Assembly: GCF_002849855.1 (NCBI RefSeq) | Contig: NZ_CP018617.1 | Span: 1,302,001 to 1,366,000, forward strand | Direction: 5' to 3' | DNA: 64,000 nucleotides | Origin: Vibrio azureus | GTDB taxonomy: Bacteria > Pseudomonadota > Gammaproteobacteria > Enterobacterales > Vibrionaceae | Shown here: positions 1 to 64,000 of the stretch, piece after piece | How positions within the stretch are numbered: the first letter of the stretch is position 1 | Layout: every line of letters begins with the position of its first letter | Program-made: the position numbers and the translations under genes | Notes under the pieces: generated by a model | Told to the model about the DNA's origin: nothing | Seen by the model: only the letters and a program-made list of their open reading frames with translations | Database searches by the model: none

Positions 1-607
1 AGTTAATAGAGTTCATGATTTTTATGTTATCACCATATAAAGACATCTGGATTTCAACAGTTTTGTAATAACTAATAAGATGGCAGTAAACTTTTGATAA
101 ATCTTTGCCATCCGTTCCTGGAGGAGACATACAACTGGATACCCAGTTTAACCGAAATTCCCCCCCAACAATAGGTGATGTTTTAAAGTAATGCCACGTA
201 GTTGGGTACCCAGCTTCTGGATAAACCCGATAAAGTTTCATTTCATCATCAAACTCAACAATTCTATTTTCAAATAAACCTTTTCGATTCCATGCATCTA
301 CAGCATCGGGATTGAGTCGATTACTCAATCCCGAGATCAAAGTAGTTACCTGATCAATAAGGCCTGAGTGTGATTTAGAAGTAAAACCTAAGTCAGACAC
401 AGGCACACCAAGCAAGATGCTTTTCTCAACATCAAATTCTTTGCCTTTGGCTACCAGCGACTGTGGAAAACCTGACAAAAGATACTTCTTGGGGATTGAT
501 AACTTTGTATTTCCAATATCTACATTTATATCACCTGTATCTCCCTCCGAACCGGGGCATCCAATTAGGCAAAAAGACAAAGCAATAACTAAATATACTC
601 TAATCAT
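1..607 (-). CDS. Putative lipoprotein, C-terminus beyond window edge
   Basis: This minus-strand reading frame stays open from an ATG at 607 to the left edge, so the gene is partial. The product starts with a short basic and hydrophobic segment ending in the lipobox LIGC (Cys at about residue 17), so it should be a lipid-anchored envelope protein. The rest (about 185 visible residues) has no domain I recognise. Its position at the edge of an island full of toxin and immunity remnants makes a lipoprotein immunity factor possible, but that is inference from context only. Confidence 0.55.
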   Translation of the reverse strand, partial: MIRVYLVIALSFCLIGCPGSEGDTGDINVDIGNTKLSIPKKYLLSGFPQSLVAKGKEFDVEKSILLGVPVSDLGFTSKSHSGLIDQVTTLISGLSNRLNPDAVDAWNRKGLFENRIVEFDDEMKLYRVYPEAGYPTTWHYFKTSPIVGGEFRLNWVSSCMSPPGTDGKDLSKVYCHLISYYKTVEIQMSLYGDNIKIMNSIN

Positions 608-639
608 CCTATAAATCCTTACAGTGTGTTATCACAGCC

Positions 640-743
640 GGACGCTGTAGGCCACAACATCCAAATTAAATTTGATGTGGACACGTAATATCCTACACAT
701 TCAGGCATTACCACATAATAATGTGGCAACACCCAAAAACGTA
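640..743. repeat. Conserved 3' flank of LRR module, copy A
   Basis: About 100 bp downstream of the LRR stop codon, nearly identical to 4190-4294 behind the second LRR gene. It contains two short inverted repeats (around AAATTAAATTT and CCACATAATAATGTGG) that could end transcription, although no strong T-run follows. The module boundary at GGACGCTGTAGGCCA is the same in both copies. Confidence 0.6.
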
Positions 744-1832
744 TTAATTTCGTTTAATTTTCACACTATCATCAAACGCCCCCTGTCCAATGGTGGTCAC
801 TGAATCAGGAATCGTCACGCTGGTAAGATTGTTGCCTCCAAACGCCCACTTCCCAATGGTGGTCAGTGAATTAGGAAGGGTCACGCTGGTAAGATTGTTT
901 TCTGTAAACGCCCCCTGCCCAATGGTGGTCACTGAATCAGGAATCGTCACGCTGGTAAGATTGTTGTATCTAAACGCCCACTCCCCAATGGTGGTCACTG
1001 AATCAGGAATGGTCACACTGGTGAGATTATTGTAAGCAAACGCCCCATACCCAATGGTGGTCACTGAATCAGGAATGGTCACACTGGTGAGCGGGTTGTA
1101 TGCAAACGCCCCCTCCCCAATGGTGGTCACTGAATCAGGAATAGTCACGCTGGTGAGATTATTGTTTGCAAACGCATTCTTCCCAATGGTGGTGACTGAA
1201 TTAGGAATGGTCACGCTGGTAAGATTGTTGCCTCCAAACGCATTCTTCCCAATGGTGGTCATTGAATCAGGAATCGTCACGCTGGTGAGATTGTTCATTG
1301 AAAACGCCCCCCCACCAATGGTGGTCACTGAATCAGGAATAGTCACGCTGGTGAGATTGTTTTCTGCAAACGCCCCCTCCCCAATGGTGGTCACCGAATC
1401 AGGGATGGTAACGCTGGTGAACTTGTTGTTTGCAAACGCCCCCTCCTCAATGGTGGTGACTGAATTAGGAATCGTCACGCTGGTGAGATTGTTGCCTCCA
1501 AACGCCCCCTCCCCAATGGTGGTCACTGAATCAGGGATGGTCACACTGGTGAGATTGTTGCCATAAAACGCCCACTCCCCTATTTCTTTAACTGTTACAC
1601 TATCCAATACTTTAGGAATGATAATACTAGGATACGATGCAGAATATCGATTTATCATCCCCGTTTTTTTATCAAAGTCCACCATCGCCAAAGTTAGCAC
1701 CATTGACTTCGTACTTCCTTCTGGAGTTTTGGGGATGGGATTAACACTTATCCGGCCATTTGCCACGTACGTACTCCCCACGGCCACCACAATAGAGGCT
1801 AAAAACACTATAGGAACTTTACTTTTTTTCAT
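744..1832 (-). CDS. BspA-like leucine-rich-repeat secreted protein, 12 repeats
   Basis: A 362-residue protein with an N-terminal hydrophobic export segment (residues 6-25) and a linker of about 50 residues. Twelve nearly identical 23-residue LRR_5 units follow (consensus LTSVTIPDSVTTIGxxAF). It ends in a short VKIKRN tail. BspA-type LRR proteins are surface or secreted binding proteins; the ligand here is unknown. It is the shortest of three paralogs in the window and lacks part of the signal region seen in the other two. The 69-bp DNA repeats are almost identical, so unit number probably changes by recombination. The upstream 200 bp and the downstream hairpin region are shared with the paralogs. 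Confidence 0.85.
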   Translation of the reverse strand: MKKSKVPIVFLASIVVAVGSTYVANGRISVNPIPKTPEGSTKSMVLTLAMVDFDKKTGMINRYSASYPSIIIPKVLDSVTVKEIGEWAFYGNNLTSVTIPDSVTTIGEGAFGGNNLTSVTIPNSVTTIEEGAFANNKFTSVTIPDSVTTIGEGAFAENNLTSVTIPDSVTTIGGGAFSMNNLTSVTIPDSMTTIGKNAFGGNNLTSVTIPNSVTTIGKNAFANNNLTSVTIPDSVTTIGEGAFAYNPLTSVTIPDSVTTIGYGAFAYNNLTSVTIPDSVTTIGEWAFRYNNLTSVTIPDSVTTIGQGAFTENNLTSVTLPNSLTTIGKWAFGGNNLTSVTIPDSVTTIGQGAFDDSVKIKRN

Positions 1833-2070
1833 TTTAAGACCTCAAAAAAACCATTACTCACTTTAAACACTCACAAATTTGCAACAGAAACCACGTTTCC
1901 CAGTACTTAGAAGTACGACTAGGAAAGGGAAAGCCACGGCCAAGGGGTACAGACATACCAACCTCATTGAATTTAGTTTTTTAGGTATGCTACTAAAGTT
2001 TATAAATTTATAGTGTTCAAAAGGCTAGGCAAAACGTGCTTTCTATAGGCAGAATGTCTGTTACATCGAC
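1833..2070 (-). repeat. Conserved 5' flank of LRR module, copy A
   Basis: About 230 bp upstream of the LRR gene, repeated nearly identically at 5798-6032 and 10030-10267 and in broken form around 12,536-12,590. It includes an inverted repeat centred on GTACTTAGAAGTAC and should hold the promoter and leader of the LRR genes. The same segment precedes all three paralogs, so they moved or duplicated as whole modules. Confidence 0.6.
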
Positions 2071-2087
2071 CTGATACAAAATTCGAC

Positions 2088-2295
2088 TTAAGACTCTCCC
2101 CCATGTATCCAACCCAGCGCCAAATCAAACCCTTCAGGCGTGATATTCACATACCAGTCCAACTCTTCCTTCCTGCGCATAATTAGGCCGTGTTCTTCTA
2201 GGGTTCGACAAGAGACTCGAAAATTGTTGGGATGGACCGTCTTCCCCATCATTCGATTCACTGCATAATTCAGAAACGTCGATTTCACTTCTTTG
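2088..2295 (-). pseudogene. 3' fragment of a winged-helix-like gene
   Basis: The last about 70 codons of an unidentified protein (ending LALGWIHGGES) remain. Its 5' part is replaced by an internally deleted IS6-type element at 2296-2482, so any apparent longer frame is a chimera. The visible part alternates helix-like and strand-like segments in a way that could be a winged helix, but I cannot assign a family. The last 40-60 bases occur again at 10,268-10,331 behind the third LRR module, which shows the two places share ancestry. Confidence 0.4.
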
Positions 2296-2482
2296 GGGCT
2301 TGTTGCAACAACCTTGAACAAAGGCCAGTTTGATTTTTGATTGCGTCGTGATGAACCGAAGATGAGGATGCAGGAGAGAACCGCCTTCCTCAATGAACTC
2401 TTCAATATCTTTGGAATTTATGCATGAAAAAAGGCACCCAGATGGGTACCTCAGAAACATCTTCAATTTTTGCAACAAGCCC
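2296..2482 (+). mobile_element. Internally deleted IS6-type element (187 bp)
   Basis: It begins with the element's terminal sequence GGGCTTGTTGCAA and ends with TTTTTGCAACAAGCCC. Between them only the last about 150 bp of the transposase region remains. It resembles a MITE made from the full copies at 6984, 12,590 and 15,036. It has no coding capacity. Confidence 0.75.
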
Positions 2483-2507
2483 CTTTAAAGACGCTTACCC
2501 AATATAA

Positions 2508-3356
2508 TTATCTTTCAATGAGGATATTAAGACCGGAAGCGTAGTGCTGAACCTTTTCTCCAACCAGCTCCGATTTTTTATCATTAATATTATAGCTATA
2601 TATATCTAACATTTCTGATAAAAAGCTACCTTTATCAAAAGAGAGTGAGGTTACCATAAAGAAAACTACATTTTTATCTTTTGATAGTGACAATATATGG
2701 TGACCAGTAAAATCTAGATCAATAACCTCTTCCAATTTATTATGGACATCATATATTATTGACGGACTACTACTTCTTAGGCAAAAGGTTTTTCCATTTC
2801 CTAAATAAATTGCATCAGTACAATCTAAAGTGAAATCATCGACTAACTGTCCGGAAAATGTATATATAATCATCCTCATTTCACGAGGTATATACCATGA
2901 TACATAACTATTACCAATAATATCACCACTAACCGCACTAGAATTAGTGATGGTAGTTAGCTTCTTCAAATTCTCACCACTTTGAAAAAAGAGATATTGC
3001 CTCGGAGGATCAGCATCTTCAAAGAAAAACCTACTTTCATCGGAGATAACTACACTAGCAATAGTGTTTTTATTATAAGAGACTTTTCCTGAATTAAGAT
3101 CTATTACATGTTCATCTTTACCATACCCTTCAGTAAGAGATATAAAGTCATTGTTTCCCTGAATAATAATAGGCTGACTGATATTTTCCAAAACAGGAAA
3201 TGAGAATTTTTTAATTTTAGTAGTGATATCTTTAATTTCTAATGCTTGTTCTTTCTCATTAAATATAAGAACTGAACCTCCAATTTCTTCATCATTAGAA
3301 CATCCGAAAATTAACATCGACAAAAAAGTACATACTATGCTTTTTTTTATAGTCAT
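2508..3356 (-). CDS. Putative lipoprotein, possibly an immunity protein
   Basis: A 282-residue protein whose N-terminus has a signal segment ending in the lipobox IFGC (Cys19), so it is probably exported and lipid-anchored. The rest is rich in beta-strand-like segments with periodic Asp, Gly and Ser turns, reminiscent of a propeller, but I recognise no family. The 3' end of a truncated gene (3364-3528, ending ESSFKQE) lies directly upstream on the same strand. That arrangement is typical of a toxin tip followed by its immunity gene, so an immunity role is plausible but unproved. Confidence 0.6.
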   Translation of the reverse strand: MTIKKSIVCTFLSMLIFGCSNDEEIGGSVLIFNEKEQALEIKDITTKIKKFSFPVLENISQPIIIQGNNDFISLTEGYGKDEHVIDLNSGKVSYNKNTIASVVISDESRFFFEDADPPRQYLFFQSGENLKKLTTITNSSAVSGDIIGNSYVSWYIPREMRMIIYTFSGQLVDDFTLDCTDAIYLGNGKTFCLRSSSPSIIYDVHNKLEEVIDLDFTGHHILSLSKDKNVVFFMVTSLSFDKGSFLSEMLDIYSYNINDKKSELVGEKVQHYASGLNILIER

Positions 3357-3363
3357 TTAATCA

Positions 3364-3528
3364 TTACTCTTGTTTAAAAGAAGATTCAATCTCTTCCCGA
3401 ACAGCACTAGTGTAAGATTGACAGTTATTAACACCTGTTCCTAAAAGCGTGTAATCACCATTACTTCCCCATTTCCCAGGTATTGTTTCTAGAAAACTTT
3501 GGTGGTTAAAAGCACCATCAATAACATA
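3364..3528 (-). pseudogene. C-terminal fragment of an effector-like gene
   Basis: About 54 codons remain of a minus-strand frame (segment LLGTGVNNCQSYTSAVREEI) that stops 8 bp before the lipoprotein gene at 2508-3356. The NNCQ-Y pattern resembles the ends of some secreted toxin domains, but the piece is too short to classify. It is cut off by a palindrome made of two IS termini at 3529-3548. Confidence 0.4.
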
Positions 3529-3548
3529 GGGCTTGTTGCAACAAGCCC
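3529..3548. repeat. Two fused IS6-type termini (perfect 20-bp palindrome)
   Basis: GGGCTTGTTGCAACAAGCCC is a perfect palindrome equal to two 10-bp ends of the local IS6-type element placed back to back. It looks like the last trace of a copy deleted to its tips. It lies exactly at the break of the upstream gene fragment. Confidence 0.6.
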
Positions 3549-3588
3549 GTTTTTTTTAATACGCTCCCTCTTGTTAGGCTGTAGACTC

Positions 3589-4035
3589 TCAAATAAAATG
3601 GATATACTCATTATCGTATTCTGCAAATAAATCAACTGTTAGCTCTGTTTCCATAGTACACATGGCAAGAGCCCCTATGAAGTTACCAGAACTAAGCGGC
3701 AAGCTCGGTTTAGTTATTAACTCACCACACCGTGAAAATACCATTGAATTAAATTCAGATTCAGATATTTCCTTAAAATCTGAGCTTTGAATGAAGCGCT
3801 GAAAGTATTGCTCTCTACCACTCCAATTTTCTTGAAGTTCAGCGGCTAGCCAAAACAACAAGCCATTATCTTTTTCTAGCTTAGGTGCCCGTGTTATTCG
3901 AATACTTTCTTCAGACGCTGCCACTCTAAATGCAAACTGATTGTAATAAGTCGAGTAAAGCCCTCGATAAAATTCTAATTGATCATTTTTGAAATCTATA
4001 CTTTTTAGATCACTTCTTTTGAACATATTGGTCAC
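3589..4035 (-). CDS. Hypothetical protein, candidate immunity protein
   Basis: A 148-residue soluble protein with no signal peptide and no family I recognise. The reading frame begins with GTG at 4035, overlapping the stop codon (TGA) of the toxin-tip fragment just upstream; an ATG three codons in also follows a GGAAGAG ribosome-binding sequence. This tight coupling to a broken toxin tip suggests an immunity role, inferred from context. Confidence 0.5.
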   Translation of the reverse strand: MTNMFKRSDLKSIDFKNDQLEFYRGLYSTYYNQFAFRVAASEESIRITRAPKLEKDNGLLFWLAAELQENWSGREQYFQRFIQSSDFKEISESEFNSMVFSRCGELITKPSLPLSSGNFIGALAMCTMETELTVDLFAEYDNEYIHFI

Positions 4036-4187
4036 TCTTCCACATGAAATGCTACATACCGCCCTGTATATGGGCTTGTTTTATTGTACATAGCTGCCTT
4101 TACCCGCTTCACGGTTGAATGGCTTTTGTCGGTCAGTTCTGCCGTCTTGTTTATTGATTGGCCAAGATAGCGATGCTGCGCATCGAG
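4032..4187 (-). pseudogene. NUMOD-like C-terminal tip of a broken toxin gene
   Basis: About 50 codons remain, reading ...QSINKTAELTDKSHSTVKRV...YTGRYVAF... before the stop. The pattern of a short helix-turn-helix followed by a G-R-Y/F-like tail resembles nuclease-associated modular (NUMOD) DNA-binding repeats found at the ends of HNH or GIY-YIG nucleases. The 5' side ends at the LRR module boundary, so the catalytic part is lost. The stop overlaps the start of the next gene (3589-4035). Confidence 0.4.
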
Positions 4188-4294
4188 CTAGGACGCTGTA
4201 GGCCACCACATCCAAATTAAATTTGATGTGGACACGTAATATCCTACACATTCAGGCATTACCACATAATAATGTGGCAACACCCAAAAACGTA

Positions 4295-5797
4295 TTAATT
4301 TCGTTTAATTTTCACACCATAATCAAACGCCCCCTCCCCAATGGTGGTCACTGAATCAGGAATGGTCACACTGGTAAGATAGTTTTCTGAAAACGCCCCC
4401 TCCCCAATGATGGTCACTGAATCAGGAATGGTCACACTGGTAAGATTGTTGTATCTAAACGCCAACCCCTCAATGGTGGTCACTGAATCAGGAATGGTCA
4501 CACTGGTGAGATTGTTGCCAACAAACGCCCCATACCCAATGGTGGTCACTGAATCAGGAATGGTCACGCTGGTGAGATTGTTGTAAACAAACGCATCCTC
4601 CCCAATGGTGGTCATTGAATCAGGAATAGTCACGCTGGTAAGATTGTTGTTTCTAAACGCCCCCTCCCCAATGGTGGTCTCTGAATCGGGAAGGGTTAAA
4701 CGGGTCAGGGCATTATAAGCAAACGCTCGCTTTCCAATGATGGTCACTGAATCAGGAATAGTCACGCTGGTAAGATTGTTGTTTCTAAACGCCCCCTCCC
4801 CAATGGTGGTCACTGAATCAGGAATGGTCACGCTGGTGAGCTTGTTATCAACAAACGCATCCTCCCCAATGGTGGTCACTGAATCAGGAATATTCACGCT
4901 GGTGAGCTTGTTGCGATAAAACGCCAACTCCCCAATGATGGTCACTGAATCAGGAATGGTCACACTGGTGAGATTGTTGAATGCAAACGCATACTTCCCA
5001 ATGGTGGTCACCGAACTAGGAATGGTCACGCTGGTGAGCTTGTTATATCTAAACGCATACTTCCCAATGGTGGTCACCGAATCAGGGATGGTCACGCTGG
5101 TAAGATTGTTGTTTCTAAACGCCCCATACCCAATGGTGGTGACCGAATCGGGAATAGTTACGCTGGTAAGATTGTTGCTTGAAAACGCATACTCCCCGAT
5201 GGTGGTCACCGAATCGGGAATCGTCACGCTGGTGAGCTTGTTGCTATAAAACGCATACTCCCCGATGGTGGTGACCGAATCGGGAATAGTTACGCTGGTA
5301 AGATTGTTGCTTGAAAACGCATCCTTCCCAATGGTGGTCACTGAATCAGGAATCGTCACGCTGGTGAGCTTGTTGCTATAAAACGCCCACTCCCCAATGG
5401 TGGTCACTGAATCAGGAATAGTCACACTGGTGAGATTGTTTTCTGCAAACGCCCCATACCCAATGGTGGTCACCGAATCAGGGATGGTCACGCTGGTGAG
5501 ATTGTTGCCATAAAACGCCCACTCCCCTATTTCTTTAACTGTTACACCATCTAATACTTTAGGAATAATGATACTAGGATACGATGCAGAATATCGATTT
5601 ATCATCCCCGTTTTTTTATCAAAGTCCACCATCGCCAAAGTTAGCATCATTGACTTCGTACTTCTTTCTGGAGTTTTGGGGGTGGGATTAACACTTATCC
5701 GGCCATCTTCTACAATTTTTTCCGCGTACGAGCAGTTACTCCCCACGGCCACCACAATAGAGGCTAAAAGCACTATAGGAGCTTTACTTTTTATCAT
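4295..5797 (-). CDS. BspA-like leucine-rich-repeat secreted protein, 18 repeats
   Basis: A 500-residue paralog of the proteins at 744-1832 and 7912-10029. It has a clear signal peptide (residues 1-25, ending SYA), a conserved linker of about 55 residues, and 18 LRR_5 units of 23 residues. The tail is VKIKRN. It is probably secreted or surface exposed, with ligand-binding LRR surfaces varied mainly at the two residues before AF and the residues after it. Codon-level identity between units points to recent expansion. Flanks are shared with the first module. Confidence 0.87.
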   Translation of the reverse strand: MIKSKAPIVLLASIVVAVGSNCSYAEKIVEDGRISVNPTPKTPERSTKSMMLTLAMVDFDKKTGMINRYSASYPSIIIPKVLDGVTVKEIGEWAFYGNNLTSVTIPDSVTTIGYGAFAENNLTSVTIPDSVTTIGEWAFYSNKLTSVTIPDSVTTIGKDAFSSNNLTSVTIPDSVTTIGEYAFYSNKLTSVTIPDSVTTIGEYAFSSNNLTSVTIPDSVTTIGYGAFRNNNLTSVTIPDSVTTIGKYAFRYNKLTSVTIPSSVTTIGKYAFAFNNLTSVTIPDSVTIIGELAFYRNKLTSVNIPDSVTTIGEDAFVDNKLTSVTIPDSVTTIGEGAFRNNNLTSVTIPDSVTIIGKRAFAYNALTRLTLPDSETTIGEGAFRNNNLTSVTIPDSMTTIGEDAFVYNNLTSVTIPDSVTTIGYGAFVGNNLTSVTIPDSVTTIEGLAFRYNNLTSVTIPDSVTIIGEGAFSENYLTSVTIPDSVTTIGEGAFDYGVKIKRN

Positions 5798-6032
5798 TTT
5801 AAGACCTCAAAAAAACCATTACTCACTTTAAACACTCACAAATTTGCGACAGAACCCATGTTTCCCAGTACATAGAAGTACGACTAGGAAAGGGAAAGCT
5901 ACGGCCAGGGGATACAGACATACCAACCTCATTGAATTTAGTTTTTTAGGTATGCTACTAAAGTTTATAAATTTATAGTGTTCAAAAGGCTAGGCAAAAC
6001 GTGCTTTCTATAGGCAGAATGTCTGTTACATC
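5798..6032 (-). repeat. Conserved 5' flank of LRR module, copy B
   Basis: Second copy of the about 235-bp segment that precedes each LRR gene, including the GTACATAGAAGTAC near-palindrome and the stretch TATAGGCAGAATGTCTGTTA. It ends directly at an internally deleted IS element. Confidence 0.6.
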
Positions 6033-6221
6033 GGGCTTATTGCAAAAACTTCACAACCCGCTGGACTTATCTTATGGTGTGTGCGGTGCTATGGCAGCGG
6101 GTTTGGTCAACGATTCAAGGTTTTGAGTGGATAAGGATGTTGAATATCTTTGGAATTTACGCATGAAATGAGGTGTTCAGATAGGCACCTCAGACACATC
6201 TTCAATTTTTTCAACAAGCCC
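6033..6221 (+). mobile_element. Internally deleted IS6-type element (189 bp)
   Basis: Both termini are present (GGGCTTATTGCAAAAAC at the left, CAACAAGCCC at the right), but almost all of the transposase is missing. The pieces that remain come from three separate parts of the gene, with different deletion junctions from the 187-bp derivative at 2296. It sits against the 5' side of the AHH toxin fragment and probably truncated it. Confidence 0.75.
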
Positions 6222-6495
6222 AATAATGGAGCTGTAGAGCCTGAATATCCCAATTCAGCACACCATATAGTTATTTCTAACTCCACACATCCAGACGTTG
6301 CTACTAGAGATCATTTGTCTCAACATGGCGAAAAATGACTATGGATTAGATAGTGTTGCTCACTCTCGAGTACATACTAATAGTTATAAGAAACTAGTTC
6401 TAGATAGAATGACTAGTCAAAATAGTGCTGAAGGTATAATACATGAGCTTAACAATATATCAAATGAATTACTCAACGGAAAATTCGGAAATTAG
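6222..6495 (+). pseudogene. AHH-type nuclease toxin tip, truncated and frameshifted
   Basis: Frame 1 reads ...NSAHHIVISNSTHPDVATRDHLSQHG and then stops. One base off, the sequence continues NDYGLDSVAHSRVHTNSYKKLV.... Together they give the pattern of AHH nuclease tips (HNH superfamily) of polymorphic toxins: an AHH motif, then a conserved HSxxHTxxY. The shift lies at an A5 run (6331-6335), so loss or gain of one A broke the gene, or this is a sequencing indel. The 5' part of the gene is missing at the IS derivative. The intact gene at 6507 would be its immunity partner. Confidence 0.6.
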
Positions 6496-6506
6496 AAGGA
6501 TATAAA

Positions 6507-6956
6507 GTGTTAGTAAATATTTTAAAAAACATTATAGATAGTTATACTCAAAAAAACTCGCTAAGACCTCACTCCATTGGTTTTACTCTAGTATTTGATG
6601 AAAACGAAACTCCTGAAGTTCTAGTCGGGATATCTTCAGAAGATGAAGTTGAGAAGTGGAAGTCTGAACATAATGAAAACGCCAAGTATTACGTTTGGAA
6701 TACAGCTGAATATGAGCACTTTGAAATAGAAGGCTTTCATGATTTAAAAATTTTTTCTATGGATAACAAGTATAGAGAAGACTATTTATCCGAAATAAAC
6801 TCTATAATTAGAAAACTTGATATAGAGTTTAGAAAAGATGGAAAGGACTTTTATATATTCTCAAATGATGTTGATGATGATAACTTTATGGATTTTCTTA
6901 ATAAGTCACTATCTAAAGAAAGTTTAAGTCATCTAGAATCGGAAGGTCTACTCTAG
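6507..6956 (+). CDS. Candidate immunity protein for AHH toxin tip
   Basis: A 149-residue acidic soluble protein of unknown family. It starts at a GTG preceded by AAGGA, 11 bp after the end of the AHH toxin fragment and on the same strand. Position, size and acidity fit a cognate immunity protein for a nuclease tip. The gene is intact although the toxin is broken, the usual state of orphan immunity genes. No catalytic motif is visible. Confidence 0.5.
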   Translation: MLVNILKNIIDSYTQKNSLRPHSIGFTLVFDENETPEVLVGISSEDEVEKWKSEHNENAKYYVWNTAEYEHFEIEGFHDLKIFSMDNKYREDYLSEINSIIRKLDIEFRKDGKDFYIFSNDVDDDNFMDFLNKSLSKESLSHLESEGLL

Positions 6957-6983
6957 AAAAAATCGGATAATGAGTCTGTATAG

Positions 6984-7842
6984 GGGCTTGTTGCAAAAAC
7001 CTCACAACCCGCCAGACTTTAAGTATGAATCATCACTGAGCAATGCGTTATGGCCAAGTCTGAATTCAAATGGCGACATTTCACCCCCGAACTTATCTTA
7101 TGGTGTGTGCGGTGGTATGGCACTACCGCAATGAGCTACGCAAACCTCAGTGATATGCTGGCCGAACGCGGTGTATTCGTGAATCGCTCCACGATTTATC
7201 GTTGGTTTATACACTATGGGCCTATCCTACATAAGAAGTTGCGTCGTTATCAATTCACTCGTATCGATTCTTCCTGGCAGCTTGATGAAACCTACGTCAG
7301 GGTGAAAGGCAAATGGCATTATCTCTATCGAGCCATCAATAAACGTGGGGAAACGGTGGATTTCTTCTTCTCTCATAAGCGTAATAAAGAGGCCGCTTAT
7401 CAATTTATCAAACGCTGCTTACGTCGCTACAAAGCTTCCTTTCATCCCAACGCATTGAATACTGACAAACATTCGTCTTATGGGAACGCCATTGATCGTC
7501 TCAATCGTGAAGGCCGCTTACGGCAAGATGTAGAACATCGACAAGTGAAATATCTCAACAATGGCATTGAATCTGACCATGCTCCCATCAAAAAGCTTAT
7601 CGAAGCCACCGGCGGCTTCAAGGTTCGAAAGCGGGTTTGGTCAACGATTCAAGGTTTTGAGGGGATAAGGATGTTGAATAAAGGCCAGTTTGATTTTTGG
7701 TTACGTCGTGACGAGCCGAAGCTGAGGGTGCAGGAGAGATCCGCCTTCCTCAATGAGCTCTTCAATATCTTCGGAATCTACGCATGAAAAGAGGCACCCA
7801 GATGGATACCTCAGAAACATCTTCAATTTTTGCAACAAGCCC
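6984..7842 (+). mobile_element. IS6-family insertion sequence, copy 1 (intact)
   Basis: About 859 bp bounded by inverted ends GGGCTTGTTGCAAAAA and TTTTTGCAACAAGCCC, with one intact transposase. The 8 bp on either side (CTGTATAG and ATCATAAG) are not a duplication, so flanking DNA has recombined since insertion or the copy arrived as part of a larger rearrangement. Confidence 0.85.
7050..7787 (+). CDS. IS6-family transposase
   Basis: A 245-residue DDE transposase of the IS6/IS26 type. It has an N-terminal HTH-like part (about 1-70) and the catalytic D in DETYVRVKGKWHYLYRA. The second D is in NTDKHSSY and the E in NNGIESDHAPIKK, with the usual IS6 spacing. It starts at ATG after the left IS end and ends before a GGCACC...GGTACC-like hairpin inside the right end. 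It is nearly identical to the copy at 12,656 and differs at a few codons from the broken copy at 15,102. IS6 elements move by replicative cointegration, which suits the duplications and deletions around it. Confidence 0.93.
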   Translation: MAKSEFKWRHFTPELILWCVRWYGTTAMSYANLSDMLAERGVFVNRSTIYRWFIHYGPILHKKLRRYQFTRIDSSWQLDETYVRVKGKWHYLYRAINKRGETVDFFFSHKRNKEAAYQFIKRCLRRYKASFHPNALNTDKHSSYGNAIDRLNREGRLRQDVEHRQVKYLNNGIESDHAPIKKLIEATGGFKVRKRVWSTIQGFEGIRMLNKGQFDFWLRRDEPKLRVQERSAFLNELFNIFGIYA

Positions 7843-7856
7843 ATCATAAGAAGGTG

Positions 7857-7938
7857 TCGATTTAGAGACGCTTGCGCAGTAATTTGCGGTATCTGTGTTA
7901 ATACTTGAAAATCAATGAGTCGATTTAAAGACGCTTAC
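7857..7938. repeat. Short direct repeat next to third LRR gene
   Basis: The 20-bp units GTCGATTTAGAGACGCTTGC (7857-7876) and GTCGATTTAAAGACGCTTAC (7919-7938) flank a 42-bp spacer. The second unit forms the altered 3' end of the third LRR gene, whose tail (KWNVSVFKSTH) differs from that of its paralogs. A related segment occurs inverted near 29,962-30,000. Confidence 0.5.
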
Positions 7939-10029
7939 ATTCCATTTAATTTTCACACTATCATCAAACACCTCCCCAATGGTGGTCACCGAATCGGGAA
8001 TGGTCACGCTGGTGAGATTGTTTTCTGCAAACGCCATATACTCAATGGTGGTCACCGAATCAGGAATAGTCACGCTGGTGAGCTTGTTTTCTTCAAACGC
8101 CCGCTTCCCAATGGTGGTCACCGAATCGGGAATGGCCACGCTGGTGAGTTCGTTTCCTGCAAACGCATACTCCCCAATGGTGGTCACTGAATCAGGAATG
8201 GTCACACTGGTGAGATTGTTGTAAGCAAACGCCCCATACCCAATGGTGGTCACTGAATCGGGAATGGTTACCTCCTTTGTTCTTCCACCATAGGAAAGGA
8301 CAACCTTCTTGTTTTCAGTACCATCCTCATTACGAGCAAAAATAAAGCCATCTGAAGGCGCATTGTTGATAGTAGAGAGGGCATTATTATTAAATGCCCA
8401 GTTCCCAATGGTGGTGACTGAATCAGGAAGGGTCACGCTGGTGAGATTGTTGCTCGAAAACGCCCCCTCCCCAATAGTGGTCACTGAATCGGGAATGGTT
8501 ACCTCCTTTGTTGCTCCACCATAGGAAATAACAACCTTCTTGTTTTCGGTGCCATCCTCATTGCGAGCAAAAATAAAGCCATCTGAAGGCGCATTGTTGA
8601 TAGTAGAAAGAGCATTACCATTAAACGCACGCTTCCCAATGGCGGTCACTGAATCAGGAAGGGTCACGCTGGTAAGATTGTTGTTTGCAAACGCCTCCTG
8701 CCCAATGGTAGTCACCGAACTAGGAATGGTCACGCTGGTGAGATTGTTTTCTGCAAACGCATCCTCCCCAATGGTGGTTACTGAATCAGGAATGGTAACG
8801 CTGGTAAGATTGTTGCCTCCAAACGCCCACTCCCCAATGGTGGTCACTGAATCAGGAAGGGTCACGCTGGTAAGATTGTTGTGGTCAAACGCAAACTCCC
8901 CAATGATGGTCACTGAATCAGGAATGGTCACACTGGTGAGATTGTTTTCTGCAAACGCCATATACCCAATGGTGGTCACTGAATCAGGAAGGGTCACGCT
9001 GGTAAGATTGTTGTTTGTAAACGCATACTTCCCAATTGTGGTCACCGAACTAGGAATAGTCACGCTGGTAAGATTGTTGTTTGCAAACGCCCCCACCCCA
9101 ATGGTGGTCACTGAATCAGGAAGGGTTACGCTGGTGAGCTTGTTGCCTCCAAACGCCCACTTCCCAATAGTGGTCACTGAATCAGGAATCGTCACGCTGG
9201 TAAGATTGTTGTCACCAAACGCCCCCTCCCCAATGGTGGTCACTGAATCAGGAATCGTCACGCTGGTAAGATTGTTGTTTCTAAACGCCCACTCCCCAAT
9301 GGTGGTCACTGAATCAGGAATGGTCACACTGGTGAGCTTGTTGCTATAAAACGCCCCCTTCCTGATGGTGGTCACTGAATCGGGAAGGGTTACGCTGGTG
9401 AGATTGTTGCCTCCAAACGCCCACTCCCCAATGGTGGTCACCGAACCAGGAATGGTTACGCTGGTGAGATTGTTGTGGTCAAACGCCAACTCCCCAATGG
9501 TGGTCACTGAATCAGGAATAGTTACGCTGGTGAGTTCGTTGAATGCAAACGCCCCCTCCCCAATGGTGGTCACCGAATCAGGAATCGTCACGCTGGTGAG
9601 ATTGTTGCTATAAAACGCCTCCCCCTCAATGGTGGTCACCGAATCGGGAATAGTCACGCTGGTGAGATTGTTGTCACCAAACGCCTTCTTCCCAATGGTG
9701 GTCACCGAATCAGGGATGGTCACGCTGGTGAGATTGTTGCCATAAAACGCCAACTTCCCTATTTCTTTAACTGTTACACCATCCAATACTTTAGGAATAA
9801 TAATACTAGGATACGATGCAGAATATCGATTTATCATCCCCGTTTTTTTATCAAAGTCCACCATCGCCAAAGTTAGCACCATTGACTTCGTACTTCTTTC
9901 TGGAGTTTTGGGGGTGGGATTAACACTTATCTGGCCATCTTCTACAATTTTTGCCGCGTACGAGTAGTTACTCCCCACGGCCACCACAATAGAGGCTAAA
10001 AGCACTATAGGAACTTTACTTTTTATCAT
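7912..10029 (-). CDS. BspA-like leucine-rich-repeat secreted protein, about 25 repeats
   Basis: A 705-residue protein, the longest of the three LRR paralogs. Signal peptide residues 1-26 end SYAA. The LRR_5 units are interrupted twice by a 40-residue insert (NALSTINNAPSDGFIFAR..., then KKVV-SYGG-TKEVTIPDS) typical of longer BspA proteins. The last residues, SVFKSTH, replace the normal KIKRN ending, because the 3' end runs into a repeated sequence at 7919-7938. It is probably surface exposed. The internal duplication of the insert-bearing block indicates growth by unequal recombination. Confidence 0.87.
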   Translation of the reverse strand: MIKSKVPIVLLASIVVAVGSNYSYAAKIVEDGQISVNPTPKTPERSTKSMVLTLAMVDFDKKTGMINRYSASYPSIIIPKVLDGVTVKEIGKLAFYGNNLTSVTIPDSVTTIGKKAFGDNNLTSVTIPDSVTTIEGEAFYSNNLTSVTIPDSVTTIGEGAFAFNELTSVTIPDSVTTIGELAFDHNNLTSVTIPGSVTTIGEWAFGGNNLTSVTLPDSVTTIRKGAFYSNKLTSVTIPDSVTTIGEWAFRNNNLTSVTIPDSVTTIGEGAFGDNNLTSVTIPDSVTTIGKWAFGGNKLTSVTLPDSVTTIGVGAFANNNLTSVTIPSSVTTIGKYAFTNNNLTSVTLPDSVTTIGYMAFAENNLTSVTIPDSVTIIGEFAFDHNNLTSVTLPDSVTTIGEWAFGGNNLTSVTIPDSVTTIGEDAFAENNLTSVTIPSSVTTIGQEAFANNNLTSVTLPDSVTAIGKRAFNGNALSTINNAPSDGFIFARNEDGTENKKVVISYGGATKEVTIPDSVTTIGEGAFSSNNLTSVTLPDSVTTIGNWAFNNNALSTINNAPSDGFIFARNEDGTENKKVVLSYGGRTKEVTIPDSVTTIGYGAFAYNNLTSVTIPDSVTTIGEYAFAGNELTSVAIPDSVTTIGKRAFEENKLTSVTIPDSVTTIEYMAFAENNLTSVTIPDSVTTIGEVFDDSVKIKWNVSVFKSTH

Positions 10030-10331
10030 TTTAAGACCTCAAAAAAACCATTACTCACTTTAAACACTCACAAATTTGCGACAGAACCCATGTTTCCAAG
10101 TACATAGAAGTACGACTAGGAAAGGGAAAGCTACAGCCAGGGGGGGCAGACATACCAACCTCATTGAACTTAGTTTTTTAGGTATGTTACTAAAGTTTAT
10201 AAATTTATAGTGTTCAAAAGGCTAGGCAAAACGTGCTTTCTATAGGCAGAATGTCTGTTACATCGGGCTGATACAAAATTCGGCTTAAGACTCTCCCACA
10301 TGTATCCAACCCAGCGCCAAATCAAACCCAT
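10030..10331 (-). repeat. Conserved 5' flank of LRR module, copy C, plus gene remnant
   Basis: Third copy of the LRR upstream segment (10,030-10,267). It is followed by about 60 bp matching the 3' end of the winged-helix-like fragment at 2088, cut at about 10,331. No gene of its own is visible. Confidence 0.55.
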
Positions 10332-10379
10332 TGGGAGCCGTTCTTCGTTACGGAGTCACGCGATTGAACATAATAGGAA

Positions 10380-11260
10380 TTAATACGTACTTTGTGTGTA
10401 GGCGCAATTTAGTAATGCCCTGTTTAGGCTGTGACAATACTCATCAAGACATAGGTCGATGTGTAGTGTAGAGACACAGGCTCTGGAAACATTATTAACC
10501 AGAGAATAAAAATGAGGTGCTCATAAGAACACCCCAGATATAACTTTACCTTTTAAAAAAGCGATTTACAGCGGAATAAGACCTAATTCGATGTCATACA
10601 ACCAGGGGGCCGGCGTTTTCGAATTGTAATACGTTAACCTTTGCGAGGGTGTTAATTGGCTCTTAATTTCTTCTGGATAGTTGACACAACAACAAGGTTC
10701 AGGCTCGTCAATCCCGATCATTTTCCTCTCATAGAAAACTATCGCTTCGATAAATTCATCTAAATTTGAACCCAAAAATAATAGTTCTCCATCTAAGTAA
10801 TAAACCCCCCCCTGTTTATCTATATATAGATAACCCCCAAATTCAGACAGCGAGCCGATTGGGCACAAATCTAAAGGAAGTTTATAATCCTCAATCATTT
10901 CCTCAACATGTCTTTTTGAGAATTCAAAATTCTTACTCGTTAGACGTAAAGACCTCTTATGACCAGTCTTAGTAATTAGAGTAAGCCCATATATATTCCT
11001 TAATATGCTTTTGGCATTATCATTGATTGAATAATCTGAATATTCTTCAGGTAATTCAACCATACGTTCACTACTCCAACCAATGGAGGTTAAATACTCT
11101 TCAGTTTTTTTTTGCATTATCTATTTCTCCAAATCTACAGCATCGATTGCACCAAGGGACCCCAACTTGAGAGGATAAGGATGTTGAATAAAGGCCAGTT
11201 TGATTTTTGGTTACGTCGTGACGAGCTGAGGGTGCAGGAGAGATCCGCCTTCCTCAATGA
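10380..11260. repeat. Segmental duplication carrying a SUKH-like gene, copy 1
   Basis: The downstream flank (from GTGTAGGCGCAATTTAGTAA to the ACACCCCAGATATAA stretch), the coding region and the upstream flank (CATCGATTGCACCAAGGGAC, running into an IS6-type remnant) all recur at about 20,310-21,140. The flanks are nearly identical, whereas the coding region has diverged more. Confidence 0.7.
10566..11117 (-). CDS. SUKH-like immunity protein, copy 1
   Basis: A 183-residue protein resembling SUKH-3 immunity proteins: the N-terminus has the helix with I-GW-S-R, and the strand-rich middle has YLYIDKQG and LDGELLFLGSN. SUKH proteins neutralise diverse, often nuclease, toxins. A CCC run (PEPCCCVNYP) is conserved in its paralog at 20,480-21,031. 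No toxin gene is next to it, so it is an orphan. The family call is moderate; the paralogy is certain. Confidence 0.6.
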   Translation of the reverse strand: MQKKTEEYLTSIGWSSERMVELPEEYSDYSINDNAKSILRNIYGLTLITKTGHKRSLRLTSKNFEFSKRHVEEMIEDYKLPLDLCPIGSLSEFGGYLYIDKQGGVYYLDGELLFLGSNLDEFIEAIVFYERKMIGIDEPEPCCCVNYPEEIKSQLTPSQRLTYYNSKTPAPWLYDIELGLIPL

Positions 11261-11346
11261 ACTCTTCAATATCTTCGGAATCTACACATGAAAAGAGGTG
11301 CTCAATTAGGCACCTCAGAAACATCTTCAATTTTTGCAACAAGCCC
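11168..11346 (+). mobile_element. IS6-type remnant (3' end only)
   Basis: The last about 115 bp of the transposase frame plus the right terminus TTTTTGCAACAAGCCC, with a small internal deletion (DEPKLR region shortened). It lies upstream of the SUKH-like gene. The same junction (CTTGAGAG...ATGTTGAATA) appears at about 21,083, so the deletion predates the segmental duplication. Confidence 0.7.
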
Positions 11347-11367
11347 CCTGGTAAAGCCGCTTTGGTA

Positions 11368-11607
11368 TCACTTGATGTTAGTCCGTCTAATAAAGCTTTT
11401 GACCAAGTAGTTTAATAGCATCCCTATCAAGGCGCCGTGAAACAAATAAGTAAGTATAAATACGGAGGTTGTCTCAACGTCCCACGACAAGCAAGAATGT
11501 TCGCTTGACCTTACGTTACAAAAATCAGACAAGTCGTGATTGATGGCTATGTAGAAAAAAAACGAGCAAAAGAGGAGCGATGTAATGACCACGATTAATT
11601 TTCCCAT
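11368..11607 (-). CDS. Small membrane protein, candidate immunity to lysozyme-like effector
   Basis: A 79-residue protein with two hydrophobic segments (about residues 4-24 and 48-68) joined by a Cys-containing loop (DFCNVRSSEHSCLS) likely to face the periplasm. Its start overlaps the end of the lysozyme-like effector gene by 13 bp, so the two are translationally coupled. Peptidoglycan-targeting effectors need envelope-located immunity proteins, which fits. Function is inferred from context. Confidence 0.5.
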   Translation of the reverse strand: MGKLIVVITSLLFCSFFFYIAINHDLSDFCNVRSSEHSCLSWDVETTSVFILTYLFHGALIGMLLNYLVKSFIRRTNIK

Positions 11608-12535
11608 AGCCTATCCTCATAAATTCTTTTCACATGCATACCATAATCCGAAACTTTTTCCTTGCCCGTATAATTATAGATTGAAGCGATCTTTTCAATA
11701 GTTGGGTTTGGCACTCGGTCTATTATTCTAGATAGAATCAACGCCCCCAACTCGACATTGCATTCCACGCGATACTGAACTTGCCATTCACTAAAACCAA
11801 GTTCATCGGCTAATTTGCTCCACGTTTTATATCGCACGTTCATTGGCCTGTAAGATGTGTTTACCAAGTTCAATAGAAAAATGCCGTCATAAAAACCATG
11901 GGTATTTTCCATGTAAGCAATAGCCTTTAGCCAATCTGGGTCAATGCCGTACTTAGTAGCCATAACGTTATATATTTCGCTCGACTCTATTGGATTAAGC
12001 ATGCCACTTTCCCAAAATGGTTTGCTTCCATCAGCATTTGGGTTTTCTATAATCTCAAAAATTGCGGGCGTATTTCCGATTATGCTTGCGATCCTATCGG
12101 CCTCCATGTTTATAACTGGTATGTCACTAGAAGAGCTCTCTGATAATACACGCTCTCGATGGGGAAGCTTCGAAGATTTTGTAAAGACCTTAGGAGGGGC
12201 TATTTCTGGTGCTGCAGCATCATCACCAACACTTTTTGTTTTAGTTTCATCAGAGCCCTTAATGCCGTCAACCGTAGGAGCATCATAGCTATTAATATGA
12301 TCAACTAGGCTCTTGGCACTTTGGTTACCTGTTTCTTTAACCTCAAGAATTCTTTTTTCAAGGTCCAACGATTTTTCTATCGTTTGCTTTGAGTATTCCA
12401 CTTGAGCTTCATGAATAGAAGAATACTTAACCCGCTTTAACTTAGTTGAGGAGACGATAGGGTTTTGTCCCATTGCTTGTTGTGTTGCTGTTTGAGCGTT
12501 AAACATCTCGACAGCTTGATCATAAGTCACATGAC
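11595..12535 (-). pseudogene. Lysozyme-like effector, 5' end replaced by LRR-module DNA
   Basis: About 313 native codons remain. The N-terminal half is polar and low complexity. The C-terminal about 120 residues contain YGIDPDWLKAIAYMENTHGF, which matches the helix carrying the catalytic Glu of lysozyme-like and lytic transglycosylase folds, followed by IASIYNYTG. Upstream of 12,535 the frame runs into LRR 5' flank DNA (TTTCCCAGTACATAGAAG), so the native start and any secretion signal are lost. A GTG at about 12,526 could still start translation. With the downstream small membrane gene it forms a likely peptidoglycan-hydrolase effector and immunity pair. Confidence 0.5.
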
Positions 12536-12589
12536 ATGTTTCCCAGTACATAGAAGTACGACTAGGAAAGGGAAAGCTACGGCCAGGGG

Positions 12590-13447
12590 GGGCTTGTTGC
12601 AAAAACCTCACAACCCGCCAGACTTTAACTATGATTAGTCACTGAGCAATACGTTATGGCCAAGTCTGAATTCAAATGGCGGCATTTCACCCCTGAACTT
12701 ATCTTATGGTGTGTGCGATGGTATGGCACTACCGCGATGAGCTACGCAAACCTCAGTGATATGCTGGCCGAACGCGGTGTATTCGTGAATCGCTCCACGA
12801 TTTATCGTTGGTTTATCCACTATGGGCCTATCCTACATAAGAAGTTACGCCGTTATCAATTCACTCGCATCGATTCTTCCTGGCAGCTTGATGAAACCTA
12901 CGTCAGGGTGAAAGGCAAATGGCATTACCTCTATCGAGCCATCAATAAACGTGGAGAAACGGTGGATTTTTTCTTCTCTCATAAACGTAATAAAGAGGCC
13001 GCTTATCAATTTATCAAACGCTGCTTACGTCGCTACAAAGCTTCCTTTCATCCCAACGCATTGAATACTGACAAACATTCGTCTTATGGGAACGCCATTG
13101 ATCGTCTCAAGCGTGAAGGCCGCTTACGGCAAGATGTAGAACATCGACAAGTGAAATATCTCAACAATAGCATTGAATCTGACCACGCTCCCATCAAAAA
13201 GCTTATCGAAGCTACCGGCGGCTTCAAGGTTCGAAAGCGGGCTTGGTCAACGATTCAAGGTTTTGAGGGAATACGGATGTTGAATAAAGGCCAGTTTGAT
13301 TTTTGGTTACGTCGTGACGAGCCGAAGCTGAGGGTGCAGGAGAGATCCGCCTTCCTCAATGAACTCTTCAATATCTTTGGAATTTATGCATGAAAAGAGG
13401 CACCCAGATAGGTACCTCAGACACATCTTCAATTTTTGCAGCAAGCC
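12590..13447 (+). mobile_element. IS6-family insertion sequence, copy 2 (intact transposase)
   Basis: Same termini as copy 1, with one change in the right end (TTTTTGCAGCAAGCC). The left side abuts LRR 5' flank DNA (GCTACGGCCAGGG) and the right side continues TGTCTGTTACATC, a later part of the same flank. The copy therefore sits in a fourth LRR upstream segment from which about 130 bp has been lost. No target duplication is visible. Confidence 0.85.
12656..13393 (+). CDS. IS6-family transposase
   Basis: A 245-residue DDE transposase, identical to that of copy 1 except for a few residues (for example NNSIESDHAPIKK in place of NNGIESDHAPIKK, and KREGR in place of NREGR). The catalytic D, D and E are all present, so it should be active and could supply transposase to the deleted derivatives in the island. 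Confidence 0.92.
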   Translation: MAKSEFKWRHFTPELILWCVRWYGTTAMSYANLSDMLAERGVFVNRSTIYRWFIHYGPILHKKLRRYQFTRIDSSWQLDETYVRVKGKWHYLYRAINKRGETVDFFFSHKRNKEAAYQFIKRCLRRYKASFHPNALNTDKHSSYGNAIDRLKREGRLRQDVEHRQVKYLNNSIESDHAPIKKLIEATGGFKVRKRAWSTIQGFEGIRMLNKGQFDFWLRRDEPKLRVQERSAFLNELFNIFGIYA

Positions 13448-13643
13448 TGTCTGTTACATCTCCAGCTATATTTGCGACATAACCCTTTCTCTTCCAGAAA
13501 TCAACATAGCTCCATGAGCAGTACAGCTTTACATTTCGCCTTTTATATAAAAATTAAAAATCTAAATGTGATAAACCAGCCAATAAAATCTACCTACAAT
13601 ACCACCATCAATTATGTATTTAGAATAAATTTGGTTTTAAAAA

Positions 13644-14087
13644 ATGGGTAACTTAACAAACTGTTTTCAATTATTATTAAAAAAAGTCGGTCTTAATGCC
13701 AACGCTAAAGATTTAAACAAAGAGATTATCTCTCTAGAGATCGGAAACTTTACATACCATTTTAAAGAGTTCCCAAAAGGTCACTTAATTATTTATTCTT
13801 TGCTGGATAATGAATCAAAAGTCAGTTCTGACACACAACTAAATGCTCTAAACGAAAATCACTTCTCTGAGCAATTAGTTCAACCCATTTTTTCATATGA
13901 TCAAAAAAATGAGAAGTTTATTCTTTGGAATAGACAATCAATACCATTAATAACAGAGCAAACTATTTTGGATCAACTGGAAGCTATGGTCTCTTCTACC
14001 GAAGCGATTCAAGCGAAGCTCAATAAAAATGAAACTGACGAGCAACTTTCGGTACCACCGAGAGCGCTTCATACAATTAGCGGTTAA
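13644..14087 (+). CDS. CesT/Tir-type secretion chaperone candidate
   Basis: A 147-residue small protein at the position of an effector chaperone. It has an alpha-beta pattern typical of class I type III secretion chaperones: an N-terminal amphipathic helix (NCFQLLLKKVGLN), then strands (ISLEIGNFTYHFKEF, GHLIIYSLL) and a C-terminal helix (EQTILDQLEAMVSSTEAIQAKLN). The next gene on the same strand, 24 bp downstream, encodes a RhoGAP-like protein with a disordered N-terminus, as expected for a chaperone and effector pair. No secretion apparatus gene is in the window. Assignment rests on fold pattern and context. Confidence 0.6.
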   Translation: MGNLTNCFQLLLKKVGLNANAKDLNKEIISLEIGNFTYHFKEFPKGHLIIYSLLDNESKVSSDTQLNALNENHFSEQLVQPIFSYDQKNEKFILWNRQSIPLITEQTILDQLEAMVSSTEAIQAKLNKNETDEQLSVPPRALHTISG

Positions 14088-14111
14088 AAAATAGAAATAG
14101 AGGATAAAAAT

Positions 14112-14900
14112 ATGATCATGAGTTTATCAGGAAGCAAGCCAGTAATTTCACCTCAGGTGAACGATCAATCTAAGACACAGGTTGCAGAAGCAAATAGCGG
14201 TAAGGTGACACAAGAAAACGAGCTAGAGTTGGCTGGAGAAACACGCTCAGTGAGGCTGGCTGAAACACCACTCAAGGCCGAAGAAGTAGGTAAAGGTAGA
14301 ATGCCTTCACAGACTTATGTTACCAATTTCCTTGCTAGAATCAATGATTCGTTAAGCAGTCTCTTTAACAACATTCTGAATTTTGTAAAAGAAAAGGTGT
14401 TACCCCAAGATAAAGCCAAGGCTGCCATGGCACAAAATGAAGCAATCCTTGCCTTTGTTAGCGGGAATGAGGACATTCTAAAAGAAGTGGGTTTTCTTCG
14501 TTTATCTGGAGGCTTTGGGGAAATAAATGAACTGAAGAAATCTGCAAGAACGGAAGGTTTCGAAGGTACTGGACCTCACGCCCTTGGAAGTACTTTTAAA
14601 CAGAATATCAGAGATAACTTGTCAGAAGAAGATGCCGAAAGTATTAGCAAGATGGTTGATACCATGGTAGAGAGCCGGGGACGTGATGAGCTGGATTTGC
14701 CAGCATTAGACGAAATGCCTAAAATCGCTCAAGATGCTATTATGCTTGGAAAACAAGTCGCAGCTTACAGTGATGTGAATAAAATGGATGCGAATAACTT
14801 GGGAATTGTTTTCGGGCCTAACTTCAGGCTTGATGACCCTTCAAATCTAAGCAGAACTTCTCAGTATAATGATTTCTTCGCAAAAATGATCGCTTCTTAG
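14112..14900 (+). CDS. RhoGAP-domain protein, probable type III effector
   Basis: A 262-residue protein. Residues 1-100 are polar, as in secretion signals and chaperone-binding regions. Residues about 105-245 follow the eukaryotic RhoGAP fold: GFLRLSG with the arginine finger at R130, a FKQNIRDNL helix with K163 and R167 in the places of the conserved Lys and Arg, and AAYSDVNKMDANNLGIVFGPN with N229 and VFGPN (233-237). Such domains speed GTP hydrolysis by Rho, Rac and Cdc42. This is distinct from the YopE/ExoS-type bacterial GAP fold. It would act inside a eukaryotic host cell. It starts at an ATG after GAGGATAAAAAT; a second ATG follows two codons later. It is paired with the upstream chaperone and closed by a hairpin at 14,916. 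Confidence 0.75.
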   Translation: MIMSLSGSKPVISPQVNDQSKTQVAEANSGKVTQENELELAGETRSVRLAETPLKAEEVGKGRMPSQTYVTNFLARINDSLSSLFNNILNFVKEKVLPQDKAKAAMAQNEAILAFVSGNEDILKEVGFLRLSGGFGEINELKKSARTEGFEGTGPHALGSTFKQNIRDNLSEEDAESISKMVDTMVESRGRDELDLPALDEMPKIAQDAIMLGKQVAAYSDVNKMDANNLGIVFGPNFRLDDPSNLSRTSQYNDFFAKMIAS

Positions 14901-14915
14901 TCGAATTTTTGATGT

Positions 14916-14942
14916 GCGGGAAGCCTTTGCCTTCCCGCTTAT
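14916..14942 (+). terminator. Intrinsic terminator of chaperone-RhoGAP operon
   Basis: An 8-bp perfect stem, GCGGGAAG and CTTCCCGC, with a 7-nt loop begins 16 bp after the RhoGAP stop codon and is followed by TTATTA. The T-run is short but the stem is strong. Confidence 0.6.
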
Positions 14943-15035
14943 TACAGATAGAAATCCGAATACTCACAAATAATACCCGTCCTCATAAAAAACAATATGG
15001 TTATGTCACAAATATAGCTAGAGGTGTGACAGAAG

Positions 15036-15893
15036 GGGCTTGTTGCAAAAACCTCACAACCCGCCAGACTTTAACTATGAATCATCACTGAGCAATGCGT
15101 TATGGCCAAGTCTGAATTCAAATGGCGACATTTCACCCCTGAACTGATCTTATGGTGTGTGCGGTGGTATGGCACTACCGCAATGAGCTACGCAAACCTC
15201 AGTGATATGTTGGCCGAACGCGGTGTATTTGTGAATCGCTCCACGATTTATCGTTGGTTTATCCACTATGGGCCTATCCTACATAAGAAGTTACGCCGTT
15301 ATCAGTTCACTCGCATCGATTCTTCCTGGCAGCTTGATGAAACCTACGTCAGGGTGAAAGGCAAATGGCATTACCTCTATCGAGCCATCAATAAACGTGG
15401 AGAAACGGTGGATTTTTTCTTCTCTCACAAGCGTAATAAAGAGGCCGCTTATCAATTTCTCAAACGCTGCCTACGTCGCTATAAAACCTCTTTTCATCCC
15501 AACGCATTGAATACTGACAAACATTCGTCTTATGGGAACGCCATTGCTCGTCTCAAGCGTGAAGGCCGCTTACGGCAAGATGTAGAACATCGGCAAGTAA
15601 AATATCTCAACAATGGCATTGAATCTGACCACGCACCCATCAAAAAGTTTATCGAAGCCACCGGTGGCTTCAAAGTGCGAAAGCGGGCTTAGTCAACGAT
15701 TCAAGGTTTTGAGGGGATAAGGATGTTGAATAAAGGCCAGTTTGATTTTGGTTACGTCGTGATGAGCCAAAGCTGAGGGGGCAGAAGAGATCCGCCTTCC
15801 TCAATGAACTCTTCAATATCTTTGGAATTTACGCATGAAAAGAGGTGCTCAGATAGGCACCTCAGACACATCATCAATTTTTGCAACAAGCCC
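15036..15893 (+). mobile_element. IS6-family insertion sequence, copy 3 (transposase broken)
   Basis: Full length with both inverted ends (GGGCTTGTTGCAAAAA and TTTTTGCAACAAGCCC). Flanking octamers (GACAGAAG and GCTCAAAT) do not match. It lies between the RhoGAP operon and the ynb operon and touches the 3' end of ynbD. Confidence 0.85.
15102..15838 (+). pseudogene. IS6-family transposase with nonsense codon and frameshift
   Basis: The frame matches the intact 245-residue transposases until codon 197, where TGG (Trp) has become TAG at 15,690. Further on, one T is missing from the TTTTTGG run near 15,750, a second lesion. The catalytic D, D and E lie before the nonsense codon, but the C-terminal 48 residues are lost, so it is probably inactive. 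Confidence 0.88.
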
Positions 15894-15895
15894 GC

Positions 15896-17233
15896 TCAAA
15901 TTATGGCAGCGTTGCGTGTTTGTTGAGTCTCTAAAAATGCTTGATACATCTCAATATTAATCTGCATATACTTTGATTGTACATAACGAGGACGAATTTT
16001 GGTTAACTGCTCTACCGCTTCATGGTTAGTTCTGCCTTTAAACAGTAGCCACGCCCAGATAACCAATACCGAGCGAGACAAGCCCAGCGCACAATGTACG
16101 TAAACCCCCTCAGTTCTGTATTTTTCAATTAATAATACTGCTTGGTGTAAAGATGCTGAGCTTTGAATTGTTTGATCAAGAAAGTTAAGACGATGTTGGT
16201 TTAACAACGTTTTATTTAGCTGTAATTCAGTTGCTAAGTTAATCACGTGTTTAATGCCTAATGTCTCAATGTATGTATATTCGTGTGCACTTGGATGACG
16301 CCCTAAATAGAGCCCTTCATCGACTTTTGCAAGTAAGGGTAGCGAGCGTTTATAAAAAATCCAAGATAGCTTACAACCTAAAAAGTATGGAGTAAATAAC
16401 AGCCATTGTATAATTCCAACTTTGACATCATTAGCAACTAATAGGTGGTTTGCTCCAAATGCATAAATGAGACTGACACCAAAAGTACAGAGAAAAAAGT
16501 ATATAAACACTGGGCTTACTGTAAAACTTAGAAACATGATTAAAGTACTTAACAATAAAAAATAAATGCCCACTTTTAAATGCCTTGGTGTCATGAACTG
16601 GTTAATTAATTTGTCATTTTTGTCCTCTTTTATGATGTGGACAGCAAGCAGTCCAACTAACAGCCCTGTTGGTATGTCTAAAAAATGATGTTGATATACG
16701 AATAGTGTAGAAGCAATAATAAGTATTAACCAACCTAATAATGCTAACTTAACGATGGGGTTAAGGATGTGTTTCTTCATGCTAAACCAAAATACAACAG
16801 CAAAGCTTACATGTAAGGAAGGAAGCTGATTAAAAGGCTGGTCGTTTTCTAATAAATTGAATAGAAATATAAATCTTTTCACTTCCGGCTTTTCAAATGA
16901 AAATTGTAACGGAAAAATAATAAATAATGATACAGACAGTAGAACAATAAACAGAGTTTGCAGAGCTAATTCACGGAGTTCAACACGAGTTTGTGCGAGT
17001 AAGAATGCAAAGATAAACACAATGTCCGAAGACATATAAGGTATAATGAACACAGGCTTAAACTCAATGCTACGCTCCCATTCAAAGAAAACTGATAAAT
17101 GTGGGGAAGTGATATTAGCAAACTCATTTGCTGATCCATACAATAAGAAGAAAACTGCGCCAAGGTATATCATCCAAATGACGCGCTCTTTTAAGGTACT
17201 CTGCGCTTGCATTGCAGGATCAAATACTGACAT
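15896..17233 (-). CDS. ynbD: PAP2 phosphatase / dual-specificity phosphatase fusion (YnbD-like)
   Basis: A 445-residue membrane protein. The N-terminal half has several transmembrane helices and PAP2-type motifs LPSLHVSF (about 137-144) and YQHHFLDIPTG (180-190). The C-terminal about 140 residues form a dual-specificity phosphatase with the P-loop HCALGLSRS (380-388, catalytic Cys381). The architecture matches E. coli YnbD. It overlaps ynbC by one base and is last in the ynbA-ynbC-ynbD operon. It probably removes phosphate from a lipid or inositol-type product of the pathway; the substrate is unknown. Its 3' end abuts IS copy 3 but the frame appears complete. Confidence 0.82.
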   Translation of the reverse strand: MSVFDPAMQAQSTLKERVIWMIYLGAVFFLLYGSANEFANITSPHLSVFFEWERSIEFKPVFIIPYMSSDIVFIFAFLLAQTRVELRELALQTLFIVLLSVSLFIIFPLQFSFEKPEVKRFIFLFNLLENDQPFNQLPSLHVSFAVVFWFSMKKHILNPIVKLALLGWLILIIASTLFVYQHHFLDIPTGLLVGLLAVHIIKEDKNDKLINQFMTPRHLKVGIYFLLLSTLIMFLSFTVSPVFIYFFLCTFGVSLIYAFGANHLLVANDVKVGIIQWLLFTPYFLGCKLSWIFYKRSLPLLAKVDEGLYLGRHPSAHEYTYIETLGIKHVINLATELQLNKTLLNQHRLNFLDQTIQSSASLHQAVLLIEKYRTEGVYVHCALGLSRSVLVIWAWLLFKGRTNHEAVEQLTKIRPRYVQSKYMQINIEMYQAFLETQQTRNAAII

Positions 17234-18984
17234 TATTGCACCTTGAATAATGCCGATGAAACGGTAAATATTCCCCAGTTATCAATGTGCATATTTTCTT
17301 TTTCGAAGCCATATTGGCTGAATAATTTATCTAACTCGTATTGACTCCTGCAACGCATTACCCATTTGTTCTTTTGGTGGTTACCCAGAACATGAGCAAT
17401 TTGTCGTAAATTAGGATGCCATGGTTGACCTGTATAAATTAGATACCCAAGATCTTCAATAATTGAAGCCACTCCTTGTATTGCGTTAGTTATTAACTGG
17501 TTGTTTGGGAACAGTTCAAATATTCCGGATATAACAACTATATTAGGCTGAAATTTCTCAATATTGTAATTTTCAATATTAAATGCGTCACTTTGCTCAT
17601 AAATTATATTGGTTAATCCACGCTGCTCTGCAAGTTGACGGCCTTGTTCAATATTTTGTATTTGGTAATCTCTGACTTGTATTTTTATGTCCCTAAATTC
17701 ATCTGCAATTTCGATAAGGTAACGTGCTGGACCGCCAGCAATATCAAGTATTTTGACTTCTCTGCCAGTGGCTTTTAAGGATATTATTTTATTTTTTATT
17801 TCTGTGATACTATGCGCTTTACGTTGGCGAATACCCTTCCAACCAATGTTGTTGAGATATACTTTATCAATCAGTTTTCCTAGTATAGTGACGCCCTCTG
17901 CTTGATTTTTGTAGACGTGATCTAAAGTTACGCCAGAATCAAATCCATATTGCAGGCCTGTTTCCATACCTTTACTCATAAAACCTAAATGTTTGAGTGA
18001 GATACGTTGAACTGCGTAATTAATGCGGGTGGTTATTGGCAATGAACCGTAACAAATCTTATCGCACTTTTGCTGTGCCACGTCGATCAATTTCTCACTG
18101 ACATCTGTAGAGTTGTAGTCAAATGCCTCATTTGCAAATTGTGCTATTTCGTTAAAAACTAATTGAGCATTATTTTCATAAAGTACTCCATGATAGAAAC
18201 TTTCTAATTCGATAAAGCGCTTTAATGGAGATGACAATTGTGAATAAAAATCTCCTTGGACTTTTGAATCTACGACATAATCTTTACCAGCTGAAAGCAC
18301 TAAGGTAGGAGTTGTGATCATGGCTGCGTCAGCGACAATACGTTCGCCAGTATCAAGTAAAGTTGTTAATTGACGAGCTGGAATATTTGGGGTGATAAGA
18401 TCGTCATTATCATATTTTATTTGCTCAGCTTTATTGTGAGTCAAAAATTTAGATTTTACGTAAGAGGTGATGTTAAGCGTTGGCTTAAATAGTAAGGCAA
18501 GCTTTAGCAGTGGCTTTGCAAAAGGTATATAGAGCTTAATTCTAAAGGCAGGAGCTACCAAAGCCATACCCGCAATTTTGGGGGCATAGTCATGTACCCA
18601 TGTTGAAGCCACAACACCTGATACTGAGTTTGCAATCAAAAATATATATTGCTCTTCTTTTTTTTCTTGGATACAAATAAATGAGACAAATGAATTTAAA
18701 TCTCGTACTAAATTCATGAACTCGAAAGTGGGTTTAGCTTCGCTGTAACCATGACCTCTACTATCAAAAGAATAAATAGTATAGCCATTGAAGGCTGTAT
18801 TTTTTGTTATCTCTTCTAAACGAGCAGAATGCTCATGCCCGCGGTGTAAAAATAACAATATTTTACCATTACTATTGGTGCCTTTCCAAACTCTATAAGA
18901 TAATGACTGGCCATCAAAAGTCGTAAAACTTTCTGCTTTTTTATTCATAGTATCAACCTGATTATTTGCAATAGAGGAGCTCAT
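17233..18984 (-). CDS. ynbC: Alpha/beta hydrolase-methyltransferase fusion (YnbC-like)
   Basis: A 583-residue two-domain enzyme. Residues about 15-290 are an alpha/beta hydrolase with oxyanion loop HRGHEHSAR, SFDSRGHG and nucleophile elbow ANSVSG, where the usual GxSxG is altered. Residues about 330-583 are a class I SAM-dependent methyltransferase with motif I ILDIAGGPAR. This fusion is the hallmark of YnbC. It overlaps ynbA upstream by four bases (ATGA) and ynbD downstream. It probably modifies the head group or acyl part of the lipid made by YnbA; the exact reaction is unknown. Confidence 0.82.
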   Translation of the reverse strand: MSSSIANNQVDTMNKKAESFTTFDGQSLSYRVWKGTNSNGKILLFLHRGHEHSARLEEITKNTAFNGYTIYSFDSRGHGYSEAKPTFEFMNLVRDLNSFVSFICIQEKKEEQYIFLIANSVSGVVASTWVHDYAPKIAGMALVAPAFRIKLYIPFAKPLLKLALLFKPTLNITSYVKSKFLTHNKAEQIKYDNDDLITPNIPARQLTTLLDTGERIVADAAMITTPTLVLSAGKDYVVDSKVQGDFYSQLSSPLKRFIELESFYHGVLYENNAQLVFNEIAQFANEAFDYNSTDVSEKLIDVAQQKCDKICYGSLPITTRINYAVQRISLKHLGFMSKGMETGLQYGFDSGVTLDHVYKNQAEGVTILGKLIDKVYLNNIGWKGIRQRKAHSITEIKNKIISLKATGREVKILDIAGGPARYLIEIADEFRDIKIQVRDYQIQNIEQGRQLAEQRGLTNIIYEQSDAFNIENYNIEKFQPNIVVISGIFELFPNNQLITNAIQGVASIIEDLGYLIYTGQPWHPNLRQIAHVLGNHQKNKWVMRCRSQYELDKLFSQYGFEKENMHIDNWGIFTVSSALFKVQ

Positions 18985-19655
18985 TCTCTTGACCCATTTC
19001 TCATGCGTTTATAGAGTGTGACTAAACCTAGCAATGTACCTATGGCTAAATAATAGGCACACCAAGTTTCAGATATCAGTTCAAATGCTAATAACAATGC
19101 CAATAATCCCATTAAAAAGGCCCGATCACTCTTCCCCATCGGGCCATCGTATCGACGGTCTTTATTAATTGTCTGGGCTACTACGCCGGCCATTTCGGTG
19201 AATATACCAATAATGACAAATACTACTATTAGATTAAGTGAAACAATTGAGGATACAGCTAACGGTAGATACATCGCAGTATCGGCGATAACGTCAGCCA
19301 TTTCATTTAACATTGCACCTTTTTTTGTTTGCATGTTGTGCTCGCGAGCAAGCATACCATCAATTGCATTTAGCGCCATTCGGATAAACAGGACGATAGA
19401 TAAGAGCAATAAGGACCACACTGAACCGTGGTTTAAATAAATTGCCCAACCGCATAAAATTGATAGTAGCAAGGTAAACCAAGTCACCTGATTAGCGCTA
19501 ACTCCTTTTTCAGCAAGCTTTAAAACGATGGGCCTAAGTAAGTTTTGAAACCTTGGTTTAAGGTCATATATAGTTAACATAAATGCATGTATGCTGGTTA
19601 TTGAAGTTTCTATAGAAAAAATATTTAGAGTTCTGAAAAGCCTATTCTCTTTCAT
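18981..19655 (-). CDS. ynbA: CDP-alcohol phosphatidyltransferase (YnbA-like)
   Basis: A 224-residue integral membrane enzyme with about five helices. The CDP-alcohol phosphotransferase motif is at residues 96-121 (NAIDGMLAR...GAMLNEMAD). The first and third aspartates of the classical DxxDG...G-x3-D-x3-D motif are Asn here (N96, N117). It should join a CDP-activated lipid to an alcohol. The first ATG gives 25 residues that look unlike the family; the internal ATG at 19,580 (MLTIYDLKPRF) matches the usual N-terminus better. It is first gene of the operon; E. coli has ynbB (CDP-diglyceride synthase) after ynbA, which is missing here. Confidence 0.8.
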   Translation of the reverse strand: MKENRLFRTLNIFSIETSITSIHAFMLTIYDLKPRFQNLLRPIVLKLAEKGVSANQVTWFTLLLSILCGWAIYLNHGSVWSLLLLSIVLFIRMALNAIDGMLAREHNMQTKKGAMLNEMADVIADTAMYLPLAVSSIVSLNLIVVFVIIGIFTEMAGVVAQTINKDRRYDGPMGKSDRAFLMGLLALLLAFELISETWCAYYLAIGTLLGLVTLYKRMRNGSRE

Positions 19656-19721
19656 ATTCTCTGTAACTGAGCTTGTAAGCGAGGTAGCAGCGAATCGTTA
19701 CAAGAGTGACTTAGAAAGGAA

Positions 19722-19812
19722 AATGACAGCCTCTAAAAATGAGAGTAGGTATTTATTATATTTATGACTAATTATGCCGAAATATCCGAAATTTTGCTAC
19801 AAAACCATTTAA
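19722..19812. repeat. Intergenic repeat upstream of ynbA, also at 26,570
   Basis: About 90 bp (TGACAGCCTCTAAAAATGAG ... AATTATGCC ... ATATCC ... TTTGCTACAAAACC) matches 26,570-26,662 with scattered differences. The shared block holds no gene; it may be a promoter or regulatory region carried to two places, or the edge of a mobile unit. Confidence 0.5.
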
Positions 19813-19989
19813 AATTACACTAGTCATAATGACGTAGAGAATAGGCGAAATATATAAAAAACGCATAGTGTGACTTTTGTCACTTTTTGTGAATTTAGAG
19901 GTTATTGATTTAGTGGAGCTTATTACAAATAATTAACAAGGTTAAAGGGACAATTATGGGTGAACCGTTGACCACTATTTTTTACCTAA

Positions 19990-20092
19990 TGTAGCCTCAC
20001 CAATGAACTCTCTAATATCTTTGGAATCTTCGCATGACAAGATGTGCTCAGATAGGCACCTCAGACACATCTTCAATTTTTGCAACAAGTCT
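19990..20092 (+). mobile_element. IS6-type remnant (right end)
   Basis: The last about 100 bp of the IS (CCAATGAACTCT...GGCACCTCAGACACATCTTC...TTTTTGCAACAAG), with point changes and no left end. The 300 bp before it (19,660-19,990) hold only the intergenic repeat and AT-rich DNA. Confidence 0.65.
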
Positions 20093-20094
20093 AT

Positions 20095-20256
20095 CTAAGC
20101 GAAAAATAGGGTAGAAGCCAATACGAGTAAAATCCTATGCGCACTACTCTTTAAGATTTCACAAAAAATGAAAAGCATCAGCAGTCCCATAAAAAGTCCA
20201 AACACTCCGAATTTGAAGGCGTTTATAGAGCCTAAAAATAATATTGCCATCCCCAT
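20095..20256 (-). CDS. Small hydrophobic membrane protein (53 aa)
   Basis: A short frame beginning MGMAILFLGS with a GAAGGA ribosome-binding sequence 8 bp upstream. Two hydrophobic stretches (about residues 1-32 and 42-53) are separated by FCEILKSSAHR, so it is likely an inner-membrane miniprotein. Its stop lies 3 bp from an IS6-type end, so it may be the shortened tail of a longer immunity-like membrane protein. Function unknown. Confidence 0.4.
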   Translation of the reverse strand: MGMAILFLGSINAFKFGVFGLFMGLLMLFIFCEILKSSAHRILLVLASTLFFA

Positions 20257-20309
20257 TTATATTTCCTTCTTATTGATTCATTTAACGTAACGTCACTTAA
20301 TACGCACCA

Positions 20310-21140
20310 AGGGTGTAGGCGCAATTTAGTAATGTCCTGTTTAGGCTGTGACAATACTCATCAAGACATAGGTCAATGTTTAGATACACAGGCTCTGGAA
20401 ACATTATTAACCAGAGAATAAAAATGAGGTGCTCATAAGAACACCCCAGATATAACTTTACTTGTTGCAACAGACCGATTTAGAGTGGAATAAAACCTAA
20501 TTCGATGTCATACAACCAGGGGGCCGGTGTTTGCCCATCAAAATAAGTGAGCCTTTGTGAGGATGTTAATTTGCTCTTAATTTCTTCTGGGTAGTTGATG
20601 CAACAACAAGGTTCAGGCTCGTCAATCCCGATCATATCCCTCTCCTCGAAAACTATCGTTTCAATAAACTCATCTAGATTTGAACCCAAAAAACATAGTT
20701 CTCCATCTGAGTAATAAAAATTCCCATGTTTATCTATATATAGGTAAGCTGCAAATTCGGACATTCTGCCAATTGGGTATAAATCTAACGGGAGTTTATA
20801 ATCCTCAATAACTTCTAAAACATATTCTTTTGCGCGATCAAAATTCTTACTCGTTAGGAGTAAAGGTCTCTTATAACCATCCGAATCAATTAAAGTGAGA
20901 CCGTATATATTTCTTAGAATGCTTTTGACATTATCATTGATTGAATACGTTGAATATTCTTCCGGTAATTCAACTATGCGCTCACTGCTCCAACCAATGG
21001 AGGTTAAATACTCTTCAGTTTTTTTTTGCATTATCTATTTCTCCAAATCTACAGCATCGATTGCACCAAGGGACCCCAACTTGAGAGAATACGGATGTTG
21101 AATAAGGGCCAGTTTGATTTTTGGTTACGTCGTGATGAGC
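20310..21140. repeat. Segmental duplication carrying a SUKH-like gene, copy 2
   Basis: Matches 10,380-11,260 over both flanks and the gene, including the truncated IS6-type sequence at 21,083-21,140 (AATACGGATGTTGAATAAGG...CGTGATGAGCCGA). The right edge is cut by the IS110 element. Confidence 0.7.
20480..21031 (-). CDS. SUKH-like immunity protein, copy 2
   Basis: A 183-residue paralog of the protein at 10,566-11,117, with the same I-GWSSER start, the same PEPCCC-NYPEEIKS segment and the same TPAPWLYDIELG-IPL ending. About a fifth of the residues differ, clustered in the middle (residues 48-100), which could alter toxin specificity. It is an orphan with no toxin gene adjacent. Confidence 0.6.
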   Translation of the reverse strand: MQKKTEEYLTSIGWSSERIVELPEEYSTYSINDNVKSILRNIYGLTLIDSDGYKRPLLLTSKNFDRAKEYVLEVIEDYKLPLDLYPIGRMSEFAAYLYIDKHGNFYYSDGELCFLGSNLDEFIETIVFEERDMIGIDEPEPCCCINYPEEIKSKLTSSQRLTYFDGQTPAPWLYDIELGFIPL

Positions 21141-21184
21141 CGAGCTGTAGATACCATCTCTCAACTTAATCAGCAAGCATAGTT

Positions 21185-22171
21185 CTAGCTCGTTTGGGGC
21201 TGATATTCAGTCTGCGTTTTGAGTATCCCAAAGCAAATCTGAATAAGTTTCCTCATTGCCGCTCCAAGCGCTTGCATTTTGGTTTTACCTGCTGCCAGCA
21301 ACCTTCGTTTCTGCTCTTTAATATCAGGGTTGTGGGTGCTAGCACTTACCGCCGCCAAGAACAATTTAGCACGAACTCTTGATGGGCCAACCTTACTCAA
21401 GGTAGTCCTACCTTTGAGGTTTCCCGATTCATTTAGTCTAGGGATGAGCCCAACAAAAGCTGCGGCCTGCTTTGCACTAGAAAACTGTTTAGCACTGAAT
21501 AAGTAAACAAGTTCGCGAGACATGACCTTACCAACACCAACGATGCTTTGTAATAGTTGATGATTTTTATTCATGGTAGGGTCTGATCTAATTGCTAGAT
21601 CAATCTCTTCCTCAATCGAGGCTATTTCTTCGTCGATTAAGCTAATGACGCGCTTTATCGAGCATATCACTCGCTCATGAGCATCACTGATTTCACTAGC
21701 TTCCAAACGGTTTGATTCTCTCAGTCTATCCTTTTCTAAAGCACTCAGGCGACGAGATAATGATTTGATATTCCTTACGTTTAGGCTATCTGGTGTCCAC
21801 AGATGAGCTCGGCTTCCCTGTGCATCACCATACAAAGCCAGCATATATGAATCCGATTTATCGGTCTTATGTATAAGGCCCAATGATTGAGAGAACTTTT
21901 TTGCTTTGCCGGGGTTAGATATAAACACCAAAAAACCAGCCATATGTAAGTAAAAAGCTATTGGCTCATGATAGACACCAGTCGCCTCCATAGTGATTAA
22001 GATATCTTCTGCTTTACACTTTGCTGTTTTTAGCAACCAAGAGTTCAAGTCAGAATGAGCCTCTTTATCGTTCTTAAACTTACGATATCGTTGTCCGCTC
22101 TTGGTTTGATTGTTAAGTACACAAACATCTAGACTTCCCTTACTTACATCAATGCCAACATTTATACTCAT
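21185..22171 (-). CDS. IS110-family transposase
   Basis: A 328-residue recombinase. The N-terminal DEDD/RuvC-like domain (about 1-150) begins INVGIDVSKGSLDVCVL, with the acidic position in MEATGVYHEPIAFYL and KTDKSDSYMLALY. The C-terminal transposase_20 domain (about 200-290) contains LLQSIVGVGKVMSRELV and AAAFVGLIPRLNESG. It is full length and apparently intact. Members of this family are guided by a bridge RNA encoded in the element's non-coding end, probably at 22,172-22,357. Confidence 0.92.
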   Translation of the reverse strand: MSINVGIDVSKGSLDVCVLNNQTKSGQRYRKFKNDKEAHSDLNSWLLKTAKCKAEDILITMEATGVYHEPIAFYLHMAGFLVFISNPGKAKKFSQSLGLIHKTDKSDSYMLALYGDAQGSRAHLWTPDSLNVRNIKSLSRRLSALEKDRLRESNRLEASEISDAHERVICSIKRVISLIDEEIASIEEEIDLAIRSDPTMNKNHQLLQSIVGVGKVMSRELVYLFSAKQFSSAKQAAAFVGLIPRLNESGNLKGRTTLSKVGPSRVRAKLFLAAVSASTHNPDIKEQKRRLLAAGKTKMQALGAAMRKLIQICFGILKTQTEYQPQTS

Positions 22172-22357
22172 ATCAACGACTCCACTTGTACATTCAGCAT
22201 CATTAGCTACCGAGCTATGCGCTTGGATACCATCCAGTATTTGAGTAAGTAAAATCAGGGGATAATCTACAGAACAATGTCTAGCATTATGTGGTCAAGC
22301 ATCCTCACTGATTTTAGAGCTTGGTGATAGCTAATCATCCAAAATCTCAACATACAA
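22172..22357 (-). ncRNA. Candidate IS110 bridge RNA region
   Basis: About 185 bp of non-coding DNA lies directly upstream of the IS110 transposase start, where IS110-group elements encode their structured guide RNA. Short complementary stretches are visible (for example TAGCTACCGAGCTA near 22,204 and TTAGAGCTTGGTGATAGCTAA near 22,313). I could not fold it or find its target and donor loops, so this is position-based inference. Confidence 0.35.
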
Positions 22358-22361
22358 GTGG

Positions 22362-23539
<1,178 letters not shown>

Positions 23540-23609
23540 AGTTTCACCTGTTGTGTACGAGGTGTATTCTAACACCTCTAATCAGGTGGCCAAATTCACT
23601 ATGCCACTA

Positions 23610-23765
23610 CATCAATTCACCTGCATTGATTCTTCCTGCCAGTTTGATGAAACTTACGTCAGGGTTAAAGGCAAATGGCATTACCTCTATCGAACCATCA
23701 ATAAACGTGGGGAAACGGTGGATTTCTTCTTTTCTCATAAGCGTAATAGGTAGGCGGCTTATCGA
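23610..23765 (+). mobile_element. IS6-type remnant (middle of transposase)
   Basis: About 150 bp matches the centre of the IS6-type transposase (QFTRIDSS-QLDETYVRVKGKWHYLYR-INKRGETVDFFFSHKRN), then stops at a TAG. Both ends are lost; the left break is the IS3 insertion. Confidence 0.75.
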
Positions 23766-23883
23766 ACACGAGCGAGAAAGTAACAAAGAAAGATGTTTTC
23801 ACATAAAAATTCAGAAGTTCACACGACTAATTGCTGATAGTTAATGCTAGGGTCACCCCCATATTTTTGATAAAGCGACTTAA

Positions 23884-25365
23884 ATGATGATTAAAGTTAA
23901 TCCCTTTAACGTTACCGTTCCAAAAGCCCAGCATTCTGATAGTACAACTCCGGAAATCCACGTTAGTCACATAAAAAATTTAGCAGAGTTAACTCAACTT
24001 TTTTCTATTAATGAGAAATCGCAAAGTTTGCTTTTGATGCGAAGGCAACATCCTTCGGGTAAAGAGCGTAAGATCCATCAATCGATTTCCAGCCTAAAGT
24101 TGGTGACCAAGGGTCTCCAGACATCCGAAGAGAGGGGGCTAGATAAGAGTTTTATGATCCGTGACTTCGACAACAAAGAAGGTGTTGTAAAACGCGAATT
24201 TCAGGATAGTAAACTTCCACGTTCAAGTGAAGAGTCCTATGTTCCTTACGGTATCACTTCAAACTCTACCGTCGTTTACGCTAAAACCGGAGAGCATCGC
24301 GGATTTAATCAAGTTGCCAGTGACCTCAAGCCTTATACTACTGAAGTAAGTCAGGAACGTAGAAGGCTAGCGGCATCAGAACTAGGTGCGTTCGCACTGA
24401 GTAAAAGTCAGTACACAGAAAAGGCGGTCAAGAAAGTGTCCGAAGGTATCAACCAGTATCTGATGGACAACTTTAAAAGTAACCCTGAAAAAACGATGGA
24501 TGCCGTTGTCAAAGGGATAGGCCACTATTTCTTTACTGATGGCGGGCTGTCTTTTGGGCGTATCTCAGAGCAGAATATTAAAACCCATTCTAATAAGTAC
24601 GTATGGGATAAAATTCTGGATACGCTTGATAATGGTTCTTTGGACCAGAAGATCTCAATTCACGATGCTGTAGGCCGAAAAGTGCTGCCTAAACTCGGTG
24701 GCGAGCAACTCACAAAGTATGAGGCTCTTGGTCAGACAGTAAGACAAGATTGGTTTGATTCAAAAAATATCCGCGGAAGAGTTAACCGGGCAGAAAAACC
24801 AAAAGCATCACACACTATAGGTATCGCTAGCGATAAAAATGCGAACATTGTGGGAAGCTTTGAGCAACCGAGAAACCGTGGTGTCGATATGTTTGAGCGT
24901 GACGTTAACCGAACCAACCACCCAGAAGCCAATAAATTTTTTGATGATATTGACTCAAGAAACCTTCTTTTTGGTGCGGGAATATCAGGAACAACGGGCA
25001 CTTTACTGCAAGCTGCTGAGGCTTTTGGTCCTCTCACTGAAATGGAAGATAAAAAGCAGTATATGATGGCTATCGTTGGTTATCTGGTTGGTGGCGGTAT
25101 GCACTCCTATCATGAATGTATGACCATTGGTGAGAAAGTCGGTATTCCCTATCGCCCGGGCTCTTATGTAGAATCGCTACCTGAATCATTCACAAGCAGT
25201 GAGGATTTTCAGCGATGGAATCATGACTATTACGACATCAGTGTTCTAGGTGCTACCCACTGGCAATTTAATGAAGGAAAGCTTCCTGCTCACCTAGAAC
25301 TACAAAAGAAAATGGAAAAATTAGACGAGGATGACTCGATTAAAAACTCATTAATTGTAGGTTAA
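23884..25365 (+). CDS. Candidate secreted effector with LnaB/MCF-SHE-like signature
   Basis: A 493-residue soluble protein without a signal peptide. Residues 1-150 are polar, as in secreted effectors. The C-terminal part has LLFGAGISGTTGTLLQ (Ser368) and, 39 residues on, GGGMHSYHECMTIGEKVG (His407, Glu411), an S...HxxxE arrangement as described for the LnaB/MCF-SHE family. In Legionella LnaB this is the active site of an actin-dependent AMP-transferase. The resemblance is a motif-level inference. No chaperone gene is adjacent, although the island carries another likely effector pair at 13,644-14,900. It starts at ATG ATG; either could be used. Confidence 0.45.
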   Translation: MMIKVNPFNVTVPKAQHSDSTTPEIHVSHIKNLAELTQLFSINEKSQSLLLMRRQHPSGKERKIHQSISSLKLVTKGLQTSEERGLDKSFMIRDFDNKEGVVKREFQDSKLPRSSEESYVPYGITSNSTVVYAKTGEHRGFNQVASDLKPYTTEVSQERRRLAASELGAFALSKSQYTEKAVKKVSEGINQYLMDNFKSNPEKTMDAVVKGIGHYFFTDGGLSFGRISEQNIKTHSNKYVWDKILDTLDNGSLDQKISIHDAVGRKVLPKLGGEQLTKYEALGQTVRQDWFDSKNIRGRVNRAEKPKASHTIGIASDKNANIVGSFEQPRNRGVDMFERDVNRTNHPEANKFFDDIDSRNLLFGAGISGTTGTLLQAAEAFGPLTEMEDKKQYMMAIVGYLVGGGMHSYHECMTIGEKVGIPYRPGSYVESLPESFTSSEDFQRWNHDYYDISVLGATHWQFNEGKLPAHLELQKKMEKLDEDDSIKNSLIVG

Positions 25366-25603
25366 TTAGCTATGCCTTGATGTTTAACGATTTCAAAGAA
25401 TCTACACTAAAGAACTGAAGAGGAACAGATCAGCTACGCTGCAATTGGGCACGTGATGGGTTTAGGCGTATAATCAGGTTCTCCATTCGCTTCGATGATG
25501 CTCTGTTTCCGTACTCGACCCCACGTACTGGGGAAGACAAACCAATGTTTATACTTGAGTTATAGCGTAGAAGCCATCAGCGATGATCTTTTTGCCATTT
25601 GCA

Positions 25604-25827
25604 TTGGGGCTTGTTGCAAACCCCTCACAACCCGCCGATTTTTAACTATGATTCAACACTGAATAATGTTTTATGGCCAAATCTGGATTAAAATAGCTAT
25701 ATTTCCCCCCGAACTTATTTAATGGTGCGCCCTTTGGTATGACTCTAAAGTTCATATCCTAGGCATAAAATGAGGTACTCAGGTAAGCACCTCAGAAAAT
25801 CTTTAGTTTTCTCAACAAGACCTTTAA
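25604..25827 (+). mobile_element. Decayed, internally deleted IS6-type element
   Basis: The left end GGGGCTTGTTGCAAACCCCTC and right end CTCAACAAGACC are recognisable, with about 150 bp of decayed sequence including a GCACCTCAG tail. The stretch 25,366-25,603 before it has no gene I can support. Confidence 0.6.
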
Positions 25828-26448
25828 TTAGACCATCTTTAATTTATTTTTTAAAACTGGGGTCAAAGGGTACTCATGCTCTTTAGGGAGCAACCTATTT
25901 ACAACATCCATCTGATTATCATCAACTTTATATTTAATTTCTCGTGCTAAGTCTGTAACATCGGAAATGTTTTCAATCCATTCATTTACATAAAGATCCA
26001 CGGCTTCATCAGTGAGCCCTATTTGAATCGCACGATGAGCCAGAGGCTCTGAATACAAATCTCGCTCAGGATCCCATTGAATCCTTACCGGGGTCGCATT
26101 TTTTATTTTTAGCCACTCTTCTTTTTCTGCATAATTTTGAGCATCATGGCTCAGCAAGCTATGTTCTAATGCCCATTCAAAACCTTCTCTGGTGATATCT
26201 ATAGCTAAGATACGGTTCTGTCCTTTATCTTTTTCTCCCCAACCTGAGCGATACATCATCCATAGAAAAGAGGGTTTAATCCAAGTCATGCGTTTCATCT
26301 TAAAAGGCGGAGAAACGAACGTACCATGCTCCAATGCTGAATTAGCGATTGCATGATTATATGCTTGATAGACACGAATAGTTCTATCGTCATAAACTGC
26401 TCTAATCTGTCGAATCGGAATATCCATATTGCTTAAATCTTTAGTCAC
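25828..26448 (-). CDS. DUF4291-family protein
   Basis: A 206-residue cytoplasmic protein matching the DUF4291 pattern: IPIRQIRAVYDDRTIRVYQAYN near the start, RMTWIKPSFLWMMYRSGWG in the middle (about 73-92), then ILAIDITREGFEWAL and the PVRIQWDPERD segment. The length is normal for the family. Its biochemical function is unknown. It stands alone between IS remnants, and the start follows a GGAGCTTAGAG-like sequence. Confidence 0.85.
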   Translation of the reverse strand: MTKDLSNMDIPIRQIRAVYDDRTIRVYQAYNHAIANSALEHGTFVSPPFKMKRMTWIKPSFLWMMYRSGWGEKDKGQNRILAIDITREGFEWALEHSLLSHDAQNYAEKEEWLKIKNATPVRIQWDPERDLYSEPLAHRAIQIGLTDEAVDLYVNEWIENISDVTDLAREIKYKVDDNQMDVVNRLLPKEHEYPLTPVLKNKLKMV

Positions 26449-26569
26449 TCTAAGCTCCTATTGTTGCTTGCTATTTCTAGTTAAAATAAGATGACCGAAC
26501 GACTGCTCTAGTATTTTTTGCAACAAGCTCGGGTTTAACGTATGGTTTCGAGAATAACTTCTGAGGGAA

Positions 26570-26662
26570 AGTGACAGCCTCTAAACATGAGAGTTAGTCT
26601 TTAGTATTGATTTTACGATTAATTATGCCCGAGTATCCAAAAGTTTGCGACAAAGCCGTTTT
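26570..26662. repeat. Intergenic repeat matching the ynbA upstream region
   Basis: Second copy of the block at 19,722-19,812 (GTGACAGCCTCTAAACATGA ... AATTATGCC ... GTATCC ... TTTGCGACAAAGCC). The surrounding stretch 26,449-26,881 has no supportable gene; an IS6-type tip (TTTTTTGCAACAAGC) is visible at 26,515. Confidence 0.5.
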
Positions 26663-26881
26663 TTTCAATAAGTACCTTGTCGTTAAGAAAGTGAAAGAAA
26701 GCGTGAGGGTTAATTATAAATAATTCTTGGACAAAAGTTTGTAGAAATTAGTTCCTTAAACTACACGCTTCGCATAAGCTGAGTTGGCATTTAAGCATGC
26801 AAATTTAATTAGTTTTTTACAACAGCCCCGAGGGAGTAGCACAGATTTCTTATCGGGTAAAGAATTCCCAGGACGATCGTT

Positions 26882-26959
26882 ATGAATATCTCTGAATTAA
26901 ATGTATCTGATGGGCAGATTACTGAATTTACGGTTCAAAAAAGTGTTGTGACAATATAG
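26882..26959 (+). pseudogene. Short N-terminal gene fragment
   Basis: A frame of 25 codons starts at an ATG with AGGA 7 bp upstream and reads MNISELNVSDGQITEFTVQK before a TAG. It looks like the first strands of a small beta-rich protein, perhaps an immunity protein, cut by decay. Nothing downstream continues it convincingly. Confidence 0.3.
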
Positions 26960-27323
26960 CAATTCCCATTTATTGCTGCATATTGCTTTGGGATAACTCA
27001 GTGCTACATATTGGGTTACCAAGATTCGGTACTGATGCTGATGATCCAGTTTGGGTAGATCATCTGATTGCTCCGATACTGTTCTTTATGGGCCTCCCTT
27101 TAAGCGTTATTATTGGCGCTACATATACCGCATGTGCAAGGCTATGGTGGTGGTTTAGTGCATATATGGTTCTTGGATTTGGTTTTATCTTGGTTATTAA
27201 GTGGAACACGAAGCCCCAGAAGCTGTTCTGAAATTCATACACCATCACCTAGGATATTGGCCAGACGTCACTTGGGTATATACCAACCGTCAGAAAGCAA
27301 AGAGCTATTTGACCATTTTTTAA
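26960..27323 (+). pseudogene. Decayed membrane-protein gene remnants
   Basis: Two overlapping pieces look protein-like but lie in different frames: a hydrophobic stretch (APILFFMGLPLSVIIGATY, then a Trp-rich segment ending ILVIKW) and, from 27,201, VEHEAPEAVLKFIHHHLGYW ... YLTIF with a stop at 27,323. No frame has a good start. I read the area as a broken gene of unknown kind. The stretch 27,324-27,851 contains nothing I can support except a half copy of the CCTCAAGATG repeat near 27,800. Confidence 0.3.
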
Positions 27324-27851
27324 GAAAATCAGGAAAAACAAGAAATACCTCTGTGACTTATATGAAAAATGGCGATAACGTCCGAAATCTTCCCTTCAGT
27401 TGAATGTCACCATTTGTTAGTGAAGAACTTGCGATTGAACTCATCAGGTTGAAGAAAAAGCATGATGCTATTAGCTCTGTTCAAGATGAACCTGAGTTGC
27501 ACCCCAACGCTTTCAAATGGCCGACTACTTTTGCAAATCATGGTACCAAGACCACTGGAAGTGGCCGAAAATATAAAACTCAAGCGAGTTGCCACTCGCT
27601 ATTGTCCAAAAGCGAATTACATTTTTGCAACAAGCACATATTTCCGACACTTAATTGAATTATTTTCGAAGTGATATTATTGTATATAGACAATACTCCC
27701 CACTAATAATTCTTGAGCTATTGATAATAAATCTGACTGAAGTTAGAATAAAAGGAGAAGTGAATTTACACGTAGCAGTTAAGGTTGAGATTATACTCAT
27801 CTTGAGGTTACTTGGGTATAAGTAGTTAAAAGGAAGCATTTAGAGTAATAA

Positions 27852-28460
27852 ATGAAACGGAGTGAGCTAAATATTATCATAATGTCATTGTTTTTTTGCC
27901 TATCAATAACATCCCATATAATTGCATACAAAATCATAGACATCTTCGGCATACACATAATTCCCTCATCCTTAACCTATATGTTCTGTTTTGTCCTTAT
28001 TGATATTTTTGCATTAATTAATGACAAAAGGACAGTGTTGCTCATCATCGTAATGGAGTCATTTGTTAATATAATAATGATAATAATAACATATATTGTT
28101 TCATTACTTCCTTCTCCAGACTATGTAATTCATGCAAATTCATATAAGGACGTTTTTAGCCCTATCTTTACATTATACTTCGCTAATATACTGGGTTCAA
28201 TAATTGCTTTTGTTTTGGATTATGCACTATTCAAAAGACTGTATTTTCAATATGGGTATCTAACAGCATCCCTAGTTTCATCAACGGCTATAATCATATT
28301 TTACACAGTAATTACTGACATGTTAGCATTTTCAGGTGTATATGGTGATAACTATATAGATCTTACTGTGACAAACATAATTACAAATATAACCTTCCTA
28401 TTTATAATAACAATCATGTTATTACCAATGGTGAAGAAAATAAAGGATGTAAAAATATGA
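27852..28460 (+). CDS. VUT/YhhQ-like membrane protein
   Basis: A 202-residue integral membrane protein with about six hydrophobic helices. The N-terminal part (IIDIFGIHIIPSSLTYMFCFVLIDIFALINDKR) resembles the conserved region of VUT-family vitamin or queuosine-precursor transporters, in which a helix ending in an acidic D-x-x position precedes a loop with basic residues. The C-terminal helices fit as well. Family assignment is tentative. It is translationally coupled to the VOC-protein gene (ATGA overlap), so the two probably work together on one small molecule. Confidence 0.5.
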   Translation: MKRSELNIIIMSLFFCLSITSHIIAYKIIDIFGIHIIPSSLTYMFCFVLIDIFALINDKRTVLLIIVMESFVNIIMIIITYIVSLLPSPDYVIHANSYKDVFSPIFTLYFANILGSIIAFVLDYALFKRLYFQYGYLTASLVSSTAIIIFYTVITDMLAFSGVYGDNYIDLTVTNIITNITFLFIITIMLLPMVKKIKDVKI

Positions 28461-29026
28461 TATCAGGTTTAGGACATATAAATATTGTTGTTGATAATAT
28501 TGATTTAGCATCTGATTATTATGCTGATCTACTTTCAGCTGTACCTGTTCAAAGGTTTAATAACTTTAAAAACGAAGGGTTTTCTAAGTCTGCTGGATTT
28601 ATTGATAATTGCAATGAAGTTGATGTTTCAATAGAATTCTTGAAAATAGGAAATACCAACATCTATCTTGAATTGATGGAGTATCATAGTCCGGTATCGG
28701 AAGAAGTACATTTCCATAAAACCCCCAATATGATAGGGACTTTGGGTCATATATGTCTAAGTGTGTCTGACATTGATTCTGAATTTGAAAGAATTAAGGC
28801 ACACAAAGACGTCAGGATGATTTCTGAAAACTCGGCATATAGACCTTTTAAAATATCGCAAATTAAGACTGATGAATTTTTCTTCCATGATGAAGTTAAT
28901 GAGAAAAATGTAGAAGAAAAGAAAAAGGTAGCGAATATTGTGAGCAATACTAGATACTTCTATTTTGTCGATAAATACAATATTCAGTGGGAGTTTGAAG
29001 AAGGTCATATTGATATCGGCGATTAA
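28457..29026 (+). CDS. VOC-superfamily (glyoxalase-like) protein
   Basis: A 189-residue protein with the vicinal-oxygen-chelate pattern. The first module begins GLGHINIVVDNIDLASDYY and ends with YLELMEY; the second begins GTLGHICLSVSDIDSEFERI and ends IQWEFEEGH. Candidate metal ligands are H7, E72, H97 and the Glu of WEFE, as in glyoxalase I-type enzymes. The substrate is unknown. It is the second gene of a two-gene operon with the VUT-like transporter. A stem-loop (CAAAGCGGCG...CGCCTCTTTG, about 29,072-29,100) lies after the stop. Confidence 0.75.
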   Translation: MISGLGHINIVVDNIDLASDYYADLLSAVPVQRFNNFKNEGFSKSAGFIDNCNEVDVSIEFLKIGNTNIYLELMEYHSPVSEEVHFHKTPNMIGTLGHICLSVSDIDSEFERIKAHKDVRMISENSAYRPFKISQIKTDEFFFHDEVNEKNVEEKKKVANIVSNTRYFYFVDKYNIQWEFEEGHIDIGD

Positions 29027-29227
29027 TCTGTTTTTATCAAGAGCTATGTCATCTCAAGATGTTCTATTCAAAGCGGCGGCTATACGGTCGCCTCTTTGAT
29101 AGCCAATTAACCTTAACTAAGAAAATTTTAACTGTAAACGCCCCATGAACCCACGGGGTTATGTTGTTAATGTTTTAAGTTCCAAGGTAGGAGTATTCTG
29201 CTCAAGTTTTTCAGGACACTTTTCTAG

Positions 29228-29961
29228 GGCTTGGTTGCAAAAACCTCACAGAAAGCCAGACTTTAACTATGATTCACCACTTATACCCTAGTGACCTCAA
29301 GATGCTTGATTCAGAGCGAGGTCACTGAGTCGAATTCAAGGAAGACAACGAAGCGGGATAGTATTCTATCTCCAAGTTGTCTGACGCAAGAAGTCGGCTC
29401 AGTGACACGCTCCCAAAGGGCGAGTGACCTTAACTCTCAGACTTTGTTAACGATTCTCAATGTAGGCTACTAAATCTTCGAATCGTTGCCGTGCCTGAGA
29501 GCTAAGGTCATCTCGCTGAACGCAGCATCTTGAGGTTACTTGGGTATAGCAATGCGTTATGGCCAAGTCTGAATTCAAATGGCGGCATTTCACCCCTGAA
29601 CTTATCTTATAGTGTGTGCGGTGGTATGGCACTACCGCAATGAGCTACGCTGTTATTAATTCACCCGTATTGATTCTTTTTGGCAGCTTGATGAAACTTA
29701 AGTCGCGACAAAACCTCCTTTCATCCCAACGCATTGAATACTGAAAAATATTCGTCTTATGGTAATACCATTGCTCGTCTCAAGCTTGAAGGCAGCCTAC
29801 GCCAAGATGTTTAACATCGACAAGTGAAATATCTCAACAATGGCATTGAATCTGACCACGCTCCTATCAAAAGCTTATCGAAGCCACCAGTGGCTTCAGA
29901 GTGCGAAAGCGGGCTGGTCAAACATTCAAGGGTTTGAGGGGATAAGGATGTTGAATAAAGG
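29228..29961 (+). mobile_element. Decayed IS6-type element split by a MITE-like insertion
   Basis: The left end (GGGCTTGGTTGCAAAAACCTC) and first bases run to 29,281. A 267-bp element interrupts, and the transposase sequence then resumes at 29,549 (GCAATGCGTTATGGCCAAGT), with several deletions and stops, to about 29,961 (GTTGAATAAAGG). The right end is missing. It is older than the intact copies. Confidence 0.75.
29282..29548. mobile_element. MITE-like inverted-repeat element (267 bp)
   Basis: It has inverted ends TATACCCTAGTGACCTCAAG and TATACCCAAGTAACCTCAAG (the second read on the other strand) and no coding capacity. It is inserted cleanly in the IS6-type remnant. Related end sequences occur at about 27,800, 63,128 and 63,548, so it belongs to a dispersed family. 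Confidence 0.65.
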
Positions 29962-30210
29962 TAAGCGTCTTTCTATCGACTCATTGACTTTCCAGTATCA
30001 GCACAGAGACCGCCAACTAAGGCAGCTGCTATAGGAATTAAATAACAATAATAACAGAAGATAAAAAGTCCCCATGGACAAGGAACATGGGGAAACCTGA
30101 ATTAGCTATATTAAGCAAAGCTATATTTTATAAAGGCTCTGTATATATGCTTTTTTCATTCATAAAAATAGGGAGTCTTAAAAATAAAGATAACCAGACG
30201 TTGATTATCG

Positions 30211-30266
30211 TTATTTTTTTAAGTTTGTATAGGGACAGAATGACCCTATACAAACTTAAAAATAAA
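30211..30266. repeat. Long inverted repeat upstream of aldolase gene
   Basis: The perfect 14-bp arms AAGTTTGTATAGGG (30,221-30,234) and CCCTATACAAACTT (30,244-30,257) surround a 9-bp loop. The stem extends outward through a T-rich left and A-rich right flank. It lies 52 bp before the aldolase start. It could be an operator or an RNA hairpin; it lacks the T-tract of a terminator for plus-strand transcripts. No gene is supportable at 29,962-30,309. Confidence 0.5.
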
Positions 30267-30309
30267 ATATATCATATAAGGTTTTAAATTAATAAATAGG
30301 AAGATTTAA

Positions 30310-31416
30310 ATGCATTATAATCAATTAGATACACCATGCTTAATTATCGACATGGATAATATGGATTTCAACATCAAGACAATGATGAAAAAAACACATG
30401 ATCTTGGTTTAAATTTAAGACCTCATACCAAGGCACATAAGAACCCCGATATAGCCAAAGCTCAAATCCTAGGCGGTGCAAAAGGGATCTGTGTTGCAAA
30501 GTTGGGAGAAGCTGAAGTCATGGCTGACGCTGGAATCGATGATATTTTGATTACCACTCCGATTGCTGGAGAAGTGAAAACAAAACGTCTAATTTCACTT
30601 TATAAAAAACATCCAAATGCTCGGTTTATCCAGGTTATCGATAATAAAGCTCATGCGATAGAAATAAACAAAGAAGCTGAACAGGAAAATGTCTGCGTTC
30701 AGTTATTAATTGAAGTAGAAAGCGGACAAAAGCGCTGTGGAGTTGAAGTTGGTGATGAACTACTCGATCTTATTAAGTTAATTAATTCCCTTAGTAACGT
30801 TAGTTATGTCGGTTTGCAAGCTTACAGCGGCCATTTGCAGCACATCAAAGGATTTGAGAGTAGAAACAAGCAAGCAAGAGAAGCCGTTCTACCTTTATTT
30901 AATTATCTAAAAGAAAAGTTAATTCCAAACGGTTTTAAACCTGAGATTATAAGTGGTGGCGGTACTGGTACTTATCAGGCTTATTCAGATTTGGAATATA
31001 CAGAAATACAAGCAGGCTCATATGTTTTCATGGATTCGTCATACCTATCTATTGGAGATGAGACCAATCAAGATTCAAACAATGAATTCAAAAGCGCGTT
31101 AAGTGTCATCGCAACGGTGATCAGCACTCCTACACGAGAGCGCGCAGTCATTGATGCTGGAATGAAATCCTTATCTATTGACTCAGGGATGGCAACGGTG
31201 CTTGACAACACCAATCTAATTTATCAAACAGGCGGAGACGAGCACGGCATCATTCACGCAAAGAACAAAGAGCACAATTTAACTATTGGTGATCGAATTG
31301 TGTTAGTTCCGAGTCACTGCGATACAACATTAAACAATTTTGATTTCGCATACTGTGTTAGGGACAATAAAGTTATTAATAAAATTTGCATTGAAGGCAG
31401 AGGACGCTCTGATTAA
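30310..31416 (+). CDS. DSD1-type PLP enzyme (D-threonine aldolase / D-serine dehydratase-like)
   Basis: A 368-residue fold-type III PLP enzyme. The PLP lysine lies in LRPHTKAHK near residue 41, and the TIM barrel carries VQLLIEVESGQKRCGV, YSGHLQHI and SGGGTGTY for phosphate binding. The C-terminal domain has VPSHCDTT, the His-Cys pair that binds the metal in D-threonine aldolases and eukaryote-type D-serine dehydratases. It would cleave a beta-hydroxy D-amino acid. It overlaps the convergent PAS-LuxR gene by 4 bp. It has a long AT-rich leader with an inverted repeat. Confidence 0.85.
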   Translation: MHYNQLDTPCLIIDMDNMDFNIKTMMKKTHDLGLNLRPHTKAHKNPDIAKAQILGGAKGICVAKLGEAEVMADAGIDDILITTPIAGEVKTKRLISLYKKHPNARFIQVIDNKAHAIEINKEAEQENVCVQLLIEVESGQKRCGVEVGDELLDLIKLINSLSNVSYVGLQAYSGHLQHIKGFESRNKQAREAVLPLFNYLKEKLIPNGFKPEIISGGGTGTYQAYSDLEYTEIQAGSYVFMDSSYLSIGDETNQDSNNEFKSALSVIATVISTPTRERAVIDAGMKSLSIDSGMATVLDNTNLIYQTGGDEHGIIHAKNKEHNLTIGDRIVLVPSHCDTTLNNFDFAYCVRDNKVINKICIEGRGRSD

Positions 31417-32075
31417 CCAACTAACTGATGCCTAATGATATATTTCGAAGGAATGTATGTAGAAATATTGTACGCTATACAATAATCGATTAACGATTTT
31501 CTTGTATTTGTACATGATTTATACATCATTCTTTCTATTGTTTTTCTGACTGATAAAACCGTCACACCCATACGAAGACTTATTTCTTTTGTACTGTGAA
31601 ACTGCATTAAAAGATACAAAACTTCCCATTCCATTTCAGTAAAAATGTCACTAGGTGGTGAAAGTGCAATAGATGAAGATTCTTTTTCTTTTTGGATCAC
31701 AAGACTATCGATGTTTTTCGCAGGTTCTGCCCAAAAATACACCCCAACGCACTCATTACCCACATAGAATGGCCTTTTATGAAAAATCCACGCTTCCAGT
31801 TTTTTCTCTTTCCAAAACGGATGAATTTCAATTGATGATTTTGTTTTTAATGTTTTGGCTACCAACTGATCGTGAGCTTGAAACTCTTTTTCGAATTCAT
31901 AGGTGGGGCAAGGCAGTTCGCCATCAAGCCGTCCTTCGATATTAAAACTCTCAGGTAAACACTGCATCATTTTATACGCTCGATTTACAAACACAAATCG
32001 AGATTGCAAATCTTTCACACCACACGGCCACTCATCAGCCTCCCAGTGATCAATCAAAATTCGAGAGATGTCCAT
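31413..32075 (-). CDS. PAS-LuxR family transcriptional regulator
   Basis: A 220-residue regulator. Residues about 15-130 form a PAS-like sensor (GVKDLQSRFVFVNRAYKMM ... KRPFYVGNECVGVYFWAEP). Residues about 150-205 are a GerE/LuxR-type helix-turn-helix (TEMEWEVLYLLMQFHSTKEI, then SLRMGVTVLSVRKTIERMM). It is convergent with the aldolase gene and may regulate it or neighbours. The ligand is unknown. The 250 bp upstream (32,076-32,326) are AT-rich with no gene. Confidence 0.8.
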   Translation of the reverse strand: MDISRILIDHWEADEWPCGVKDLQSRFVFVNRAYKMMQCLPESFNIEGRLDGELPCPTYEFEKEFQAHDQLVAKTLKTKSSIEIHPFWKEKKLEAWIFHKRPFYVGNECVGVYFWAEPAKNIDSLVIQKEKESSSIALSPPSDIFTEMEWEVLYLLMQFHSTKEISLRMGVTVLSVRKTIERMMYKSCTNTRKSLIDYCIAYNISTYIPSKYIIRHQLVG

Positions 32076-32326
32076 ATAAACTCTTATTCGAAGTAAAATT
32101 AGGTTTTATTATTATGTATTAGCTGTAAAAATGCACTTTCTATTTCTAAAAATTTTGGAAAAGCTTAATTAGATCTCAATTTAAAATTAAATCATTCCTT
32201 CTAAGAGCTCTAAAGTCTCACTATACAATCGATTACATTAATATTAATGGTATTGTATAAAATATACAGAATACTGCTTTATAGCCACAGCCAAGAGTAG
32301 AATTTTGTAGACTGGCTGGATGATTT

Positions 32327-32413
32327 TTATATTCCAACTCTCTCAACTAGTCTCTCGAAACTAAATCTTATAAGCCCATTTTGATTAAACGTTTGTTTTA
32401 TCCAGTTTTCCAT
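32327..32413 (-). pseudogene. Truncated third copy of the 122-aa partner gene
   Basis: Starts MENWIKQTFNQNG like the full copies at 33,160 and 34,275, then runs into unrelated sequence and stops after 28 codons. It marks the left limit of the tandem immunity-gene array. Confidence 0.7.
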
Positions 32414-32970
32414 TATTTGACCTCCACAGGGATACACATCAAGCCGGTAACTTGGTTTGCATCCAGTATATCTTTAACTTTTTGGTTGATTACAATGCCT
32501 CTAGGAAATTCTTTTACCCGAAATACATCATGACGAATAATCAATTTTGATAGTTTATCTTTACAGAATGTCAATTTACTAATGGAGCTATAGGCATTAC
32601 GAAAATCATCAAAATAAGATGCTCCCGATGCCTTTTCGTTTAGTAATGAGTAAGTCGTAAACACATTCATGAAGCTATACTCATCATATTGAACGCCATC
32701 AACATCCACGGTAACTGGAATAAATTGAATTCCAGAGATATATTGCTTCAAAAACTCATCGACAACTCTGCGGTGTGGAATAAAACCTATCGCTTTAAGT
32801 ACATCTGACATCGCTCGCTGTTTATACACTTGGTCAACTCTGACCATAGGCGGAATGTCGTAATATTTAATCCCTAGTTCAATTGTACTAACAATTTTCT
32901 TCACATCTTGATCAAATGAAAATGAAGCTTCATCGTCGATAAATGCGCATTTTAATTGGTAATAATTCAC
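32413..32970 (-). CDS. Imm11-like protein, copy 1
   Basis: A 185-residue protein resembling the Imm11 (DUF1629) family: an alpha-beta protein with a conserved HRRVVDEFLKQYISGIQFIPVTVD segment and a C-terminal VTGLMCIPVEVK strand. Imm11-type proteins are encoded beside polymorphic toxins as immunity factors. It starts with GTG after a strong AGGAGG. Its stop overlaps the ATG of the next frame (TAATG), which is truncated in this copy. No toxin gene is nearby. Confidence 0.6.
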   Translation of the reverse strand: MNYYQLKCAFIDDEASFSFDQDVKKIVSTIELGIKYYDIPPMVRVDQVYKQRAMSDVLKAIGFIPHRRVVDEFLKQYISGIQFIPVTVDVDGVQYDEYSFMNVFTTYSLLNEKASGASYFDDFRNAYSSISKLTFCKDKLSKLIIRHDVFRVKEFPRGIVINQKVKDILDANQVTGLMCIPVEVK

Positions 32971-33113
32971 TTAACCTCCTAGTTTTGCAGTACTAGTTTG
33001 AAATGTTTATTATTGAATCATTAATGTGTTTTATTGGCGTCGAACCAATAAACTTCCACGGGGAGTTTTTTGCTCACTATCAACGCCATCACCTGAGAAA
33101 GTGCCAAAATCAT

Positions 33114-33142
33114 TAAAAAAGCCACCATGAAACAAAGTGGCT
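33114..33142 (-). terminator. Terminator of immunity-gene unit 2
   Basis: On the minus strand a 6-bp stem AGCCAC...GTGGCT is followed by TTTTTTAATG, 18 bp after the stop of the 122-codon gene. An identical copy occurs at 34,229-34,257. Confidence 0.7.
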
Positions 33143-33159
33143 TGTAGTCTCGTATAGTA

Positions 33160-33528
33160 CTATAACTGTCGGTGTAGGCGTGGTAGAGGCTCGCTGCTGG
33201 TGATCTTCTCTGCTAAGAGAGGGTGGAAATAAAGCCCTGTTTTATCATACGCCAGCATGATTTGTTCACCTTGCCCAAGACATGACTCAACTTGGTGAAC
33301 TGCAACAGCATGTAAAAATTCATACTCCCATTCATCCTCTCCGTTAAGCCAAACCATTGCTGGTGTTGTCTGTAGGTCATCGGAAATGTCTAGATCATCA
33401 TGAATATACAGCCCAGGAAACAAAGTAAAATCAAGAATAAGTCCTGGCAAAATACCAAAGCGACTCTTATCATCAGTCGCTTCAAAAGGCCCATTTTGAT
33501 TAAACGCTTGTTTTATCCAGTTTTCCAT
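33160..33528 (-). CDS. Hypothetical 122-aa partner of Imm11-like gene, copy 1
   Basis: An acidic 122-residue protein (MENWIKQAFNQNGPFEATDD...) of no recognised family. The correct start is the ATG at 33,528, preceded by GGAGGT and overlapping the stop of the upstream Imm11-like gene as TAATG. A longer in-frame start would lie inside that gene. Tight coupling suggests that the two proteins act together or against the same toxin. A terminator follows. Confidence 0.6.
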   Translation of the reverse strand: MENWIKQAFNQNGPFEATDDKSRFGILPGLILDFTLFPGLYIHDDLDISDDLQTTPAMVWLNGEDEWEYEFLHAVAVHQVESCLGQGEQIMLAYDKTGLYFHPLLAEKITSSEPLPRLHRQL

Positions 33529-34085
33529 TATTTGACCTCCACAGGGATACATATCAAGCCAGTAACTTGGTTTGCATCCAGTATATCTTTAACTTTTTGA
33601 GTAATTACAATTTCTCTAGGGAATTCTTTTACCCGGAATGCATCATGACGAATAGTCACTTTTGATAGTTTATCTTTACAGAAAGCCATCTTTCTAATGG
33701 AGTTATAGGCATTACGAAAAACATTAAAATCAGATGCTCCCGATGCCTTTTCGTTTAGTAATGAGTAAGTATTAAACACATTCATGAAGCTATACTCATC
33801 ATATTGAACGCCATCAACATCCACGGTAACTGGAATAAACTGAATTCCAGAGATATATTGCTTCAAAAACTCATCGACAACTCTGCGGTGTGGAATAAAA
33901 CCTATCGCTTTAAGTACATCTGACATCGCTCGCTGTTTATACACTTGGTCAACTCTGACAATAGGCGGAATGTCGTAATATTTAATCCCTAGTTCAATTG
34001 TACTAACAATTTTCTTCACATCTTGATCAAATGAAAACGAAGCCTCATCATCGATAAATGCGCATTCTAAATGATAATAGTTCAC
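33528..34085 (-). CDS. Imm11-like protein, copy 2
   Basis: A 185-residue paralog of the genes at 32,413 and 34,643, differing at about 20 positions concentrated in residues 110-170 (for example NVFRNAYNSIRKMAFCKDKL). Such clustered change is what would be expected if immunity specificity were diversifying. GTG start after AGGAGG; coupled to the downstream 122-codon gene. Confidence 0.6.
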   Translation of the reverse strand: MNYYHLECAFIDDEASFSFDQDVKKIVSTIELGIKYYDIPPIVRVDQVYKQRAMSDVLKAIGFIPHRRVVDEFLKQYISGIQFIPVTVDVDGVQYDEYSFMNVFNTYSLLNEKASGASDFNVFRNAYNSIRKMAFCKDKLSKVTIRHDAFRVKEFPREIVITQKVKDILDANQVTGLICIPVEVK

Positions 34086-34228
34086 TTAACCTCCTAGTTT
34101 TGCAGTGCTAGTTTGAAATGTTTATTATTGAATCATTAATGTGTTTTATTGGCGTCGAACCAATAAACTTCCACGGGGAGTTTTTTGCTCACTATCAACG
34201 CCATCACCTGAGAAAGTGCCAAAATCAT

Positions 34229-34257
34229 TAAAAAAGCCACCATGAAACAAAGTGGCT
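34229..34257 (-). terminator. Terminator of immunity-gene unit 3
   Basis: Same hairpin and T-run as at 33,114-33,142, placed after the second 122-codon gene. Confidence 0.7.
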
Positions 34258-34274
34258 TGTAGTCTCGTATAGTA

Positions 34275-34643
34275 CTATAACTGTCGGTGTAGGCGTGGTA
34301 GAGGCTCGCTGTTGGTAATCTTCTCTGCTAAGAGAGGGTGGAAATAAAGCCCTGTTTTATCATACGCCAGCATGATTTGTTCACCTTGCCCAAGACATGA
34401 CTCAACTTGGTGAACAGCAACAGCATGTAAAAATTCAAACTCCCATTCATCCTCTCCGTTAAGCCGAACCATTGCTGGTGTTGTCTGTAGGTCATCGGAA
34501 ATGTCTAGATCATCATGAATATACAGCCCAGGAAACAAAGTAAAATCAAGAATAAGTCCTGGCAAAATACCAAAGCGACTCTTATCATCAGTCGCTTCAA
34601 AAGGCCCATTTTGATTAAACGCTTGTTTTATCCAGTTTTCCAT
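34275..34643 (-). CDS. Hypothetical 122-aa partner of Imm11-like gene, copy 2
   Basis: Differs from the copy at 33,160 at only a few residues (VRLNGEDEWEFEF in place of VWLNGEDEWEYEF). The start at 34,643 overlaps the stop of the third Imm11-like gene and follows GGAGGT. Function unknown. Confidence 0.6.
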   Translation of the reverse strand: MENWIKQAFNQNGPFEATDDKSRFGILPGLILDFTLFPGLYIHDDLDISDDLQTTPAMVRLNGEDEWEFEFLHAVAVHQVESCLGQGEQIMLAYDKTGLYFHPLLAEKITNSEPLPRLHRQL

Positions 34644-35200
34644 TACTTGACCTCCACAGGGATACATATCAAGCCAGTAACTTGGTTTGCATCCAGTATA
34701 TCTTTAACTTTTTGGTTGATTACAATGCCTCTAGGAAATTCTTTTACCCGAAATACATCATGACGAATAGTCACTTTTGATAGTTTATCTTTACAGAATG
34801 TCAATTTACTAATGGAGCTATAGGCATTACGAAAATCATCAAAATAAGATGCTCCCGATGCTTTTTCGTTTAGTAATGAGTAAGCAGTAAACACATTCAT
34901 GAAGTTATACTCATCATATTGAACACCATCAACATCCACGGTAACCGGAATAAACTGAACTCCAGTGATATATTGCTTCAAAAACTCATCGACAACTCTG
35001 CGGTGTGGAATAAAACCTATCGCTTTAAGTACATCTGACATCGCTCGCTGTTTATACACTTGTTTCACTCTAACCATAGGCGGAATGTCGTAATAATTAA
35101 TCCCTAGTTCAATTGTACTAACAATTTTCTTCACATCTTTATCAAATAAAAATGAAGCTTCATCGTCGATAAATGCGCATTTTAATTGGTAATAATTCAC
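34643..35200 (-). CDS. Imm11-like protein, copy 3
   Basis: A 185-residue protein, first in transcription order of the array. It differs from copy 1 at scattered positions (LFDKDVKK, VKQVYKQR, ITGVQFIP). The GTG start follows AGGAGG. The promoter must lie in 35,201-35,400. Given the distance from any toxin, the array may protect against effectors of neighbouring cells. Confidence 0.6.
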   Translation of the reverse strand: MNYYQLKCAFIDDEASFLFDKDVKKIVSTIELGINYYDIPPMVRVKQVYKQRAMSDVLKAIGFIPHRRVVDEFLKQYITGVQFIPVTVDVDGVQYDEYNFMNVFTAYSLLNEKASGASYFDDFRNAYSSISKLTFCKDKLSKVTIRHDVFRVKEFPRGIVINQKVKDILDANQVTGLICIPVEVK

Positions 35201-35690
35201 TTAACCTCCTAGTATTGCAGTGCTAGCTTTAAATACTTTTTGTTAGCCATTGCCATATGAGTACCATCGATTGAACGACATAATCTGAAGTTATCCATAC
35301 AGGATTACTGAGAGGTTTATTTTCGAATTCAACTTTCACTAGTGGCTCTTCTTAACCTAACAGTAAAATTCTATACCCATGATTTTACTGTTTTTTCAAC
35401 AATAAAAATAATGTCACAATAACCAAGAAATCAGCCATTTTTACTTAAAAAAACACCTAAAAATTGTCTTTTTTATCCTTAACCTGACCTAAAAAAAGGA
35501 ATAACCTTCATTTATAACTTCTTAATCCGTTAAGATAATTCAATAAATGTGATTTAGATCAAGTATTAAGATCTAGATGTGAAGGCTATTCTCCAAAAAA
35601 TCGACACTACATAATGAGGGCTCAATATACAAACAAGGAGCGCAAAAAGTTGAAAGGCTTGATTCAATATCTGATAGATGGAAATCAGCA
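35201..35690. other. Non-coding flank left of the CRISPR transposon
   Basis: About 490 bp of AT-rich DNA with no supportable gene. A CRP-like sequence (TGTGATTTAGATCAAG, about 35,548) is only half conserved. Just before the transposon, AAGGAG lies 9 bp upstream of a TTG (35,650) that opens a frame running into the transposon. If the insertion is removed, that frame would continue 38 codons into the region behind the AraC gene. Confidence 0.4.
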
Positions 35691-35695
35691 AACGC
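35691..35695. repeat. Target-site duplication (AACGC), left copy
   Basis: The five bases AACGC before the transposon end are repeated at 61,096-61,100 directly after the other end. Five-base duplication is the Tn7-family rule. Confidence 0.95.
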
Positions 35696-35797
35696 TGTCG
35701 CTGAAACCATAAGATGTCCAATCACATCTAAGAATTTCATCATTTTGGATTACGACTGTAGGCATAAGATGTCCCAAAGTAAAACCATAAAGTGTCC
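35696..35797 (+). repeat. Transposon end with three TnsB-type binding sites
   Basis: The end sequence is followed by three 13-bp sites of the form CCATAARRTGTCC, at 35,707-35,719, 35,762-35,774 (first base G) and 35,785-35,797. The wide gap between the first and second sites and the tight pair after it differ from the other end, giving the asymmetry needed for orientation control. Confidence 0.85.
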
Positions 35798-36128
35798 TTT
35801 TTCAGTATATTAAGAAAAAAACAAAAATTATTTGTAGTAAAATTACGTAATTGATGAAGTACTCTTTGTACTCTCAAAGAAATGATTAACACCCAAACCT
35901 AGAGTATCAATAAGCCCATTCATGCAACTTCATATCGCACGGACAATTATTCATTAGAATACGAATTCTAACGTTTGATGTTTGGATTAGAAATAGTATC
36001 TATGTTATGTGCGAGTCTAAAGATGATCTTTTAAAGCCTCGGTATCGTCAATTCTTTTCAGACAGATTAAAATGAAGCAACACAATGGTCGCTTCATTTG
36101 CAATATCACAATAAATAGAGGAGCAATC

Positions 36129-37157
36129 TCACTTCTTGAAATTGAAGTCTCCAAAACCCCAGATAATGTGGCTTTGATATTTGTCCAAAAATTCTTCCCC
36201 ACCTTTTAGAGCGGCTTCAATACGCGCCTCTAAGTCTTCGGGCTTTTTACTGTCACGGAGGAAAAACTTTGTCTGAGGCCTTTCAAATGAATCTGCAGCA
36301 ATCAACGCTTCCTTACCATTATCCATAAAAGCAAGGATCTGACCCAACGTGTAGATATAATCACTGGAGACATGGCCAACAAACTTATCTATATCAATCG
36401 CTGGCATTGCTTTGACCACATAACCATCACGCTTTTTCGTTTCAAAATTTAAAACGATACACAATCCCGTGTTGTTGGTCATCAAACCCACTTTATCAAA
36501 AGCAGCTGCACCTACTCTACCAGCTCGCCACGAATAGACAATTTGCTTCCGTCGATCAAAGTATACTTCTGCATCACGAGGTTTTAGTAGAAAGAAGGCC
36601 CAAAAAAAGAGAGTGACTCCATAGAGCCCTCCGAATACAGCTATATATAATATAAACTCCTTAAGTTTACCGTTGCCAAAAGTGGCTAACGCCTTCATAT
36701 GAGTGAAAATTGTTATCGAGCCTTCTTTATCTGTATAAACTTTATATCCTTGAATTTTTTTTAAGTTCCTCTGAATAAAACTTTGATAATAATTGTACTC
36801 TTTAATATTCCCATTTTGCTGGGCTTCCTTTGCGTATTTGGTATAAGTAGCGACTCTTTCTTTATGATATTCTACCATATCAGCAGCATGCTCCTTACTG
36901 TAAGAGAAGCGGGGTGGAGCATTCACCATCATAATAGCCGAAAAAACGGTGAACATTATTAGTAAAGGAATAAGAACAAAGTTTCGACGCAAGTGAGAGC
37001 CCGTGCGTAGAGTAAGTACATCATCACTTACAGACGAAATCGGTTCCTTAGGGTCTTCTTTTTCGATAGCAATTTTTACTTCTTTTCGAAGAGCTGGCCA
37101 ATAGTACGCAAAAGGGGTTCCTCGGAACATGGATAATTGCATTGAAAATATACTCAT
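36129..37157 (-). CDS. Membrane protein, probable immunity to the VasX-like effector
   Basis: A 342-residue protein with two clear transmembrane helices (about 60-79, LIPLLIMFTVFSAIMMV; and about 165-190, FILYIAVFGGLYGVTLFFWAFFLL), a periplasmic-type loop between them, and a soluble C-terminal half containing AEVYFDRRKQIVYSWR. It directly follows the effector gene (stop and start abut at 37,157/37,158). Immunity proteins to membrane-acting type VI effectors are membrane proteins, which fits. It resembles proteins usually listed only as domains of unknown function. 331 bp of end DNA (35,798-36,128) with no gene separates it from the transposon end sites. Confidence 0.6.
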   Translation of the reverse strand: MSIFSMQLSMFRGTPFAYYWPALRKEVKIAIEKEDPKEPISSVSDDVLTLRTGSHLRRNFVLIPLLIMFTVFSAIMMVNAPPRFSYSKEHAADMVEYHKERVATYTKYAKEAQQNGNIKEYNYYQSFIQRNLKKIQGYKVYTDKEGSITIFTHMKALATFGNGKLKEFILYIAVFGGLYGVTLFFWAFFLLKPRDAEVYFDRRKQIVYSWRAGRVGAAAFDKVGLMTNNTGLCIVLNFETKKRDGYVVKAMPAIDIDKFVGHVSSDYIYTLGQILAFMDNGKEALIAADSFERPQTKFFLRDSKKPEDLEARIEAALKGGEEFLDKYQSHIIWGFGDFNFKK

Positions 37158-40100
37158 TTACAAGAACACCTCTAATGGATTCTCAAGTATTTCATATTTG
37201 TTATCATTCATTCCTATCGTACCATGACTTTTTATTTCAAAGAATTCCGTCAGAAAACGTTTAGGGACAGTTATATCGGGTGATGGTTGGTAACACCATT
37301 TCAAAAAGAATCCATGCTCAGCTTTGAGGCGAACCTTAAGTTCAAATCGCGATATATTACTTTCTTTTGATTGCTCCATACTCTCTTTCTTAGCTAGATT
37401 TAATGCAGTTATATGCTTTTCGATTTCCTGTTCAAGCTGTCGAGCTAACTCATTTGTGAGTACCTCATCGACTTCGGGCTCTGGTATTTCAGGGTTTATC
37501 CTTATTAATTCAGAAGGCATAGAATTTCTCATCATATTTTTAATCGAAAGTTTCTCTTTATTTGGGACGGTCATTATCTCGCCTTGCAACTGTGATATTC
37601 CCAACTTAAATGCTGCTAGACTAAAAGCATACTCTTTAATATACATTCTCCTGCCAGTTTGCTCATCATAAAAATCTTCTGCTACAACCTTAACATATGG
37701 GCGGTAAAAGTAGTTATGGAACTCCTGAGTTTCTATTTCCATAGCTCTTTTAAGGTATTCATTTTTTGTTTTCTTCAATACTGGGAGGAGTTTCAGCCTT
37801 TCTTCAGGATTTATTATTTTTTTAAGTTGATCTTCACTTGAGATAAAATCTTGCCAGAAAGGATAACGTTCAGACTTACCCCAGAATGAATTGAAAAGAA
37901 AGTTTTCAAAAGGACTTTTATCCAATCTATCTATATTTTTGCCGTTAATATAGAGGCCGGCAAAGCCTATAAAAAAGCACGCCAGACCTATTGCAGGAGC
38001 CATCCAAACCGTTGCAGCAAGAAATACCAAAAGCCCCGCTTGTACAATACGTGCTGTGAGCAGCCCATTCCTACCAGCTCTAAATGCAATGAAACCATTT
38101 CTTAATTCGAGACCAGCCATCGCAATATTTGCCGCAAAGAGTAATGGTTTGGTAATCACAAGATTACTAAGACTACTCTCTAGTCTGCTACTGTATGCTA
38201 CAAGGCTGGTTACCCCCAACCTCTGTGCTGCTTGAACACTTATACTTGGCAGCATCCTAGCTAAGACGGCCTCAGTGCCATTCATAACTGCTTGTGCACC
38301 TCTAGCGAATATATTGACCGAATATGAACCAAAGTGTGCGATCGCTATGGTATCGGCAGTAATCGCCGTAAGAGCAGAGATTAACTCCGTAACTCTATAC
38401 AACGCAGGTTCCTCTAAAGTCTCAAAGTCCGTTTGGGCAAGTACAGACTGTATAGTAGAGAGATTGAGGCTAAACGACCACTTAGCCATATATACCCCGA
38501 AACCTCTTGCAAGAGGTGCTGTCACCATATCTAATAAAGTAAGCCTCTTACTTTCAGGGTATTTACCTGCGTTCTTTTCAGGAGCATATTTAGGTTTTTC
38601 CTTATCATGAACTGGTTGAACAGGTTTAATTTCCATCAGCTTGATCATCATTGGGTCAACCTTCATTTGGGCCCTTATTTCTGTAAGCTTTAAAAGTCCT
38701 TTCGCCACCTTTTCAATGCCAGCATTTATTCCCCTGGAAGCAAAGTTTTTTCCGGGGTTGACGACTTTAGCCTCGATTTCACTGATAGGCACATCAATGG
38801 TTGAACCTGTGAACCTAATGCCCAGCATGTTCTCAAATACATAAGGTAAATACTCTCGATAGAAAAGCTCCACTCCTTTCGCTTTTGCTAATTTTTTTTG
38901 CCACGCTTTATTTTCTTTTTTATATGTATAGTTTACTTGAATTTTAATAAATAAATTCGCAAAATAGTAAAAGAAGGCGTTACTTAAAGTTGTGTAAGAT
39001 GCATCCCATGGACTTGCGTCCTGAGGGTGAGTAAAGAGCTTTTTACATAAATCTGCTAAAGCCTCCCAAAACAAGGCAACAACACCAACGCTTTCTTCTC
39101 CTTTGAAAGCCTCGTTAATCCACATCATCTTAGCCTGCATCCCTTCTTCACAAGCTGTTATATTTCCCATTATCCCCAAGTAAAAATTCAATAATTTAGT
39201 AAATTCTGGCATTGATAGATAATCATCGTCTGGGTAACGCTCAATAAAATACTTACCATATCCATGTAGCGTACCTAATGAAACATCCCCTTTACCTGAT
39301 CCCAAACCGTTAATGAAGTAATCCATATGCTTAATAAGATACTCTCGGCGGGCTTTATAGTTATTTACTTCTTTGTAAAAAACATTTTTAAAATCGTCAT
39401 AGGTTTTTAAGTCTAAGTTTTCTTCCGCGATCTTCTTTAATCCCTCATCATTACTCTCAACAATACCATCCACAAATATGCCCATTTTGGCAGGATAATC
39501 ATTCAAATATGCATATGCATGACTGTCGGTAATCGTAAGGGTAAGGGCATGCGTGATGTCGCGCTGGCGTCCAACAGGATCAAAGAGAGCTATAATCGTA
39601 CCAGGTTTTGTCTGGCAAGTACTTTTCCTCATTTCTTCAATAAGCTCATCTGCACGAAGATGATAACTTAATGTGGACGTACTCAAATCCCAACCGTGCT
39701 TCTCTGGTTGACCATCTTCGAAGGCTGTCAACCAACGATGATCGCCTAGCCGATAATCTTCTACTAAACTCTCTAAATTTTCTTGAGTTACTCCAACGCT
39801 GTAATCGGTACTTTCACTGGTCAAATCTATCCGTTGCATGGCCTTTTCGCGAAAAGTTTCATCCTCGTTCATTTTATCAATGATACTGGCCGCCCACTCG
39901 TGTTCACAGTACGCAATCGAAATTGATTCTGTATTGGGGGTCACAAAAGCAAAGGGGTAAAAAGTCTGCCCTGATGATGTATCTAATTTCAAACCATCTT
40001 GTGCATTTTCTTCATTTAAAAATAAGTATCTTTCAAATTTTTCGAGCACCCCTGTGGGTGTCTCCACTTGTACATATTTAAAGATTTGAAATGGCCGTTT

Positions 40101-41759
40101 GCCTTCATCACCCTCTTCTTTAATGTATATCCAACCTTCGCGTAGAATACGTAAAATATATCCGCCTGTTTCTTTAAAACCCGATGCGGCTTGCATCTCT
40201 GGAAGTGTTGGGGGCAAACTTGGTTCTCTTTCCTCATCAAAAAGATCTGCATAAGCAAACCGAACCGGGTAAATGGGAATAACATGTTCTATAAGACCAG
40301 GGAATTCCTTCAAATACGGTTCAACGGTATCTAGGGTTGATGTTGTATCAACTACCGCAGTTATTGTATTACCCAATGTCGAAAAAGAGTACTCTTGGTC
40401 TCGAATGATATTATTATCTTCTAACTGAGCCAGCAGTTGTTTCACTTTGACGGACATTTTTTTAAACACGTCGAATATCAGGCTTCTCAAGACCTCGACA
40501 TAGTCAACCATGACATCGATATGTTTTTGAAAAACCTCTTCAGATAAATAGGAATACTTCAAGCTAGCTGCTTGGTCACGAAGGAAGACTAAACGCCTGG
40601 TGAGTTTCTTAAATAACGGCTGCATAACGTCTTGTATCATCGTGCGTGACGCATTATTCCAGTCAAACCCTTTTAAATAAGCGACGGGATTACCTAAACC
40701 TAGATGGCGGAGATAACTGAGTAGTCGGTTTATTGTTTCATGGGGTGCTAAACGGAGTATCACAGAAAGGATTTGACCTTCCTCAAGGGCAGCAGGCATC
40801 ACATAAGCAAGAAGGATTTCGGTGGTATGCGGCAAAGGTTCATCTAAACTACCGAGGATAACTTGACAGATTTTATCAAAATTGTATTCACTGTCTGGAT
40901 GCAAGTAGGGAAAGTGCGTTTTTACCTCCGCTTCTAAGATATCATGGAAATATTTATCTTCGATGAGAGAGTGCCCCATACACCCCCATAAAAGGCCTGA
41001 ATCCACACGAGTATGTTGCCAAAACCCTTGCTGCCCTTTTATTGCAATATCAAAGAATTCATAATCAGGTACGTCGTCATAGAGCGGGTCATCGCGAAAG
41101 TGGGGATTTTCTCGGCGGATAGGATTAAGTACATATTCATCGAAACTCTCTCTCACAATTAGTTGGGCCTCTCTGGTAGGCTCTAACTCTTTAACAGCAC
41201 TTTTACCAGCACTATCGAGCATTCCAGAGTCAACGTATGCTCCGGATTCATCCACTAATTCAAAAGGAGCATTGGCAAGACGTTTACCGTTAGGGTAACG
41301 AACGATAATTTCTATTTCCTGCAATTCTTCAACCGTTTCATCTACACTAACCGATTCGCTTTGGACGCCTCCAAGGCACATGGTATTGCCCTTGTTCATC
41401 GTCATTTGGTCTGTCATCCGAGCGACGCCTTTCCCTTCAATTAAAACATTAGGGGAAGCCGAAATAAATTTAGCTTCTGCTTCAATGGTCCCTGAAGAAA
41501 CACCTTTTTTATCCCCTCCAGCGTCTCCTGTACTTTTTGAAAAGGTACTGTCTTTTAATGCGATGCTGTTACCGCCATCTGCGGTAACCGTTGTGGTTCC
41601 CCCTGCTAAATCCGATGATTTCGCATTATTTCCATAAGGAATGGGAACAACAGGCTTACCAACTTTTGTTAAACAAACGTCAGGAAGTGTCGCATTCGCC
41701 TCTGCTCCTGAGCCTTTATGAACAATACTTAGCCCGTTTGCTGCAATCGTTATGGCCAT
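37158..41759 (-). CDS. PAAR-like, VasX-type T6SS effector
   Basis: A 1,533-residue protein. Residues about 1-130 form a PAAR-like/DUF4150 spike tip (VCLTKVGKPVVPIPYGNN ... NVLIEGKGVARMTDQM ... NTMCLGG). Residues about 485-760 resemble the VasX N-terminal region (IYPVRFAYADLF ... GGYILRILREGWIYI ... YFPFAFVTP-like and SIAYCEHEWAAS segments). The C-terminal third has hydrophobic helices (LLVFLAATVWMAPAIGLACF) that may insert in membranes. It would be loaded on the type VI needle and damage the target cell membrane. Its neighbours are a DUF6484-like adaptor upstream and a membrane immunity candidate downstream. Confidence 0.75.
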   Translation of the reverse strand: MAITIAANGLSIVHKGSGAEANATLPDVCLTKVGKPVVPIPYGNNAKSSDLAGGTTTVTADGGNSIALKDSTFSKSTGDAGGDKKGVSSGTIEAEAKFISASPNVLIEGKGVARMTDQMTMNKGNTMCLGGVQSESVSVDETVEELQEIEIIVRYPNGKRLANAPFELVDESGAYVDSGMLDSAGKSAVKELEPTREAQLIVRESFDEYVLNPIRRENPHFRDDPLYDDVPDYEFFDIAIKGQQGFWQHTRVDSGLLWGCMGHSLIEDKYFHDILEAEVKTHFPYLHPDSEYNFDKICQVILGSLDEPLPHTTEILLAYVMPAALEEGQILSVILRLAPHETINRLLSYLRHLGLGNPVAYLKGFDWNNASRTMIQDVMQPLFKKLTRRLVFLRDQAASLKYSYLSEEVFQKHIDVMVDYVEVLRSLIFDVFKKMSVKVKQLLAQLEDNNIIRDQEYSFSTLGNTITAVVDTTSTLDTVEPYLKEFPGLIEHVIPIYPVRFAYADLFDEEREPSLPPTLPEMQAASGFKETGGYILRILREGWIYIKEEGDEGKRPFQIFKYVQVETPTGVLEKFERYLFLNEENAQDGLKLDTSSGQTFYPFAFVTPNTESISIAYCEHEWAASIIDKMNEDETFREKAMQRIDLTSESTDYSVGVTQENLESLVEDYRLGDHRWLTAFEDGQPEKHGWDLSTSTLSYHLRADELIEEMRKSTCQTKPGTIIALFDPVGRQRDITHALTLTITDSHAYAYLNDYPAKMGIFVDGIVESNDEGLKKIAEENLDLKTYDDFKNVFYKEVNNYKARREYLIKHMDYFINGLGSGKGDVSLGTLHGYGKYFIERYPDDDYLSMPEFTKLLNFYLGIMGNITACEEGMQAKMMWINEAFKGEESVGVVALFWEALADLCKKLFTHPQDASPWDASYTTLSNAFFYYFANLFIKIQVNYTYKKENKAWQKKLAKAKGVELFYREYLPYVFENMLGIRFTGSTIDVPISEIEAKVVNPGKNFASRGINAGIEKVAKGLLKLTEIRAQMKVDPMMIKLMEIKPVQPVHDKEKPKYAPEKNAGKYPESKRLTLLDMVTAPLARGFGVYMAKWSFSLNLSTIQSVLAQTDFETLEEPALYRVTELISALTAITADTIAIAHFGSYSVNIFARGAQAVMNGTEAVLARMLPSISVQAAQRLGVTSLVAYSSRLESSLSNLVITKPLLFAANIAMAGLELRNGFIAFRAGRNGLLTARIVQAGLLVFLAATVWMAPAIGLACFFIGFAGLYINGKNIDRLDKSPFENFLFNSFWGKSERYPFWQDFISSEDQLKKIINPEERLKLLPVLKKTKNEYLKRAMEIETQEFHNYFYRPYVKVVAEDFYDEQTGRRMYIKEYAFSLAAFKLGISQLQGEIMTVPNKEKLSIKNMMRNSMPSELIRINPEIPEPEVDEVLTNELARQLEQEIEKHITALNLAKKESMEQSKESNISRFELKVRLKAEHGFFLKWCYQPSPDITVPKRFLTEFFEIKSHGTIGMNDNKYEILENPLEVFL

Positions 41760-41778
41760 ACCTATTCTCTCTTCTTAA

Positions 41779-42222
41779 TTAATTTAAACTGATTTTCTTG
41801 GCTTGAATCTTTTGAGTTCTTTCAGCCATGCTGTTGATGTGTTTTGCTTCGGTTTTAATTGATCCGGTTTTAGCCGTCATCGTGACATTGGCATCACCAG
41901 AGCGAAGCGTCAGTTTCTCATCACCTTGAATAACCATCTTTTTAGCACGCAGCACCAACACATCGCGTTCGAGTAAAGAGGTATAAATATCAACCACAAT
42001 CGGTAAGTTGACGTCCCCCCCGAAAAAATCAATTTGGCAGTCCAATTTATTATCAATGGCTAATTCGATGTCTGATTGAGAGAAGGCTCTGCCTAATACT
42101 GCCCATGTTTGATGGCGTTTAGTATTGCCATGGAAGTCAACCTTTACCCGAGAGCCGTCCATTTCTTTTATCCATCCAATTCGAGGATGATTCACTGGAG
42201 ATAACACCTGTTCTTCTGACAT
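41779..42222 (-). CDS. DUF6484-like T6SS adaptor protein
   Basis: A 147-residue beta-rich protein beginning with an OB-like strand pattern (PRIGWIKEMDGSRVKVDFHGN, then AVLGRAFSQSDIELAI) and ending in a repetitive VgrG-like gp5 segment (LRSGDANVTMTAKTGSIKTE). Proteins of this kind occur beside PAAR-like effectors and may help load them on VgrG. It is the first gene of the effector cassette, 19 bp before the effector. It starts at ATG. It lies inside the CRISPR transposon. Confidence 0.65.
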   Translation of the reverse strand: MSEEQVLSPVNHPRIGWIKEMDGSRVKVDFHGNTKRHQTWAVLGRAFSQSDIELAIDNKLDCQIDFFGGDVNLPIVVDIYTSLLERDVLVLRAKKMVIQGDEKLTLRSGDANVTMTAKTGSIKTEAKHINSMAERTQKIQAKKISLN

Positions 42223-42878
42223 TTTACTGTTTCACAATCCAAATAAAAGTTATATATAATAACAACTTAAATGGGTTTTATCTTGTAGCACTACGAAGGG
42301 TAATAAGATGAAGTTGATAGTTAAAAAATCTATTTAGGTATTCATTTCATAAGTTATGAAAAGAAATAAGATGGGTAACTACGATAAAACGACGGCTCCT
42401 GATATTAAAGAATTCATTGTTTTTGTGATTAATACAGCAATTTACATTCAAATCATCATTTTGCTAATTTCATATAATCATTCTTAGATGCACCTGACGA
42501 AGAATTAGTTTTAATATGGGAAAAGCATATTAACAGAGTATTAATGAGTAAAAATCCAAACCATTTTGGGGTACTTCTGCGTTACGAAGTGCTACCTTGT
42601 GAAGCCTCTGGGCATAAATTATCTAACTAAGCTAAGCTGACAAAGTATGACTAAACCTTACCTTGTTGATTAGTATATACACGGCTCTGAGTTCGCACCA
42701 AAGCCTTATAATACATATCACAATGCCTCGAATTCTCAATTAAGGTTTAAAATACAATCAGTTGTACTCTCTAGCTAATGGATTGTTTTGCTAGCAGATT
42801 TAAAGAGAATTACATTCCTCACCGCCACAAGGTATTGTTATAAAAATAAAACCCCAAGAAATCCCAGGGTTTTTATAT
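42223..42878. other. AT-rich non-coding stretch between T6SS cassette and CRISPR array
   Basis: About 655 bp without a convincing gene. A 43-codon plus-strand frame at 42,356-42,487 (MKRNKMGNYDK..., ending in a hydrophobic stretch) has a weak start context and is not called. A GC-poor hairpin (AACCCCAAGAAATCCCAGGGTTTT, about 42,850) next to the last repeat could end transcription of the array or cassette. Confidence 0.4.
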
Positions 42879-43086
42879 CGTATAAACTACCTTTTCGGCA
42901 GTCTTTTCTGGTGTTATTCCTGAGTGGTTTTTTAACATACTCTTAACTACCTATGCGGCAGTACAGTTCAATGTGACTATCATTATCAGCATCGTCATTT
43001 TCTTAGCTACCTATGCGGCAGTACAGGAAACTGCATATGATAGTGCCAATCGATCACTTTTCTTAGCTACCTATGCGGCAGTACAG
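42879..43086 (-). CRISPR. Type I-F3 array: 4 repeats, 3 spacers, atypical last repeats
   Basis: Read on the minus strand from cas6 outward. Repeats 1 (43,059-43,086) and 2 (42,999-43,026) have the I-F form beginning CTGTACTGCCGCATAGGTAG. Repeat 3 (42,939-42,966) changes the handle to TTAAGAGT. Repeat 4 (42,879-42,906) is strongly divergent (AAAGACTGCCGAAAAGGTAG). The spacers are 32 nt each: 43,027-43,058, 42,967-42,998 and 42,907-42,938. Spacer 3, flanked by the divergent repeats, matches the AraC-family gene beside the transposon. Spacers 1 and 2 have no target I recognise. Confidence 0.95.
42907..42938 (-). other. Self-targeting (attachment-site) guide spacer
   Basis: 26 of 32 bases match 61,147-61,178 in the C-terminal codons of the AraC-family gene. 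The protospacer has a 5' CC PAM on the spacer-sense strand. Mismatches are at guide positions 6, 9, 12, 13, 24 and 30. Positions 6, 12, 24 and 30 are those flipped out in type I-F R-loops, and all but 13 are codon third positions. Confidence 0.93.
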
Positions 43087-43213
43087 TGATAACTGTAGTA
43101 TCTAACTCTATGATTTCGTGTGTATAACATCACAAAACGCCAAAATACCCTTTTATTTAGTTCAAACATAACTCATTGATTTTATGATTATTAAAATACT
43201 CTTCAAAAAAGGG
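43087..43213 (-). promoter_or_regulatory. CRISPR leader region
   Basis: 127 bp between the cas6 stop and the first repeat. It is AT-rich and should contain the array leader or promoter, if the array is not simply co-transcribed with cas6. No specific box can be assigned with confidence. Confidence 0.45.
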
Positions 43214-43822
43214 TTATAAATCTAGGTCTGGCACGGTACCCCTTCTCTCCTGTGCAGTTGCTAGTCCATAACTACTAAAGTTCGCCTCAGAACGTTCATT
43301 AACCACTTGTTTTTGAGTAAATAAAAAATAGGTTTGCCCTGATGAACCACTAGAAATGGGAACGCGGTGAAAATGTTCAATAGATCGCTCTTCTCTTGCC
43401 TGAGGTATTTTTAATGCATGCCCTAACGCTGAAGCTCTAGCAATACTTCGTTTCATTCGTCGCAGCTTTGAACCTCGAAAGCTTTTGCCAATACTTTGGT
43501 TACGGACAAACCTCAGTTCACGCACTGTTTTAGGAACTTCTAGTACACCAGACAATTCAAACAGCCCGTCACTTACCATTAAAGAAAAATAGTTCTGAAA
43601 AGATAGAGCGGTAAGCATTTCTTTGCTTTCCGCTACAAAAGCTATTCTTTGTCCCACAGATGTAAATCCCCAATCTGGGAAAGTTACTCCTATTTTGTTC
43701 ATAGCTTGAGGGTTATTGATCATAAACAAGTGCATTTCGTGGATACAACGGCCAGCCAAGAGGTCATGGTCGGCACCTGCTGGCAAATATTTAACAGAGA
43801 AATAATATCTCTTTGTCATCAT
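43214..43822 (-). CDS. cas6: Cas6f (Csy4) crRNA endoribonuclease
   Basis: A 202-residue type I-F Cas6 that cuts the repeat hairpin and stays bound to the crRNA 3' end. The N-terminal RRM-like fold begins RYYFSVKYLPAGADHDLLAG, with the catalytic His in GRCIHEMH (H28, the place of His29 in Csy4). The C-terminal part holds the arginine-rich helix SIGKSFRGSKLRRMKRSIAR that grips the hairpin, followed by YFLFTQK. It overlaps the end of cas7 (ATGA). It is last gene of the tniQ-cas operon, directly before the array. Confidence 0.93.
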   Translation of the reverse strand: MMTKRYYFSVKYLPAGADHDLLAGRCIHEMHLFMINNPQAMNKIGVTFPDWGFTSVGQRIAFVAESKEMLTALSFQNYFSLMVSDGLFELSGVLEVPKTVRELRFVRNQSIGKSFRGSKLRRMKRSIARASALGHALKIPQAREERSIEHFHRVPISSGSSGQTYFLFTQKQVVNERSEANFSSYGLATAQERRGTVPDLDL

Positions 43823-44859
43823 TTATCCTTCTTTGGAGACGAGCCATTAAACAAGCCACCTTTAACTAAGATCGACATAATGAAATGCACCTCATTAGGG
43901 ATAGTTTGAGAAACCACCATATCTTCAACCCAAGCTTCTGTATTTTGTATTAAATGATAAAAATCGTTTTTAAACTTAGGATGTCGCCTAGCAATTACAT
44001 ACTCTCTATCTGCTCCATATTCATTAACCCTTAATGGTTTGTCTGCTTCTTCATGCCACCAATCATCGATTAGTTGTAATGCTGCTCCAACTTTTTGTCC
44101 ATGTAGTGCAACTGTTTGTTGCCCACTTTCAAGTTCAATTGTTGCGAACTGCTTAGTAGGCATATCATGTTCTTTGGTGTCTAAAAACTTTTGACTTGGG
44201 TAGATCTCATCCCCCCAACCAACCGTTATTTCTGCTTTCACATCGAGATAAAAATACTCAGTCGGTTCAGAGAGTGCTCTGGCAAAATAATCTGTGAGCT
44301 TTTTCAAACATTCAGACGATTTATTGTCCCATTGACCATACCAAGAAAGTCTAAGAGCATTATCAATGACGAATAAATCTGAGTCGCTAGTCCTCACTTC
44401 GATCTTTATATTTCTGGGGCCTCGATTTCGCCAAAGCCATGTACCTAGCAGAATATTTTTCGCGTAACGATTTGCCAATTCAGAGTACCCACCGAGTTCC
44501 TTGTACACACGAGCAAGCTGAGATAACTGAGTACGAACGTCATCATCATTGCAAATTTGAGGAGTAAGTGAATTAGCACTGATTCTCAGAGAGAAGGCAC
44601 AATAGATTTCATCGACACCTGGCCTCACGTAACACTCTTCGATAAATTGAGGGTTGGCATACGCCAAATCTTGAGGCGCAACGTTTTTGGGTGAAAAATT
44701 ATTGCCTTGATAAGCTTCGGAATACCCTCCCTTGGGAGCACGTAATCGGGTTCTATCTAATCCTATTGGGTTTATAGTTCCATCCGAAGATAAGGAATAG
44801 AAATAAGCTTTGCCAGTAGAAAGTGAACGCAAATAATTGAGTTGATTACAAAGCCTCAT
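43819..44859 (-). CDS. cas7: Cas7f (Csy3) backbone protein
   Basis: A 346-residue I-F Cas7 that should assemble as six copies along the guide and, in these transposons, hold TniQ at the crRNA 3' end. Recognisable features include the N-terminal LNYLRSLSTGKAYFYSL, the NRYAKNILLGTWLWRNRGPRNIKIEVRT core and the ADREYVIARRHPKFKNDFYHL thumb-like region. It starts 6 bp after cas8/5 and overlaps cas6. Length is normal. Confidence 0.93.
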   Translation of the reverse strand: MRLCNQLNYLRSLSTGKAYFYSLSSDGTINPIGLDRTRLRAPKGGYSEAYQGNNFSPKNVAPQDLAYANPQFIEECYVRPGVDEIYCAFSLRISANSLTPQICNDDDVRTQLSQLARVYKELGGYSELANRYAKNILLGTWLWRNRGPRNIKIEVRTSDSDLFVIDNALRLSWYGQWDNKSSECLKKLTDYFARALSEPTEYFYLDVKAEITVGWGDEIYPSQKFLDTKEHDMPTKQFATIELESGQQTVALHGQKVGAALQLIDDWWHEEADKPLRVNEYGADREYVIARRHPKFKNDFYHLIQNTEAWVEDMVVSQTIPNEVHFIMSILVKGGLFNGSSPKKDK

Positions 44860-44865
44860 AAGCCA

Positions 44866-46953
44866 CTAGTCCCTCAGATTTTTTATAAGAATAGTTTCGT
44901 CGGTGAGTTCTAGCGACCAAAAGGCATGATTAAAAAAGTGATCACGGCCAGCAAAACGCACATCAATTGGACTCAAACGTTTTGCGATACCGAGAGCGTT
45001 TTCTGCATAAGCATGAAACTCGGTTAATGCGTTCTCACGTGCCTTTGGGGGCTCTAGTAAATGAAAACCAATCGAAATTGGCATATTATCCATATCTTGG
45101 TTTAAAAGTTGTTCAAGATCATCAAAACAATTTGGCTGCTCATCGCTTGGCAAAACCCACCGTCCATTTGCTGGCAAACCTTTTATCCGATTAAAAAAAC
45201 TGCTCTTACTACTAAAAACCTTCAGCCATTCTATCTGTAACGACATCAGTGGTTGGTAGACTGCACCACCGGCAAAAACGAGAGGAAACGTAGCTTTTAG
45301 CTCTGACAAATAATCAGATAGTCTATTTTTGCTATCAACTCGTATCACCAAATCCATTTCTAAATCGGACTGTCGCTGTCCAAGTGTCGTAGGACGCTTA
45401 ACGTTAGAAATCGTTCTCTTTGTAGCAACAGAGTTAGGCTCAGAAAGTTTTGCTGATGATTGAATATATTCACTACGAACAAACAGCGAAAAACCCGAAA
45501 ATTCAACATGATTTTCACTGTCAATTCGTTTATTAAATTCTCTTTGGTATTGATGCACGAAGCCCCAGATAGCGGTCAGAGATGGAAAGCCAGATAAATA
45601 TGGACAACTCATCGCTACCACGTCTTGCACTCTTAATGAGGAGAGGTAAATATATTGTTCAGTATGACTTGTGTCTTCCTGCTGCTCTGTTTTACTAAGC
45701 TGAGTAAGCACCCATTTAATCTGTGCTTTAGCTGCTTGCATAAGCTTAGGGTGATAAGCAAACTGAGTGGTGAATTTGTTTTCCTGAAAAGCCAAATGCA
45801 AGCGTTGATTAAAATCGTTGACTAGTGAGGTAAACTCTAATTCAGGCTTTGCTAGAAAAGCCTGTGCCAATGAATCTTGATACTCCATTTTTTGTTGATT
45901 GGGTTCTGCATCTTGAAGATCTCTCAACTCGATAAGAGGTAACATCCATAACGCAATTTGTTTGCGCAATAGCTTAGTTTGGATACGACGAGAGGCATTT
46001 CTTTGCTTGTGCGTTTTAAGTGGCTCAAATCCAATAAGACGATTAAGAGTCTGGCATATTTTGTTATTCGTCAGCTGATAGTCGTCAAAAAATCTCGATC
46101 TCTTCTGGTGATACCTTATTAGCGTTTGCTTTGAATCAGCTTTTATACCTAGGGAGTAATCCAATATTTTTATATACCCACCCAAGCTGCCACATAAGCC
46201 ACCAATACTTGCTGGATTGGGCAAATATGAAGAAATAAAACGTAATTGGCTCTCTTTGTTGCGTGACCTGATTTCGAGCTCTCTTTGGATGGAATGACTC
46301 ACCACAGGGGTAATAGTCAAATAATGCCCTTTCCGTGGGAGTCTAATTTGCTTGCTGTATTCGCTGACCCTGTTAGGAAACGATTCTTCAGGCATCTCAA
46401 TATAAGATAGTTCCTTTATATCAGCAAGTTGCTCCACACCCAAACCAAAATCTTGGAGCAAAACCATCCAAGTATGGTTACTGCTCTTAATCATCGACAA
46501 GAGATTCACCGACTGTGACTGCCAACGAAAAGGGGTTAATAGCCAAAGAGTAAAGCGATAAACCGCAGAGTTATGTGACCAACCCCAGCTCTCCTCTAAT
46601 GCTGCACTTGATATGAATGATTCTGACGTGATAAGAGGTTTGGCTATTATTCTTGAATCTTTAACACGACAATCTGGAAACTTAAGGTTATGAGTATGAA
46701 ACCATTGAATTTCATCTAGAGAGGATTTGAGATTTTTAGAATCATTCAGATAATTCTTAGCACGTGCATCATCCAACCAATCCGCACATTTATCAGCTTG
46801 ATGGTTTGAACTGAGATTAAGTAAGATCGTTAACGCTTCTTTTTCAAACCCTTCAACACAGACATCTTCCGTATAGGGCATGAACATCTTCTTTAACGTA
46901 GCCTGTTTTAATACTTCGTCTTCGATTGCCAATAAGTCACTTAACTTCGTCAT
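44866..46953 (-). CDS. cas8: Cas8f-Cas5f fusion of I-F3 Cascade
   Basis: A 695-residue protein of the size typical of the I-F3 Cas8/Cas5 fusion, which recognises the PAM and caps the crRNA 5' handle. The N-terminal about 250 residues resemble Cas8f (YRFTLWLLTPFRWQSQSVNL). The C-terminal about 250 residues have the Cas5-like FSGFSLFVRSEYIQ and FPLVFAGGAVYQP segments. The best start is the ATG at 46,953, a few bases after the tniQ stop; a GTG three codons earlier overlaps tniQ. No nuclease domain is present and cas3 is absent, as expected for targeting without cleavage. Confidence 0.9.
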   Translation of the reverse strand: MTKLSDLLAIEDEVLKQATLKKMFMPYTEDVCVEGFEKEALTILLNLSSNHQADKCADWLDDARAKNYLNDSKNLKSSLDEIQWFHTHNLKFPDCRVKDSRIIAKPLITSESFISSAALEESWGWSHNSAVYRFTLWLLTPFRWQSQSVNLLSMIKSSNHTWMVLLQDFGLGVEQLADIKELSYIEMPEESFPNRVSEYSKQIRLPRKGHYLTITPVVSHSIQRELEIRSRNKESQLRFISSYLPNPASIGGLCGSLGGYIKILDYSLGIKADSKQTLIRYHQKRSRFFDDYQLTNNKICQTLNRLIGFEPLKTHKQRNASRRIQTKLLRKQIALWMLPLIELRDLQDAEPNQQKMEYQDSLAQAFLAKPELEFTSLVNDFNQRLHLAFQENKFTTQFAYHPKLMQAAKAQIKWVLTQLSKTEQQEDTSHTEQYIYLSSLRVQDVVAMSCPYLSGFPSLTAIWGFVHQYQREFNKRIDSENHVEFSGFSLFVRSEYIQSSAKLSEPNSVATKRTISNVKRPTTLGQRQSDLEMDLVIRVDSKNRLSDYLSELKATFPLVFAGGAVYQPLMSLQIEWLKVFSSKSSFFNRIKGLPANGRWVLPSDEQPNCFDDLEQLLNQDMDNMPISIGFHLLEPPKARENALTEFHAYAENALGIAKRLSPIDVRFAGRDHFFNHAFWSLELTDETILIKNLRD

Positions 46954-46955
46954 AA

Positions 46956-48167
46956 TTACCACTCTGGTAGATACACATTTAAGCCATCACTTTCAGAACT
47001 CATTCGGGTTAACTTTGTCTCAATAACACTTCTTAAAGTAAAGGCCGACTCGTGATTCGCTATTTTTGTATGGATTCGCGGCCTGATAGCGGCTTTAATT
47101 TCACCAAACTCATACAACCGATAGACCTCATCCGTTGTACAAGAAAGCAATGTAGAAGCTTCTAAGGGACTAAGCAGCAAATCACCGATATTTCCTTTCG
47201 CGCTTGAAGGTACTGTTGCTATAAGCCGAGTAAAGTAAGCTAACACCTGCTTAAGTACGATATTGTGGTTTAATTGACGACTGGGTAACTGGCGACAATC
47301 TTTAAGCAGAGAACCAAAAGCTTCATTGAAAAACATTTTCTTCCAATTCTTTACTCGAACAACTTCAGCCTTTTCTTTCAATCCATCAAGTTCTTGCCAC
47401 AATACTGTTGGCCAATCACTACAGTATTCGATGAATGACTCAAAACTGAGTTCATCAAACTCACCATAACGATTTACATACCAAAGTAAAAAACCATAGC
47501 GCTCAGATATCGTCATTTCTGCCTTCAGTAACCACAAGGGTTTTGAATTATTGCCTGACAACCATTGAGCGACCAATAACTCGGCTTCTGGCGCATCCTC
47601 TATAGGCGAATTTCGGAGTTCATAACCACATTCACATTGGTTAATACTCTCGGCACTTTGGTATTCAAGTCTCGACTTACACTCTGGGCAGCGATGAATC
47701 AGCTTACAGCCATGGTATTGACAAACTTGGTCAGAGATAAATTGCCACTGCTGGCGAATGTAGGGTGCTTCGTCAATACACAGAGGGCAAATAGGCGTGA
47801 AGCGTTTACGAAGAAAAGCATAAGGGTAATCAACCCCGAATCTATGTACCGCTTTGTATTGCGGAGAGAATTGAGCTTTTGAATGTGATAACGCTAAGCG
47901 CAGTACGCCAAAGTTATTGAGCTTAAATTGGTTCTCAAGATGGATAAGAACCCGCACCCGCATTTGGCTTGTCGTCTGCGCGTGATAGATATTGACTCGG
48001 TTAAGCTCTAGAGGGAAAGCACCGGCAATCGCTTCATGCTGATCCATGGTGTCAAACCAGATATCTTCGGCGAAATGAGAGAATCGCTCGTAACCTTGCT
48101 CTTGCGATAAGCGCAGTAAGAAGCTTTCGAGCGATTCATCAGAGTAGAGTTGAATGTCCGTATTCAC
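46956..48167 (-). CDS. tniQ: TniQ target-selection protein
   Basis: A 403-residue TniQ protein that joins Cascade to TnsC. The N-terminal TniQ domain begins YSDESLESFLLRLSQEQGYE. Two zinc-finger motifs follow (CPLCIDE...CQYHGCKLIHRCPECKSR...CECGYEL, about residues 118-185). The C-terminal domain is helical. It is first gene of the tniQ-cas8/5-cas7-cas6 operon. The start is GTG at 48,167. An Xre-type operator (CTTAG-N5-CTAAG) lies 18 bp upstream, so expression is probably controlled by the Xre protein at 57,162. Confidence 0.93.
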   Translation of the reverse strand: MNTDIQLYSDESLESFLLRLSQEQGYERFSHFAEDIWFDTMDQHEAIAGAFPLELNRVNIYHAQTTSQMRVRVLIHLENQFKLNNFGVLRLALSHSKAQFSPQYKAVHRFGVDYPYAFLRKRFTPICPLCIDEAPYIRQQWQFISDQVCQYHGCKLIHRCPECKSRLEYQSAESINQCECGYELRNSPIEDAPEAELLVAQWLSGNNSKPLWLLKAEMTISERYGFLLWYVNRYGEFDELSFESFIEYCSDWPTVLWQELDGLKEKAEVVRVKNWKKMFFNEAFGSLLKDCRQLPSRQLNHNIVLKQVLAYFTRLIATVPSSAKGNIGDLLLSPLEASTLLSCTTDEVYRLYEFGEIKAAIRPRIHTKIANHESAFTLRSVIETKLTRMSSESDGLNVYLPEW

Positions 48168-48184
48168 ATGTCACCACACTAAAA

Positions 48185-48199
48185 CTTAGGATTTCTAAG
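48185..48199. promoter_or_regulatory. Predicted Xre operator upstream of tniQ
   Basis: CTTAGGATTTCTAAG is an inverted repeat (CTTAG-N5-CTAAG) just before tniQ. The same pattern occurs twice ahead of the xre gene (57,084 and 57,118), and the first of those shares CTTAGGATT exactly. Confidence 0.75.
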
Positions 48200-48339
48200 C
48201 TTTATTATGGTTTATTTTCAGAATATTACCAAAAAATCGTCAATTCATATCAGATAACGAAAAGGTCGATATAACTCTATCAAACATGATTCTTTAACCA
48301 CACCAGATAAGTGGAGGTTATGGCTGCATAGAGAAGTGC

Positions 48340-48507
48340 TTAAAGCTCCATACGTGTGCCGATTTCATAGCGTTTTAACTCAATCACCACCAAGTTGCCC
48401 TTATGAGTAATTGCCAGTGAATCAATACGTCTCCAGCTATCTTCCAGTCGAAAGATTCTTTCGATAGCATCAAACAGTAAGGACAATGGAGTCAACTCAA
48501 CCTTTAA
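48340..48507 (-). pseudogene. Fragment of a PD-(D/E)XK-type nuclease gene
   Basis: About 55 minus-strand codons remain, reading LSLLFDAIERIFRLED ... RRIDSLAITHKGNLVVIELKR before a stop. The D...(I)ELKR pattern is the catalytic core of PD-(D/E)XK restriction-type nucleases. The frame is closed upstream by a TAG and has no start, so it is a relic of earlier defence cargo. The rest of 48,200-48,627 has no supportable gene. Confidence 0.5.
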
Positions 48508-48627
48508 GCGCTACTTATAGATCTTGCCCACTCTTACAGCCTTTCGGCTTCAAAAGTGGTATATTTTAAAAAAGTTATGTTCTTGTTTGAAATGTTACAG
48601 AGAGACTCAAAGGTTTACTATCCTGAG

Positions 48628-50454
48628 CTATTCGTTTGTTGAACCAATAAGCTTTTCAATCTCACGAACGTAAGACTCCCAATGCTCGACAAGATCACGG
48701 GTTACTTCAAATTCAGAGCGATTATAATCGTTAGACTTAAACCAAGCTCTTGTGTGCTCAGCAATGCGATCCTTATAGCCAGGTCCCTTTCCCCACTCGT
48801 TGTATGCTTTGCCCCAGAAATGACTATCAGCTTTAATTTTATCTTCGTAGATTGAGCGCCCTTTGTTTAATGCAAGTTGAGAGATATTATTAAGGCGGAC
48901 ATCAGTTGTATTCTTAAGCTGCTTTAACAGTGAAGCGCTTGGCTTCAACTCTTCTTGAGACAACATATTGTTAATCAATATGGTCAACTCGTCGCGTAAC
49001 GGGGCAATTTTAGCCATACACTGAGCACGTGATGCAACTGCGAGCTCCTGATAGTAGTTCAGATTGTGCCAGTTACCATCACGATTCACGCTAGCACGCA
49101 CACTCGCAGCATAGGTGCCTTTGGAACAGATAGAGGTAATTAATGGCACAAAATACTCACTCAACGTTGGCGTACATGCTTTCGACTTTTTTAGCCATGG
49201 CTCCAGAGTCAGCTTTACTTGATTAATTGCAAGAGAAGCTGACTGAGATTTGATTTCATCTTCCATCTCGCAGATTGATTGTTCGATCTCTAACAAACGC
49301 TGTTCATGTGCTTTTCGCAAAGAACGTACCTTGCCCACAAGCATCTCAAAAAGCTCTGCAGAGTCATCTTGCTTTGCATCAAAAAATTCCACATCGAGAC
49401 CACGCACTGCGTACTTTTGACACAACTCGCTGTTCACTTGCTCTGCTTTAATATCACGACCATCTTCTTTATCTCCCACTGCTTCATCATAATCCATCAC
49501 ATCTTCCGCTTCACCAGCTCGATCAAGGATCAGAAGAACCGACTCATCTTTCAAGCGAGGCTTCAATCCGGCCTGAATAGCACTATCAATCATTTTTGAG
49601 CAGGTTTGATCGGGCGCATCATTGAAACGTGAGCAGAAAACACTGATAGTTTTATCACTTGTTAGACACTGGTCGAGATCCACACGATTGACTGTTTGAT
49701 CGACACCTTTCGTATCTACAAAAGTGATTGAAAAAGAGTCTTCCTTGTGACGAAGTGAAGGTACATATAGTGTAATACGTTTAGCTAAGCCCACGTTAGG
49801 GTGCGTGGCACTGTTGATCAGCTTGAATGTCTCATGAAGCCAGGCCATGTGAGCTTGACCATCAACATTTTCAAACACAGTTTTAGTGCGTTGAGCAAGG
49901 TTTGCACGTTGGATAAACTCTTCACACAGCATATCCACCGACGACAGTTGCTCGGCAAACACTTTAGCATAATCAGTAGCTGTACGTTTTCCATCCACTT
50001 TTTTACGAACGACTTTCAGTTCGAGCATATTGCGAAGTGCTCGTTCAACTTCAGCACTCAACTTAAAACCTTCTTGGTCGTTATCAACATCATCTGATTT
50101 CAGATAGAGTGCAAAGTCTGTCAGATAACTACGCACTTCTTCTTCTGTATATGGAAGCACCTCGATCTTAGCCTCTGTCGCCTTTTTGATGTGTACTTCG
50201 CAAAGTGTAGTTCGTCCTGAACCAGTGCTAAGAACAGAATTTTGCTCGTTTACCAACCCTAATAAATGACAGATAGATGTCGTTTTACCAGCTCCTACAT
50301 TTCCGATAAAGGCAATATGATGCTCTTTATCCGCAAGGTATGATTCACTGAGCTTGTACATTTCTTTGTGGTTTTCTAGTTGGGAGCGCAAAGGGCTTTG
50401 AGTTGACATACATGCCAGCAAATCTTCGATCGTCTTTGAGAATTCAGTTTTCAT
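48628..50454 (-). CDS. P-loop GTPase, dynamin-like, putative defence protein
   Basis: A 608-residue protein. G1/Walker A is IAFIGNVGAGKTTSICHLLG (about 47-66), G3 is TFVDTKGVDQT, and LLILDRAGEAEDVMDYDE follows in the place of the G4 region. The C-terminal about 230 residues are helical with coiled-coil-like stretches (LLEIEQSICEMEDEIKSQ), an arrangement found in dynamin-like and other large GTPases. It sits among restriction genes in transposon cargo, where anti-phage GTPases are common, so a defence role is inferred. Specific family not recognised. Confidence 0.55.
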   Translation of the reverse strand: MKTEFSKTIEDLLACMSTQSPLRSQLENHKEMYKLSESYLADKEHHIAFIGNVGAGKTTSICHLLGLVNEQNSVLSTGSGRTTLCEVHIKKATEAKIEVLPYTEEEVRSYLTDFALYLKSDDVDNDQEGFKLSAEVERALRNMLELKVVRKKVDGKRTATDYAKVFAEQLSSVDMLCEEFIQRANLAQRTKTVFENVDGQAHMAWLHETFKLINSATHPNVGLAKRITLYVPSLRHKEDSFSITFVDTKGVDQTVNRVDLDQCLTSDKTISVFCSRFNDAPDQTCSKMIDSAIQAGLKPRLKDESVLLILDRAGEAEDVMDYDEAVGDKEDGRDIKAEQVNSELCQKYAVRGLDVEFFDAKQDDSAELFEMLVGKVRSLRKAHEQRLLEIEQSICEMEDEIKSQSASLAINQVKLTLEPWLKKSKACTPTLSEYFVPLITSICSKGTYAASVRASVNRDGNWHNLNYYQELAVASRAQCMAKIAPLRDELTILINNMLSQEELKPSASLLKQLKNTTDVRLNNISQLALNKGRSIYEDKIKADSHFWGKAYNEWGKGPGYKDRIAEHTRAWFKSNDYNRSEFEVTRDLVEHWESYVREIEKLIGSTNE

Positions 50455-50670
50455 TTTCAGTTACTTACTCTAAGTCATGGGTTTAAAATAAGCACCACAA
50501 TGCTAGATGTTCCTTTGAAAAAGGTGCTTAATTTCTACAAAAATCGGGGGACTGTATTTCAGCAAGTAAAACTGGACAATGATGTTGATCAACATTTGTT
50601 TTTATACGAAAAAAATATGCACGCGCACACACTGAGATCAATCACTCAAACAGCATCGGCCCCAACTTTG

Positions 50671-50856
50671 TCACACTGGCGACTCGCAACTTGGGCACTT
50701 AATGTTAATCGAACACATCGGCATCAAAGATAAATCGGTCCAATGCTCGCCATTCTTAATCAATCGTGTATTGCAGGAACCACAGTGGTTATAAACATTA
50801 AACTGAGTACAGTCATTGCACCGATACCAACTCTTTTGATAATTTGATTTCATCTT
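50671..50856 (-). CDS. Small zinc-ribbon protein
   Basis: A 61-residue frame from MKSNYQKSWYRCNDC with paired cysteines (CNDC, CGSC, CPSC) able to bind zinc. It is placed between the DUF262 fragment and the GTPase. Ribosome-binding signals are weak and it overlaps the DUF262 fragment in another frame, so it may be the tail of a decayed gene. The rest of 50,455-50,670 shows no gene. Confidence 0.35.
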   Translation of the reverse strand, partial: KMKSNYQKSWYRCNDCTQFNVYNHCGSCNTRLIKNGEHWTDLSLMPMCSINIKCPSCESPV

Positions 50857-51034
50857 GATGCAGTACCACCGTACCAAGCCGATAACACGGCTTAGTACGG
50901 TAATGAATAATGTCATCAATCAGCTGATTAACGTGCTTGGGTTGCCATTTATATGGGCGCTGATACTCAGGAATTATGAGTGATTTATCCAACAACTGCG
51001 CAATGGTTTGAGGCTGATTGAAGACAATGGCCAT
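50813..51034 (-). pseudogene. DUF262 (GmrSD-type) N-terminal fragment
   Basis: The first about 55 residues match the start of DUF262 proteins: VFNQPQTIAQLLDKSLIIPEYQRPYKWQPKHVNQLIDDI, with the IPxYQRxYxW motif of this ParB-like nuclease domain. Full-length members exceed 500 residues and act against modified phage DNA; here the rest is gone. It starts 2 bp after the hsdS stop. Confidence 0.6.
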
Positions 51035-51036
51035 GG

Positions 51037-52818
51037 TTATACTGCCTGTTCAATAATAGCGTCAGTGAGGTGTAATTGTGTTGTGTGAGAGTCTAATAAC
51101 CTTATTTTTAACTGCTCACAAATGGTTTCTAGTTCCTCAACTTTTGCTACGATTAAATCCTGTTCTTTTATTGGAGGGAGAGGTATTAGAAGTAATCTTG
51201 CTTTCTTAATACCAAAAACACCATGAGTACTATTCGTTTTTTGTTCACCAAGAACCTCATTAAGGGTTGGGCTATTAAGGTATAACGCTAAGAATTTAGG
51301 CTCTACATATTTATTTCTTGGTTGAATCAGTATTAAGTTTGCCGACAAACAATAATCAAACGGCTTAGTCAGAAAGAAAGGCTTTCCTAATGTTCCAATC
51401 TTTCCAAATACGAAATCACCTACTCTTAGCTCATATCGTTCACGATGTTCTTCTAAGACATTCCTACTAACTTTGCGAGCATTATTAAAGTTGATACCAC
51501 TGTTATGGTCGATATCTGTATAGCCAATATACGGAACTCCTCCCTCTACTTTTGGAGGGGTTCTATGGCTAGGTTGAGGATCTATGAAGTCAGCAACCTC
51601 CTCTCCTCGACACCACTCCCACCCATTCGGCAGGTCAAACGGCTTTTCATCCTCAGCAATTGGCGGCAGGGCTTTTTGCTTTTTGATTTTCTTCTCTTTG
51701 ATGAGCTGCGCTTTTTCTTCTGCAATACGCTCTAGCAGCACCGATGCAGGTTCATCGTTTGTATCTTGTGGGACAAGTTTACCCATCACCGCCAGTTGCA
51801 AGATGGTTTGTTTCAGTTGGTCGATGCTCTCTTCTGTGGTGAACAAAGTATCAAAATACTCGCTAATGCGTGCCCAGTTTTCCATTAACTCATCGGCATC
51901 TGCTGAGTTGGTTAATGTGTTGAGTAACGTGCTCACTAATAACTGATGCGCTTCAATACTGGCTTCGGTTTGTTGCTCTAGTTGGTCGCAAAGTGCCATT
52001 AATTCATCGACTTTGTCGACAATACGGTGTTGTTCGGCTAAAGGGGCTACGGGAACAACTAATGAAATAACAGAACTTGTATTTAATTCAACCTGTTTAG
52101 TTGAACCTGAAACCAATGCATTTTCATTATCAGGGGAAATTCTCGATTGAACTCCAGGAGCCATAATAAAACACCACAGAAATCGACTATAAACGTTCGT
52201 TAATCGAATAACTGTTACGTGTGAATCAGCTACAATTTTCTGATATGGAATATCATTAATTACATTTGCTCGTCCTACTGTACCTGTGCCTGTAGAGTTC
52301 CACAAAATATCATTATCTCGTAGAAATCTTTCTTCCTGATATGCATCTAAACTTTCATCAGTTACATAACGGGCAGGTGCTAAATCAAACCCTGAGTTTT
52401 GCACGCATTTTTGAGATACAACTTTAACACTCCCTGATTCAGCATATTTAGGACCTTTTCCTCGCTGAATATATGTCGTTAAATCTTGTAAATGAGCCCA
52501 TTCCCAACCAACTGGTAATGCAAAACATTTTTCTTCTTCTGATATCTCAAGTAATTTTTTCGGTTTCTTAATTTTCTTCTCTTTCACCAGCTGTGCTTTT
52601 TCTGCCGCAATGCGCTCAAGCAACACAGACGCTGGTTCATCATTCGGATCTTGCGGCACTAACTTACCACGCACCGCCAATTCTAAAATCAACTCACGCA
52701 GTTTCTTCACGCCATACAGCTCTAGCTTTTTGCTACTGCCACGCCCTGAAGTGGATTTGGTTTTTACCGTTGATGTCCACGTATCAATGTGTTGGGTAAT
52801 TAACGATTCAACGGTCAT
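51037..52818 (-). CDS. hsdS: Type I restriction specificity subunit HsdS
   Basis: A 593-residue S subunit with two target-recognition domains. Half 1 has GWEWAHLQDLTTYIQRGKGPKY and ends in PLAEQHRIVDKVDELMALCDQLE. Half 2 has GWEWCRGEEVADFIDPQPSHRT and ends in PIKEQDLIVAKVEELETICEQL. The paired conserved helices set the spacing between the two half-sites of the DNA target. The ATG at 52,818 follows GAGGCGTGATC and overlaps the hsdM stop; an in-frame GTG two codons earlier is also possible. It is longer than average owing to the long N-terminal and linker parts. Confidence 0.9.
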   Translation of the reverse strand: MTVESLITQHIDTWTSTVKTKSTSGRGSSKKLELYGVKKLRELILELAVRGKLVPQDPNDEPASVLLERIAAEKAQLVKEKKIKKPKKLLEISEEEKCFALPVGWEWAHLQDLTTYIQRGKGPKYAESGSVKVVSQKCVQNSGFDLAPARYVTDESLDAYQEERFLRDNDILWNSTGTGTVGRANVINDIPYQKIVADSHVTVIRLTNVYSRFLWCFIMAPGVQSRISPDNENALVSGSTKQVELNTSSVISLVVPVAPLAEQHRIVDKVDELMALCDQLEQQTEASIEAHQLLVSTLLNTLTNSADADELMENWARISEYFDTLFTTEESIDQLKQTILQLAVMGKLVPQDTNDEPASVLLERIAEEKAQLIKEKKIKKQKALPPIAEDEKPFDLPNGWEWCRGEEVADFIDPQPSHRTPPKVEGGVPYIGYTDIDHNSGINFNNARKVSRNVLEEHRERYELRVGDFVFGKIGTLGKPFFLTKPFDYCLSANLILIQPRNKYVEPKFLALYLNSPTLNEVLGEQKTNSTHGVFGIKKARLLLIPLPPIKEQDLIVAKVEELETICEQLKIRLLDSHTTQLHLTDAIIEQAV

Positions 52819-52820
52819 GA

Positions 52821-54299
52821 TCACGCCTCACTGCCAGCTGATGATTTCAGCGCATCACCCAAGATGCTCTTTAACTGGTTGCGTAATTCTGCGATCTCTT
52901 GTTGCTGCTGTTGGAAGCTTGCCAATAGCTCTTGGGGATCATGGCTTATAACTTCATCTTGGTGCGGATTTTTAATGTCTAAGTTGAAGTTACGCTCGAT
53001 GATCTCTTCAATCGAGACTTTCCACGCATGTTCATTTTCAACGCGTGAAGCAAAACCGTCTGCTTCATTGCCCCACCAATCAATTTCTTGCTGGAACTCT
53101 TCAAACTTCATCGGCTTGGTCTTGCTGTAGTTCTTCACGCCCTCTGGGTATGGGTGCTCATAGAACCACACATCTCTAGTTGGCTTGCCTTTGGTGAAGA
53201 ACAGAATATTGGTTTTAATGCCTGTGTATGGGTTAAATACCCCATTTGGCAAACGCACGATGGTATGTAGGTTACATTCTTCTGTCAGCATTTTTTTGAT
53301 TTTGGTTTTAACGCCTTCACCAAACAATGTACCATCTGGCAATACTACGCCTGCTCGACCGTTGTTTTCATCAAGCACTTCAATAATAAGCTGTAAGAAC
53401 AGATCGGCCGTTTCACGAGTTTGCATCTCGGCAGGGAAGTTTTTCTCAATGCCATCTTCTTCCGTACCACCAAATGGCGGGTTGGTCGCAATCACCTTGA
53501 TGTTGGTGTCCCAACTTGAAAGCGGCTTGTTGAGCGTATTGCCGTGTTTAATTTGTACTGGCACTTCAATACCGTGCAGCATCATATTGGTGATACACAA
53601 TAGATGCGGAAGCTGCTTTTTCTCAACACCGTGAATTTGTTTCTGTAGTGTTTGGTGGTCCGCCGCTGTCTGCACGTAATTGTTTTTGACGTGCTCGAAT
53701 GAACAAGCAAGGAAACCGCCTGTCCCTGTAGCAGGGTCCATGATAGATTCGCCAAGCTTTGGATCGAGTCGGTCAACGATAAAACGTGTTACGGCACGAG
53801 GCGTGTAGAACTCGCCTGCGTTACCAGCACTTTGCAAGTCTTTCAAAATTTGCTCGTAGATATCACCAAACAAATGACGTTCGTTAGAGTCGGTAAAGTC
53901 AATCTCATTAAGTTTGTTGATGACTTGACGTAACAACGTACCGTTCTTCATGTAGTTGAACGCATCACTAAAAGCTTCTTTGACCAAAAAACCACGCGGG
54001 TTTTTATCCACTGGCGCTATCATATTCTTTAAACGAAAGAAGAGATCATCGTTGATAAATTCAAGCAGTTTGTCACCCGTGATGCCTTCAGCATCTGCAG
54101 CCCAATTGCGCCATAAATATTTTTCATCAATCGGCGTTGTATAGTCGTCCATTTCCAGTTCTAACTCTTCTTCCTGAGCATCGAATACTTTCAAGAATAA
54201 CAACCATGACATTTGGCCAAGGCGCTGAGCATCACCATCGACACCTGCATCTTTACGCATGATGTCTTGAATAGATTTAATTACGGAACTGATAGACAT
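52821..54299 (-). CDS. hsdM: Type I modification methyltransferase HsdM
   Basis: A 492-residue adenine N6-methyltransferase. The N-terminal HsdM_N domain begins SVIKSIQDIMRKDAGVDGDAQ. SAM motif I is MDPATGTGGF and catalytic motif IV is IATNPPFGG. The C-terminal helix (LASFQQQQQEIAELRNQL) binds HsdS. It belongs to the operon with hsdS, overlapping it, and follows hsdR after a 176-bp gap. It methylates the host DNA to protect it. Confidence 0.95.
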   Translation of the reverse strand: MSISSVIKSIQDIMRKDAGVDGDAQRLGQMSWLLFLKVFDAQEEELELEMDDYTTPIDEKYLWRNWAADAEGITGDKLLEFINDDLFFRLKNMIAPVDKNPRGFLVKEAFSDAFNYMKNGTLLRQVINKLNEIDFTDSNERHLFGDIYEQILKDLQSAGNAGEFYTPRAVTRFIVDRLDPKLGESIMDPATGTGGFLACSFEHVKNNYVQTAADHQTLQKQIHGVEKKQLPHLLCITNMMLHGIEVPVQIKHGNTLNKPLSSWDTNIKVIATNPPFGGTEEDGIEKNFPAEMQTRETADLFLQLIIEVLDENNGRAGVVLPDGTLFGEGVKTKIKKMLTEECNLHTIVRLPNGVFNPYTGIKTNILFFTKGKPTRDVWFYEHPYPEGVKNYSKTKPMKFEEFQQEIDWWGNEADGFASRVENEHAWKVSIEEIIERNFNLDIKNPHQDEVISHDPQELLASFQQQQQEIAELRNQLKSILGDALKSSAGSEA

Positions 54300-54475
54300 A
54301 TTGAACTACTTTAGCTAACTGAAATTGTGGGGGATTATAGCAGAGTAGATGTTGAAATAACTGAGAGATACCAGTCTAAATTGATAGGTATTTGGTCAGT
54401 TACGACAAATCACAAGTTACTCGACTAGTTTTAAAACAACCCTCTCATACAAGTGTGTGATGAAAGGGTCATCGT

Positions 54476-56932
54476 TTATGCGGATTGATCTAATTGAGGC
54501 TGATAAATAGCGGCTTCTAACTCATTAACGGCCTCTAAATATTGCGGTTTCCCACCAAAGCCTTTTTTGATGATTTCTATCGGTCGGCCCATTGCATCGA
54601 ATGGCTTTACTTTTAGAACGTGAATGTTTTCAATCTCTTGAACGCCTTCGTCAGCATATTTTTCAAGTAGATTATTCAATACCTGCTGTGCTGTTTCACC
54701 ATACTTAGTAAAGTAATTACGCTTTTTAACGTTATCAGCGCGCTCTTTTCGAGTTAATGGCGGTTGGTCATATACAACGTGACATATCATATCAAATGGG
54801 TCCATCTCTTTGCCCACTTCATGTTCCAGTGCTTCCCAAATAACACCCAGTTCAGCAAGTTCATCAATGATGGCTTGCTTACGATCTGCATCATTCCAAC
54901 GCTTAGTAAAATCGTCTAACGAGGAAAATTGCGTTGCCATGGCCTTTCGTGTGTAGTCTCTAAATGATTCTGTCACCAGTTTGCCGTCACTGTCATAATA
55001 CTGCACACGCTCGGCAACTTTGGTTACAGGCACTCCCGACACATAGAACTTTCTTATTTCTTCTTGAATCGGCTCCTCTACTCCTTCAGGGGAATCACCT
55101 CCATTCGTTGGTGTATAAGGAGGTGTCGTTGGTTCTGAGATTGTGGTCGGGTCGATGTCATCATCAAACGGACAACCATCAATGCCTTCACCCTCCATTC
55201 CATCAACGATATCATCAAGCTCACCTTGATCTTCAAAGTCAGAAGGTTTGGTGACTTTCACTCGCTCTGGCATGCCATCAAAACGTTCATCGGCAAAAAG
55301 CTCCGTTGCTTTTTTAAAGTCGAGAATAGAAAACCACAATTTATCAAATCGTTCGTCAATGCGCGTACCTCGTCCAATGATCTGCTTAAATTTAGTCATG
55401 GATTTAATCGATGAATCAAGCACAACTAATTTGCAGGTCTTAGCATCCACTCCGGTCGTCATCAGTTCAGATGTCGTCGCAATCACGGGGTACGGTTTTT
55501 TAGGGTTAATGAAGTTATCAAGCTGAGCCTTACCGATTTCATCATCTCCGGTAATTTTCATTACGTACTTTTCATTTTTCGCCATTTGATCGGGGTTGCA
55601 ATTAGCGATAGCTCGACGCATACGCTCCGCATGATCAATATCGTTACAAAAGACGATGGTTTTTGCCATTGGATCAGTGCGCTTTAAATAGTTCGTGATG
55701 GTTTGAGCAACTAATTCGGTGCGCTCATCAATCACCATTGTGCGATCGAAGTCTTTCTGGTTGTAGATTCGGTCTGTAATCGTTTCACCGTGTTTATCTT
55801 TCTGCCCTTTGGTTGGCCGCCATCCCTGTAAATCAACGTCTAAATCGACACGAATCACTTTATAAGGCGCAAGGAAGCCATCTTCAATACCTTGCTTTAA
55901 TGAATAGGTATAGACAGGCTCACCAAAATATTCGATGTTAGAAACTTCATCGGTTTCTTTTGGTGTTGCGGTCAAGCCGATTTGAGTTGCAGAACTGAAA
56001 TACTCTAAAATTTCACGCCATGCACTATCTTCCGAAGCACTTCCCCGGTGGCACTCATCGACGACAATTAAATCAAAGAAATCTGGGCTTACGTTTTTAA
56101 AAATTTTCTTGTGTTCTTCCTGACCTGTTATAGCTTGATATAAACCAAGGTGGATTTCAAAAGCCGGGTCAATATTACGTTTCCCGATCTTAGTCATTGC
56201 CGTCTCGAAAGGCTGAAAATCATTATTCTTCGTTTGATCCACTAAGATATTACGGTCAGCCAAAAACAAAATGCGTTTTTTAGCACCTGATTTCCATAAA
56301 CGCCAAATGATTTGAAATGCCGTATAGGTTTTTCCTGTTCCTGTCGCCATCACTAATAAGACTCGGTTTTGCCCTTCAGATACCGCTTCAATCGTTTTAT
56401 TTATGGCATTAAGTTGATAATAACGCGGTGACTTACCACTCCCATCATCATAATAATCTTGATTGATCAGAGGGATCTGCTCATCGGAATACCCCTTCCA
56501 TTGACAGTACTTTTCCCAAAGAGCTTGGGGAGATGGAAAGTCTTCGAGTCTGATCTCAGTTTCCAGCTGACTGGAGTTGGTCTTATCATGAAATATAAAT
56601 CCATCCCCATTACTGGCAAAAACAAACGGAACATCTAGAAGAGACGCATAATCCAAGCCTTGCTGCATTCCTTTGCCAATTTCATGCTTATTCGCTTTTG
56701 CCTCGACAACGGCAAGTGGCATGCTGGGCTTGTGATATAGGACAATATCAGCAGATTTTACTTTTTTACGGGCAGCAACTTGGCCTCGAACAACCACTTT
56801 ACCGTCACGTAATTTAACTTCTTGACGAATCTGCTCCATTTCATTCCAACCATTGCTTTTGATAGCAGGCAGAATAAATTTTGAAATGATATCGGCTTCA
56901 GAAAGATGAGACTTAGAGAACTTTTCAACCAT
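54476..56932 (-). CDS. hsdR: Type I restriction subunit HsdR (EcoEI-like)
   Basis: An 818-residue motor and nuclease subunit. The N-terminal HSDR_N nuclease domain includes [25 protein letters not shown] with the D...ExK nuclease core (about 50-85). The helicase part follows: motif [16 protein letters not shown], motif [12 protein letters not shown], motif III LTATPKE and motif [10 protein letters not shown]. The C-terminal EcoEI_R-like domain binds the modification core. The length fits the EcoEI-like group. It is the first gene of the restriction operon. Confidence 0.94.
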
Positions 56933-57083
56933 ACGGCTATGATTCCAATACTTAATTGTGGCAGATTATACAACAAAGTTTATATGGGTAAAGAATAAGT
57001 GAGTGACGAGATTACAAACGTCGGAAGGGTTGAATAGATTGCTTTGAATCTGCTTACCTCGTATAACTAACCCAAGCAGAAAA

Positions 57084-57132
57084 CTTAGGATTGCTAAGTA
57101 TACAAAAATCAGTAAAACTTAGACAATCTAAG
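57084..57132. promoter_or_regulatory. Two predicted Xre operators upstream of xre
   Basis: CTTAGGATTGCTAAG (57,084-57,098) and CTTAGACAATCTAAG (57,118-57,132) are inverted repeats of the form CTTAG-N5-CTAAG, 34 bp apart start to start. They lie in the intergenic region shared with the divergent hsdR gene, so binding could control both xre and hsdR. Confidence 0.75.
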
Positions 57133-57161
57133 TCAACCAAAGGCTGAATAGAAATGTATCA

Positions 57162-57470
57162 GTGCAAAAAGACAACCCCATCCCAGCGAGGCTCAAAGCT
57201 GCGCGTAAAAAAGCAAAGATCACCCAAAGAGATTTGGGGGTGAAGATAGGCATGGAACCAAGTTCAGCCAGTGGGCGTATGAATCATTACGAGAAAGGTC
57301 GGCATGTACCTGATATTGGTACACTTGAACGTATGGCTGAAGAATTAGGTGTACCGCTAAACTACTTTTTCTGTAGGAGCGAATTAAGCGCTGAGTTAGC
57401 GTGTGTAATTGATAAGTTGAGTGATGAAGAGAAGGCGGCATTGTTGGAAAAGCTGTGCAAGCAAATCTAG
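57162..57470 (+). CDS. Xre-family transcriptional regulator
   Basis: A 102-residue HTH_3/Cro-C1 repressor. The helix-turn-helix spans KKAKITQRDLGVKIGMEPSS through MNHYEKGRHVPDIGTLERMA (about 14-58), and the C-terminal helix is SDEEKAALLEKLCKQ. The start is GTG at 57,162. Operators precede its own gene and tniQ, so it should repress itself and the tniQ-cas operon. In some I-F3 elements an Xre regulator is known to control targeting genes, in line with this. It is convergent with tnsC, whose end it overlaps by 4 bp. Confidence 0.88.
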   Translation: MQKDNPIPARLKAARKKAKITQRDLGVKIGMEPSSASGRMNHYEKGRHVPDIGTLERMAEELGVPLNYFFCRSELSAELACVIDKLSDEEKAALLEKLCKQI

Positions 57471-58450
57471 CCTAGTAACTGCTCGATGGTTAGTTCATTA
57501 AAAATTTGCTGGACGAATTTTAGTTCACCATTGGCGGCATCAACAACGTATTCCTCATAAGATTCTATTTGTTTTATTACCAGCTCATCGGCGTTAATAG
57601 AAAAAGGATTAGCCTCATCAACACCATAAATCGCCTCGTATCCAAGTCTAAAATCATCGAGTCGAATTGTCTGCCTCCCCAAGTGTAGAGAAGACTCTAT
57701 TGCTGAAGCAATGAGTTCTTTCATATTGCTAAGAATTCCACGACTTGCTGCTAATAATCTAACAGCTGAATCAACGTCTGTTAGGTCGACTTCAAAAGGA
57801 ATTGGGACTGAGGCCTGCATCGCTTCTAACAAATCTAGATAGCGGTCTATCGAGCTATCATCTGTAATTTTAACGTAGGGCAATTCTCTCTTTACCATAA
57901 TCCTACGTTGCCATTGAGAGTCTTCTAGGATCAACTTTGCACTGGGTATTCCTACAAAAACAATAGGCAGTTTACAGTCATCGCTAATCATTTTCAGGCG
58001 GTCTCTGATATCTTGCCTTTCTTTGTGAGATGTGCACTCAAACAACTCTTGGCATTCTTCAATAATAAGAAGTTTTAAGTTTGCCTTTTTAAGACAACCA
58101 ATAACCCTGTCCATCAAGCCGATATCAGATGGTTTAGCTCTACTATTACGATAAGCATTGAGGTTTTTAGCCATCCAAAGTAAGGTTTCATGAAGTGTTG
58201 GTCTAACTCTAGTAAGTAGAACTTCGCTATCGGATAAATTGTTGTCTATGTAGTGTTTAATTGAGGCTGATTTACCCGATCCTGTCCCACCAGTTAGCAG
58301 CATAGATGGGACAAAAGACCCAAAATTTCGACGCCTAACTAACCAATCAAGCCCCGCAAATACTTTTTCTACTTCTGGATAAATTGTAAAAGAGTCATGA
58401 TAATCAGACAAAATTAAATCAATAGGATAATTAAGCGCTGAATTAGGCAT
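57467..58450 (-). CDS. tnsC: TnsC AAA+ ATPase
   Basis: A 327-residue AAA+ regulator that links the TniQ-Cascade complex to the TnsAB transposase. It has Walker A (LLTGGTGSGKSASIKHYI) and Walker B (LKLLIIEECQELFE), with arginine-finger-type residues in GIPSAKLILEDSQWQRR. The best start is the ATG at 58,450, which overlaps the tnsB stop as TAATG and follows AGGAG; an in-frame start 11 codons upstream lies inside tnsB. Length matches I-F3 TnsC. Confidence 0.94.
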   Translation of the reverse strand: MPNSALNYPIDLILSDYHDSFTIYPEVEKVFAGLDWLVRRRNFGSFVPSMLLTGGTGSGKSASIKHYIDNNLSDSEVLLTRVRPTLHETLLWMAKNLNAYRNSRAKPSDIGLMDRVIGCLKKANLKLLIIEECQELFECTSHKERQDIRDRLKMISDDCKLPIVFVGIPSAKLILEDSQWQRRIMVKRELPYVKITDDSSIDRYLDLLEAMQASVPIPFEVDLTDVDSAVRLLAASRGILSNMKELIASAIESSLHLGRQTIRLDDFRLGYEAIYGVDEANPFSINADELVIKQIESYEEYVVDAANGELKFVQQIFNELTIEQLLG

Positions 58451-60357
58451 TAACTGCTCCTCTCTTTTCTTCGTTGATTCCACTTAGAGCGAAAATCATC
58501 AATCGGTTCCACTTTCGTTAAACTTGATTCTTGTTCGTTGACCATTGAAATATCATTCACTGATGTTCTGCTAGAGCTATCACTGTTCAAACCTGTTAAC
58601 TTTGCAGCTTTTTTAGTCCCCTTTGCTTTTCGTTTTCTCTCTGGCAATGACATGGCTTTTAGGTTCGCTTGTTCGCTCTGAATGCGCTCATGTAAAGCTA
58701 TTCTCGCCTTTGCAAGAGATAAAGCATTGATCTCACCTTTTATATACTCTCGATGTATTTTAACTAATCGTTGGTGTACACAAAGGCTCAATTTATCCGT
58801 ATAGCCATCAGCGTTTTTACTTGGCACTTCAATGTAAATTGACAGTTCTTCAAGAAAAACAAAGATCGTAGAGAGATCATCAGGGTCAATTTTAATTTTC
58901 TTTTTTTTAGATTCTTTGGTCTGGGGGTATTGCTTCCTGTATTGTTCCAAAGCTACTGAATCATACTCTAAATGCTTGTACTTTATACCTTTACTCGTTA
59001 AAGTCCCAATATGAAGGAGTCCCATAGTAATACTAAAAGACTTTTCCTGATCCGCTGATAGCTGTTTTGTTGGTAGACATTCAAAACTGTTCTTCCAAGA
59101 CAGGTTTGGAATACGAGTGTGTCTAGAATCTGCTTTAGCATTGTGAACATCTACAATCCATCGGTGCAATTCTTCTACAAATACACTGAAGCGCATCACT
59201 GCATCTTTATCTGGTTTATAATCTTCTTTTTCGAGAACGTTAGAAAATGTCTTACCAGGAACCCAGCCAACAATACCTTGAATAATTTCTCCAAATTTAC
59301 GCTCAATAAAAGGTTTTAACCAAGGTTTTTTTACTCTATTAAAAGTAATATTGATACCACATTCAGTGCAAGCATCATCTAAGCTTTTAGACCAAAACTC
59401 AGGGCCGTTATCTACAACTAAATTTTCTATCTTCCCATTACATAACCATTCATTTTCAAATTTGATAGGCAAGTTAGATATATAATCTTTATTCTTTATA
59501 GAGTGAATAATAGCTTTTGAGACAGATACATAACTTGGAGCATTAAAGCCTAAATGAAAGCCTATGATACATCCGCTAAAAACATCAACTAATAGTGTTA
59601 AATAAGCTCTGCCTAAGGGGATGAGTAGATCATCATGGAGTAATATTAAATCTAATGGAGTATGGTCAATTTCGACTCGCTCAAGGATTCGAGTGGGCAT
59701 TTTAACGGATTGATAATAGTGATAAAGCTTATCAGCATAATATTTGCCATGCCTAGCAAGTACGATGTTATAAGGTTGTTCTTTCTTTATTCTTTTCTTA
59801 AATGTTTGGTATGAGACGATAGGAACTTGCCCAGAAATCACTTGCTCATTTGCTATCGTTATCTCGTCACAATAAAATTGATATGCAGCGCTTATTGATG
59901 GTCTAACACTATCAAGAAATCTTTCTAACGCTCTTTCATAAAAGGCTTCATCGCCAGTCTTTCTGGCAACACGATTACCTTTTAAATAATTCTTATCAAC
60001 CAAACTTATGAGATTTCCATCACTTTTAGTAAAATTTTTTTGCCACCTGATCAATGTTTTATAACTAGGTTTAGGTATAGAAACATTGGAACTATATTTA
60101 TCAATCAAAGGGTCGAGATTTCTGGGAGTCCAGCCGCCTCTAAGTTCATTTTCAATTAAACAAAGTAATTTGTACCGTTCTAGCGCCTTTTCTTTTTGCT
60201 CAGGCGGGAAGGAAGCTAAATCTCGTTCATATGTCTGAGTCTTAGCTAATGAATTGTATTGGAGTTGAGTTCTTATAGTTTCTGGATGAGAAAGAAACTC
60301 TTGCTCAATGGCTTCAGAGTAGGCAGGGTCGAATTCATCTTTTATTCGTCGACTCAT
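58450..60357 (-). CDS. tnsB: TnsB DDE transposase
   Basis: A 635-residue retroviral-integrase-type transposase that binds the CCATAARRTGTCC end sites and joins the 3' ends. Catalytic residues are D231 (VEIDHTPLD), D316 (VVDNGPEFW) and E352 (KPFIERKFGEI). An N-terminal HTH region (about 1-130) binds DNA and a C-terminal tail (about 560-635, rich in Lys and Ser) probably contacts TnsC. It is separate from TnsA, not fused, with adjacent stop and start. Confidence 0.95.
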   Translation of the reverse strand: MSRRIKDEFDPAYSEAIEQEFLSHPETIRTQLQYNSLAKTQTYERDLASFPPEQKEKALERYKLLCLIENELRGGWTPRNLDPLIDKYSSNVSIPKPSYKTLIRWQKNFTKSDGNLISLVDKNYLKGNRVARKTGDEAFYERALERFLDSVRPSISAAYQFYCDEITIANEQVISGQVPIVSYQTFKKRIKKEQPYNIVLARHGKYYADKLYHYYQSVKMPTRILERVEIDHTPLDLILLHDDLLIPLGRAYLTLLVDVFSGCIIGFHLGFNAPSYVSVSKAIIHSIKNKDYISNLPIKFENEWLCNGKIENLVVDNGPEFWSKSLDDACTECGINITFNRVKKPWLKPFIERKFGEIIQGIVGWVPGKTFSNVLEKEDYKPDKDAVMRFSVFVEELHRWIVDVHNAKADSRHTRIPNLSWKNSFECLPTKQLSADQEKSFSITMGLLHIGTLTSKGIKYKHLEYDSVALEQYRKQYPQTKESKKKKIKIDPDDLSTIFVFLEELSIYIEVPSKNADGYTDKLSLCVHQRLVKIHREYIKGEINALSLAKARIALHERIQSEQANLKAMSLPERKRKAKGTKKAAKLTGLNSDSSSRTSVNDISMVNEQESSLTKVEPIDDFRSKWNQRRKERSS

Positions 60358-60987
60358 TTAGTATACCGAAACTGTACTATTTTCGTTTAACAATTCTAGA
60401 TCAAGGTCTATTTTAGCTCTTCCTACAGCAATCAAACGAAGAACTGATGCAAAAACTTCTCCTAAAGTAAAACCACTAATTCTTCGTGCCAACACAGAAA
60501 TTTTAACAACTTCTGATAAAAGCAACTCTGCAAAAACGATATCGATCAAAGAATCATCTGCAATGCACCCACTGTAACGATGCACCATTTGACTATTTTT
60601 TAAGAAGTAACCCGCTCGGATCTGTCTATCTGTCACTAATATCAAGTTAAAGCCAAGCAGTTCTGCTGCTCGCTTTCTAGACTGAAACTTTAGTTTAAAT
60701 TCTTTACTCAATGTTTTTGAATAGGGTTTGATCTCCATGAAGCTGTGGCAACCATCATCATATACAACAAAGAAATCAGGGGTGTAAGGCAGCTGCTTTC
60801 CATCAAAGTCATAGAAAAAGCCTCTAGGCTGCGATTCAAAACTCACCACATTAGGGTCGTACTCAAAGTGATAGCAACAGTCTCTTTCAAGGCTTCCCTC
60901 ACACATAATCGAGCCTTGGTTCTTTGCACTAGCAAACTTAAAGATATTTTTGTTCGGCGAAGGTTTTCGAAGATTACGAATATACAT
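60358..60987 (-). CDS. tnsA: TnsA endonuclease
   Basis: A 209-residue Tn7-type nuclease that cuts the 5' ends so that the element moves by cut-and-paste. The restriction-like core has the EGSLERD helix, YTPDFFVVYDDG with the catalytic Asp, and FMEIKPYSK with the Lys (E...D...xxK arrangement). The C-terminal domain (about 110-209) contacts TnsC. The ATG at 60,987 (MYIRNLRKPS) follows GGACTCTT and is preferred over a start 12 codons upstream. It lies 108 bp from the transposon end. Confidence 0.93.
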   Translation of the reverse strand: MYIRNLRKPSPNKNIFKFASAKNQGSIMCEGSLERDCCYHFEYDPNVVSFESQPRGFFYDFDGKQLPYTPDFFVVYDDGCHSFMEIKPYSKTLSKEFKLKFQSRKRAAELLGFNLILVTDRQIRAGYFLKNSQMVHRYSGCIADDSLIDIVFAELLLSEVVKISVLARRISGFTLGEVFASVLRLIAVGRAKIDLDLELLNENSTVSVY

Positions 60988-61028
60988 AAGAGTCCTATTG
61001 TTGTAATAAAACAACCAAATCAAGCTTA

Positions 61029-61095
61029 GGACATTTTAAGGGTTTTAAAAGGACACTTTATGGTTTTTTTTGGACACTTTATGGTTTCAGCGACA
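61029..61095 (-). repeat. Target-proximal transposon end with TnsB-type sites
   Basis: Sites inverted relative to the other end lie at 61,072-61,084 and 61,051-61,063 (both GGACACTTTATGG), with a weaker one at 61,029-61,041 (GGACATTTTAAGG), spaced about 21 bp. The extreme end is TTTCAGCGACA. The weakest site is close to the tnsA promoter, so TnsB binding may limit tns expression. Confidence 0.88.
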
Positions 61096-61100
61096 AACGC
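61096..61100. repeat. Target-site duplication (AACGC), right copy
   Basis: Matches 35,691-35,695. It lies 21 bp after the AraC-gene stop codon, so the insertion leaves that gene intact. Confidence 0.95.
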
Positions 61101-61121
61101 AGAGCACCCCACCATACAACC

Positions 61122-61910
61122 CTAAAGTAGACGGTTCTTATACTGTTCAGGTGTCATTCCTGAGTATTTCTTAAACATGGCAATAAATGGGCTTGCTTGG
61201 TTATAACCTAATGTTAATGCGACTTCTTTTACTGGTCGCCCTTTGCGTAATAACTCCATGGAATGTAAATAGCGCACGCGCAGTCGCCATTCTGTGAAGC
61301 TCATCCCGAGCTCACTTTGACAATGTCGTGCAAGGGTTCGCTCTGTGGTGTGCACCTTTTCTGCCCACACCGCCAGACTGATCTCATCGGTAGGCGACTC
61401 CTCGACGGCTTTGAGAATCGGTTTCAAGTATTTATTGTCTGTTGTCGGCAAAAAGTGATGTTCAACATCTTGAGTAGCCAGTTGGTCGAGCAAGACCTGT
61501 ACCAAGCGCTTGTCTTCTCGGCTGGTAGCAATGTTTATGTCGCGTTGACGAAAGTCTTCCACAATCGCAGACACAATCGGGGTAACTTTGATCAAACTGG
61601 TCTGGCTGGGGAAGGATTCTGTCAACTTAGGGGCAATATTGAGCGAACAATATTCGAGGGGTTTGCGATTATAGCTGGTATGGCGAACCCCAGCAGGTAC
61701 CCAAATCGCCAAGTGAGGTGGTGCTAAAAATCGTGTATCTTCGGCTTCCATTTCCAAGATTCCGCCACTGATTAATTGCAATTGCCCCCAAGTATGGCTG
61801 TGGATACGCGTTTCCGTATTCGATAGGAAGGCCTCAAAATTCATAAATACATCCGATGGAGCCTGCTCGATCGATAAAGAAGGATGAAGATTCCGCTGAT
61901 TCTTTTTCAA
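61122..61910 (-). CDS. AraC-family transcriptional regulator (transposon target gene)
   Basis: A 262-residue regulator with an N-terminal cupin sensor (HSHTWGQLQLISGGILEMEA ... APPHLAIWVPAGVRHTSY, about 38-85) and a C-terminal double helix-turn-helix (WAEKVHTTERTLARHCQSEL ... ALTLGYNQASPFIAMFKKYS, then GMTPEQYKN). It is divergent from an EamA-type exporter, which it probably regulates. Its last helix codons (61,147-61,178) are the protospacer of CRISPR spacer 3. The transposon has inserted just behind the stop codon, a position that does not harm the gene. Confidence 0.9.
   Translation of the reverse strand: MKKNQRNLHPSLSIEQAPSDVFMNFEAFLSNTETRIHSHTWGQLQLISGGILEMEAEDTRFLAPPHLAIWVPAGVRHTSYNRKPLEYCSLNIAPKLTESFPSQTSLIKVTPIVSAIVEDFRQRDINIATSREDKRLVQVLLDQLATQDVEHHFLPTTDNKYLKPILKAVEESPTDEISLAVWAEKVHTTERTLARHCQSELGMSFTEWRLRVRYLHSMELLRKGRPVKEVALTLGYNQASPFIAMFKKYSGMTPEQYKNRLL
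61147..61178 (-). other. Protospacer of the self-targeting guide, PAM at 61,179-61,180
   Basis: On the minus strand this reads codons for MFKKYSGMTP within the AraC C-terminus, preceded by CC. The PAM-distal end is 46 bp from the target duplication, in the 46-51 bp range expected for I-F transposon insertion. Confidence 0.93.
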
Positions 61911-62006
61911 ACTTGTCTTCCTATCACTTACTATGTCTGATTATAGATACTTATAATTATAAAGACCTGACAGACTATCGTCACTATGATTCTTTGTGAG
62001 GTTCCT

Positions 62007-62903
62007 GTGGTCTACTTGCTTCCGTTGTTTACCGTTATTATCTGGGGTGGAAATGCCATCATAAATAAGATGGCCGCAGAGGCGATTGAGCCAAGTGCGA
62101 TGAGCTTTTATCGCTGGTTTGTTGCCATGCTTATACTGACCCCATTTTGTTTACCTCGTATCATCAAAGAGTACACCATCATCCGCCCTTATCTGACTAA
62201 ATTAGCTTTTCTCGCATTATTGGGCATGGTGCTGAACCAATCTTTAGGGTACTACGCGGGGCTGACGACCACAGCCTCTAATATGGTACTCATTACTTCT
62301 CTGGTCCCACTGATTAGCGTGTTTCTCAGTTTGCCTTTATTGGGTAAATCGGTTTCGGCATTGAGTGTGACTGGGGGCATTATCTCTTTGTTAGGTTTGG
62401 CGTTTATGCTTGGTCAGGGAGACATCACTTATTTTGTGCATCAAGAGATGGTGCAAGGTGACACTCTGATGCTGTTGGCTGCACTGAGTTACGCCTTGTA
62501 TTGTGTGTTGCTTAAACGCTGGAAAATGCCATTTAGCAGCATGACTCTGGTCTACATGCAAGGTGGATTTACACTGATGATGCTTTTACCACTTTGGCTA
62601 ACCAGTGATGAGCTACTCCCAAGCCAGAGTGCTCTCCCACTGATCGCTTATGCTGGTATCGCAGCCTCTATTTTTGCCCCTTTAATGTGGGTCAAATCGA
62701 TCGATTTAATCGGAGCGGATTCTAGTGCCATGTTCATGAATCTTATGCCTGTGATTTCGATAACACTCGCGGCAACGATTTTAGGTGAAAAAGTGCACAC
62801 CTATCATCTCATTGGTGGGCTGTTGGTCATCGCGGGAGTTTTACTCGCACAAGTCAAAACCGACAAAAAGTCTCCCATGGCCAAAGCCGCTGCAGCCCCT
62901 TAA
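62007..62903 (+). CDS. EamA/DMT-family exporter
   Basis: An about 298-residue inner-membrane transporter with ten predicted helices in two EamA repeats. The first repeat begins LLPLFTVIIWGGNAIINKMA; the second begins TLMLLAALSYALYCVLLKRW and ends PVISITLAATILGEKVHTYH. It probably exports an amino acid or other metabolite. The GTG at 62,007 follows TGAGGTTCCT and gives the usual family N-terminus; an upstream in-frame ATG at 61,986 would add 7 residues. It is divergent from the AraC regulator, sharing the 75-95 bp promoter region. Confidence 0.88.
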   Translation: MVYLLPLFTVIIWGGNAIINKMAAEAIEPSAMSFYRWFVAMLILTPFCLPRIIKEYTIIRPYLTKLAFLALLGMVLNQSLGYYAGLTTTASNMVLITSLVPLISVFLSLPLLGKSVSALSVTGGIISLLGLAFMLGQGDITYFVHQEMVQGDTLMLLAALSYALYCVLLKRWKMPFSSMTLVYMQGGFTLMMLLPLWLTSDELLPSQSALPLIAYAGIAASIFAPLMWVKSIDLIGADSSAMFMNLMPVISITLAATILGEKVHTYHLIGGLLVIAGVLLAQVKTDKKSPMAKAAAAP

Positions 62904-63114
62904 TGACTTTTAATGAATGAGTGACCTTTGATGAATGATTGAGGGAATCATCCTATCTGAACCACCAGCTACAGATGAATGCACTCCCTCTCAATGATAA
63001 AAAAAGATCAATGCCAAGTTGTCATCAATCTTTCACGATAGTTTGCTTAAATCGAACTATGATTTTCTGACGTTACCCATTTATCCTTGATCGAGTGTCA
63101 ATTTTTAAGCAAAT

Positions 63115-63165
63115 TCTGAAGAATACATCGCTCTGAATCAAGCATCTTGAAATCACTTGGATGCA
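63115..63165. repeat. Partial copy of the CCTCAAGATGC repeat
   Basis: CGCTCTGAATCAAGCATCTT and the following CACTTGG match the inner end of the 267-bp element at 29,282 in inverted form. The 290-bp gap 62,904-63,193 holds no gene. Confidence 0.45.
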
Positions 63166-63193
63166 GTATTGGAATAATACAGTTTTGGAATAA

Positions 63194-63463
63194 ATGGGTG
63201 TTGAAAATAGCAAAGGTCCCGCAGTGAAAGAAACCACTCTTAATGAAAATACGCTCATGGATTTACAATCCGTGGAATACCAATGGGTACGCGCCATGTA
63301 CGCAGAAGGCTATGACAACCATGAAATGAATCATTACATCCAAGCTTGCTTTGGTGGTGATTCCACCTTCGCAGAGTTATTTCGACGAGTCGCTCTTCAA
63401 CAAGAAAGCCTGTATACCCTTTTGCAATATCTCGGCTGCGCACCTTCAAGCAGAGAGTTCTAG
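63194..63463 (+). CDS. Small hypothetical protein
   Basis: An 89-residue protein of unknown family beginning MGVENSKGPAVKETTLNENT, with a predicted helical core (LQSVEYQWVRAMYAEGYDNHEMNHY read in parts). An internal ATG at 63,257 is another possible start. There are no membrane segments and no known motif. It lies between two copies of the dispersed repeat. Confidence 0.5.
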   Translation: MGVENSKGPAVKETTLNENTLMDLQSVEYQWVRAMYAEGYDNHEMNHYIQACFGGDSTFAELFRRVALQQESLYTLLQYLGCAPSSREF

Positions 63464-63547
63464 CTAAGCTTTGAGCGAAAACACTCTGTTTACATTGATT
63501 ACTCTTAATTTTGCTTACTTCTTCTCATGTGTCTCTGATTTTATCTT

Positions 63548-63595
63548 CTAAGCTCTAACCCAAGTCAGCTCAAGATGCTGGGTATATCACATCTA
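63548..63595. repeat. Short CTCAAGATGC inverted-repeat copy
   Basis: AACCCAAGTCAGCTCAAGAT followed by GCTGGGTAT resembles the joined ends of the MITE-like element at 29,282, with the interior deleted. Confidence 0.4.
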
Positions 63596-63617
63596 TCACA
63601 CACTTAGGAGAAGTCAC

Positions 63618-64000
63618 ATGCAAAGTCACGGTATCACGTTTGGCATTGAGCGAATAGATTCGCAGGTTGTTCTCGTTTTCAAAGCAAAAGGAAAACTGAC
63701 CCACCAAGATTACGAAACCATTGGTCCAATTCTTGAAGCCAGTTTAAAAGGGGTGCATTCGAATAATATAAGAATGCTAGCAGATATCACCGAGCTTGAA
63801 GGATGGGAACCAAGAGCAGCATGGGACGATTTTAAATTAGGCATGAAGACCGATTTCAAAGTTCATCGTTTGGCTATTTATGGCCATAAAAATTGGCAGG
63901 AATTGGCAGCAAAAGTGAGTCGCTGGTTTATAGCTGGGGATGCCCAATCTTTTGATGATTACCATGCTGCAATGGAATGGCTTGCAATCCGCTCGAACCT
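63618..64000 (+). CDS. SpoIIAA-like STAS-domain protein, partial
   Basis: 127 residues are visible before the window ends. It matches the SpoIIAA-like/STAS fold seen in small Vibrio proteins: an N-terminal strand (ITFGIERIDSQVVLVFKAKG), then a helix with LTHQDYETIGPILE, the central strand IRMLADITELEGWEPRAAWD, FKVHRLAIYGHKNWQELAAK and a C-terminal AMEWL helix. The ATG follows TAGGAGAAGTCAC. Members bind lipids or small ligands; the role here is unknown. Confidence 0.8.
   Translation, partial: MQSHGITFGIERIDSQVVLVFKAKGKLTHQDYETIGPILEASLKGVHSNNIRMLADITELEGWEPRAAWDDFKLGMKTDFKVHRLAIYGHKNWQELAAKVSRWFIAGDAQSFDDYHAAMEWLAIRSN

Follow-up and report, generated by a model that had tools for sequence, protein, structure and literature searches.

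A type I-F3 CRISPR-associated transposon of Vibrio azureus with a probable homing guide for an AraC-family gene

Attachment sites of type I-F3 CRISPR-associated (Tn7-like) transposons include the genes yciA, guaC and rsmJ and the ffs RNA. The ffs-guided I-F3b elements carry tniQ, cas8/5, cas7, cas6 and an array in which the homing guide stands last, as does the element described here. They target ffs (SRP RNA), whereas the guide of the present element is directed against a protein-coding AraC gene. Insertion takes place 47–51 bp past the protospacer, as given in the available parts of PMC12452197 and PMC10188703. According to the accessible text of PMC12774636, 94% of I-F3 homing events fall on four loci, which suggests limited acquisition of new chromosomal guides.

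The window (the whole stretch of 64,000 nucleotides analysed) harbors an I-F3 element of 25.4 kb (35696–61095) directly behind an AraC-family gene. Its ends (TGT...ACA) contain repeated TnsB-type sites and are flanked by a 5-bp target duplication, AACGC, the two copies of which are perfectly alike. The genes tnsA, tnsB and tnsC are accompanied by a single TniQ of the I-F type, and tnsABC, tniQ, cas8/5, cas7, cas6 and xre are all present as open frames.

35691–35695, no strand: target-site duplication AACGC, left copy
35696–35721, plus: left transposon end, TGTCGCTGAAACCATAAGATGTCC..., terminal inverted repeat (inverted-repeat search)
36129–37157, minus: cargo gene without Pfam family
37158–41759, minus: cargo, large protein with PAAR-like and VasX N-terminal domains (type VI secretion effector-like)
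41779–42222, minus: cargo gene adjoining the PAAR/VasX-type gene, without Pfam family
43214–43822, minus: cas6 (Csy4)
43819–44859, minus: cas7 (Csy3)
44866–46962, minus: cas8/cas5 fusion
46956–48167, minus: tniQ, I-F type, the sole TniQ found in the element
48628–50454, minus: cargo, weak dynamin-like match
51037–52824, minus: cargo, hsdS, type I restriction specificity subunit
52821–54299, minus: cargo, hsdM, type I methyltransferase
54476–56932, minus: cargo, hsdR, type I restriction endonuclease
57162–57470, plus: Xre-type helix-turn-helix regulator
57467–58483, minus: tnsC
58450–60357, minus: tnsB transposase
60358–61023, minus: tnsA endonuclease
61070–61095, minus: right transposon end (tnsA side)
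61096–61100, no strand: target-site duplication AACGC, right copy

In a Pfam scan of the ORFs between the ends, cas1 and cas3 were absent, while the cas8/5 fusion, cas7 and cas6 were present. The scan covered all ORFs of at least 90 amino acids other than opposite-strand ORFs nested inside others. HsdR gave weak PADLOC matches to Cas3 models, which we read as a shared helicase. TnsB-site-like repeats were also seen at 35761 (weak) and 35784 in the left end and at 61029 (weak), 61051 and 61072 in the right end.

The array downstream of cas6 comprises three spacers.

43059–43086, minus: typical repeat, first after cas6
43027–43058, minus: spacer 1, without convincing target
42999–43026, minus: typical repeat
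42967–42998, minus: spacer 2, matches Vibrio plasmids
42939–42966, minus: third repeat, three changes compared to the typical repeat
42907–42938, minus: spacer 3, 32-nt guide matching the AraC gene
42879–42906, minus: terminal repeat, strongly diverged, hairpin kept

Spacer 3 is thus the last spacer, flanked by a slightly and a strongly diverged repeat, and provides a guide of full length (32 nt; 37 nt from handle to hairpin). Spacer 2 matches the Vibrio plasmid pLMB99 at 30/32 positions with a CC PAM, which would fit a two-pathway lifestyle; no target was found for it among the phages searched, and none that was convincing for spacer 1 among plasmids and phages.

The target of spacer 3 lies next to the right end of the element.

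61122–61910, minus: AraC-family (AraC/HTH_18) regulator gene, the attachment-site gene, whole
61147–61178, minus: protospacer of spacer 3, 26/32, in codons for MFKKYSGMTPE
61179–61180, minus: CC PAM
61986–62903, plus: EamA-family transporter, divergent neighbour of the AraC gene

The match reported in the initial annotation was reproduced in full: spacer 3 pairs with 61147–61178 at 26/32 positions beside a CC PAM, with mismatches at guide positions 6, 9, 12, 13, 24 and 30, and 46 bases separate the protospacer from the target duplication. The transposon end, with the tnsA side nearest, follows 51 bp past the protospacer. When the spacer was shuffled 1000 times, no version scored 25/32 at any place in the window, the best reaching 24. 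The probability of at least 26/32 is approximately 1.2e-10 per site, which corresponds to about 1e-3 expected matches over the 4.83 Mb of the genome and to about 9e-10 at the seven allowed offsets. A degenerate pattern of PAM and target (up to 3 mismatches) matched only the protospacer and the spacer itself in the own genome.

Related elements were collected from 77 genomes with TniQ hits, leaving out 13 with only distant hits (approximately 24–30% identity) as well as second, distant hits elsewhere, so that 64 related loci remained, one for each of 63 genomes besides the own genome, and one from Moritella. The terminal guides were assigned to ffs at 55 loci by a loose text rule applied near any repeat-like stretch and at one more (L092) by eye (56 in total). 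P. aquae (L091), considered as a new terminal guide, was counted as ffs, since its element is located at ffs and the last unit contains an ffs-like stretch. Two loci (L129 and L134) have other terminal spacers without known target, and four (L078, L095, L114 and L132) were unreadable. At ten tnsA loci, 32-nt strings were compared: the four best scored 18–21/32 with only the first ~20 bases matching, because their guides are short, while scores at the remaining six were at chance level and lay away from the ffs site.

The search of I-F3 arrays for AraC-matching spacers, proposed in the initial annotation, yielded the remaining two of the 64 loci, in Vibrio sp. CAU 1672 and V. penaeicida, and both terminal guides begin within this AraC motif at the base where the window guide begins. 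The CAU 1672 element is located behind the same AraC-EamA pair. Its guide is short (~22 nt; 27 nt from handle to hairpin compared to 37 in the window) and, taken as a 32-nt guide, matches its site at 21/32; the end follows 37 bp past the 32-nt protospacer, a distance that requires a short guide. The V. penaeicida element resides on plasmid pIFO15640. The initial annotation had named relatives with the same spacer at unrelated sites as evidence against its reading, and in part this was encountered here, as the plasmid element is not at AraC. It may be read as the transfer half of the cycle. No good match to its spacers was found in the surrounding 41 kb (best 20/32). Outside this plasmid, AraC guides were not found in PLSDB, and an exact pattern gave no match in IMG/VR.

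The AraC motif is present in 166 of 329 Vibrionaceae genomes searched. The 142 AraC sites examined, some of them possibly paralogues, stem from a subset of these genomes, to which e.g. G296, G300, G301, G305, G313, G319–G321 and G323 do not belong. Decayed I-F3 ends with tnsA pieces were detected at two more of them. G275 shows the identical 51-bp offset, a tnsA 97% identical over 109 residues and cargo of the same kind as the window element. In G292, where no array was seen, a decayed end with tnsA fragments lies at a distance of 34 bp from the 32-nt protospacer, again compatible with a short guide only. At five of the 142 sites the window guide has two mismatches or fewer outside the flipped positions, and three of these (the window, G275 and G292) carry I-F3 ends. 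No I-F3-type end was accepted at 138 of these 142 sites, among them three with a 29/32 match to the V. penaeicida guide. Among the candidates set aside, G309 and V. mytili G019 carry TGTGGCTGG... at 38 and 36 bp, respectively, without a tnsA match; in G309 the following sequence looks by eye like what is presumably an IS3-type transposase ORF. Also uncounted were TGTCGCTG at 86 bp in V. mytili G019, which lacks TnsB-type repeats, and TGTGGCTG at 83 bp in L233.

The window most probably contains an I-F3 transposon in which a dedicated homing guide for the AraC gene occupies the last spacer position of the array (probability about 0.91), a reading supported by the same gene pair in CAU 1672, the same offset in G275 and the AraC guide in V. 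penaeicida. The sequences also support a repeated use of the AraC site in Vibrio. G275, G292 and the window have similar AraC genes, so their agreement could be due in part to common descent and not to repeated targeting. That all three descend from one old inherited insertion is unlikely, though a serious contender: G275 and the window share 87% identity in the AraC flanks, and G275 shares the offset and the kind of tnsA and cargo. Against this, DNA identity is 98% in the tnsA remnant compared to 87% in the host flank, the short stretch from stop codon to end differs much (by eye), the window duplication is perfect, the G292 offset differs, and CAU 1672 has a distinct tnsABC (61–73% identity), guide and offset. 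The empty site that the initial annotation had called for was not found; the left flank (34643–35695) had no match in 60 relatives, 36 of them of the genus, nor in 9.5 kb of G275. The G030 locus, tried as an empty site, matches the window in AraC and EamA only; the gene behind its AraC resembles an M14 peptidase (by eye).

The mismatches of spacer 3 bear on its present function. Four of six lie at the every-sixth, flipped-out positions (P 0.002), as claimed initially, but in the register of spacer 3 all five such positions are codon third positions too, so that the excess is weak given five third-position mismatches (P 0.10). Five of the six mismatches indeed fall on codon thirds, but the synonymous drift originally proposed holds for positions 9 and 30 only, the guide translating to MLKNHSGITP compared to MFKKYSGMTP in the gene. 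The guide bases at positions 6, 12 and 13 occur in 0, 0 and 1 of 142 AraC sites; as A at 6 and C at 12, both on flipped positions, are found in none, the guide has drifted too, not the gene alone. Spacer 3 could accordingly be a degenerate former guide, which explains the past insertion and no longer works in its host. This is rather improbable, even though its match is 26/32 at its own site compared to 27/32 at the G275 site: most mismatches are at flipped positions, and the PAM-distal positions 25–29 and 31–32 all pair. Mismatches at 25–29 abolish and those at 31–32 impair transposition, while those in segment 13–17 have minimal effect, in the accessible text of PMC12774636. The six mismatches, including 9 (second seed segment) and 13, might lower efficiency. 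That the element arrived independently of the guide, through a protein selector such as TnsD or by chance, and that the spacer match is later or coincidental, is very improbable, for although some I-F3 elements home to parE via TnsD (available part of PMC11406308) and the AraC motif is common, only one TniQ was found, PAM, strand, terminal array position and offset are all right together (~9e-10 for the allowed offsets), and CAU 1672 carries a second AraC-guided element behind the same gene.

For homing by spacer 3, the anatomy, match, PAM, offset, duplication and recurrence are observed directly, and from the sequence we infer that its crRNA is made and drives transposition. TniQ-Cascade with this crRNA would bind beside the CC PAM at the very end of the AraC coding sequence, and mismatches at the every-sixth, flipped-out positions would be tolerated. 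The element would then be inserted by TnsC, TnsA and TnsB ~50 bp past the PAM-distal end, 21–26 bp behind the stop codon, so that the gene stays whole.

The target gene is outside the known I-F3 attachment sites (yciA, guaC, ffs, rsmJ and parE; cobO and others in Shewanella), and no description of it was found in the literature searched, which covers the key attachment-site surveys incompletely. The AraC gene thus appears to be a new attachment site of I-F3 elements. About half of the Vibrionaceae genomes searched would thereby offer a conserved place to land behind a regulator gene, and long guides could be compared in nature with short ones at a single target. Being used by separate lineages of elements, this additional site would show how homing addresses change. 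In the TniQ and tnsC trees the AraC guides do not cluster (Cas8, Cas7, Cas6, tnsB and tnsC trees are quick trees). Cas8 and Cas7 of V. penaeicida are sister to those of the window (SH-aLRT 99 and 100, quick trees), whereas identity is only 36% for its tnsA and 34% for its tnsC. The window element appears to combine xre and TniQ of the ffs-homing clade, Cas8/Cas7 sister to those of V. penaeicida and tnsABC of a third lineage. These three kinships suggest, tentatively and at slightly less than even odds, that Vibrio I-F3 elements have in AraC-EamA an established alternative homing site, to which they come when a cas8-cas7-(cas6)-array block is swapped between elements. If so, the homing address is a mobile module, and the landing points of the two guide lengths (32 and ~20–22 nt) at one target lie 14 bp apart, an experiment of nature on whether the ruler is set at the PAM-distal end of the guide.

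The I-F3b subgroup is marked by an RtbC-type Xre regulator and by kinship with the ffs/rsmJ elements. Compared to the ffs elements, the Xre protein of the window is up to 96% (74 amino acids) and TniQ up to 89% identical. TnsC differs, with 26–33% identity to the measured ffs elements except L091, L119, L122 and L125 (54–72%). The ffs guides also differ in length, with 23–25 nt in 26 of 38 distinct guides compared to 37 nt from handle to hairpin in the window; in the other 12 no hairpin was recognised, and some look full-length. TniQ of the window is less similar to the chain of 6lnb (E 1e-40), which we take to be V. cholerae Tn6677, than to that of 7u5d (E 1e-90), presumably the A. salmonicida element. 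The I-F3a elements at yciA and guaC resemble the window element in having a guide on a protein-coding gene that tolerates third-position variation (PMC11406308 and PMC12774636, as far as their available text goes), while their attachment genes differ from that of the window.

Spacer 3 (42907–42938, minus strand), the last spacer of the array, matches 61147–61178 within the AraC-family gene (61122–61910, minus strand; Pfam HTH_18) at 26 of 32 bases and next to a CC PAM; these coordinates agree with those of the initial annotation. The gap of 46 bases between protospacer and AACGC duplication, claimed there as well, was measured again in the sequence; the transposon end itself lies 51 bases past the protospacer. 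Excerpts of PMC12452197 and PMC10188703 give insertion distances of 47–51 bp, and in an excerpt of a survey most predicted ends lie at 50–60 bp (PMC8649781). The best score of 1000 shuffled spacers against the window was 24/32, with none higher, and the computed chance of 26/32 at one of the seven allowed offsets is approximately 9e-10. Searching the strain's whole genome for the PAM and target motif with up to three mismatches returned a single site besides the spacer itself. The AraC gene is intact, the insertion being located 3' of its stop codon.

The type I-F3 element (35696–61095, 25.4 kb) is bounded by inverted TGTCGCTGAAACCATAA ends with AACGC on either side. It carries tnsABC and a single tniQ of the I-F type; a second TniQ was not found in the element. 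The CRISPR genes are a cas8/5 fusion, cas7 and cas6, and a gene for an Xre regulator is also present. The cargo consists of type I restriction-modification genes, a large protein of the PAAR/VasX type, one with a weak resemblance to dynamins, and two that fall into no Pfam family. Counted from the cas6 side, the first two repeats of the array are identical, the third carries three changes and the last is strongly diverged; a hairpin is predicted in each of the four. Spacer 3 lies between the third and the last repeat. Immediately left of the element (32413–35200), an Imm11-like gene of 185 aa is present three times in tandem with a step of 1115 bp, the last copy being the one scanned, and two 130-aa ORFs are located between the copies. 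Further left (744–10029) lie the genes of three large proteins of 362, 500 and 705 aa, built of BspA-type leucine-rich repeats that recur very regularly every 22 residues.

Four mismatches fall on flipped-out positions of the guide (6, 12, 24 and 30), as first noted from the sequence; positions 9 and 13 are not flipped. According to excerpts of PMC12774636, mismatches between atypical guides and attachment sites are common; those at guide positions 25–29 abolished transposition, those at 31–32 impaired it and those in 7–11 impaired it severely, whereas 13–17 and 19–23 showed minimal effect. The window guide pairs at all of 25–29 and 31–32 and has a single mismatch in 7–11. Since every flipped position coincides with a codon third position in the present register (P 0.10 given third positions), the two effects are inseparable from the target alone. 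The synonymous drift proposed in the initial annotation holds for just two of the changes (9 and 30); most are non-synonymous (F to L, K to N and M to I, with Y to H at position 13). Together with the guide's A at position 6 and C at position 12, seen at none of 142 AraC sites, this argues that the guide itself has drifted, at flipped-out positions.

The AraC motif was found in 166 of 329 family genomes. Among the 142 distinct AraC sites in the fetched stretches, ends were accepted as I-F3-type at four.

Ends accepted as I-F3-type behind AraC genes, with distance from the protospacer
Window: end 51 bp past the protospacer
Genome G275: end at 51 bp
Vibrio sp. CAU 1672: end at 37 bp
Genome G292: end at 34 bp

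In G275 (locus L303, 1–6200), the right end at the AraC site is accompanied by a partial tnsA (97% identical over 109 residues) and by cargo stretches matching the PAAR/VasX gene of the window, the longest of 562 bp at 85%. Over the 6.2 kb up to the end of the contig, no match to tnsB, tnsC, tniQ, cas genes or array was detected, and the locus can be classified as a degraded version of such an element. In G292, tnsA fragments alone remain, and the end is not at the offset predicted for a 32-nt guide. If up to two mismatches outside the flipped positions are allowed, five of the 142 sites are compatible with the window guide; three of these five are occupied, which may partly stem from common ancestry of the three hosts. 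No empty AraC site was found in the relatives searched. Behind the AraC protospacer, IS-like ends (TGTGGCTGGAA...) were observed at 38 bp in L300 (G309) and at 36 bp in L304 (G019, V. mytili); the intergenic spot may also be hit by other elements.

A TniQ search of the 329 family genomes gave matches in 77. In total, 64 loci were examined downstream of tniQ: the 63 other genomes with a TniQ match of approximately 35% identity or more contributed one each, and Moritella the last. The search of I-F3 arrays for AraC spacers, suggested in the initial annotation, was successful at two of these loci, raising the number of AraC guides to three with the window. The ffs guide, which directs homing to the SRP RNA gene, was present at 56 loci, of which 55 were recognised by rule and one by eye; at two others (L129 and L134) the terminal spacer is of neither the ffs nor the AraC type, and four loci were unreadable. 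In CAU 1672, the tnsA end lies behind an AraC gene that is 89% identical to that of the window and has an EamA-type neighbour. The V. penaeicida element is carried by plasmid pIFO15640 (285 kb). Its guide fits three further AraC sites in Vibrio at 29/32, but the 41 kb around the plasmid insertion hold no good match to any of its spacers. Behind the AraC gene of the chromosome (68% identical), the 168 bases read showed no such end. Close to the tnsA end of this plasmid element (L170, approx 13400–13650), repeat-like remnants (CTGCCGAATAGGCAGCTAAG...) lie by an end-like TGTGGCTGGAACCATAAGATGACA.

Guide length was taken as the number of nucleotides between the 5' handle and the next repeat's hairpin. 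It amounts to 37 nt for the window guide and 27 nt for the shortened CAU 1672 guide (L160, array at approx 1166). Among 38 distinct ffs guides, 26 have a length of 23–25 nt, the guides of nearer relatives being short; no hairpin was recognised for the other 12, and the guides of several more distant elements (L099, L130, L131, L135–L138) look full-length. The PAM-to-end distance is 83 bp in the window. In CAU 1672 it is 69 bp, which puts the end 14 bp nearer the PAM; the other end of this element was not found, its array lying approximately 1.2 kb from where the contig begins. At six ffs sites the putative end, placed by eye, lies at 68–75 bp; guide length was measured for elements at four of these (L073, L150, L151 and L152), all with the end at 68 bp, and is short. 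For long and short guides alike, these distances are thus consistent with a constant step of approximately 47–51 bp counted from where the actual guide stops.

Compared to the nearest ffs elements (TniQ 86–89% identical), Xre is 91–96% and Cas8 63–65% identical, whereas TnsA, TnsB and TnsC reach just 27–36% where measurable (L073, L081, L107, L109). TnsABC is closest to CAU 1672, P. aquae and genome G184, the latter two with ffs guides. In quick trees, Cas8 and Cas7 group as sisters of their counterparts in the AraC-guided V. penaeicida element (SH-aLRT 99 and 100), a grouping not clear for Cas6. Three changes of the AraC label are required on the TniQ tree and two on the Cas8 and Cas7 trees. 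By these comparisons the element is a mosaic, with Xre and TniQ near ffs elements, distant TnsABC, and Cas8 and Cas7 from another lineage. AraC homing thus did not pass down with a single complete element, and the cas genes and array were probably exchanged as a block. All conclusions on the element and on AraC homing rest on sequence.

A literature search on I-F3, CAST and Tn7-like elements with AraC yielded no paper recognised as describing such an attachment site, which the tables of Petassi 2020 and Klompe 2022 might list; AraC does not occur in the main texts of PMC11406308, PMC12452197, PMC10293859, PMC8649781 and PMC6360697. Other I-F3 attachment loci exist, because four loci receive 94% and not all of the homing events (PMC12774636, excerpt), and Shewanella sites add cobO and ParM/StbA-type genes (PMC12452197, excerpt). 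On these grounds we call the AraC site a putative new attachment site, reached by a mechanism already known. The placement of spacer 3 is the layout of homing guides with diverged repeats in excerpts of PMC11406308 and PMC12774636. Plasmids of V. campbellii and V. parahaemolyticus carry matches to spacer 2, with four records agreeing at 30/31 aligned bases. For pLMB99 the match is 30/32, with mismatches at 6 and 32 and a CC PAM, inside a SprT-like gene. An array with one plasmid spacer and one chromosomal-site spacer corresponds to the lifestyle published for I-F3 elements, as described in part of PMC11406308.
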